Origin: a virus
Reading direction: 5' to 3' (one strand)
Virus record (IMG/VR): IMGVR_UViG_3300017767_000061
Location: 1 to 32,077 of that record
Length of the DNA: 32,077 bases
Made by a program: the position numbers and the translations under genes
The notes under the pieces: model-generated
What the model saw: the letters and a program-made list of their open reading frames with translations, nothing else
Databases searched by the model: none
What the model was told of the DNA's origin: nothing
Part shown: positions 1-32,077 of the stretch, one piece after another
Position numbering within the stretch: position 1 is the first letter of the stretch
Layout of the letters: each line of letters begins with the position of its first letter

Positions 1-1163
1 GAAAGAAGAGCGTCTAATAATATTTGGTCGCTAACTGTTTTTGGATATTCAGGCTCTTTAAAGTCTAATTTTAGCTTGTCAGGCAACGAAATATTGTTAT
101 AAGCAGCAATTTCTTTCTCAATATAGTAAATTTCATGCTCATACATACGCCAAAGCTCTAAATCGTCTTGATAATCTTCAAATCTCTCTAAATCTTTGAT
201 TTTTAAGGCAATGCCCGAAGGAGTTTCTCCTCCATCTTGTGCAAATTGCACATATAAGTGGTTATTTTGTGCTACTAAGTCTACTTGGAACTTTATATTC
301 TCAATAACTGACTCAATGTTACCTGCGGGAGATACAATTCCAAAAGTTGCACCCTCAGGAAGGTCTATTATTTGGTCTGAACCTGCTCTTTCAATTCTTT
401 TGTCAGAATCTACCCCTGTCATAAAAGGTTGTCCAAACATTTGAAACCTTAACCCTAATTGCATTTCTGTCATAGCAATATTGACTTGCTCATTACAATC
501 TACAATGTCGTTAGCTCCGTCTACAAAAAATTCATCTATTTGTTCTTCTCTATGAGTAAAAACAAATGGTAAAATTCCATATCCATGTTCATATTCATCT
601 ATAATGTTACCATCTTCGTCATAATGTATATAAACAGACTCATCCCAATAAGCCCATTCGCACTTTTCGATATAAGAAATATCATCAGGTTGCATTAATA
701 AAGGATACATAATAGCAGAAGGAGTAAATGGGTCTTTTAAATGAACATCAAAGTAATAAACAGGTCTGTAGTCAAAATACGGCATGCCATTTACTTCTTT
801 GTATATTATTTGAGTCGCTACAGTTCCCATTAATCGAGTCATTCTTTCAACATGCTTCATTCTAGCATCTTTTTTAATGGTAAGTAAATCATATTGTTTA
901 TTTACATTACGATTTGCACCTACTGTATAGATTCTGCTCATTTTATTTACAAACCTTCTAGTAAAATTCGCATTATAGCATGGTATTTCTTTAAAAGCAT
1001 CTGCTGAAAAATAATCTTGAATATAATTATACGTTCCATTGCCTCCATAATAATTAAGCATTTTTCTGACCCAATCTCTTCTTTTCTGTTGGTTTGATTG
1101 TTTTGCTTCTTTTACTGATTGTGCTATTATTTCTTCAACTGTCATTTTTGAATCGTATATCAT
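1..1163 (-). CDS. phage portal protein (partial, C-terminus beyond window)
   Basis: The minus-strand frame is open from the ATG at 1163 to the left edge (387 complete codons, no stop), so the C-terminus is missing. A portal forms the dodecameric ring at the capsid vertex through which DNA is packaged and to which the tail attaches. The call rests on position directly downstream of the large terminase, on length, and on portal-like features: an N-terminal helical region ending in a FTRRFVNKMSRIYT segment, then a mixed region (YYFDVHLKDP, VFTHREEQIDEF), then a long helical stretch with VAQNNHLYVQFAQ, where portal stems usually lie. The start is supported by GAGGACAAG upstream and by the ATGA overlap with the terminase stop. 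Family-level identity (SPP1 gp6-like or other) is not certain; portal as the function is likely. Confidence 0.8.
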   Translation of the reverse strand, partial: MIYDSKMTVEEIIAQSVKEAKQSNQQKRRDWVRKMLNYYGGNGTYNYIQDYFSADAFKEIPCYNANFTRRFVNKMSRIYTVGANRNVNKQYDLLTIKKDARMKHVERMTRLMGTVATQIIYKEVNGMPYFDYRPVYYFDVHLKDPFTPSAIMYPLLMQPDDISYIEKCEWAYWDESVYIHYDEDGNIIDEYEHGYGILPFVFTHREEQIDEFFVDGANDIVDCNEQVNIAMTEMQLGLRFQMFGQPFMTGVDSDKRIERAGSDQIIDLPEGATFGIVSPAGNIESVIENIKFQVDLVAQNNHLYVQFAQDGGETPSGIALKIKDLERFEDYQDDLELWRMYEHEIYYIEKEIAAYNNISLPDKLKLDFKEPEYPKTVSDQILLDALL

Positions 1164-2473
1164 CTTGTCCTCACTTTAAATTCTCTGTTTTTAATCGGGA
1201 ATTGGTTTATAAAAAAATATCTTATCATATCACATCCATGGTCGTTATATCCATCTTTTACAGGCTCAGGCTTTAAGTCAGTTCCTTCTTTTGGCTCAGG
1301 ATAGCGATAGTTTTCTAAGTCTACCATTATTCCTGTGCATTTTTCATCAACATGAAAATATCTTTCTCCTTGAGCATTTTCTATAAAGCTTCTAACATGA
1401 GATATACCTGAAGCAACACTTCTTGAAGCTTTATCTCTTCTAGTATTAACTACTATCCCATGCTTTCTAAAAATTTCTATATCTCCTAATCCTGATTGCC
1501 CTTGAGCTTGCATACCTGCGGGGTCTCCGTAATATTTTAGGACATTATATCTTTTTGCCTTAATTTTTAAGGCTAATTCATCTGTTTTTACGTTTTTTTT
1601 ATGTACTATCTCATCTATCATGTTTATATGCCAAATACCACCTACTCTATGAAGCTGAAACCATCCTACCGCAGGCATCCTATACCCAAAATCTATAGAG
1701 CAAAAAGTAGGAAAGTTTGGATTGTAAGAATAATTACCTACATCTAATTCTCTTTCAAAAGGGTAAACTCTGCCTGCAAAAGAAGTAAACTTAGCCCCAT
1801 ATTCTTGGTCATACACTTCTTTGTCCATATTTCTCTTTCTTTCAACTAGAAATACGTCTTTTTTCCCTTCAGGGAAGGCATAATGGTTATCCCATGATGG
1901 AGCTTGATGTGATTCCCATAGTTCATCATCTTTTCCTAGTAAAAATAAATCATAAACCCAATTAAACCCTTCAGGTGTAGTAATAAAAATTGCTTTCCCT
2001 TTTCTATCCGATAAAGTTGGAGAAAGATACATATCCCATATTTTTTTCTTAACTTTTGCTGCTTCATCAATAATAAGCAAGTCAAGCCCCTCACCAACTA
2101 AAGAATCAGGGTTATCTGCTGATTTAGCTTCAACTACTGTGCCCCATTTAAATTTTATATATCTTTCTTTTTCAGAGGCTCTTACAATATCATCTTTATG
2201 TCCGACAACCATAGTTTGCCATATTTCTCTAAACATCAAATCTGCTTTATCGTAAGACAATCCAACTAGCCATATTCTTTTATTAGGTTGAGAAGCATAA
2301 AAAGTAGCTTCCATAGCAGAAGCAGTAGTTTTACCAAATCTCCTTCCGCATACCATGACAAAAAACCTTGCTGTATTTTTTTCGGGGTAATGTAATTTAC
2401 TTTGACCAAAATGCGGCTTATAGCCCATAAAGTCAAACCATTTTTCTTTGTAGTTTTTAATTGATTTATTCAA
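1160..2473 (-). CDS. terL: terminase large subunit
   Basis: ATP-driven DNA packaging motor and nuclease, 437 residues. Walker A GRRFGKTT lies at residues 43-50, the Walker B run LDLLIIDEAA ends near residue 139 with the catalytic Glu at 137, and an ITTPEG coupling motif follows near 164-169. The RNase H-like nuclease domain starts at about residue 258; its acidic residues are D261 (SIDFGY), D317 (YYGDPAG) and D411/D415 (YNDHGCDMIRY). The annotated start is TTG with no Shine-Dalgarno at normal spacing; an ATG at 2483 preceded by AAGG lies one frame away and would give only five codons. The first in-frame ATG is residue 16 (MGYKPHFGQ), just before the conserved phage terminase N-terminus. No small terminase is visible in the window. 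It is transcribed away from the capsid genes, which is less usual than one head operon. Confidence 0.95.
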   Translation of the reverse strand: MNKSIKNYKEKWFDFMGYKPHFGQSKLHYPEKNTARFFVMVCGRRFGKTTASAMEATFYASQPNKRIWLVGLSYDKADLMFREIWQTMVVGHKDDIVRASEKERYIKFKWGTVVEAKSADNPDSLVGEGLDLLIIDEAAKVKKKIWDMYLSPTLSDRKGKAIFITTPEGFNWVYDLFLLGKDDELWESHQAPSWDNHYAFPEGKKDVFLVERKRNMDKEVYDQEYGAKFTSFAGRVYPFERELDVGNYSYNPNFPTFCSIDFGYRMPAVGWFQLHRVGGIWHINMIDEIVHKKNVKTDELALKIKAKRYNVLKYYGDPAGMQAQGQSGLGDIEIFRKHGIVVNTRRDKASRSVASGISHVRSFIENAQGERYFHVDEKCTGIMVDLENYRYPEPKEGTDLKPEPVKDGYNDHGCDMIRYFFINQFPIKNREFKVRTR

Positions 2474-2571
2474 AAATTTGCATTATTACCTTATATTAAT
2501 TTAAGTTATATATAAGAATTATGCAAAATTAAGCATAATTGATATAGTTTTAATATAAAAAGGAGGACAGT
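2474..2571. promoter_or_regulatory. divergent control region with 8-bp inverted repeat
   Basis: Intergenic segment between terminase (leftward) and scaffold (rightward). It holds a perfect inverted repeat, AATTATGC at 2517-2524 and GCATAATT at 2533-2540, separated by the 8-nt spacer AAAATTAA. The flanks are AT-rich with TATAAG- and TTGATA-like hexamers, but no well-spaced -35/-10 pair stands out. A strong Shine-Dalgarno AGGAGGAC lies before 2572. An operator or promoter shared by the two head transcription units is the simplest reading; this is inference. Confidence 0.5.
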
Positions 2572-3120
2572 ATGTCCGAAGACAAAACACAAGCAACGAC
2601 AGAAACAGTAAGTGAAAGTCCTGCTACAGAAACTGTTCAAGATAGCTCTAATGAACAGTACATTGCAGAAAGCAAAAAGTACAGAAAAAGAGCTCAGGAT
2701 GCTGAAAATCGTTTAGCTAGATTAGAAAAAAACCTTGCTAAAGCAGAAGAAACTAAACTTAAGGAAAAAGAAGATTTTAAAGCTTTGTATGAACAAGTGT
2801 CTTCAAAAAACGAAAGCTTAGTAGCTAACGCTGAAAAATGGGGAAAATATGAAGAAGCTAAAAGAATATCTCTGTTAGAGAACCATCCTGAAGATGAAAG
2901 AGAGACTTTATCTAAGTTAGATTTAGAAACTCTCGAATATGTTACTAATAAAATTAACACAACAAAGGCTAACGCTCCTGAAATTGCAGGCAATCCAAGA
3001 CAGGACTATAAAACACCTCCTAAGGATTGGACTAAATTATCTGCTCAAGAAAGACGAGATAGTTGGGATGATATAGTTAAAGATACAATAGCAAGAAGCA
3101 AAGCCAATGTTAAAAATTAA
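2572..3120 (+). CDS. capsid scaffolding protein
   Basis: A 182-residue, highly charged protein with an Ala/Thr/Ser/Glu-rich N-terminus (1-30), a long predicted coiled coil (about 35-95, with the run YRKRAQDAENRLARLEKNLA), and a basic C-terminus (WTKLSAQERRDSW, then RSKANVKN). Size, composition and location directly before the major capsid gene match phage scaffolding proteins, which bind coat subunits through a basic C-terminal segment and leave the maturing prohead. The start ATG has an excellent AGGAGGACAGT ribosome site. No protease motif is seen, so the scaffold may be released intact. The sequence itself is low-complexity, so the name rests on architecture and context. Confidence 0.85.
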   Translation: MSEDKTQATTETVSESPATETVQDSSNEQYIAESKKYRKRAQDAENRLARLEKNLAKAEETKLKEKEDFKALYEQVSSKNESLVANAEKWGKYEEAKRISLLENHPEDERETLSKLDLETLEYVTNKINTTKANAPEIAGNPRQDYKTPPKDWTKLSAQERRDSWDDIVKDTIARSKANVKN

Positions 3121-3181
3121 ACTCTCAAAATGAAGGCTAACAAGCAGTTGAAAGAGAGTAAAACTTAAGAAGGAGTCTTAA
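3121..3181 (+). promoter_or_regulatory. intergenic hairpin before the capsid gene
   Basis: ACTCTC at 3121-3126 can pair with GAGAGT at 3154-3159, leaving a 27-nt loop that contains one copy of the GCTAAC hexamer. The capsid Shine-Dalgarno AAGGAG follows outside the stem. It could help uncouple capsid translation from scaffold translation; six base pairs with a long loop is weak evidence. Confidence 0.25.
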
Positions 3182-4048
3182 ATGGCTAATTTAGACATAA
3201 CAACAGGGGCAAATTTTATCCCCGAATTATGGGCTGACCCAATTTATAAATTCTATCAAGAAACTAACAAATTATCAGGGGCAGTTGATGATTATTCAGC
3301 TCTTGTAAAAGGAGCAGGAGATACTGTGCATATTCCAAAAATTGCACTCAAAGCTCCTGTAGCAAAAGTTAAATCAACAATAGTTGATTTTAGCACAGCC
3401 GCAACAGCAGGTAAGGTAGATTTAACTATAGATAAACATTATGTCGTTCCTGAATTATTTGAAGATATGGCATTAGTTCAAAGTAGTTCTGACCTTATGG
3501 GCAAATACACTAAAATGATGGGAGAATCTATAGCTCGTCAAGTGGAAAGCGACATGTGGGGAGAATTAGATGGATTTCAAACAAGAACAGATGTAAATGG
3601 TAATAATGAATGTAATGCTACTACTTTAGAGTCTATCCTTGCAACTTTATATTCAATAGATATTGACCCTAATAACTGTTCTTTTGTTGTAAATAATCTT
3701 ATATTGGCAGACATCATGAATCCAAGTAGTGGTATCAGTCAATATTTTATTAGACAAGATGCAGTTGGAAATGGTCAAGGGTTGAAAACAGGTGCAGTTG
3801 GCTTAATGTATGGGATGGATGTATTTCATAGTGCAGCTATTCCTACTGCTACTACTAATGACCTTGCTGTTGGTGCAGTCTTTCCAAAAGATGCTTGTGT
3901 TTTTGCAGCTCAACAAGATGTGAGAGTGCAATCTCAATACGATATTGCATATCTTGGTACTAAAGTTACCGCAGACATAATCTATGGAATGAAGTTAGTA
4001 GATGAGTCAGGTGATTTAAGAGGATTAAACTTAGTTAATCTTGGTTAA
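3182..4048 (+). CDS. major capsid protein
   Basis: A 288-residue protein that would form the icosahedral shell. It begins MANLDITTGANFIPELWADP, followed by an N-terminal region typical of HK97-fold coat proteins lacking a long delta domain (YKFYQETNKLSGAV, GDTVHIPKIA), then VVPELFEDMALVQSS and a helix MGESIARQVESDMWGEL that matches the spine-helix region. The C-terminal half carries NCSFVVNNLILADIM, a typical P-domain helix, and the closing part has VRVQSQYDIAYLGTKVTADIIYGMKL, common at the end of this coat-protein group. Position after the scaffold gene and before a strong hairpin terminator supports the assignment. It has a good AAGGAG ribosome site. No cleaved prodomain is apparent. Confidence 0.92.
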   Translation: MANLDITTGANFIPELWADPIYKFYQETNKLSGAVDDYSALVKGAGDTVHIPKIALKAPVAKVKSTIVDFSTAATAGKVDLTIDKHYVVPELFEDMALVQSSSDLMGKYTKMMGESIARQVESDMWGELDGFQTRTDVNGNNECNATTLESILATLYSIDIDPNNCSFVVNNLILADIMNPSSGISQYFIRQDAVGNGQGLKTGAVGLMYGMDVFHSAAIPTATTNDLAVGAVFPKDACVFAAQQDVRVQSQYDIAYLGTKVTADIIYGMKLVDESGDLRGLNLVNLG

Positions 4049-4067
4049 TCTTGATTGTTAATTAAAT

Positions 4068-4095
4068 ATAAGGGGTAGGGAAACTTACCCCTTAT
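4068..4095 (+). terminator. hairpin after the capsid gene
   Basis: A perfect 10-bp stem, ATAAGGGGTA (4068-4077) with TACCCCTTAT (4086-4095), and an 8-nt loop lie 19 nt downstream of the capsid stop. There is no long U-tract (only TATTATAA follows), so it may be a leaky terminator or an mRNA 3'-end stabiliser that keeps capsid message abundant. The next gene starts 17 nt later. Confidence 0.7.
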
Positions 4096-4111
4096 TATAA
4101 CGGGAGAATTT

Positions 4112-4279
4112 ATGATATATTTAAAAAATAAAAAAAGTGGTCAGGTTAAAGAATATAAAGATGGAAATACAGAAACAGTAGAAGATTTGTTAGCTACAGG
4201 TAATTGGTCTAAAGTAACAGGTCGTAGAGATTGGACTGCTTATTCTGCCCCTAAAAAAACTAAAAAAAAGTCTAAGTAA
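4112..4279 (+). CDS. small conserved-looking hypothetical protein (55 aa)
   Basis: Short reading frame starting MIYLKNKKSGQVKEYKDGNT and ending in a lysine-rich tail. It has a plausible GGGAGAA ribosome site and its TAA overlaps the next ATG (TAATG), so it is translationally coupled. The W-S-K and D-W segments and the basic tail suggest a small globular or nucleic-acid/virion-associated protein, but I do not recognise a family. Its place between the capsid hairpin and the lysozyme gives no clear function. Confidence 0.7.
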   Translation: MIYLKNKKSGQVKEYKDGNTETVEDLLATGNWSKVTGRRDWTAYSAPKKTKKKSK

Positions 4280-4455
4280 TGTCTAAAAAAGTTATTCGTA
4301 AAAAAGGCGACCTAACAGGAGCAGGAAAAGGGGATTGGTACAGAGTAAACCAATGTGATGAACAGTACAAAAAAAATTACGACAAAATATTTGGAAAAAA
4401 GAATATGCTTGTTGAAAATAAAATAATATCTAATGAGCTTAATAAAAAAAATTAA
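4279..4455 (+). CDS. small hypothetical protein (58 aa)
   Basis: Begins MSKKVIRKKGDLTGAGKGDW and is basic throughout. The start shares bases with the preceding stop, and the gene overlaps the lysozyme start by 23 nt, consistent with a compact coupled trio. The G-D-W-Y-R-V stretch is distinctive, but I can assign no function. No signal peptide or membrane segment is visible. Confidence 0.65.
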   Translation: MSKKVIRKKGDLTGAGKGDWYRVNQCDEQYKKNYDKIFGKKNMLVENKIISNELNKKN

Positions 4456-4843
4456 ACAACATGAAGGCTTTAAGTCTACTGTCTATCAATGCACAGAAGG
4501 ATATGACACTATCGGATATGGTTTTGCTATAAAAGATTTAAAGATAGATGAAGATATAGCAGAATTAATTCTTATTCGTAAGCTAGGAGATTTACAAGAC
4601 AGAATATCTCATGCGTTTGAATGGTTTGATAGTGCTAATGAAACTGTAAGAGATGTTGTAATAAACATGTGCTATCAACTTGGGATTTCAGGTTTTTCTA
4701 AATTTAAAAAAACAATCTATTACTTAGAAACAGAACAATACGAAGAAGCTTCTATAGAAATGCTAGATAGTCTTTGGCATAAACAAACCCCAAATAGAAG
4801 TAAAGAGCTAAGCGAAGAGATTAAAGCTCTAGCCTCAAATTAG
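4433..4843 (+). CDS. endolysin, T4-type lysozyme (GH24)
   Basis: 136-residue muramidase that would cleave peptidoglycan at the end of infection. It lines up along its length with T4 lysozyme: HEGF with the catalytic Glu11, TEGYDTIGYG with Thr26, INMCYQLG around residues 79-86, and WHKQTPNRSKEL near the end, matching the conserved W-x-x-Q-T-P-N-R-A motif of T4. The position equivalent to Asp20 of T4 lysozyme is Cys20 here; the GH24 triad is known to tolerate Cys there. It has no signal peptide or N-terminal signal-anchor helix, so release should need a holin; the small membrane proteins at 7388 and 7712 are candidates. It is shorter than T4 lysozyme (164 aa) at the C-terminus. The gene starts inside its upstream neighbour. 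Confidence 0.93.
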   Translation: MSLIKKIKQHEGFKSTVYQCTEGYDTIGYGFAIKDLKIDEDIAELILIRKLGDLQDRISHAFEWFDSANETVRDVVINMCYQLGISGFSKFKKTIYYLETEQYEEASIEMLDSLWHKQTPNRSKELSEEIKALASN

Positions 4844-4859
4844 GAAATTTAACTTTTCT

Positions 4860-4874
4860 ATACTAAATTAGTAT
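4860..4874. repeat. 15-nt inverted repeat upstream of the phosphoesterase gene
   Basis: ATACTAA at 4860-4866 and TTAGTAT at 4868-4874 are perfect complements around a single A. They sit in the 51-nt gap before the gene at 4895. This may be an operator or a small promoter element; no convincing -35/-10 pair is seen. The arms are entirely AT-rich apart from one G/C each, so chance is possible. Confidence 0.35.
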
Positions 4875-4894
4875 CAAAAATACAAGGAAAATTT

Positions 4895-5674
4895 ATGCCT
4901 TTAAAGGATAAAGGAGCAGTTAAGCGAGCAATCGTAACTCCTGACAAGCATTTTCCAATACATGACCAAAAAGCTATAAATGTTGTATGCAAAGCTATTG
5001 AGAAGGTAAAGCCTGACATATACATTGACCTAGGTGATACAGGCGAATGGGAGCATTTTAGCACTCATTATTGGAAGGGTAGAAATGCAAAACCTATGGA
5101 AGATTTAATTCCGCTCTTAGATAAAGATGTAAAAGCTGTAAATAAAGGAATGAATCAAATAGATAGGTCTTTAAATAAAGTAAATTGTAATGAAAGGCAT
5201 TTTGTCCAAGGAAACCATGAAGTATGGTTAGATAAATTTGCAACTAGATACCCTTACTTAGACAATTACATGACAGAAAATGCTTTAAAAATCAAAGAAA
5301 GAGGATATGAATACCATCCTTATAATAGAAAGAAGACTCTTAAAATAGGAAAGCTTAACTTTACTCATGGTAAGTTTACTTCTAAGTACCATTCATTTAA
5401 GCACTTGGATGTATACGGAGAAAGTATAATGTATGGACATACTCACGATTTACAAAGGCATACAAAAACTTATGCAGGGGGAACTATTAGTGCTTGGAGT
5501 CTAGGATGCTTAAAAGACATTGAAGAAGATGAAGATTGGCTAAGAGGAAGCTTAACTAATTGGAATCATGGATTTGCAATAGTAGATTTTTATAAAAACG
5601 GCAATTTTAACGTACAGGTTGTTGAAATAATTAAAGGCAAAACAAGTTTATGGGGAGAGTTAATTGAAGGATGA
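4895..5674 (+). CDS. calcineurin-like metallophosphoesterase
   Basis: 259 residues with the ordered metal-binding motifs of the family: D17-x-H19 (TPDKHF), G47-D48 (DLGDTGEW), GNHE at 106-109, H158 in THGK, and GHTH at 181-184. The fold coordinates two metal ions and hydrolyses phosphoesters; phage members are variously thought to act on nucleotides, DNA ends or RNA, and the substrate cannot be read from sequence. It lies in the accessory cluster between lysozyme and a membrane protein, and its stop overlaps the next start (ATGA), so it is co-expressed with late genes rather than with the replication operon. That points away from a simple replication role. The C-terminal WSLGCLKD and WNHGFAIVDFYKNG strands are typical of phage members. 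Confidence 0.9.
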   Translation: MPLKDKGAVKRAIVTPDKHFPIHDQKAINVVCKAIEKVKPDIYIDLGDTGEWEHFSTHYWKGRNAKPMEDLIPLLDKDVKAVNKGMNQIDRSLNKVNCNERHFVQGNHEVWLDKFATRYPYLDNYMTENALKIKERGYEYHPYNRKKTLKIGKLNFTHGKFTSKYHSFKHLDVYGESIMYGHTHDLQRHTKTYAGGTISAWSLGCLKDIEEDEDWLRGSLTNWNHGFAIVDFYKNGNFNVQVVEIIKGKTSLWGELIEG

Positions 5675-6315
5675 AAATAGGCGATTTACTTTTATTAAAA
5701 GGATATATTAATAAAAAGCAATTAACATCTGCTTTAAGCAAACAAGCAGATGAAGCAATTAACTACAACAGGTCAGTTCCCTTAGGGAAAGTATTAATAG
5801 AAGAAGGTCATGTAACTGTAGATGAAGTTGCGGAAGCTTTAAATGACCAACATATAAACGTAAGCATAAAAGAGGAAGAACCAATGGCTCATAAAATAGG
5901 CGAGAACACAGCATTTCAGATGGATTTAAAATTTTTAGTTACTATTATGTTTGTAGTAGTTTCAGGAGTTGGTGTTTATTTTACATTGACAGGTGCAGTA
6001 GAAGATAATACTAAAGAGATTAACAATATCAAGTCTATGGGCGACCTTAAGATTATATCTTATAAATTAGATGAGTATGATGAAACATTTAAAGATTTAA
6101 AAACATTGTCTACTCAGCTTACACCATTAGCTAGTGATTTAACATACATTAAAACAGAATTAGATAAATTAAAGAATAGAAAAATTGATATACCTGAAGT
6201 TGATTTATCAGGAATAGATGATTGCAAAGATAAACTAGATGCACTTTCAGCTAAAATAAGTGCATTTGAGGAAAGATTAACAAAGGTAGAAAAAAGTTCT
6301 AAAGGAAGGTTTTAG
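5671..6315 (+). CDS. membrane protein with GspE/MshEN-like N-terminal repeats and coiled coil
   Basis: 214 residues in three parts. Residues 2-25 and 37-60 are two copies of the pattern x-L/I-G-x-x-L-x-x-x-G-x-I/V-x-x-x-x-L/V-x-x-A-L-x-x-Q (KIGDLLLLKG then QLTSALSKQ; PLGKVLIEEG then EVAEALNDQ). This is the pattern of the N-terminal domain of type II secretion/pilus ATPases, where the MshEN subgroup binds cyclic di-GMP. A single transmembrane helix follows (about 91-113, FLVTIMFVVVSGVGVYF), then a long coiled-coil tail (about 115-210). No ATPase domain is attached. The start overlaps the upstream stop (ATGA). A second start lies at 5884. Possible roles are a lysis or envelope-tethering protein, or a signal-responsive regulator; none is proven. 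Confidence 0.75.
   Translation: MKIGDLLLLKGYINKKQLTSALSKQADEAINYNRSVPLGKVLIEEGHVTVDEVAEALNDQHINVSIKEEEPMAHKIGENTAFQMDLKFLVTIMFVVVSGVGVYFTLTGAVEDNTKEINNIKSMGDLKIISYKLDEYDETFKDLKTLSTQLTPLASDLTYIKTELDKLKNRKIDIPEVDLSGIDDCKDKLDALSAKISAFEERLTKVEKSSKGRF
5884..6315 (+). CDS. probable internal-start short form of the membrane/coiled-coil protein
   Basis: An ATG at 5884 (MAHKIGENTAFQMDLKF) inside the gene above is preceded by GAGGAAG (5872-5878) at ideal spacing, a better ribosome site than that of the full-length start. It would produce a 143-residue protein made only of the transmembrane helix (near residues 20-42 of the short form) and the coiled coil, without the GspE-like domain. Dual starts giving two membrane forms are known from phage lysis genes (holin/antiholin, Rz-type), but the analogy is inference. 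Confidence 0.5.
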   Translation: MAHKIGENTAFQMDLKFLVTIMFVVVSGVGVYFTLTGAVEDNTKEINNIKSMGDLKIISYKLDEYDETFKDLKTLSTQLTPLASDLTYIKTELDKLKNRKIDIPEVDLSGIDDCKDKLDALSAKISAFEERLTKVEKSSKGRF

Positions 6316-6317
6316 TA

Positions 6318-7388
6318 ATGAAGGATGGAAGATGTAAAAATTATATTGCTTATGTGGTTACGACTTGCAGTTTGGTCTTTGGTGGTTTCTTTGATTATTC
6401 GACTTTATATCTTAGTGGCACAATGGGTACACCCTATGTGAAAGGAAACCAAATATTAAAAGATGATTATAATTATACGATAGGTTTAAGAAAGATAGCA
6501 TTATTCCCTTATCAAGGTAGAAGCAGATTTTATAAAGGTAATGAATCATCATTAGCAGATAAAGCAGTAATAGGTGCAGTAAACGGTTGGGAATATCTAT
6601 TTAAGTATTCAGAAGTAAGAAATAGAAATAACGAGTTTAAAGACGCTGAAGTGTGGCTTAAATGGTCAAATGACAAGTATGTAGTTAAAGGAAAATACAC
6701 TAACAAAGAAAGTAGAGATTTAGAATTTGCTGAACTTGATATTAGATACAGAAAGCACTTTTGGTTTATTGACTTTACAACAGGCTTTACTATTAAAGGA
6801 CACCCTGTATATGGACACCCTGCAATAGAAGATTATGAGGGTTTTTGGTGGGACTTAGCTTATGAATATGGTTATACAGACTATTTAGTACCTTTGCATG
6901 ACTTAAATGGAAATGAAGAAATTGATGATTATTATATATGGATTGAAACTGACCCTGTTACTGAAGAAGGTTATTGGGAAATGTATTATGAAGAAGCTAG
7001 TTATTATTGGGAGAACTCTGACAGCATTGCAGTTGCATATTCTGATGCAGAGTTTTATGAGTATCATCTACCAAATGTAGTACAACAATATAACGAGGAT
7101 AACAAGATTAAAGAATATCAAGCAGAGCTATATCAAGTTATTGGATTAGATATATTGGTAGGCTCAAGAGACACTAGGTTTTATTCACATGTTTGGCTTA
7201 ATATATTTCCACAGTCTTATGGCTTAACAGATAAATCATATAAAGGAAAAGAAAACCAATATGATATAGGGATGTTGTTTGGTATGAGCCTAACAGATAA
7301 GATAGGTCTGTTTTTAGAAGGCACTAAAGCAAGTTTTTATGGTAGAAATGAGCAATATGTTTCTACAGGAATTAATTGGAAGTTTTAG
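6318..7388 (+). CDS. candidate phage-encoded outer-membrane beta-barrel protein
   Basis: 356 residues. The N-terminus has basic residues followed by a hydrophobic stretch (YIAYVVTTCSLVFGGFF), consistent with a Sec signal, though the cleavage site is unclear. The rest is rich in Tyr, Trp and Asp/Glu with amphipathic alternating strands (YKGKENQYDIGMLFGMSL, KIGLFLEGTKASFYGR). The last residues, STGINWKF, end in Phe with hydrophobics at alternate positions, the C-terminal signature recognised by the BAM machinery of Gram-negative bacteria. A Ca-binding-like loop DLNGNEEID lies near residue 194. It has no match I recognise by name. Phage outer-membrane proteins such as lambda Lom are precedents; blocking superinfection is one possible role. 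The gene follows the previous stop by 2 nt. Confidence 0.6.
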   Translation: MKDGRCKNYIAYVVTTCSLVFGGFFDYSTLYLSGTMGTPYVKGNQILKDDYNYTIGLRKIALFPYQGRSRFYKGNESSLADKAVIGAVNGWEYLFKYSEVRNRNNEFKDAEVWLKWSNDKYVVKGKYTNKESRDLEFAELDIRYRKHFWFIDFTTGFTIKGHPVYGHPAIEDYEGFWWDLAYEYGYTDYLVPLHDLNGNEEIDDYYIWIETDPVTEEGYWEMYYEEASYYWENSDSIAVAYSDAEFYEYHLPNVVQQYNEDNKIKEYQAELYQVIGLDILVGSRDTRFYSHVWLNIFPQSYGLTDKSYKGKENQYDIGMLFGMSLTDKIGLFLEGTKASFYGRNEQYVSTGINWKF

Positions 7389-7480
7389 TGTATGAAGCAA
7401 CAGCATTTTGGTTGGGATTTTGGACAGTATTTTTAGGTGGTTTATTATTTCTCTATATCACAGGAACAATAGGAGATTAA
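7388..7480 (+). CDS. 30-residue single-span membrane peptide
   Basis: GTG start whose G is the last base of the preceding TAG stop (TAGTG), and whose TAA directly abuts the ATG at 7481. The product, beginning MYEATAFWLGFWTVFLGG, is essentially one hydrophobic helix with a charged C-terminus (TGTIGD). The gapless fit between two genes supports real coding. Together with the gene at 7712 it is a candidate holin or pinholin component for the lysozyme at 4433; size alone cannot prove this. Confidence 0.55.
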   Translation: MYEATAFWLGFWTVFLGGLLFLYITGTIGD

Positions 7481-7711
7481 ATGTTACAAGGAATTTTAAT
7501 TAAAAAAGTGTTAGATTTAGTTTTAAAGCAAATATTTAAACAGTTTGATTTAAATAAAATAAACAAGTACGTTGAAGAAGATAACGAACTTGATATTCAA
7601 ATGAAACAGTTGCAAAAAACTGTAAGCAAACAAGGTAAAACTTTAGAAAGCAATGAAAAAGAAATTGCTATTTTAAAAAAACAATTTAATAAAATAAAAA
7701 AGGAGAAATAA
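7481..7711 (+). CDS. small coiled-coil protein (76 aa)
   Basis: The N-terminal 25 residues form an amphipathic helix (MLQGILIKKVLDLVLKQIF), and residues 35-75 a heptad coiled coil (IQMKQLQKTVSKQGKTLE) ending in a Lys-rich tail. There is no clear transmembrane span. It sits between two tiny membrane proteins, which suggests a membrane-peripheral partner in a lysis or envelope complex. It starts immediately after its neighbour's stop. I do not recognise a named family. Confidence 0.75.
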   Translation: MLQGILIKKVLDLVLKQIFKQFDLNKINKYVEEDNELDIQMKQLQKTVSKQGKTLESNEKEIAILKKQFNKIKKEK

Positions 7712-7861
7712 ATGCTATCAATGCTAACAAGTAATTGGGAATGGTTTTTATTAGCTTTATATGTTTTGGAAAAAGGTATTAAATTAAGTCCATCTAAAAA
7801 AGATGATTTGGTTTGGGATATGGTGTTAAAACCTATTGTTGATAAGATTAAAGGAAAGTAA
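7712..7861 (+). CDS. small membrane-associated protein (49 aa), holin candidate
   Basis: Begins MLSMLTSNWEWFLLALYVLE, one hydrophobic segment of about 17 residues followed by a basic amphipathic tail with DDLVWDMVLKPIVDKIKGK. It has an excellent AAGGAGAAATA ribosome site, its ATG starts one base after the upstream stop, and its TAA is followed directly by the next GTG. The N-terminal span plus positively charged tail fits small phage holins, but this is context-based only. Confidence 0.65.
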   Translation: MLSMLTSNWEWFLLALYVLEKGIKLSPSKKDDLVWDMVLKPIVDKIKGK

Positions 7862-9031
7862 GTGGCATCAAGAAGAACTGAAATACGAGCAGACAGATTT
7901 GAGTCTAAAAGAAAAAACCCTATAGAATTAGGGGATGATTCTAATTTAGAGCCAAACCTCAAGCCTATTAAAATAGGTGGTAAAAACAGTATTTTAGAGC
8001 TTTCTAATGATGAATTAATAGTAAGAGGAACTATAGATGCCTCAGCTATAACAGTAGATGGGGCATCAGTACAAACAGGCACAGATGCAGGTGCTACACA
8101 ATTAAATGAATTATCTGATGTTACTTATTCTAGTGGAGATTTAGCTGTTAGTCTGTTAGACACAATAGCAGTAGAAGCAGATTTAACATTAGATGTAGTT
8201 GGAGATATTGAATTAAATGCTGATGGTGGTGATATAAATTTTAAAGATGATACTGCTTCACTAGTAAGTATAAATAATACAAATACTAAATTTTATTATC
8301 CTTCTTCTGCTACTTCATACTGTCAATTAGAAGTCACCTCTAATAGAGGAGCAACAACTTTATCAACACAAGACCCTGCTGATAGTGATTCAGGGAGTAT
8401 AACTTTTGCTCCTGAAGGAAGAATTATTAATGAGGCTGAGGTAGGTGGGATTTACATAAAAGAAATCCCTAGTGCAGGAGGAGATGGTGCAGGATATGGT
8501 CAGCTATGGATAGAATCAACTAATCCTAATAAATTAAGATTTAGAAATGATGCAGGTGATGATATTACAATTACAAGTGGCTCTGAATTATATCAGAAAT
8601 ATGTATATGATTCACAATTCGTAGGATATTCTGCTGCAGCAACAGCTGTTTACTTACCTATAAATGGTTATGTCGTTGATGTAACATCACTCTCAACGAG
8701 AAATGAATTTGCTAGTTTTATAGCACCATATAATGGGACGATTGAAAAATTTGCATTTAGAAGTGAAATAGCACAAGATGGTACATTTAGAATATTGGTT
8801 CAAGAATCATCAGATGGAACAGAAGTGCCCGGAACTACATCATTTAGAACAGATGTAACTTATGATATAGCAGATGATACATATCAAGAAATAGATATAA
8901 CAAGTCCTAGTATTGGTAGTGCTAATATACCTATGACTAAAGGTAAAATATATGCAATTCAATTAACAACACCTGCAATCAGTTATGATTCAAATGTTAC
9001 TATAGTTTTTAAATGGGATATAACAACTTAA
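7862..9031 (+). CDS. virion structural / tail fibre-like protein (389 aa)
   Basis: Starts with GTG directly after the previous stop, with AAAGGAAAG upstream. Residues 1-60 are basic then Asn/Leu-rich (PNLKPIKIGGKNSILELSND). A repetitive beta region follows at about 70-160 (TIAVEADLTLDVVGDIELNA, GGDINFKDDT), of the kind seen in fibre and decoration proteins where graphics-like tag strands repeat. The C-terminal 150 residues look like a beta-sandwich (GYVVDVTSLSTRNEFASFIA, FRILVQESSDGTEVPG). It is the first gene of the structural block after the accessory cluster. A receptor-binding or decoration role is likely, but the position before the connector genes leaves head fibres possible. Confidence 0.65.
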   Translation: MASRRTEIRADRFESKRKNPIELGDDSNLEPNLKPIKIGGKNSILELSNDELIVRGTIDASAITVDGASVQTGTDAGATQLNELSDVTYSSGDLAVSLLDTIAVEADLTLDVVGDIELNADGGDINFKDDTASLVSINNTNTKFYYPSSATSYCQLEVTSNRGATTLSTQDPADSDSGSITFAPEGRIINEAEVGGIYIKEIPSAGGDGAGYGQLWIESTNPNKLRFRNDAGDDITITSGSELYQKYVYDSQFVGYSAAATAVYLPINGYVVDVTSLSTRNEFASFIAPYNGTIEKFAFRSEIAQDGTFRILVQESSDGTEVPGTTSFRTDVTYDIADDTYQEIDITSPSIGSANIPMTKGKIYAIQLTTPAISYDSNVTIVFKWDITT

Positions 9032-9049
9032 AAAGCAAGGGGAGCAAAA

Positions 9050-9193
9050 ATGGACTATGATAAAAAAATAGAAGAGTTGGAAGGGCAATTAAAGGGCATT
9101 GAAACTGCTTATATTAAATGCATGGGTACAATAGAATATTTAAGAGCTGAAAAGAAAAAATCTGAAGAAGGGAAGAAAGAAAAAGGTAAATAA
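9050..9193 (+). CDS. small charged helical protein (47 aa)
   Basis: Begins MDYDKKIEELEGQLKGIETA and ends in a Lys/Glu-rich tail. It is predicted to be a single coiled coil. The ribosome site AGGGGAGC and the TAATG overlap with the next start support translation. Similar short coiled-coil proteins occur between structural genes of marine phages, but no function can be assigned. Confidence 0.65.
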   Translation: MDYDKKIEELEGQLKGIETAYIKCMGTIEYLRAEKKKSEEGKKEKGK

Positions 9194-9987
9194 TGGCTAG
9201 TTTTACAGATAAAAAATTAAGTGCAGTATACAAAGATATACTTCAAACCGATAATTCTAATACAGGTATTAGCTCCACTATAAAACAAATTAAATGTGGA
9301 GACGGAGATGCAACTGCTTTGTATTTATCTGATAGAAATTTTAAAGCACAACCATCAACTGATTCAACTACTAATAGTGTTATATGTGATGCTGATGGAA
9401 ATGCTTTATTAACTGTAGACTCTACTAATGATTTAGTTAAAGCAGGAATAGGGCAACATACTGTAAATACACAATATGCTTATTTTGGCATAGGAGCTGA
9501 TGCTCAAGCACTTTTAGCTGCCAACACACATTATGGAATACCTTTCTTTGGGATGGTTAATAAAATTAGTATGTGGGATGTAGATTTTGGAACAGGGACT
9601 GACCCTGACACATCATTTACAACTGCTAATACTGTATCACAGTATGGTGCTCAGTTAGCAGGAATGCTGTGGTATGTTCCTGATAATATAACTATTGATG
9701 CAGTTTATTCAATAGAAGGTGCAGATGCAGCAACAGGAGATACAACTCGTATGCACTTATATTCTTATACATTTAATAGTGGCTCTACATCAGCTTTAGC
9801 AGATGGAACATTATTAGCACATAATTCAGATGTAACTAATGCAGGTTCAGAGCAAGCATACAAAAGCACATGGACAGTAGATAGTGCAAATGTAGCAGGA
9901 GGTAAAGTAATCTGTGCATTTTTCAGAAACGATAGTGTTAATTCAGATTATACAACAAATATAACAGTAAAATATCATTTAAGGTAA
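9193..9987 (+). CDS. virion structural protein (264 aa), unassigned
   Basis: Ala/Thr/Ser/Asp-rich beta-type composition, no Cys clusters or membrane spans. The N-terminal segment MASFTDKKLSAVYKDILQTD precedes strands with repeated Asp-Gly turns (DADGNALLTVDSTNDLVKAG). The second half (YGIPFFGMVNKISMWDVDFG, GGKVICAFFRNDSVN) resembles the C-terminal sandwich of the gene at 7862, suggesting both are surface proteins. It is coupled to the upstream gene by a TAATG overlap. I infer a fibre, decoration or minor head protein from its neighbours only. Confidence 0.6.
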   Translation: MASFTDKKLSAVYKDILQTDNSNTGISSTIKQIKCGDGDATALYLSDRNFKAQPSTDSTTNSVICDADGNALLTVDSTNDLVKAGIGQHTVNTQYAYFGIGADAQALLAANTHYGIPFFGMVNKISMWDVDFGTGTDPDTSFTTANTVSQYGAQLAGMLWYVPDNITIDAVYSIEGADAATGDTTRMHLYSYTFNSGSTSALADGTLLAHNSDVTNAGSEQAYKSTWTVDSANVAGGKVICAFFRNDSVNSDYTTNITVKYHLR

Positions 9988-9999
9988 AAAGGAGAAATT

Positions 10000-11577
10000 A
10001 TGGCAGGTGGAGGAACAGATTATGGAATGGCAACCCCTAGTGAGACAGGTTTTAGTGTATCACAGCAAAATTTATCAGGGGGTGGAGGCTTAAAGCCGAG
10101 TAAAGAAGTTATTAATACTACTACAAAGGTAGGCTCTACACATGTTTCTTTATACGAGTCTAGCTCTACAGCAGCAAAAGGTAAATTAGTAGTACCTGAG
10201 AGTGTTTCAATATCTAATTCAGGGGGAGCTACTACAGCAATAATAATGAAGTTAGCTTATTGGACTGATATTACAACAAAAGGAACATCACAATATTTAC
10301 AGTTTTTAGTTCCATCAAATTCAACTATTAATTTTCCAATGTCTAGAGTTATAATATCTGAGGATGCAAGTGATACATATAGAGGTTCTGCGTTAGCTCA
10401 AGCAGCACCTGATTCTAATATGTATAGAGACAGTAGTGCTGACAATGATTCTGCAACTGAAGACGCAATGACAGACGATTTAGCTGCTGTTGTTGTTTAT
10501 TTAGAAGATGGTCATTCAAAATATTTTAGAAAAGGCGATTTAATTCGGCTTGATAATGAAATAATGGAAGTTACTGCTGTTGGTACAGGTGCTGATTTAG
10601 CTAATAGTACATTAACAGTTTCAAGAGGACTTCATGGTTCTGATATTGCGGTACATGCAGATGATGTTGCTATAAGACTTCCATTTTTTAATGCTTATCA
10701 TAATTTTACTGCTGCTACAGGAGGCTATGATAAAGTCCAAACAGACAATGACGGTAAGTTTAAATGTACAAATTTCTTTGGATACGGCAGAGGGCTTACA
10801 TCACAAACCACAGGGATATTAGCAGGTTCTGTGTCTTTTAAGTTTTATAACTCAGGGTATCAGGAATTGGGTTTGTCAGGAATTACTCCGAATACAAACA
10901 CAGGTCTTACAGCAGGTGGTCAATATCAGTTTGACATAAACGTAGATGGGGCAGGTGCATTTGATGTTCAATTTACAGTAGATGCTAATAACACAAAATT
11001 TGGCGGAACAAACGGAGTTCTAAATAAAATACAAGAAGCTTTAAATGCGGGATATTATGTTCAAGCAGTAGATGCAACGGGGTATTTGTTTGAGAAAAAA
11101 GTAACTGTTAGCATAGTTAATGGAGATGTAAGATTTACATCAGGTCAATGCCTTTCTACTTCCTCAATAGCTTTAACTGATTCTAGTGGTTCTAACACAG
11201 ATTGGTGGGGAGTTGGAAGAATACCTGCATTAGCTAAAAGAGATACAGCAGTTGCTGCAAAACTACCTGACAATACCTTAAGTGTAAGAGGAACAGGTCA
11301 AAGCGTTTCTAATCAAGGAGCTTTTATGTATGATGATGGAAAAGGTAATCTTATAGGAGCGGGTACAGGAACTATAGATTATGAAACAGGAGCTGTTGAT
11401 TTTACTTCAAAGCCTAATGCAGAATTTGAAGTTGCCGCTAGATATGGAAGCGTGCTAACAGGAGATGTTAGCAGCGATTCTAGTAACACAATAGAAGACA
11501 TAACGGCTGTTAGCGTTAATGATAAATTAGAAACCTTTGTTAGCTTAAAAATTAACGGACATAATATAGGAGGATAA
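10000..11577 (+). CDS. large virion structural protein (525 aa)
   Basis: Strong AAGGAGAAATT ribosome site. Glycine-rich N-terminus, a beta-rich middle, and at residues about 174-220 a compact module (YFRKGDLIRLDNEIMEVTAV, then LTVSRGLHGSDIAVH) that is also present in the next gene. This G-D-x-I...E-I-M-x-V...L-T-V-x-R-G-x-x-G-S/T pattern is common in phage head-tail and baseplate-like proteins. The C-terminal domain has GTIDYETGAVDFTSKPNAEF, a familiar strand-turn motif of structural proteins. A neck or tail-adaptor location is suggested by the connector that follows; exact role unknown. Confidence 0.65.
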   Translation: MAGGGTDYGMATPSETGFSVSQQNLSGGGGLKPSKEVINTTTKVGSTHVSLYESSSTAAKGKLVVPESVSISNSGGATTAIIMKLAYWTDITTKGTSQYLQFLVPSNSTINFPMSRVIISEDASDTYRGSALAQAAPDSNMYRDSSADNDSATEDAMTDDLAAVVVYLEDGHSKYFRKGDLIRLDNEIMEVTAVGTGADLANSTLTVSRGLHGSDIAVHADDVAIRLPFFNAYHNFTAATGGYDKVQTDNDGKFKCTNFFGYGRGLTSQTTGILAGSVSFKFYNSGYQELGLSGITPNTNTGLTAGGQYQFDINVDGAGAFDVQFTVDANNTKFGGTNGVLNKIQEALNAGYYVQAVDATGYLFEKKVTVSIVNGDVRFTSGQCLSTSSIALTDSSGSNTDWWGVGRIPALAKRDTAVAAKLPDNTLSVRGTGQSVSNQGAFMYDDGKGNLIGAGTGTIDYETGAVDFTSKPNAEFEVAARYGSVLTGDVSSDSSNTIEDITAVSVNDKLETFVSLKINGHNIGG

Positions 11578-11578
11578 T

Positions 11579-12808
11579 ATGGCAACAGCACAGACATATT
11601 GCACACACAGGCAACTAAAAGATGTATTTCCTCAAGTAGATTCTTTTGATAGTAAAAGACCTATTTATGGGTGGGAATCTTTAGGGAACAGCATTTATAT
11701 TGCAAATAATGTAGGTTTAACAACTCAATTATTTGCAGATGGACGAGAGCTTAATAGTATGCAAACAGGAAGCACGCTTACAGGTTATAGTTTTGTAATA
11801 AATGCTGCTGTAGATAGCCAACCTGATGCAGATACTGCTGAGTTTAATGAATTATCTTATTCTACTTGGCTTACAGGTAGCGATACGGATTTAAAAGCAG
11901 GACATTATATTGCTTCAGGTTCAGCTTCTGATTCCGAGCTTATGTTTGTTGAGGCACATGACACTTCTACAAACAAAATCACAGTTAGAAGAGGAGCATT
12001 GGGTACTACTATTACAAACCACACTACTTCTACAACTTTTTATTCTAAGTATGCTGTAAGCGAAGTTTATAATTGGATGTATGATTCTTACTCAGACCAA
12101 GTTCTTTTATATTCTTCTTCTAATCCTAACGATTTAAACATGGAGTCAGGAGAAGATTTTTCTACTTTGATTACAAGAATAACAGCAAATGCTAGCAGGT
12201 ATTTAGATGCTAAATTAGACCCTAGCTTGCCAAAAGAACAATTAAAAGACAAAGAGGGTAATTATGATTATATTATAGTGAGAACAACTGCATTGTTAGC
12301 TGCGGTATTTCTTATAAGAAGCCACGACCCTACATCAGAAGTTGCAACAGCATTAATGGAAGATGCACAAGAAAATATAGATTCTTTAAATAATGGCGGG
12401 GCAGCATTGTCTTGGCAAACTACAGGAGACTCATCAAAAGGAATCTTAAGAGACGTTGGAACTATATCAGGGGCATTAAGACCTGTAGATACAAGAGGAA
12501 GATGGGTAGGAACTTTTGATGTTATAAAAATTAAAATTATAGATGCAGGAGCTATAGGAACTGCTACATATTCTGTTTGGACAAAAGGAAATGACAAACT
12601 TGGAGTCAATGAGGGGAATCAAGTAGTAACAGCAGAAACTATAGATGGGAGCTATCAAAGATTAGCAGGAGGCTTGCAAATAAGATTTGGAGGAGCTTCA
12701 TATAGCTCTGAGGCAAGTGCAGGGGATACTTGGGAAGTTGAAGTTTCAGGTTGGTCTGAAGAAGTAGATAACTCTGCTGTAAACTCAGTTAAAATGACAA
12801 GACGCTAG
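11579..12808 (+). CDS. head-tail connector-like protein (409 aa)
   Basis: Three regions are visible. Residues 1-100 begin YCTHRQLKDVFPQVDSFD, resembling the start of connector proteins in this phage group. Residues about 100-155 hold the module shared with the preceding gene (SELMFVEAHDT, ITVRRGALGTTITNH). Residues about 195-275 are a helical bundle (LITRITANASRYLDAKLDP, LLAAVFLIRSHDPTSEVA) like gp6/DUF1320-type head completion proteins that sit under the portal. The C-terminus is a beta domain (IKIIDAGAIGTATYSVWTKG). It has a good AGGAGG ribosome site. The neck ring is the most likely location in the particle. Confidence 0.65.
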   Translation: MATAQTYCTHRQLKDVFPQVDSFDSKRPIYGWESLGNSIYIANNVGLTTQLFADGRELNSMQTGSTLTGYSFVINAAVDSQPDADTAEFNELSYSTWLTGSDTDLKAGHYIASGSASDSELMFVEAHDTSTNKITVRRGALGTTITNHTTSTTFYSKYAVSEVYNWMYDSYSDQVLLYSSSNPNDLNMESGEDFSTLITRITANASRYLDAKLDPSLPKEQLKDKEGNYDYIIVRTTALLAAVFLIRSHDPTSEVATALMEDAQENIDSLNNGGAALSWQTTGDSSKGILRDVGTISGALRPVDTRGRWVGTFDVIKIKIIDAGAIGTATYSVWTKGNDKLGVNEGNQVVTAETIDGSYQRLAGGLQIRFGGASYSSEASAGDTWEVEVSGWSEEVDNSAVNSVKMTRR

Positions 12809-12838
12809 TAAACTAACTAAATTTGGAAAATACAGAAA

Positions 12839-13288
12839 ATGGCAGTAAATTTCACGAATAATTGGAAGAATATTTTAGACAAGTTAGAATCTGTTTTAGA
12901 AGCAGAGTTTAAGGGTGCATTACCTATTTATAAGGGAGACAGTATTCCTAAAGGTGTAAATCAAGCAGTACAACTTATACCGACAGGTAGTGTTTTGTTA
13001 GACTACAATGTAACATCTGAGACACGAGAGTTTTCTATACTTGTAAGGTTTATATTTGCAGAGGTTAATGTAAAAGAAACTGCACTCGACCATATACTTA
13101 GATATGTTTCTCGTATAGAAGCATTAATACATGATAACGTTTCAATGATTTATACTAATGAAAACTCTGAAACAGAAAATGTTTTTAATTGTAGATTTGA
13201 AAGTACAGATTTAGACACAGAAGAAGAATCAGGTGTTTATATAACAGAATGGGCATGGAAGTGCCAACACTTAGGAAATATAAGTTAA
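12839..13288 (+). CDS. tail completion / terminator-like protein (149 aa)
   Basis: Alpha/beta protein beginning MAVNFTNNWKNILDKLESVL, with a central strand run (VQLIPTGSVLLDYNVTSETR, FSILVRFIF), a helix YVSRIEALIHDNVSM, and a closing strand ending WAWKCQHLG. This helix-strand layout and the position between connector and tail tube match tail terminator proteins such as lambda gpU, which cap the tail tube and join it to the neck. The ribosome site is poor (only GGAAAA upstream), unusual among its neighbours. Assigned mainly by gene order. Confidence 0.6.
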   Translation: MAVNFTNNWKNILDKLESVLEAEFKGALPIYKGDSIPKGVNQAVQLIPTGSVLLDYNVTSETREFSILVRFIFAEVNVKETALDHILRYVSRIEALIHDNVSMIYTNENSETENVFNCRFESTDLDTEEESGVYITEWAWKCQHLGNIS

Positions 13289-13297
13289 GGAGAACTT

Positions 13298-13480
13298 ATG
13301 AAAATAAAACTTAAAAATGGCGAGAAACTATCTTCCATGAATAATTATTGTGGCTTAGATTTAGATAGTTGGACAGCCTTGAATCAAGGTAAGGAAGTGG
13401 AATTAGATGTAATTCCTGAAACGATTAAAGAAAAAATGGTAGAAGTTAAATCTACTTCTACTGTAAAAGGAGGTAAGTAA
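13298..13480 (+). CDS. small protein between tail terminator and tail tube (60 aa)
   Basis: Begins MKIKLKNGEKLSSMNNYCGL, with an AAGGAGAAC ribosome site, and its TAA overlaps the next ATG. Mixed alpha/beta, with a C-terminal Lys/Thr/Ser tail. Short proteins at this position are common in marine siphoviruses and may be neck components. The fit between flanking genes makes it a real gene. Confidence 0.75.
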   Translation: MKIKLKNGEKLSSMNNYCGLDLDSWTALNQGKEVELDVIPETIKEKMVEVKSTSTVKGGK

Positions 13481-14472
13481 TGGCTAATGCAGCATTTTCA
13501 CCTAAAGATTTTAGAGTTGCTATTAAAGCAGAATCTACTAATGGCTCTGACGCAGGTATAACGTCAGGCATAAACTACTTAGATGTTGATTCTGTTAGCT
13601 TTCCAACTTTAAATGTAAATCAATCTTTAGATGTAAAAACAGGAGTAGGAAGATTATTTAATGAAACAGATTTTTTTCACGACAATAAAGCAGGAACAAC
13701 AGAACTTAGTATATCAGGAACATTACATAATGACACAGGTCATAAATTGTTGCTACAAAATATTATGAACTCAACAGCAGACCCTTTAGCTATAGTCTAT
13801 AATCATACGCCTAGTAGCGGTGTTTATGGAACGTCAACTCATTCAAATACAACATTTACAACCTATTTAACATCAACAGATGTAACAGATGGGCATAATA
13901 TTGTTATGGAAGGATGTATGTGTACTAATTTTGCAATAACAGGAGACATGGGAACTGAAGGTGGAAAATATACATTTAGTGCAACTATACAAACAGGAAG
14001 AGTTGTTCATTTGAATAACACAGGAACTCCTGCTACAGGAAATTACTCAGGAGTACCTATTACTATGTCAGGATTAACTTCAGGTTCAATTAGCGTTTAT
14101 AGTGTAAATCCTGTGCTATCATCATTTGGGGTAACTATAGACAGTCCTGCTGTATTTACAGGTGTAGATTCAAATGGATACAGAGCATTTGCAAGAGGAG
14201 CTGAAACAGCAGTAACAGCAAGTGCAACTGTTAAATTAGACTCTGTAACAAGAAGTTTGCCTCAAGATTTTTACACACAAACATCTCAAACAGCAGATGA
14301 CGCAGGTTGTTTAACTCTAACTCAAGGAACAGCTACTAATTTTTCTATTAGTATGCCAAGAGGAGTTTTAACAAGTTGCAGTTACAATGAAGGCGATATA
14401 ATGATGCTTGATGTTGAAATGAAAGCTGCTGTAAACGGTACAGATAATTTACTAACAGTAGATGTTGCTTAA
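13480..14472 (+). CDS. major tail tube protein
   Basis: 330 residues, beta-rich, with an AAGGAGGTAAG ribosome site that is among the best in the window, fitting a protein needed in many copies. Starts MANAAFSPKDFRVAIKAEST and contains TTELSISGTLHNDTGHKLLL and CTNFAITGDMGTEGGKYTFS, typical of tube proteins whose two beta-sheets line the channel. It stands directly before the chaperone pair and tape measure, the canonical siphovirus order. It is longer than lambda gpV core domains, so a surface domain is likely (residues about 180-260). Confidence 0.8.
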   Translation: MANAAFSPKDFRVAIKAESTNGSDAGITSGINYLDVDSVSFPTLNVNQSLDVKTGVGRLFNETDFFHDNKAGTTELSISGTLHNDTGHKLLLQNIMNSTADPLAIVYNHTPSSGVYGTSTHSNTTFTTYLTSTDVTDGHNIVMEGCMCTNFAITGDMGTEGGKYTFSATIQTGRVVHLNNTGTPATGNYSGVPITMSGLTSGSISVYSVNPVLSSFGVTIDSPAVFTGVDSNGYRAFARGAETAVTASATVKLDSVTRSLPQDFYTQTSQTADDAGCLTLTQGTATNFSISMPRGVLTSCSYNEGDIMMLDVEMKAAVNGTDNLLTVDVA

Positions 14473-14491
14473 TAACTAAACAAGAGGAAAT

Positions 14492-14773
14492 ATGGAACTG
14501 AAACTTAAAAGTGGTCGCAAGATAAAAATAAAAAACATTAGCTTAGATGAAAGAGATTCTTTACTAGATACTATACAGTATGAATACAAAGAAGATGGCA
14601 CTTTAGGCGGTGTTTCTATGATGCACTCAACCATGACAAGATGGATGAGAACATGTTTAGATGGCGACACATCAGATAAGTTTATAATGAGCTTTTCGTT
14701 AGAAGAAAAAAGCGAAACCTTTACAAAACTCCAAGAAATGTTTTTTGTGGGGGAAGAGAAAGCCTCCAAGTAG
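14492..14773 (+). CDS. tail assembly chaperone (G-like)
   Basis: 93 residues, beginning MELKLKSGRKIKIKNISLDE and ending LQEMFFVGEEKASK. Proteins at this position keep the tape measure soluble and recruit tube subunits; a minor fraction is normally made as a longer G-T fusion by -1 frameshifting. The -1 frame is open from 14680 through this stop into the gene ending at 15210, and a T6 run followed by a G5 run (14741-14753) lies just before the stop. Ribosome site AAGAGGAAAT. The layout strongly supports the assignment even though the sequence is divergent. Confidence 0.8.
   Translation: MELKLKSGRKIKIKNISLDERDSLLDTIQYEYKEDGTLGGVSMMHSTMTRWMRTCLDGDTSDKFIMSFSLEEKSETFTKLQEMFFVGEEKASK
14741..14756 (+). 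other. candidate -1 programmed frameshift site in the tail chaperone gene
   Basis: The segment TTTTTTGTGGGGGAAG sits 15-30 nt before the zero-frame stop at 14771. Zero-frame codons are TTT TTT GTG GGG GAA. Slipping on G GGG would move the P-site tRNA from GGG to GGG; the A-site match is imperfect, and the T6 run also re-pairs incompletely, so the exact slip codon is uncertain. A fusion would read from FFVG into RESLQVELSLLGEG. Confidence 0.5.
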
Positions 14774-14781
14774 AACTTAGT

Positions 14782-15210
14782 TTGTTGGGGGAAGGCTGTG
14801 GAGGCTGTCCTTATCATTATTTTCCTTATGAAGCTACAATTCCTATTCTTATTAATGGGAAAAGAGAAAAAAAGAAGTTTAATGACATAGAAGATGTATG
14901 GAATGTTATTGCTTTATTAACTAAGGAAATATATGAAGAAAATAAGAAAGGTAACGAGTTTAGTGTGTCAGAATCTATCAATGCTCAGTTACCTTTTTTT
15001 GCATGTAAAAATAAAATCTTAGATAAACAAATTGAAAAAGATATTCAAAGATATATCTACTGCAAAGATTTAAATGTTAGCCCTTACGAAGGTTCTTACG
15101 GACAACAACCTGCATTATGGGTAGACAAAAGTATTCTTATTAAAAGAGCACTAGCTAAAAAAGAAAAAGTGCAAATAGATAAAGTTAAAAAAGAAAAATT
15201 AAGTAGGTAA
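14782..15210 (+). CDS. tail assembly chaperone, T-like frameshift extension
   Basis: Minimal frame from TTG at 14782 (142 residues), but the same frame is open from 14680, overlapping the G-like gene in the -1 frame. There is no Shine-Dalgarno before the TTG. It is therefore most likely translated as the C-terminal part of a G-T fusion of about 235 residues. Notable features are GEGCGGCPYHYFPYE near its start, a Cys-rich patch, and a basic tail KKEKVQIDKVKKEKLSR. The T region of such fusions binds the tape measure and tube. Independent translation from TTG remains possible. Confidence 0.7.
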   Translation: MLGEGCGGCPYHYFPYEATIPILINGKREKKKFNDIEDVWNVIALLTKEIYEENKKGNEFSVSESINAQLPFFACKNKILDKQIEKDIQRYIYCKDLNVSPYEGSYGQQPALWVDKSILIKRALAKKEKVQIDKVKKEKLSR

Positions 15211-15212
15211 TA

Positions 15213-17975
15213 ATGGCAGCAACAGAAAAAATTCAAATAAGGTTTGAAGCTACAGGAGCTAAAAATATACAAAACGCTCTTAATGCAGTTTGGTTAGCAC
15301 AAACACGACTTACAAAATCCCAAAAAAAATACGAACAAGCATTAAGGGGCTTAAACGATAAGCAAAAAGCAACTTTAGACAGCATGTTTGCTATACAAGG
15401 AGCTACAAGAAACACTTCTAGTTCATTCTCTGTATTAAGGTCTAAGATGTTGCTTGCATCTTTTGCAGCAGGAATTGTTACTAAAGCTTTTGTTAGCCAA
15501 GTAGAAGCTTTTGCTAAGCAAGAAGAGAGTGTTCAAAGACTTGCAAGTGTTTACGGAATTGATACTGCGTTAGCTTTAGATAAGTTTTCATCAGAAATGC
15601 AAAATGCTTCGACTTTTGGAGATGAGTTAATTAATGTTGTTCTAGCTCAAGTAGGTGCTTTTGGTGCTAATGTAGAGCAAGCAAAAGAATTAACAAAAGC
15701 TACTATAGATTTAGCCGCAGGTATGGGATTAGATTTAAATAGTGCTGCTTTATTAGTTGCTAAGTCTTTTGGAAGTGCAACTAATGCTTTAAGTAGGTAT
15801 GATATAAATTTAAAATCTACTATGACTAGGGAAGAAAAAGCAGCAGCAATAGTAGAACAAGTATCAGAAAAATACGGAGGATTAGCAGCACAATTAGCTG
15901 CAACTACATCAGGTCAGTTAGCACAAGCTAGAAATGCTTTTGGAGACCTTGGAGAAAATATTGGTGCTGTGTTAGCTCCTTTTGTTTTAAAAGCAGCAAA
16001 AGCTTTAAAAGTTTTTTCAGAAATGCTAACCCCTAAAAGACTAACAATGGTTGCTTCAAGTGTACTTGCTTTAGGTACTGCTTACACTATTGTAGCAATA
16101 AAAACTCAACTTGCTAAAGAAGCAGGATTAGCTTATGTAATACAACAAAAAGCTATAGTTGTATGGAATTTAGGAGTTGCAGGTAGTATAAATAAAATTA
16201 CAATGGCTATGGCAAGAAATCCTTATACAGCTTTAGCTGTAGCTGCTGCTGCTTTACTTCCTATTGTATTAGATTTATTTGGTGCTTTTTCAGATAGTAA
16301 TTATATATTAGATGAAAATGGTAATAAAATTAAAAAAATTACTGAGGAACAAAAAAAGCTTATAGAAGCACAAGCAGAATCAGAAAAAAAACTTACAAAA
16401 CAATTAAAACTATTAAACGCTAAAACTGAATTAGATAAATTTAGAATAGAACAAGGAAGAGAACTTTCTAGCATAGAAAGAAATTTATTTTTAGCTATAC
16501 AAGATAAAAACGACCAACTTCAAAGAGAAAAAGATTTACAAACTTTTATAAATGGTATATATGACGGAACTATAGAAAGACAAAAAGAAATTCTTGAAGG
16601 AAGAAGAAAAGAAACACTAGCATTGAAACAGGAAGCTGAAGGTAGGCTTGAAGTTTTAACATCAGCAGATACGTCTACTTTTCAGAATGCTAAGGAAGAG
16701 ATAGACGCATTTAGCGAAGCAATGGTAGGTATAGACTCTGATATTTCTTGGGCAAATTTTGATATCTTTAATTTAGTTTTAGGAGAGCTGACAGATGGAA
16801 CGGCTGTTTTTGCTCATGAATATCAATTACTTAATAAAGAACAACAAAAATTAGTTAATGACAATATAGAAGTTTTTACAAAAGCTATACCAATATACGA
16901 AAAAAATATTTCAACACAAACTGATAGCACAATAGAGCAAAAAGAATTAAACAAAGAAATAGCTAAATATCAAATTGTTATAGATGAAACAAAAGGTAAG
17001 CTTGCAACTCTTGTAACAGATGAAGAAAGATACACTAACAACATAATAAAACAAAGAGACAGTTTAAAGCAAACAACAAAAGAAACAATGTTTGGAACTG
17101 CTGTAAGAGTTAAGCTAACAGAAGTTAGAAAAGCTGAAGTAAAAATATTAGAAGATAAACTTGAACTAGACAAAGATGAAAGAGCAGAAATAATGAAGTA
17201 TGCTCAAGAAATAGACGATTTAAATGCAAAACTTGAAAGAAGAAAAGAAATAGAAGCAGGCATACAAGAGTTGCAATCGGTTGCGTCTAAGTTTTTTGAC
17301 ATTAGAAGACAAATGTCTGAAGCATCTATCAACGCTAGAAGAGAAGAAGCAGACGCAGAAATAGCAGAAATAGATAGAGTTTTAGATAGAGAATTAGAAT
17401 CTTTAAGGGCTTCATTTGAATTTAGAAAAGCTAACGATAAAAAGAAAAAAGAAATGGAAGATAAGTTTGTTAGAGACGCTGACAAACAAAGACAAGAAGT
17501 TAAAGATAAAGCAAACGAAGATATGTTAGCTGCTTTTAAAATAAAACAAAAAATGGATGCTGCTGAAGTTGTTATGAGTACAGCTAACGCAGTTATGAAA
17601 ACTTTATCTAACGGAAGGGGTTGGTTTAGTTGGGGCTTAGCAGCTATGACAGTAGCAATGGGTGCAAAACAACGTCAGTTAATTATGTCTCAAAAGCCTC
17701 CCAAGATGGAAGATGGCGGTTTAGTTGGAGGAAAGAGACATTCTCAAGGTGGAACTATGATTGAAGCAGAGAGAGGAGAATTTATAGTCAGTAGAAAAGG
17801 TGTTCAAGCTACAGGATTAGAAGCATTAAACAGGCTAAATTCAGGTCAAAACTCAGGACAAGGAACTTCAGTTATTATTAATAACCCTATCTTATCAAGT
17901 GATGTAGTAGAAGATGAATTAATTCCTCAGATTAAAGAAGCACTTAGAAAAGGTGCTGACATAGGAATAGGCTAA
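15213..17975 (+). CDS. tail tape measure protein
   Basis: 920 residues, the length ruler of the tail; at about 0.15 nm per residue this predicts a tail near 140 nm. N-terminal coiled coil (IQNALNAVWLAQTRLTKSQK), then an Ala/Leu-rich helical domain, then two hydrophobic segments near residues 279-298 (VASSVLALGTAYTIVAI) and 336-358 (YTALAVAAAALLPIVLDLFG), then long coiled coils with many Lys/Glu (about 370-760). A Gly-rich segment near 830-860 (MEDGGLVGGKRHSQGG, ERGEFIVS) is a hallmark of many tape measures. Members are injected with the DNA and the hydrophobic spans may cross the inner membrane. The stop overlaps the next start. Confidence 0.92.
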   Translation: MAATEKIQIRFEATGAKNIQNALNAVWLAQTRLTKSQKKYEQALRGLNDKQKATLDSMFAIQGATRNTSSSFSVLRSKMLLASFAAGIVTKAFVSQVEAFAKQEESVQRLASVYGIDTALALDKFSSEMQNASTFGDELINVVLAQVGAFGANVEQAKELTKATIDLAAGMGLDLNSAALLVAKSFGSATNALSRYDINLKSTMTREEKAAAIVEQVSEKYGGLAAQLAATTSGQLAQARNAFGDLGENIGAVLAPFVLKAAKALKVFSEMLTPKRLTMVASSVLALGTAYTIVAIKTQLAKEAGLAYVIQQKAIVVWNLGVAGSINKITMAMARNPYTALAVAAAALLPIVLDLFGAFSDSNYILDENGNKIKKITEEQKKLIEAQAESEKKLTKQLKLLNAKTELDKFRIEQGRELSSIERNLFLAIQDKNDQLQREKDLQTFINGIYDGTIERQKEILEGRRKETLALKQEAEGRLEVLTSADTSTFQNAKEEIDAFSEAMVGIDSDISWANFDIFNLVLGELTDGTAVFAHEYQLLNKEQQKLVNDNIEVFTKAIPIYEKNISTQTDSTIEQKELNKEIAKYQIVIDETKGKLATLVTDEERYTNNIIKQRDSLKQTTKETMFGTAVRVKLTEVRKAEVKILEDKLELDKDERAEIMKYAQEIDDLNAKLERRKEIEAGIQELQSVASKFFDIRRQMSEASINARREEADAEIAEIDRVLDRELESLRASFEFRKANDKKKKEMEDKFVRDADKQRQEVKDKANEDMLAAFKIKQKMDAAEVVMSTANAVMKTLSNGRGWFSWGLAAMTVAMGAKQRQLIMSQKPPKMEDGGLVGGKRHSQGGTMIEAERGEFIVSRKGVQATGLEALNRLNSGQNSGQGTSVIINNPILSSDVVEDELIPQIKEALRKGADIGIG

Positions 17976-20900
17976 TGATAAATTTAGATGACTACCCAAA
18001 ATTTAAAGCAGATATATCAGGGAATACTACCAATATACATCCTGTATTAATTATAAAATCTGACTCAGATAACATTCCTGATATATACTTGTCTAGCATA
18101 AATGAAACAATGCAAGGAGTTGTAACTGAAACTACAGGAAGTGGTATGTTTCAACAAACCGAAACTTGGACTGAAACTATAAAGTTTTATCAAGTTGATT
18201 TAAAAATGCCATCCTTTAGAGAATCTATAGATTTAGAATCTAAAAAACTTAAAACTAATTCAGTAAACGTAACTATTTCTAACTTTTTAAATTTTAGTGA
18301 TTTGTTTTCATATTCAAATTATTATAATAGACAAGTAGATATTTATTGGAAGTCTCCTTCTTGTTCTGTATTGGAAGATTGTTTTCCTGTATATAAAGGA
18401 ATAATTAAAAGAATTTCTCATGATAATAAAATAGTAAATATTTCTATAGAAGATTTAACAGAAGGAGCAATACATACTGAAATTCCTATTAGCACAATCT
18501 CTAAAACAGAAGCTTACAATAAAAATTATGTAAACAAAACAATTCCAATGTGCTATGGTAACGTAGAAAAAGCTCCTGCTGTTCTTTGGAAAAATTCAGA
18601 GAATGACACAGATGAAGTAAAATATATCAATGTAATAACTGATAGATACGATTTGTCATTAGTAGGATTAGATGATGAGCACTCAGGTCATAATGCTAAC
18701 GGTACAGATTCTTACACACAAACAACAAGCCCTTTATCTATTTATACTTCAAATTATTTATGGATTCCTAGGGAATACACACATACAAATTTCGTTGGGG
18801 ATTCTTACCCTGACACAAATCAATGGAACATACATGATGGAAAAATAAGGATTATTAAAAAATTTAAAAATGAGTCTATAGAAAATGCTTTAGCTGAAAA
18901 TGTTGCACAGGTTGTTATAAACAGAAATGCTACAACAGCTACAATTCTAGAAGGTTATCATTCTATTGACGGGATTATATATAATTATTGGGGGTCTTCA
19001 GATTCAATAACTATAGATAATTTACATAATTTAGTAAATGTAGATGGTGTTAAATTTCATGGTAATACAGAAATAAATAATTGGAATATATGTTCTACCA
19101 TACCTATTCAAGAAGATTCTAGTTATTCGTATTTGCTTGATGATTATGGTTGGATACAATTACAAAACTTTTATGACCAAGACCCATCAACGCCTACAAT
19201 GAAAAGATTTAGAAGAGACACTCATGTAACATGCCCTTCTGCAGGAAGAATAAATAATGGTGGTCACTACTCATCCTTCTTAACTTATTTTAACAGCCCT
19301 ACTCCTTTACTTGAAGATAATAATAGAACTAATTATGGAAATCTTGTTGGTAATATAAGAAAACATCTTAGAGAATTTAACAGAGATACTGTTGAAATAA
19401 TTACCTTGCCTGATTCTAAAAAAATTTATGATTATTTTGTTTTATACATAACTGATAATTATCCTGAATTATTAAGCCAAATACTTCCTTGGGAGTCAGG
19501 AGCCCATCAATGGACAGCACATCATGAAGACGGTAGGATTTTTCATAACATGTTTAAAATTGAAATGGAAAGAAATAATACAAATCCAAATGGATTTGCT
19601 TATATTTTATTTGGAGAAAATGCTTTTGGAGATACAATATTTGATGGATACCATACAACAACAATGCATTGTCAGTACGATAAAAGAACAAATTCTTCTG
19701 ACCATACTACAGCATACAGAGCATATCAAGGCGAAACTTATACTGCGGGACAACAATTTTTTATAGACAACGCACAAGCTCCTAATAACGGTTATTATGA
19801 TGTTGCGAAAGTAAGCAATACAGGTATTTATGAATCTATAAATGTAGAGTTTTGGTATTTAATTAACACATACTCAGGAAGGCAATATGGAAATCCTGAC
19901 AATGACATTCCTAGGTTTCATATAACGGGTGTAAAATCTGCAAGTCAAAATTCAATATATCTTAGAAATGAAGATTCAGGTGGTTTATTACTAAGTTATT
20001 CGTATATGTATCCTTATCTTTCAAATTATCATGCTTCTTGGAATGGAGTAAGTGAAAATATTTGGGAAAACACAGGAGATTCGGGAGGTTATAATAAATA
20101 CAATGATAATTATAGTACAGAAGCAGGTGATGGATATGTTGGTTATCATGAAAATTTATTAAAAAGAAATCTTTATTTTGTTAATATGACTGCCCCTTTA
20201 TATGGTCTCGACCCTGAAGTTATAGGAAGCGTTGTAGATGTTGCCTATCCTTGGTATTATCCAAATTCAACACCTAATTACGAACATGATACTTATTATA
20301 ATCTTACTGATGGTAGAAATAGTTATCATAGGCAAGACAATTATACGGATTGGAGCAACACCGATACAACAGCAGATTTATGGGATTGGAATGGTTTTTA
20401 TTCTAATGAAATGAATTATTGGGTACATATAATAGGAGATAATGAAAAATTAAACACGCATGATGATTACCACCTTCCAAGAGGGTATTTAATTCCAACA
20501 AAACAATATAATGTTGTGCCTGAAGAAATAATAGATGATGTAGCTTACAATACAGCTCATTTTGTAGGTTCTGACTTTACTAGAGAAGGAGCTTTAACAA
20601 CGGATTCAAATTTTGTTCGTATATCTGCATTCAATAATGATGATGACACACCGATTGACAACAGAATGGCTGTAGTTTTTTCTTTAGAAGAATCAGGAGT
20701 TGTTGATTATGTTGAGGGAACAGGAACAACTGAATTTTTAGGAAAATTCTCATGCACAAGCTACGAAAATGGAACAATCGGAGATAATTCTAATTCTGAA
20801 TTTAATGTTTCTTTTTTTGAATGTGATTTTGATGAAGACTCAGGAAGTAATAATTATATTAATTTTTTAAATAGCATAGGAGTTGGAAATTTACTAACAG

Positions 20901-22846
20901 TAAACCTTGCTAGCAATGATAACACTTGGGGAGAGCAAGAAATTTTATTTGAATCTAACGAAGTGCTTGAAGATGTTGAAGGCTTCATAACTGCAAACCC
21001 TGTTCATTCTACAAATTGGAGCAATCCTTCTAACTTTAATGCAGCAAGTTTAAGGTTCTCATGCATTAACGAAGGCGTAGCTAGTATTAAAACTAAATTA
21101 TATTCATTAGGTGTAAAACATATAGTAGACATAGATAATATATTTGAAAAACAATTTTTTGTAAATTCAAGTGGAAGACTATCAGGAGCTCCAAACCCCT
21201 TGTTTATAATAAGAGATATAATAGAAACAGAGCTTAACGTTAGCTCAAATTATGATGAAGAAAATTTTAATAGAATCGTAGGAGAAATTTCATCTAATTG
21301 GAATTTAGCATTTTCAATAACTGAAAAAACAAATTCTAAAAAATTAATTGAAGAAATTGCTAAAAGCACTCCTCTTCTTCCATATTTTAAAACTACAGAA
21401 AAAGGTTCTTCTTTATCTTTTATTCATATTAAAAATTCATATAATAGTTTTGATGTGAACGAAATTATAAAATCTAAAGATATAATAGATTTTAAATTTA
21501 CAAGAACAAAAATTGAAAAAATAAAGGCTATGGTCAGAGTTCATTATGGCTTTGATTATGGAAGTAAAAATTATAAAAAAGTTACAAATTACAGAGATGC
21601 TTATGATTTGTACGGAAATAAAGATATGGGAAGAGAAAATTCTTACTCAAAAAGTTATTTAGGTTTAAATCCTGATATAGAAGCAGATTCTATATTAAAT
21701 TTTGAAACCCCTTATATAAGAGATTTAAGTGTAGCTAACAGGCTAAGAGATAGGCTAGTAGCATATAATTGTAATCAACATAATATTGCTTCTTTCAAAG
21801 TTCCATTAAAGTATGTTCATTTACAGGTGGGAGATATAATAGGCTTTAATCAATTAATTAACAAAACAAAAATGTTTGGAGAAGATTACGCATTACCTAC
21901 GTTAGAAGTTTTTTCTCTTAGAAGGTATATGAGAAACGGACAAGAGATATATCCTTGTTTTATTATCACTTCTATAAATAAAAATACAAAAAGTATATCT
22001 ATAGAATGTGAACAGCTTCACAATTTAACACCTACAACAGGAATATTAGAGACAGGAAATGGAGATTTAAGTAGAGCGGGAAATTCTCCTTCTATAAATG
22101 AATTTAGCAAATTTGAAGATTTTTTACTTGGGTATGACAGTTATATAACAGAAGGTCAAATTAAAAACTTAGACATGAACTTTGATGGACTTATTAATTT
22201 TTCTGACCTTTCAGAATATATTAATTTTTGGGATATAAATATAGAGCAAGATGCTGAAGAAGAAGAAGTGGAATATGCTACTTATATAGACAATACTGCA
22301 AGTAACTATCTAGGAGAGATGACTTTAGAACATAGTTTGGAAGGATACACAGTAAGTAGTGGTTTAGCAAGTACGCCTGATAATCTTCCAAATGTTACCG
22401 AAATAGGAATACTTCATGGTTCTATGACTCCCAATACTGACCACCAATTACAGGTATTGGAACAAGGATTTATTCAAATTAGCTCGACATCTTGGCAAAT
22501 AGGCTTAGACCAATTAATTCCTACTCAGAATGAATATGAAGGTGAATATTACACATCATATTGGTTACCATCTGAAGAAATTTTTGGAGCTAAACTATAT
22601 ATACAAGTAGGAACAGAGTGGATGCAGGTTGGTCATATAAGAAGGCTAGTACTGAATGATAATGTAAGCGTACTATATGAGCTTGAAATTCATTCACCTA
22701 CAGAAAGAGGTATTTTTACAGACTCTGATGATTTAGAAAATTATGATTCAAATGCAACTCCTCCGTATGTTCATAGTATAGGAGAAGGTGTAAAAGTATA
22801 TATTGGGAAGCCCGTTTTTGTAAACACAATTATAGAGGAAGATTAG
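17975..22846 (+). CDS. giant tail-tip / host-attachment protein with dockerin-like loop
   Basis: 1623 residues, the largest gene here. The first 210 residues (VDLKMPSFRESIDLESKKLK, VFPVYKGIIKRISHD-like strands, and the IPMCYGNVEKAPAVLW segment) resemble the beginning of tail hub proteins of marine siphoviruses. Residues about 210-1020 are Asn/Tyr/Asp-rich and divergent, consistent with host-facing insertions. Residues about 1060-1370 return to a hub-like pattern (LKYVHLQVGDIIGFNQ, CFIITSINKNTKSISIECEQ). At 1400-1412 lies DMNFDGLINFSDL, matching the calcium loop of dockerin type I/EF-hand motifs. The last 190 residues form another domain (LYIQVGTEWMQVGHIRRLVL). The start overlaps the tape-measure stop (TAATG). 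Role: central tip and probable receptor binding. Confidence 0.75.
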   Translation: MINLDDYPKFKADISGNTTNIHPVLIIKSDSDNIPDIYLSSINETMQGVVTETTGSGMFQQTETWTETIKFYQVDLKMPSFRESIDLESKKLKTNSVNVTISNFLNFSDLFSYSNYYNRQVDIYWKSPSCSVLEDCFPVYKGIIKRISHDNKIVNISIEDLTEGAIHTEIPISTISKTEAYNKNYVNKTIPMCYGNVEKAPAVLWKNSENDTDEVKYINVITDRYDLSLVGLDDEHSGHNANGTDSYTQTTSPLSIYTSNYLWIPREYTHTNFVGDSYPDTNQWNIHDGKIRIIKKFKNESIENALAENVAQVVINRNATTATILEGYHSIDGIIYNYWGSSDSITIDNLHNLVNVDGVKFHGNTEINNWNICSTIPIQEDSSYSYLLDDYGWIQLQNFYDQDPSTPTMKRFRRDTHVTCPSAGRINNGGHYSSFLTYFNSPTPLLEDNNRTNYGNLVGNIRKHLREFNRDTVEIITLPDSKKIYDYFVLYITDNYPELLSQILPWESGAHQWTAHHEDGRIFHNMFKIEMERNNTNPNGFAYILFGENAFGDTIFDGYHTTTMHCQYDKRTNSSDHTTAYRAYQGETYTAGQQFFIDNAQAPNNGYYDVAKVSNTGIYESINVEFWYLINTYSGRQYGNPDNDIPRFHITGVKSASQNSIYLRNEDSGGLLLSYSYMYPYLSNYHASWNGVSENIWENTGDSGGYNKYNDNYSTEAGDGYVGYHENLLKRNLYFVNMTAPLYGLDPEVIGSVVDVAYPWYYPNSTPNYEHDTYYNLTDGRNSYHRQDNYTDWSNTDTTADLWDWNGFYSNEMNYWVHIIGDNEKLNTHDDYHLPRGYLIPTKQYNVVPEEIIDDVAYNTAHFVGSDFTREGALTTDSNFVRISAFNNDDDTPIDNRMAVVFSLEESGVVDYVEGTGTTEFLGKFSCTSYENGTIGDNSNSEFNVSFFECDFDEDSGSNNYINFLNSIGVGNLLTVNLASNDNTWGEQEILFESNEVLEDVEGFITANPVHSTNWSNPSNFNAASLRFSCINEGVASIKTKLYSLGVKHIVDIDNIFEKQFFVNSSGRLSGAPNPLFIIRDIIETELNVSSNYDEENFNRIVGEISSNWNLAFSITEKTNSKKLIEEIAKSTPLLPYFKTTEKGSSLSFIHIKNSYNSFDVNEIIKSKDIIDFKFTRTKIEKIKAMVRVHYGFDYGSKNYKKVTNYRDAYDLYGNKDMGRENSYSKSYLGLNPDIEADSILNFETPYIRDLSVANRLRDRLVAYNCNQHNIASFKVPLKYVHLQVGDIIGFNQLINKTKMFGEDYALPTLEVFSLRRYMRNGQEIYPCFIITSINKNTKSISIECEQLHNLTPTTGILETGNGDLSRAGNSPSINEFSKFEDFLLGYDSYITEGQIKNLDMNFDGLINFSDLSEYINFWDINIEQDAEEEEVEYATYIDNTASNYLGEMTLEHSLEGYTVSSGLASTPDNLPNVTEIGILHGSMTPNTDHQLQVLEQGFIQISSTSWQIGLDQLIPTQNEYEGEYYTSYWLPSEEIFGAKLYIQVGTEWMQVGHIRRLVLNDNVSVLYELEIHSPTERGIFTDSDDLENYDSNATPPYVHSIGEGVKVYIGKPVFVNTIIEED

Positions 22847-22847
22847 A

Positions 22848-23519
22848 ATGTCTTTACTTTTAAAACGAATAAAAAAATACAAGGAAAAATACAAAAATAT
22901 ACCTATTGAAAATTCAGGAGAAATTGAAGTTTGCAATAAAGATGGATACAACTATTTATATTTAAGTTCAAATTGTATTTTTAAAATGCTGTCTTTAAAA
23001 TTTAATGGTAAAATTAGAGGAATAATTACTCCTGAAAATACAAATCTAATTATAAGAAATAAAAATGGAAATATTATTATAACAAACCTTAATAAAGAAA
23101 GAATAGAAAACGGTATATTGTGTTATTTTACAGGTTCTTTAAGTAAAATTTATCATGCAAAAATGTATAAATGGAGTGGTGCTTCAGAAATGATAAAAAT
23201 TAAAAAATACGACACAGAAAAAATAAAAGATAACGAAAATGTTTTTAGTGCCAACTCTGAAATTATGCAAGATTATTATACAAGAGAAAATAAAATACAA
23301 GATATTGATATGATTTCAAAAATTGAAAAGAAAAAAAACAGTAATGTTGTAGAAAATTTAACAACAAAAAAAACAGAATTTTTACTAAATAATAAAATAT
23401 ATAAAGGCAGTTATCATTACCACCCTAATTCTAAAAAATTTATGACAGGTGCAATACATACAAGTAAATCATTGGAATTAACTAAAATAAACAAAAGGAG
23501 GAATAAAAATGGCTTATAG
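22848..23519 (+). CDS. distal tail protein, unassigned (223 aa)
   Basis: Lys/Asn/Ile-rich protein, more basic than its neighbours, starting MSLLLKRIKKYKEKYKNIPI. The middle holds beta strands (CIFKMLSLKFNGKIRGIITP) and a charged linker (about 125-175). The last 50 residues include YKGSYHYHPNSKKFMTGAIHT, a compact His-containing motif that recurs, in my experience, in tail genes of uncultured marine phages. It is located between the giant tip protein and another structural gene, and overlaps the latter by 11 nt. No catalytic function is claimed. Confidence 0.6.
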   Translation: MSLLLKRIKKYKEKYKNIPIENSGEIEVCNKDGYNYLYLSSNCIFKMLSLKFNGKIRGIITPENTNLIIRNKNGNIIITNLNKERIENGILCYFTGSLSKIYHAKMYKWSGASEMIKIKKYDTEKIKDNENVFSANSEIMQDYYTRENKIQDIDMISKIEKKKNSNVVENLTTKKTEFLLNNKIYKGSYHYHPNSKKFMTGAIHTSKSLELTKINKRRNKNGL

Positions 23520-24609
23520 TAATGTTGGAACACCTGTTTTTTACATAGACAATTATCTTTATCATAAAACAGTAAGTGGTTATACACTAGGAGGAGGGAC
23601 TTCTTCTTGGGGTGCAGGAGAGCTAACAGAGTCGTATCATGGTCTTGATTGTGCTAACCAAAAAGATTTAATGAATCCATATTCTTTTGACATGCCTGTA
23701 GATTTTTCTGATTACAATTTTTCAGGTTCAGAAAACATGTCTTTTTATTTAGCTTTTTTAAATCACTCATTGAGAGAAACCGAAATATCACAAGCAGGGG
23801 CTTATAATGCAGATATATTTGTAGAAGATACTCCAATAGATGAGCTTAACCCTACAGATGTTTTTAATTTTGGAATATCAGGAACTTCAATATTGCCTCG
23901 AAACGGAAGCTCTATTTTAACCTCAAATGAGGTAACAGGTAAAAATATTGAAATTTCTCTTTCAGCAAACGAGGTTACGGATTTAATAAGTTCTTTTAAA
24001 TTAGGTAGCATTAGCTGTGGAATTAAATATAAAATGCCTTACTCTCCTGACTTAAATGTTAATATGTCTATAGATTTTGACGGAATTACAAATATGTCTA
24101 CTTCAGGTGGAAACACTATATCAAATATAAATTATTCAGGAGCTCCACTTTGGTATTCATATTTATCAGATAATAGTACAATAGTAGGTACAAATCAATT
24201 TGAAACATGGGAAGACAGCACAGATGTACAATTCGGAGCTAGAAGAAACGGAAGAAAAACTTGGACTCTTTCATTTTCTTTTATAGCTGATAATGATTTG
24301 TTTTCTTCAAATCAAAGAGCTACTAAATACACAAACCACCCAAGTGATTCTACCTACGAAGATAACGATTTATCTACAGGTGAACAAAGCGAAGATAATG
24401 ATTTTGCTTATAATATTGAAACAGATGATTCATTCTATGCACAAGTATGGAATAAAACATTAGGTGGAGGATTGCCTTTTATATTTCAACCTGACAGTAA
24501 CAATAATGATGACTTCTATATATGTAGGTTTGATAGCAACACTCTCTCAGTTGAGCAAGTTGCGTACAAAGCTTACAATATGTCTGTTACTATAGTGGAA
24601 TCTTGGTAA
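23509..24609 (+). CDS. distal tail structural protein (366 aa)
   Basis: Begins MAYSNVGTPVFYIDNYLYHK with a strong AGGAGG ribosome site placed inside the end of the preceding gene. It is rich in Ser/Asn/Asp/Tyr with beta-type alternation (RKTWTLSFSFIADNDLFSSN; LPFIFQPDSNNNDDFYICRF). The last 60 residues resemble those of distal-tail or tip proteins that insert a domain before the final strands (FDSNTLSVEQVAYKAYNMSV). It is the last plus-strand gene; its stop is only 2 nt from the stop of the convergent minus-strand operon. Confidence 0.65.
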   Translation: MAYSNVGTPVFYIDNYLYHKTVSGYTLGGGTSSWGAGELTESYHGLDCANQKDLMNPYSFDMPVDFSDYNFSGSENMSFYLAFLNHSLRETEISQAGAYNADIFVEDTPIDELNPTDVFNFGISGTSILPRNGSSILTSNEVTGKNIEISLSANEVTDLISSFKLGSISCGIKYKMPYSPDLNVNMSIDFDGITNMSTSGGNTISNINYSGAPLWYSYLSDNSTIVGTNQFETWEDSTDVQFGARRNGRKTWTLSFSFIADNDLFSSNQRATKYTNHPSDSTYEDNDLSTGEQSEDNDFAYNIETDDSFYAQVWNKTLGGGLPFIFQPDSNNNDDFYICRFDSNTLSVEQVAYKAYNMSVTIVESW

Positions 24610-24611
24610 GC

Positions 24612-25007
24612 TTACAGTTCGTTTTTTATAACTTCAGAGATAGGTATGAGAGCTAACAAACTTAAGTTGTCATCTCCTCCCATTACAAGCCTGCCTTTTT
24701 TCTCAGATATTATGTGTTTTACTTTTCTTTTAAGCACGCTAACAGGGAATATAAACGAAAATTTCATTTTGTCGTCTTTAGACAATACATGTATCCACCA
24801 CTTTGCGTCTGTAACGGAAAGACCCGAAGGTCTACCTTTATATTTTATCTCTATAGCAATATTACCTGTTTCAACCCATTTATCTCTTTCGGTTTTAACT
24901 TCTATAGAGCCTTTATCTTCAAAGATAGACCTAACAACTTCTTCGTTAGCATTTCCAAACTTTAAATCTATATCAAAGTTCTTTTCTTTATAATTAGTTA
25001 AAGGCAT
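24612..25007 (-). CDS. PD-(D/E)xK-type nuclease-like protein (131 aa)
   Basis: Residues about 20-60 hold the signature GNANEEVVRSIFEDKGSIEV, then ERDKWVETGNIAIEIKYKGR, then PSGLS. The Glu in EEVV, the Asp in RDKW and the E-x-K in IEIKY fit the active-site order of restriction endonuclease-like folds, and the T-G-N-I-A-I-E...G-x-P-S-G pattern is common in a phage family of presumed DNA-processing nucleases. It is the last gene of the leftward early operon, with another such nuclease two genes upstream. The likely role is resolution or trimming of replication intermediates. There is no terminator between it and the convergent tail gene. Confidence 0.7.
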   Translation of the reverse strand: MPLTNYKEKNFDIDLKFGNANEEVVRSIFEDKGSIEVKTERDKWVETGNIAIEIKYKGRPSGLSVTDAKWWIHVLSKDDKMKFSFIFPVSVLKRKVKHIISEKKGRLVMGGDDNLSLLALIPISEVIKNEL

Positions 25008-25008
25008 A

Positions 25009-25182
25009 CTATGACCAAAAACTTTTATATAACTTCAATGCTTCAGACTTTTTTCTTGCATGTTTTTTCGATTGTATATTTCTGCACGTTCTACACAGTT
25101 TTCTATATCCTCCTACTGAGTATTTTATTCTTTCTGTTCCTTCTATTTTCTTTTTGCATTTATTGCAGATTAGTTCATTCAT
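25009..25182 (-). CDS. small zinc-ribbon-like protein (57 aa)
   Basis: Starts MNELICNKCKKKIEGTERIK and has two C-x-x-C pairs, C6/C9 and C30/C33, as in zinc ribbons. The C-terminal half is strongly basic (CRNIQSKKHARKKSEALKL). An AAGGAG site with good spacing precedes the ATG, and its stop lies one base before the next start. A compact nucleic-acid-binding role is likely. Unlike an HNH endonuclease it has no visible catalytic His-Asn-His set. Confidence 0.75.
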   Translation of the reverse strand: MNELICNKCKKKIEGTERIKYSVGGYRKLCRTCRNIQSKKHARKKSEALKLYKSFWS

Positions 25183-25191
25183 ATATACTCC

Positions 25192-25539
25192 TTAACATTT
25201 ATTATTTTTTGAAAGCCTAGTTATAGTTTCTGTTAGCTCTTTCTTATCTTTAACTTCGCATAGCCAATCTTCAAGTCTCATAATTATAAAACTATTACCA
25301 TTATTTTCTCTAACAACTTGAGCATCTACTTCTTCTGTTGGTAGAATCCATTTAGCTATAGCTTTTCTTATTTTAGCTTGAATTGTCCAATCTTCTATAA
25401 TTAAATCAACTTCCTGAGCTAACCCCATAGAGCGACCATCTGAACCCCAACATCTTTTAGAATCTAATCCATACATGTTAGCTAGCTTTACTATTTCTCT
25501 TTCGTACTTATTACCTTTTATTTTACTTGGATGTGTCAT
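25192..25539 (-). CDS. Holliday-junction-resolvase-like nuclease (115 aa)
   Basis: PD-(D/E)xK fold pattern: GNKYEREIVKLAN (conserved Glu), GSDGRSMGLAQEVDLIIED (conserved Asp in V-D-L) and TIQAKIRK, where the usual E-x-K is Q-x-K as in several phage resolvases. The frame extends to an upstream start at 25611, but the ATG at 25539 is chosen because AGGGAG lies at ideal spacing before it and the protein there begins directly before the conserved helix (MTHPSKIKGNKYERE). This leaves a 17-nt overlap with the upstream gene. Such enzymes resolve branched DNA before packaging, fitting the ERF gene upstream in the operon. Confidence 0.8.
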   Translation of the reverse strand: MTHPSKIKGNKYEREIVKLANMYGLDSKRCWGSDGRSMGLAQEVDLIIEDWTIQAKIRKAIAKWILPTEEVDAQVVRENNGNSFIIMRLEDWLCEVKDKKELTETITRLSKNNKC

Positions 25540-25759
25540 TAAGACTCCCTTCTCTTTTTTTAATTCTCCAATTTTTACTTCCATAACATTCTCTATAAAC
25601 GCAATCCTCACATACTTTTTTAAAATACTTAGGCGTGTACCCTTCTACATAACTATGCCCCCGATATTCGTACATTTTAGCGTTTTTATGGTTATTACAC
25701 ATTTCACAACGAAAGTGTATTCTTGTCTCTACTACTTTAACGATTCTAGGCTTCAACAT
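25523..25759 (-). CDS. zinc-ribbon protein (78 aa)
   Basis: C18-x-x-C21 (FRCEMCNN) and C50-x-x-C53 (KVCEDCVYRE) form a probable zinc ribbon, with a further Cys at 58. The C-terminus is basic (GSKNWRIKKREGS). It overlaps the gene upstream by 14 nt and the resolvase gene downstream. This is the second zinc-ribbon protein within 800 bp, but the two do not align outside the Cys pairs. A DNA- or RNA-binding helper of the replication operon is likely; nothing more can be said. Confidence 0.75.
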   Translation of the reverse strand: MLKPRIVKVVETRIHFRCEMCNNHKNAKMYEYRGHSYVEGYTPKYFKKVCEDCVYRECYGSKNWRIKKREGSLNDTSK

Positions 25760-25994
25760 TAATCAACGAGCTCATTGCTAACAGAAATTTCTTATACTTA
25801 ACGTCTTCTACGTCTGTAAACTCTGAATCTCCTCCAAGCTCTACGTATCTTTGTAAGCAGTTTCCTACTAAGGTCGGTGTTATTATTGTGTTTTTTGATA
25901 ATTCTGATTTCTCTCCTATTCCTTTTTCATAATAGTGTTTAAGTCTGATTCTATACGATTCTAATATAAAATCGTGTGCGGTTACTTTTTCCAT
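25746..25994 (-). CDS. hypothetical early protein (82 aa)
   Basis: Begins MEKVTAHDFILESYRIRLKH, with an AAAGGAATAC ribosome site, and is predicted mainly helical. No motif is recognised. It stands directly behind the structured 5' leader at 26028-26095, so it may be the gene that leader controls. It overlaps the zinc-ribbon gene downstream. Confidence 0.7.
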   Translation of the reverse strand: MEKVTAHDFILESYRIRLKHYYEKGIGEKSELSKNTIITPTLVGNCLQRYVELGGDSEFTDVEDVKYKKFLLAMSSLINVEA

Positions 25995-26027
25995 GTATTC
26001 CTTTCAAATGAGATACCCTTAATTTAA

Positions 26028-26095
26028 AGGGAGGTGGAACAAAAAAGGCGAAAGAGTCCTTTTTACTAATGCCTCACGACAATTAGCACCTCCCT
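26028..26095 (-). ncRNA. structured 5' leader with SD/anti-SD-like stem
   Basis: A perfect 9-bp helix (positions 26028-26036 with 26087-26095, minus strand AGGGAGGTG with CACCTCCCT) encloses 50 nt. Within it, AAAAAGG (minus 26064-26058) can pair with CCTTTTT (minus 26048-26042) around 9 nt. Downstream, CCCTT of the 3' arm can instead pair with AAGGG at 26016-26020, an alternative fold. The 5' arm looks like a Shine-Dalgarno and the 3' arm like the anti-SD end of 16S rRNA. It may be a cis-regulatory switch or a processing site before the gene at 25994. Confidence 0.5.
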
Positions 26096-26101
26096 AATTA
26101 T

Positions 26102-26287
26102 TTACGTGTTCTTTTTAAAATCTTCTATTTGCTCTAAGGTTTTTTCAGCTATGCCTTGCGAATCTCCATATTTATATACAGCATTTAAACCTTCCATTGA
26201 AATTTTTATAACGCTTTCTAAATATGAAACCCTTTCGTCAAGCTCTTCTATCTTTTTAAACATTATATCTTCCATTATTTTATCCAC
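26102..26287 (-). CDS. small coiled-coil protein (61 aa)
   Basis: GTG start at 26287 preceded by AAAAGGTGG, or ATG at 26275 that overlaps the upstream stop (TAATG); the two cannot be separated from sequence. The product is a charged helix with heptad spacing (FKKIEELDERVSYLESVIKI). It is followed by the structured leader at 26028-26095. Possibly an accessory factor for the replication protein encoded just upstream; function unknown. Confidence 0.65.
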   Translation of the reverse strand: MDKIMEDIMFKKIEELDERVSYLESVIKISMEGLNAVYKYGDSQGIAEKTLEQIEDFKKNT

Positions 26288-26754
26288 CCACCTTTTTTTA
26301 ATATGTCTTGTATTTCTTCCTCACTAGCAACATCTTCGCTATTCTCTTCATAATATTGCTTTTGTTTTTTTATTTGTCTTTCAACTCTTGCGTCAGAATC
26401 ATAACTACTTTCGTTAGCACCACTATAAGCTAACGACTTAGATGAAGCTAACCAATTATTACAAAATCTTTTAAAATCTTTTTTAGCTTTTGACCTGTTA
26501 GATAGAAGCCAAGCTCTAGCTTTTTCAAGTTCAGCTTTTATATCAGAAACATTAGGGTGTGCTCTCGCCCACATCTTTATTAAATCTTCAGGTACATTAT
26601 CAAAAAACTTATTAACTCTATCTTCGTAAGGGTCAATCATTTTGCCTTTGTAGTTTATTCTACTATACTCTTTCAACATATAGTTAAACCACTTCTCAGC
26701 ACTAACCCATTTCTCTTCTCCGTTTTGTCTAACTCTAATTTCGTGAAACATCAT
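26275..26754 (-). CDS. replication-protein-like gene (159 aa)
   Basis: Residues about 55-105 carry VPEDLIKMWARAHPNVSDIK, then AELEKARAWLLSNRSKAKKD, then FKRFCNNWLAS. This W-x-x-x-H-P-x-V-x-x-x-x-E-L-x-K-A-x-x-W-L-x-x-N...F-x-x-N-W-L pattern is the C-terminal module of many phage replication initiation or helicase-loader proteins. The N-terminus (EIRVRQNGEEKWVSAEKWFN) is unusual and there is no winged-helix part visible, so this may be a short accessory version. Start ATG-ATG with AAGGAG upstream. It is followed by a region with two small genes and preceded by a strong terminator. Confidence 0.6.
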   Translation of the reverse strand: MMFHEIRVRQNGEEKWVSAEKWFNYMLKEYSRINYKGKMIDPYEDRVNKFFDNVPEDLIKMWARAHPNVSDIKAELEKARAWLLSNRSKAKKDFKRFCNNWLASSKSLAYSGANESSYDSDARVERQIKKQKQYYEENSEDVASEEEIQDILKKGGWIK

Positions 26755-26793
26755 GTTCTTTTCTCCTTTATAATTTACTACGAGCTAACAGAT

Positions 26794-26824
26794 AAAAAAA
26801 AGGGAGAGCATCCGACACTCTCCC
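26794..26824 (-). terminator. intrinsic terminator (leftward)
   Basis: On the minus strand GGGAGAG (26824-26818) pairs with CTCTCCC (26808-26802) around a 9-nt loop, followed by eight U residues (26801-26794). This is a canonical Rho-independent terminator placed after the SSB-like gene, splitting the leftward early operon into an upstream part (28884-26842) and a downstream part (26754-24612). Confidence 0.9.
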
Positions 26825-26841
26825 CTTCTTCCTCCTCCAAT

Positions 26842-27099
26842 TTAAAATGGAATTTCCTCTTTGTCAAACTCAGCGACACTTGAGGTGCTTGTGTTTGAAG
26901 AGTCTCCCTCCTTAACATAAGGTTTATCTAGTTTTACTTTTAAATACTTATCTCCTTTTTTAGAAGTATTTACCCAACAAGAAGCATCTTTCTCAACTCC
27001 TTCTACAAGGCACTTACCTCTGAAATGAGGATGTGCATCTTTTGTTTTATAACTGTTCTTGAATAAAACTATTTCATTATTCTTTAGCTCTATAGCCAT
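26842..27099 (-). CDS. SSB-like DNA-binding protein with acidic IPF tail (85 aa)
   Basis: Short beta-rich protein beginning MAIELKNNEIVLFKNSYKTK, with a central stretch (FRGKCLVEGVEKDASCWVNT; GDKYLKVKLDKPYV) and a flexible Ser/Thr-rich linker ending in EFDKEEIPF. The last residues copy the acidic D/E-rich, I-P-F tip of bacterial SSB proteins, which recruits repair and replication partners. The core is small for a full OB fold and resembles the DUF736-type pattern. It follows the ERF gene two genes downstream, so it may supply or partner single-stranded DNA for annealing. Confidence 0.7.
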   Translation of the reverse strand: MAIELKNNEIVLFKNSYKTKDAHPHFRGKCLVEGVEKDASCWVNTSKKGDKYLKVKLDKPYVKEGDSSNTSTSSVAEFDKEEIPF

Positions 27100-27123
27100 T
27101 TTCTTTCTCCTTATTTATTTTTT
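27097..27123 (-). repeat. 27-nt repeated translation-start spacer, copy 1
   Basis: This 27-nt segment, covering the start codon of the SSB-like gene and its AAGGAG ribosome site, is identical to 27433-27459 before the next gene upstream. It extends exactly from the start codon to the preceding stop codon in both cases. It looks like a duplicated ribosome-binding spacer inside the early operon. Confidence 0.8.
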
Positions 27124-27435
27124 TTAAACAACTCTCCAAACCCTAACTGCACTTGGTCGATTAGATTTTCCTGACAATGTTCTAATGGTAAATCTTTTTC
27201 CGTTAGCTCTTTTTGATTGCTTTGCATTTAAAGAATAAATATGTTTTCTTGCACTATCCATATTTATGTTTGGTGTTTCTCTAGTCATTACAAAGCTTTC
27301 TCCAACTTCCATGTAGTTCATAAACTCCATTCTAATTGAATAATCAACTCCTATATGCCTCCTAGAGTCAGGCAATGGAATGTTCTTGTCTATAGTTATT
27401 CCATTTAGTTCTACCGTTTCTACAACTGTTTGCAT
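27124..27435 (-). CDS. hypothetical early protein (103 aa)
   Basis: Begins MQTVVETVELNGITIDKNIP; contains YMEVGESFVMTRETPNINMD and ends with FTIRTLSGKSNRPSAVRVWR. The I-P-x-P...M-x-V-G-E-S-F...F-T-x-R...R-V-W-R order is a widespread small-protein pattern in marine phage recombination/replication operons, possibly DUF7303-like. Its role is unknown. It sits between ERF and the SSB-like protein and shares an identical ribosome-binding spacer with the latter. Confidence 0.75.
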   Translation of the reverse strand: MQTVVETVELNGITIDKNIPLPDSRRHIGVDYSIRMEFMNYMEVGESFVMTRETPNINMDSARKHIYSLNAKQSKRANGKRFTIRTLSGKSNRPSAVRVWRVV

Positions 27436-27459
27436 TTTCTTTCTCCTTATTTATTTTTT
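27433..27459 (-). repeat. 27-nt repeated translation-start spacer, copy 2
   Basis: Identical in all 27 positions to 27097-27123. It covers the start codon of the gene at 27435, the AAGGAG site, and the A/T-rich spacer back to the ERF stop codon. Confidence 0.8.
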
Positions 27460-27940
27460 ATATACCTAAGTCTTCATCACTAATAGGTTCTACTTTTTTA
27501 TTCCTGTTCTTCGGCGATATTCTGTTAGCGTCATCATCAGGCTCTGTTGCTATTCCTAATATAGAAGCAAGCCCATATCTTCTTCCGTATGTGCAAGCAC
27601 TACCAACGGCTTGTGCATTTGGATTTTCGCCTAGGGGTATTCTTACCTCAGTACGAATCCATTGACCCGAAGCATGCAACAATGTAGTAGTTACATAAAA
27701 CCCGTCAGTTTTAACACAGAAATTATTACCCTGTGTAATTGCTAAATCATGTTTTACTAACAAAGGTCTTACCTCTATTAGTATATCGTTAATATCAGCA
27801 TAATTAGAATTGAAAAAAGGATTAACATTGTTTTTCTTAACAGAGCAAGTTTCTGCTTGAAACTTAACTAAGCCTTTTGTTATCTCTGTTATGTCTTCTG
27901 ATTTCCATTCGTTTGCTTTAATATTTTCGTATTCGCTCAT
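27458..27940 (-). CDS. erf: ERF-family single-strand annealing recombinase
   Basis: 160 residues with the family landmarks: NPFFNSNYADINDILIEVRP (34-57 region), LLVKHDLAITQ, TTTLLHASGQWIRTEVRIP, NAQAVGSACTYGRRYGLASI and LGIATEPDDDAN. ERF proteins (type P22 Erf) anneal complementary single strands and drive phage recombination and circularisation. The C-terminal 25 residues are charged and end in SDEDLGI, possibly an interaction tail. It overlaps the upstream stop by the ATGA motif. The nearby SSB-like protein and resolvase-like nuclease make a coherent recombination set. No partner 5'-3' exonuclease is visible in the window. Confidence 0.93.
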   Translation of the reverse strand: MSEYENIKANEWKSEDITEITKGLVKFQAETCSVKKNNVNPFFNSNYADINDILIEVRPLLVKHDLAITQGNNFCVKTDGFYVTTTLLHASGQWIRTEVRIPLGENPNAQAVGSACTYGRRYGLASILGIATEPDDDANRISPKNRNKKVEPISDEDLGI

Positions 27941-28134
27941 TTGACCCCTTCCATTTTTTGTAGTTTTGATTTATAACTTTTTGTTCTTCTCGTAAGCTTA
28001 AAATCTTCATGGTTCATTAATTCCCAAACAATTTGCTTGTCTACTTCTCTCAATTCCCTGTATGCTTTTCGATTTAAAAATGCTAACAGGTCAAAAGGTA
28101 TTTTTATAGTAAGCTCTGTCATTTCTTCTTTCAT
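27937..28134 (-). CDS. ribbon-helix-helix-like protein (65 aa)
   Basis: A strand E-L-T-I-K-I-P is followed by two helices (FDLLAFLNRKAYRELREVDK and QIVWELMNH), the Arc/MetJ-type ribbon-helix-helix order, then a basic tail (TRRTKSYKSKLQKMEGVK). Its ATG overlaps the upstream stop (ATGA) and its own stop overlaps the ERF start. It could be a DNA-binding regulator of the operon. The motif is short, so family confidence is moderate. Confidence 0.65.
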   Translation of the reverse strand: MKEEMTELTIKIPFDLLAFLNRKAYRELREVDKQIVWELMNHEDFKLTRRTKSYKSKLQKMEGVK

Positions 28135-28235
28135 TTTTGCTCCTTCTTTTTTTTAAATCCAAATATATCATCAAAGATAGACAAAACTTCTTTTCTAGAT
28201 ACTTTTTGAATTTTTTTGTTCTTTTTATTTTTCAT
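28131..28235 (-). CDS. 34-residue basic peptide gene
   Basis: MKNKKNKKIQKVSRKEVLSI begins a very short frame whose ATG overlaps the upstream TAA (TAATG) and whose TGA overlaps the downstream ATG (ATGA). This double coupling supports real translation, though it may act mainly to pass ribosomes through the operon. Composition is basic, with a short hydrophobic patch (VLSIFDDIFGF). Confidence 0.5.
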   Translation of the reverse strand: MKNKKNKKIQKVSRKEVLSIFDDIFGFKKKKEQK

Positions 28236-28390
28236 TACAGTCCTATCTTATTTAATCTTTTGTGAGCTTGATATTTAGTATCGTTATCTAAGTCATCAAA
28301 GTAGTCCATTAAGATATTATAAGCTTCTTGATATTTAAGTAGTTCCATCAGATGTTTATCTTTATCTACTATTTGCTTTACTTTAGCCAT
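28235..28390 (-). CDS. hypothetical early protein (51 aa)
   Basis: Begins MAKVKQIVDKDKHLMELLKY and is predicted helical and charged (YNILMDYFDDLDNDTKYQAH). Its stop overlaps the next start (TAATG), and it begins 4 nt after the XRE gene stop. Ribosome site AAGAGAGAT is moderate. No domain recognised. Confidence 0.65.
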   Translation of the reverse strand: MAKVKQIVDKDKHLMELLKYQEAYNILMDYFDDLDNDTKYQAHKRLNKIGL

Positions 28391-28393
28391 TAT

Positions 28394-28624
28394 TTATCTC
28401 TCTTCTTTATTTATTTTATAAGTCATTTTAAATTGAATGTTTGGAAATAAGTCAATCATTCTACAGTTTAATATTTGAGCTAACATTTTAAGCCTTTCCC
28501 TAGTAGGAGTCCTACCCCCTGAAATCCATTGAGAAATCTCTGTATTATGACAACCAATCTTGTTAGCTATAAATTTGTTTTTTAAACCACTTTTTTGTAT
28601 ATACTGCTTTATATTATTAGACAT
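28394..28624 (-). CDS. XRE/Cro-type HTH regulator (76 aa)
   Basis: A helix-turn-helix domain fills residues about 5-60: IQKSGLKNKFIANKIGCHNT, then EISQWISGGRTPTRERLKML, then AQILNCRMIDLFP. The I-A-x-x-x-G-x-x-x-x-x-I-S-x-W-x-x-G-x-R-x-P pattern is typical of lambda Cro-like and plasmid control proteins. It is the second gene of the early operon, so it may act as an early repressor or Cro-like switch. No adjacent divergent repressor is seen. Its start shares bases with the upstream stop. Confidence 0.88.
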   Translation of the reverse strand: MSNNIKQYIQKSGLKNKFIANKIGCHNTEISQWISGGRTPTRERLKMLAQILNCRMIDLFPNIQFKMTYKINKEER

Positions 28625-28884
28625 TATGCTTCTCCTCCTCTTGAATTTTTAACATATTTTAAGATAGATGATACATCAAAATCTAATTCGTCTCCTTCAT
28701 CAAGATTTACGTCTAAATCACTAGCCGTTTTCTTTATTACATACATAGATAAATCAAACCCTAGCTTTATACCTCTCATTAAGCTTGGGAGCTCGTCTAA
28801 TGGCGTACTTTTAAAAGCTTCAGTAATTGATTTCTCTTTTTGTTTCAGTATTCTTGACGCAAACTTTTTTGATTTCTTCTCCAA
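28624..28884 (-). CDS. first gene of the early operon, hypothetical (86 aa)
   Basis: TTG start at 28884 backed by an ideal AAGGAGGT site six nucleotides upstream. Basic N-terminus (MEKKSKKFASRILKQKEKSI), a helical centre (PSLMRGIKLGFDLSMYVIKK), then an acidic stretch (DLDVNLDEGDELDFDV). It directly precedes the XRE regulator and may be an antirepressor or partner, but no motif supports this. Confidence 0.7.
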   Translation of the reverse strand: MEKKSKKFASRILKQKEKSITEAFKSTPLDELPSLMRGIKLGFDLSMYVIKKTASDLDVNLDEGDELDFDVSSILKYVKNSRGGEA

Positions 28885-29040
28885 TTAAGACCTCCTTATA
28901 TAATTCTTTTAACAACAAAGTAATATTAATACTTATAATAGATATAATGCAAGTTTTTTTTAATAAATATGTAAAATAATATTATTTCTGCTCTGTAAAT
29001 AAATATAAGTTTTGTTTTTTATAAAATGTTTATTAAATTT
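28885..29040. promoter_or_regulatory. probable early promoter region
   Basis: Very AT-rich segment upstream of the early operon. For leftward transcription a TTGCAT hexamer (minus, near 28953-28948) with a 17-nt spacer to TTAATA is possible, and the operon's AAGGAGGT lies at 28892-28899. For rightward transcription TATAAT occurs at 28934-28939 and 28943-28948. The region holds no gene. Individual hexamers in AT-rich DNA are weak evidence. Confidence 0.4.
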
Positions 29041-29215
29041 ATAACGTTACATGGTTCGGTTTAAATCCTTTTGCGTGTAATAATAGTATAAAGTGGTTAC
29101 AAAAGGGGGTTGTATCAAAGCCACATAGTTAGAGCGAATATAATTAAACTAGATGCTACGAAGAATATTTCAGAAAGATAATTATACGAGGTAAATAAAT
29201 AAAGCTTATTTATCT

Positions 29216-29332
29216 TATCCCAACTCAAGTATAAACTCAGGGTGCAAATGGGGTAGAGCTAGCCTGTTATTATAAATATAACGGGGGTAGAAGAGCTCTA
29301 TCCTAATCTAAGTTAAAATCTAAGGTGCAAAT
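29216..29332 (+). repeat. pair of imperfect 34-nt direct repeats
   Basis: 29216-29249 and 29299-29332 match at about 24 of 34 positions, with identical ends (GGTGCAAAT; TATCC). Most differences are C/T or G/A exchanges. They flank the hairpin at 29251-29303 almost symmetrically; the second repeat shares bases with its closing stem. They could be iterons or duplicated parts of an RNA domain. Confidence 0.6.
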
Positions 29333-29347
29333 AATATGTATAATATT

Positions 29348-29371
29348 ATAATGCTTTTTATAATGCTTTTT
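29348..29371 (+). repeat. tandem 12-nt repeat
   Basis: ATAATGCTTTTT occurs twice without spacing (29348-29359, 29360-29371), followed by a partial AATAATG. It lies in the AT-rich part of the gene-free region. It may be an unwinding element of an origin or simple slippage. Confidence 0.6.
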
Positions 29372-29576
29372 AATAATGTAAAATATAAACTCTATTAATG
29401 ATAAATTTTCTTTAGCCGAGAAAAACTTGACCATGTTAATTAATTACTCTTCATTCAACCCCACACACTCGATTATAGTAATTGGTTAGCATGGTTAGGT
29501 AATCATGCAGGTGAAAACCTGAAAAACTTACTGATAACATATATTATGTCTAATTTTGTAAAAAATATTGGGTAAA

Positions 29577-29614
29577 AAAAAAGCCCAACTGAATTTCTTC
29601 AATCGGGCTTTTTT
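29577..29614. terminator. bidirectional intrinsic terminator
   Basis: AAAAAAGCCC (29577-29586) pairs with GGGCTTTTTT (29605-29614), extended inwards by TGAA with TTCA across two mismatches and a short loop. Runs of T on both strands make it functional in both directions: it would end the candidate plus-strand RNA and the leftward gene at 29624-29899. Confidence 0.85.
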
Positions 29615-29623
29615 ATCATAGTG

Positions 29624-29899
29624 CTAACTATGTATTCTTGTTTCTATTTTCATTTCATGTTGGCTTACAAAAAAACTTCTAGGAGCTAAATTTTCAAATT
29701 GAAGAGTAAATTCTTCATATTTGTTCATTGAGCTAACAATAAGTTTTCGCAAATCGTTTTTAGGTAGGTTTGTTACATCTAATTTTAAGATATAATTTAT
29801 TACAGATGTTATCGAACCAAAAGTTTCAACATCATGAACAAATTTATTATCTGTAAAATGCAATACGTAAATTGGAGCGTTAGCTAAATCTTTTCTCAT
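29624..29899 (-). CDS. hypothetical protein (91 aa)
   Basis: Begins MRKDLANAPIYVLHFTDNKF; mixed alpha/beta, with a helix VINYILKLDVTNLP and a strand-rich C-terminus. No motif recognised. Its ATG overlaps the upstream TAA (TAATG), and the terminator at 29577-29614 follows. It is the last gene of a two-gene unit with the coiled-coil protein upstream. Confidence 0.75.
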   Translation of the reverse strand: MRKDLANAPIYVLHFTDNKFVHDVETFGSITSVINYILKLDVTNLPKNDLRKLIVSSMNKYEEFTLQFENLAPRSFFVSQHEMKIETRIHS

Positions 29900-30495
29900 T
29901 ATGCTAAACCTCCTTTTGTGTCTTCTATGCCTATTTGAGCTAACGTAGTTTCAACAAATTTATCTACTAGCTCTTTAGCTCTACCTCTTATTAGCTCCTG
30001 ATTTTCTCCTGACTCTATATAATCATGGAACTCTTTATCTTCAGCGTCAATGTTTTTCATTAAATCTAAAAGATAATCAATGCAAAGCTCGTAAGTTTCT
30101 TGTTTGCCTTCAATTAGACCGCTTATATTTTTATCAACAAAAGATTTGAATTTTTCCATAGCTGAGAATGTTAGAGCTGAATCTATTATTTCTCCTTTGG
30201 AATTTTTTACTTCATTATCTTTTTCATCTACAAAAGCTAACTCAGCTTCTTTACAATCACTACTAAAACGTATAGCATTGTTCTCTTTCATTAAATCGGG
30301 ATATTTCACTCTAAGATTAGCAATAACGACTTCTCTGTGTGCGTTAGCTTTTTCTATAAGAGCATCAGATTTTTTTATAAGAACCATTGCTTTGCTTTGA
30401 ATTTTTTCAGCTTCGTCTAGTAATTTTTTAGATTTCTCTTCTGCTATTTTAGCTTCTTTTGCTATAAAGCTTGTGTCTATTTTTTTCGTTTTCAT
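29899..30495 (-). CDS. coiled-coil hypothetical protein (198 aa)
   Basis: Residues 1-65 form a long Lys/Ala/Glu coiled coil (KEAKIAEEKSKKLLDEAEKI). Residues 66-110 contain YPDLMKENNAIRFSSDCKEA, and the C-terminal half is helical (LCIDYLLDLMKNIDAEDKEF). No enzymatic motif. Ribosome site AAGGAGAAAT. A 168-nt gene-free leader with several hairpins (30516-30616) lies upstream. The role is unknown; helical scaffold-like or nucleic-acid-associated proteins of this size occur in early regions of marine phages. Confidence 0.75.
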   Translation of the reverse strand: MKTKKIDTSFIAKEAKIAEEKSKKLLDEAEKIQSKAMVLIKKSDALIEKANAHREVVIANLRVKYPDLMKENNAIRFSSDCKEAELAFVDEKDNEVKNSKGEIIDSALTFSAMEKFKSFVDKNISGLIEGKQETYELCIDYLLDLMKNIDAEDKEFHDYIESGENQELIRGRAKELVDKFVETTLAQIGIEDTKGGLA

Positions 30496-30515
30496 TTTAT
30501 TTCTCCTTAGTTTAT

Positions 30516-30616
30516 CGTGCTTATATGGTTAGCACGTTTGCCCCGCTCCAATTTTTCATGCGGACTTGCGACCGCCAAAGGTTTATTAAGGCAAGGGCGG
30601 GAATAAACACCGCCCT
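30516..30616 (-). ncRNA. GC-rich structured leader upstream of the gene at 30495
   Basis: In minus orientation: GGGCGG hairpin with CCGCCC (30615-30595, 9-nt loop), then TTGCC...GGCAA closing stem (30590-30594 with 30538-30542) enclosing GCGG-8nt-CCGC (30560-30575), then CGTGC-11nt-GCACG (30516-30536). The segment is clearly richer in G+C than the surrounding DNA. The ribosome site of the 198-residue gene follows. The arrangement looks like a folded 5' leader, a small RNA or a control element. Confidence 0.5.
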
Positions 30617-30663
30617 AAGATTAATAGGTAAGATAAGAGGAATTAAGGAAGGTAGCCAATATT

Positions 30664-31032
30664 TTATTTATAAGGGTCAAGTTTAGAATTAGGAATATTT
30701 TTCCATATTTTCTTATTAGAGACTTTAAGATTAATAGGCGGTAAGCCTAAACCTTTATTAATAGCTCCATCATCACTAGCCCAAGTTTTAATCATTCTAA
30801 CAATATTTTTATAATGATAATTTGGGTTATCGGAATGGTTAGCTGTTTCTAAAGAGTCTAATATTTTTTCAACATATCCATTTGTCAAATCAACAGAATA
30901 TACAACAGCATGACGCTGAGGGTTAGCTTCTGCTCTCATTTGCAATATAGACAGGTCAGCTTTGTCAATAGGTATAAAGCTTTCAACTCCATGACAATCA
31001 GCAATACCAACGAATCTTTTAGTTTTTTCCAT
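30664..31032 (-). CDS. hypothetical protein (122 aa)
   Basis: A longer frame reaches 31101, but the ATG at 31032 is preferred: it starts 1 nt after the upstream stop and the conserved-looking part begins there (MEKTKRFVGIADCHGVESFI). The pattern G-I-A-D-x-H-G-x-E-S...R-A-x-x-N-x-Q-R-H-A-V-V-Y is one I associate with a small-protein family of marine phages of unknown function. The C-terminus is basic (NKKIWKNIPNSKLDPYK). A CAGGAG site lies 11 nt upstream. The Asp/His pair could bind metal, which is speculation. Confidence 0.75.
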   Translation of the reverse strand: MEKTKRFVGIADCHGVESFIPIDKADLSILQMRAEANPQRHAVVYSVDLTNGYVEKILDSLETANHSDNPNYHYKNIVRMIKTWASDDGAINKGLGLPPINLKVSNKKIWKNIPNSKLDPYK

Positions 31033-31033
31033 A

Positions 31034-31210
31034 TTAGCACGCTCCTGTCTGATATGTTTTAAAGAATCTGTTAGCTTCATCTTTTCCGAAACGTTCTTCA
31101 ACTACATTACAAATTAAGCCAATCATATTATGACCAAATGTTGTACCTTGAATTTCTAGACATTTTAATTCTAGCTCTTCAAGAGTAGCTGTTTTTATGT
31201 TTGTTCTCAT
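31034..31210 (-). CDS. small hypothetical protein (58 aa)
   Basis: Begins MRTNIKTATLEELELKCLEI and continues with FGHNMIGLICNVVEERFGKD. It has a clear AGGAGAT ribosome site, and its TAA lies just before the next ATG. The L-x-x-K-C-L-E-I-Q-G-T-T...H-N-M-I-G stretch recurs in small early proteins of marine phages. It stands directly behind the structured leader 31232-31364, which may regulate it. Confidence 0.75.
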   Translation of the reverse strand: MRTNIKTATLEELELKCLEIQGTTFGHNMIGLICNVVEERFGKDEANRFFKTYQTGAC

Positions 31211-31231
31211 TATTATTATCTCCTGTATTTA

Positions 31232-31364
31232 TCGAGCGGAATTGCTCGAAATCTGTATTATAAAAATAGGAGGTCAGCGTATTTCTACGACGAGGAAATA
31301 GGATTAACCTCGCACTCTTGTCTAACCTCCTTCAATTTTCGGGAGCAAAAAATATAACGCTCCC
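31232..31364 (-). ncRNA. structured leader with three-way junction and GAAA tetraloop
   Basis: Reading the minus strand: hairpin GGGAGC-12nt-GCTCCC (31364-31341). Then a closing helix AGGAGGT with ACCTCCT (31331-31325 with 31274-31268) contains two arms, CGAGG-12nt-CCTCG (31312-31291) and CGTA-GAAA-TACG (31289-31278), the latter with a GNRA loop. Then TCGAGC-6nt-GCTCGA (31249-31232). The Shine-Dalgarno and ATG of the 58-residue gene follow at once. The GAAA loop occurs only in minus orientation, matching the gene direction. A new cis-acting RNA is likely; known riboswitch signatures are not recognised. Confidence 0.55.
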
Positions 31365-31380
31365 AAAATGAAAATTAACG

Positions 31381-31548
31381 TTAGCTCTTATTATTAACTC
31401 CGCTTATATAATTCATAAATTTCATATATAAATTAAATAAGTCCTCGCCAAACATCATTAATAATAATGCCCCATGATATAAACAACCTATTATACCGAC
31501 TGTAAACGCTAACGCTGTTATTGTGAAAACTATGACTTCAAATATCAT
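31381..31548 (-). CDS. small membrane protein (55 aa)
   Basis: Begins MIFEVIVFTITALAFTVGII, a long hydrophobic helix continuing through GCLYHGALLLMMF, then an amphipathic tail (LFNLYMKFMNYISGVNNKS). AGGAG lies nine nucleotides upstream of the ATG. Too short for confident classification; small phage membrane proteins may be holins, exclusion proteins or host-membrane modulators. It is followed by the hairpin at 31341-31364. Confidence 0.65.
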   Translation of the reverse strand: MIFEVIVFTITALAFTVGIIGCLYHGALLLMMFGEDLFNLYMKFMNYISGVNNKS

Positions 31549-31594
31549 TGTTTTTCTCTCCTATTTTATTTTCATTTATTAAGTTTTTTTTAAG

Positions 31595-31637
31595 TGGTCA
31601 GCGGGAGAATCGAACTCCCGCTTGCACCATGCTGACC
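31595..31637 (-). other. miniature tRNA-like element (acceptor stem plus T-arm only)
   Basis: On the minus strand: GGTCAGC (31637-31631), 11-nt connector, T-stem GGGAG (31607-31603 on plus is the same), loop TTCGATT (fits TTCRANY), CTCCC, then GCTGACC and A. The 7-bp acceptor stem pairs perfectly and the T-arm has the conserved G53-C61 pair, but there is no D-arm, no anticodon arm and no encoded CCA (CTT follows). Total 43 nt. It sits between the partial gene ending at 31644 and the small membrane protein gene. A decayed tRNA, an attachment-site remnant or a functional RNA mimic are all possible. Confidence 0.6.
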
Positions 31638-31643
31638 TGCATA

Positions 31644-32077
31644 TTAGCTTGTCAAATCTTTTATTACTTTACTAATATGTTGTACTTGCTCTGTTGCGTT
31701 TGTAGTATTACACCTTCCTATATTAAGATTAGAGCTAATAAGTTCGTTAAACTCTTCAGTAGGCTCACACGTCGAACCGTAAGGCTGACCGTATAAGACT
31801 CTTCTAATTTGGAAAGCGTACTTTCTAAACATTCCCGATAACGCTGTCATACCTAAAGCTCTTAGGTCTAAAGCGTCCTCGAAAGCTTTTATTGTAACGC
31901 TAATTGACGACTCGCTTTTGCCCGCAATTATATCTAGGTTGTTTGGAACTCCTATTGTAAAGTCATCATAAACATTTTTTAAATAACTTTTACTTACGCA
32001 ACTTTGACTGTTTGCTGTGCCTATGATTTCAACAGAATAACCTAAATTTTCTAGTATCTCTGTTGTGCAATAAGCTA
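31644..32077 (-). CDS. hypothetical protein, N-terminus beyond window (partial)
   Basis: The minus-strand frame is open from the right edge to the TAA at 31644, giving 143 complete codons; the start is outside, so a nested ATG at 31850 is not used as the start. Visible sequence: TTEILENLGYSVEIIGTANS, then NNLDIIAGKSESSISVTIKA, FEDALDLRALGMTALSGMFR and KYAFQIRRVLYGQPYG. The order L-x-x-x-G-Y-x-V-E-I...I-K-A-x-x-x-x-L-D-L-R-A-L...F-R-x-x-x-F recalls a phage family of unknown function (possibly DUF7192-like). The tRNA-like element begins 6 nt after its stop. Confidence 0.6.
   Translation of the reverse strand, partial: AYCTTEILENLGYSVEIIGTANSQSCVSKSYLKNVYDDFTIGVPNNLDIIAGKSESSISVTIKAFEDALDLRALGMTALSGMFRKYAFQIRRVLYGQPYGSTCEPTEEFNELISSNLNIGRCNTTNATEQVQHISKVIKDLTS

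Follow-up and report, generated by a model that had tools for sequence, protein, structure and literature searches.

Why should the genome of a phage contain not a single GATC? The question is raised by IMG/VR virus record IMGVR_UViG_3300017767_000061, of which the whole stretch of 32,077 bp analysed here (hereafter, the window) represents the near-complete genome of an uncultivated phage. Its origin is probably marine, as judged from its relatives and a Pelagibacter-like capsid and not from sample records. A separate contig, L238, matches the right end of the window (21647–32077) at 99.97% over 10.4 kb, and also the left end (11–602) at 100% identity. Because it overlaps both ends, the map closes with ~5.6 kb of additional DNA, giving ~37.7 kb in total.

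Exact counting over the 32,077 bp returned zero for GATC, GGCC, GCGC and CGCG, and found AGCT, TGCA, CATG and GTAC to be present, bearing out the original prediction, in which GGCC had been described as apparently absent. Base composition predicts 94.9 GATC sites (the earlier estimate was about 100), a first-order Markov model 79.9, a dinucleotide shuffle 79.4 and a maximal-order Markov model 68.8; 300 synonymous-codon shuffles, a null in which every protein sequence is preserved, gave 61.8 ± 6.2 with a minimum of 45 (z = −10.0). As all of these nulls expect between 62 and 95 copies, the absence of GATC cannot be put down to the use of di- or trinucleotides, a possibility that the original prediction had itself raised, nor to codon use or protein sequence. 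For GGCC the expectations are 21.3 (base composition), 29.5 (first-order Markov) and 12.5 (maximal-order Markov), falling to 8.0 in the synonymous shuffle (z = −3.0), which makes the evidence weaker in the window alone; pooling over 94 contigs of the clade described below, with 52 copies seen against 984 expected, backs the depletion. GCGC has no copies against 13.7 expected (z = −4.1, synonymous shuffle).

The most depleted word in the window is CCAG/CTGG, with no copies against 98.8 expected by the synonymous shuffle (z = −11.9) and 99–119 across nulls. Besides GATC and CCAG, nearly all copies of about ten other words have gone. By the same shuffle, zero counts stand against 17.2 expected for CASTG (CACTG/CAGTG; z = −4.3), 15.5 for CATCG/CGATG (z = −4.3), 13.4 for CAATTG, 9.0 for GTTAAC, 6.9 for CATATG and 6.3 for GAATTC, while CCGG (1/9.2, seen/expected) and GTSAC (2/12.6) are near-absent and GGTGA stands at 12/33.6. 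GGNCC is missing against 23 expected (first-order Markov) and GGNNCC stands at 1/11.7; a scan of gapped palindromes gave no further strong word beyond the latter, GTNNAC and GTNAC being weak. CATG, GANTC, AGCT, TGCA, AAGCTT, CCGC and GAGAC are not purged. By exact counts and three null models, the region free of GATC, CCAG/CTGG, GGCC, GCGC, CGCG, CASTG, CATCG/CGATG, GGNCC, GAATTC, CAATTG, CATATG and GTTAAC is the entire window (1–32077, with no strand assigned). GATC, GGCC, GCGC, CGCG, CCGG, GAATTC, CASTG, GTSAC and GGNCC are known Type II sites, and we know of no enzyme for CATCG.

Likeness to cultured phages is distant and limited to the capsid and terminase; a search of cultured phages with the portal and two tail proteins gave no match. 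The large terminase subunit (TerL; 1160–2473, minus strand) matches PHROG phrog_2 (E 1e-47), and the adjoining open reading frame (3–1163, minus strand), cut at the left window edge and continuing in L238 (1–780), is called the portal because of its place beside TerL. The major capsid protein (3182–4048, plus strand; phrog_267, E 3.5e-29) has distant matches to Pelagibacter phage capsids, and a probable tail tape-measure protein lies at 15213–17975 (plus strand; phrog_27166/phrog_991, E 1e-5 to 2e-4). On the minus strand follow an Erf-like single-strand annealing protein (27458–27940; phrog_2324, E 1.3e-41), a small HTH repressor-like regulator (28394–28624; phrog_3/phrog_8, E 2e-9), and a right-edge reading frame (31644–32075) that is completed in L238 (5684–6625 of that contig; DUF7192 by Pfam) beside an AAA_5 ATPase, joining the window's end to its start. 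Apart from that protein and the ATPase, the 5.6-kb closing stretch encodes the end of the portal, a minor head-like protein and an HTH protein; it has no GATC (13.5 expected), no CCAG (16.7 expected) and one GGCC. No integrase was found among the window proteins searched. The earlier observation that the window carries no phage methylase holds for four Pfam families (PF02086, PF00145, PF01555 and PF05063) and for motif regular expressions, and no methyltransferase was seen in the closing stretch either.

Relatives were sought by scanning IMG/VR with the capsid and terminase, which yielded about 94 distinct contigs with TerL identities of 76–88%. In the pooled clade the lowest four-base words are mainly palindromes, with seen/expected ratios of 0.05 for GGCC, 0.10 for GCGC and for CGCG, 0.13 for CCGG, 0.30 for GATC and 0.37 for CATG, followed by CCCG (0.40), CCGC (0.43), CTAG (0.46), TCGA (0.48) and CCAG (0.48); CACTG/CAGTG stands at 0.06. 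The main odd-length or asymmetric words avoided by the clade (CASTG, GGWCC, GTSAC, GAGAC, CCGC and ACTGG) match known Type II sites. Two layers of avoidance can be told apart. GGCC, GCGC, CGCG, CCGG and CASTG are purged across nearly the whole clade, and GGCC and CASTG have only two state changes each on a tree of TerL, the clade's marker gene. The second layer is patchy: GATC, CCAG, CATG and CTAG have at least 17, 10, 7 and 4 state changes, respectively, counts that are approximate, as the tree of 90 terminases was built by a quick method and has many open forks. The comparison with related phages that the original prediction had suggested supports it for GGCC and qualifies it for GATC, whose absence comes and goes.

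Avoidance of GATC is a lineage-specific state. Contigs with identical TerL can differ in having or lacking the word, and its seen/expected ratio is bimodal, with 26 of the 84 contigs no higher than 0.02, five between 0.02 and 0.1, and the rest in a broad hump at 0.3–0.7. Where relatives have a GATC one base away from the word in the window, 155 of 183 such differences (85%) are synonymous, as are 503 of 534 (94%) for CCAG/CTGG; these proportions fit purging under protein constraint, though by themselves they do not separate a loss in the window from a gain in the relatives. That none of the relatives' GATC sites is conserved in the window is trivial, because the window's count is zero. In one near-identical pair (L088 and G041, 99.5% identity) two GATC sites differ, for which regain is as possible as loss.

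CCAG/CTGG is non-palindromic and was overlooked in the original prediction. It is the least ordinary part of the pattern: we know of no four-base or orthodox Type II enzyme that reads CCAG, and a literature search for it as an enzyme site found none. All CCAGN contexts are zero together, with no flank preference, in the window, G040, G027 and L041. Other relatives have lost partial sets: CCAGG only (G034, G042 and G007), CCAGG and CCAGT (G015 and G025), CCAGA and CCAGC (L055), or CCAGA, CCAGG and CCAGT with CCAGC kept at 48/32 seen/expected (G029). Because relatives show such sets, a full purge can be assembled from several CCAGN specificities, and it is quite possible, if short of probable, that the loss is the sum of separate specificities of the CCWGG, ACTGG, CCAGA and CCAGC types, although for the four genomes with every context at zero a single four-base specificity is simpler. 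Such a sum would be a variant of the restriction account given below and not an alternative to it. CCAG loss also tends to accompany GATC loss. Among 81 contigs scored, 11 lack both words, two lack CCAG only, 15 lack GATC only and 53 lack neither; an average of 4.9 independent tree pairs have GATC moving with CCAG, and none has it moving in the opposite direction (median p 0.06), which is suggestive but not proven. We raise, as a tentative and rather unlikely proposal, that the loss, with its at least 10 rises or lapses and its tendency to accompany GATC loss, marks a form of defence that is undescribed yet common among marine bacteria, has a four-base asymmetric CCAG specificity and is often carried with a GATC system. 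CCAG has been recorded as a partly modified motif (30.9%) in the methylome of a Sporosarcina strain (PMC5930826).

Several causes other than restriction have to be weighed. From the general scarcity of CpG words one might suspect that base composition, codon use or mutational bias had produced the pattern as a by-product, and CGCG alone, being expected just 4–6 times, is weak evidence by itself. Against such a by-product stand the GATC and CCAG expectations under the maximal-order Markov model and the synonymous shuffle given above, and similar relatives in which words sit at expectation (seen/expected): GATC at 84/86 in G029, and GGCC at 38/39, GCGC at 40/34, CGCG at 21/23 and CCGG at 35/26 in G040 (L086), which is similar in G+C and has GATC at 0/83 and CCAG at 0/136. 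Since G040 keeps its G+C-rich words at expectation, their loss elsewhere is not compositional. Composition and codon use are refuted as the cause for GATC and CCAG, and we give them practically no credence for the pattern as a whole. Equally close to dismissal is an artefact of library or assembly, whereby cleavage of the DNA at GATC ahead of sequencing would have left uncut contigs as the sole survivors. No point in its support was found, CCAG is equally missing, a single sample (3300030329) spans contigs from GATC 0/118 to 84/86, and the separate contig L238 agrees with the window over the 10.4 kb that they share. As to the pipeline itself, it recovers the GATC and CCAGG depletion of phage T7, gives a long purged list for Pelagibacter phage HTVC026P too (GGCC, ACTGG, GGTGA and others) and few purged words for Helicobacter phage KHP30; rich though it is, the list of the window has precedents.

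Mismatch repair offers a cause for GATC alone, either because unmethylated GATC sites in phage DNA that replicates fast are nicked by MutH or because phages without GATC gain from a raised mutation rate, with separate causes needed for the other words. It has precedents in phiX174, which wholly lacks GATC and for which MutH-related counter-selection has been proposed (PMC5014478), and in T7, strongly GATC-depleted in the same pipeline and scarce in CCWGG as well. The window resembles these phages in its missing GATC and differs in being purged of many unrelated words: depletion is not confined to GATC, as MutH would lead one to expect, and CCAG/CTGG, GGCC, GCGC, CASTG, CATCG, GAATTC and others, purged in the same genome, have no account under it; and, within a single clade and a single sample, contigs differ in whether GATC is avoided. 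We regard mismatch repair as improbable. Still less likely, to the point of being hard to credit, is a sequence-specific nuclease of the phage's own that degrades host DNA and whose sites must be missing from the phage. The sole nuclease candidate found in the window is a small RusA-like or PDDEXK-type protein (25192–25611, minus strand; phrog_244, E 1.5e-7; PF24608 PDDEXK_15, E 5e-4, under the curated cut-off); a single small protein of resolvase type cannot be the source of at least ten specificities, nor does the avoided set stay the same among close relatives.

The best explanation, and in our judgement very probably the right one, is that the sites were eliminated under the pressure of several restriction (or restriction-like) systems of the hosts. 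It fits because most of the words have Type II form, their elimination is near-complete, the avoidance switches patchily and no methylase is recognisable; we infer that the selection is exerted by host endonucleases. Restriction escape had been the original prediction's reading and stands as such, but its picture of two enzymes, one of Sau3AI/MboI and one of HaeIII type, does not go far enough: no fewer than ten words are purged, with CCAG the strongest, and GATC switches at least 17 times. Under restriction, the recognition words of several host systems would have disappeared, in the main by the choice of synonymous codons, leaving incoming DNA with no unmodified site to cut, so that a phage methylase would not be needed for its survival. 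One set of words (GGCC, GCGC, CGCG, CCGG, CASTG and others) would be pressed upon almost the whole clade, and a second (GATC and CCAG here; CATG, CTAG, CCGC or GAGAC in relatives) would mirror the hosts of each lineage, being lost and regained as hosts change.

Some points count against this explanation. It is for orthodox Type II sites that avoidance has the best documentation (PMC6286503), and CCAG is asymmetric. Nor is it clear that relatives encoding methylases recover the word that would match. Eight of 50 clade records have a DNA-methylase match (PF00145 or PF01555; in G023 under the curated cut-off), one of them with MT-A70 as well. Of these carriers, G029 keeps GATC (84/86) and GGCC at 20/40, and G004 keeps CCGG at 15/16 (seen/expected), words that other members lack; G018, G036 and G041 are unremarkable in word retention. 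L023 has a Dam-family domain yet GATC at 1/16, and CCGG is retained by G007 and G040, in neither of which a methylase was found.

A TerL profile search of GTDB genomes gave one match within the clade, on a contig in a TMED88 MAG, but this phage contig has 31% G+C against 51–59% for the MAG's sampled contigs and is probably misbinned, and TMED88 was rejected as host. The search tied no host genome, restriction gene or methylome to the clade. Restriction-site avoidance is a known strategy of dsDNA phages; about one-tenth of viral genomes are reported to show complete or almost complete elimination (Rusinov et al. 2018, PMC6286503). The present case differs in that many words are affected at once, in that ~90 relatives display repeated switching, and in that the strongest word, CCAG, is asymmetric. 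GANTC depletion in subgroups of pelagiphages (PMC9516812) is alike in being a subgroup-specific loss of a methylated word within a marine phage clade; the words differ, GANTC in the window stands at 106 against 88 expected, and the host is not known to be SAR11.

Site avoidance is itself known, and the value of the present material is that of a comparative set of ~90 close uncultivated phage contigs. Because avoidance switches on and off repeatedly, the relatives record which cutting enzymes their hosts carry, and each contig can be read as a list of the cutting specificities imposed by its host lineage, natural switches recurring across the set. From such lists one could predict hosts for marine phages now without one, derive the tempo of site loss and regain, and pick out specificities for which, as with CCAG, no matching enzyme is known to us.

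A natural control exists within the clade: in the relative G040/L086 (L207, L208), the G+C-rich words GGCC, GCGC, CGCG and CCGG all stand at expectation, while GATC and CCAG are both at zero. A search of G040/L086 for a methylase found none.

The nearest relative of the window by TerL (terminase large subunit), contig L023, encodes a fused protein (L023:4076-5185) with a terminase-small-subunit-like HTH (PF13022) at its N-terminus and a methylase domain of the Dam family (PF05869, E 1e-28) at its C-terminus; despite this methylase domain, L023 contains a single GATC against 16 expected. DNA methylases of mixed type (C5, MT-A70, N6/N4), one of them DNMT3-like, are dispersed among other clade contigs, at L186:877-1449 and 1492-2616, L187:1102-2016, L188:979-1902, L194:1447-2544, L195:1447-2106, and L196:1144-1755. 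In the part of the overlapping contig L238 with which the map of the window is closed, an AAA_5 ATPase (L238:4099-5553) is followed by a DUF7192 protein (L238:5684-6625).

One phage contig from the clade, L102 (NHEP01000147.1), was found within the bin of a bacterial MAG, TMED88, but is probably misbinned, as its G+C of 31% is at odds with the 51–59% of the sampled MAG contigs. Pelagibacter phage HTVC026P (L239), a further marine phage whose avoidance list holds several words, has purged GGCC, ACTGG, GGTGA, CCTTC and several palindromic 6-mers.

Among the relatives G013, G018, G029 and G015 (L199-L202, L205-L206, L229-L230), several CpG-containing words are almost wholly lost: ACGC, ACGG, ACGT and CCGC, and, in the case of G015, ACCG, ACGG, CCGA and CGGA. 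The near-disappearance of several such words suggests that, in these lineages, CpG is under a different or broader pressure.
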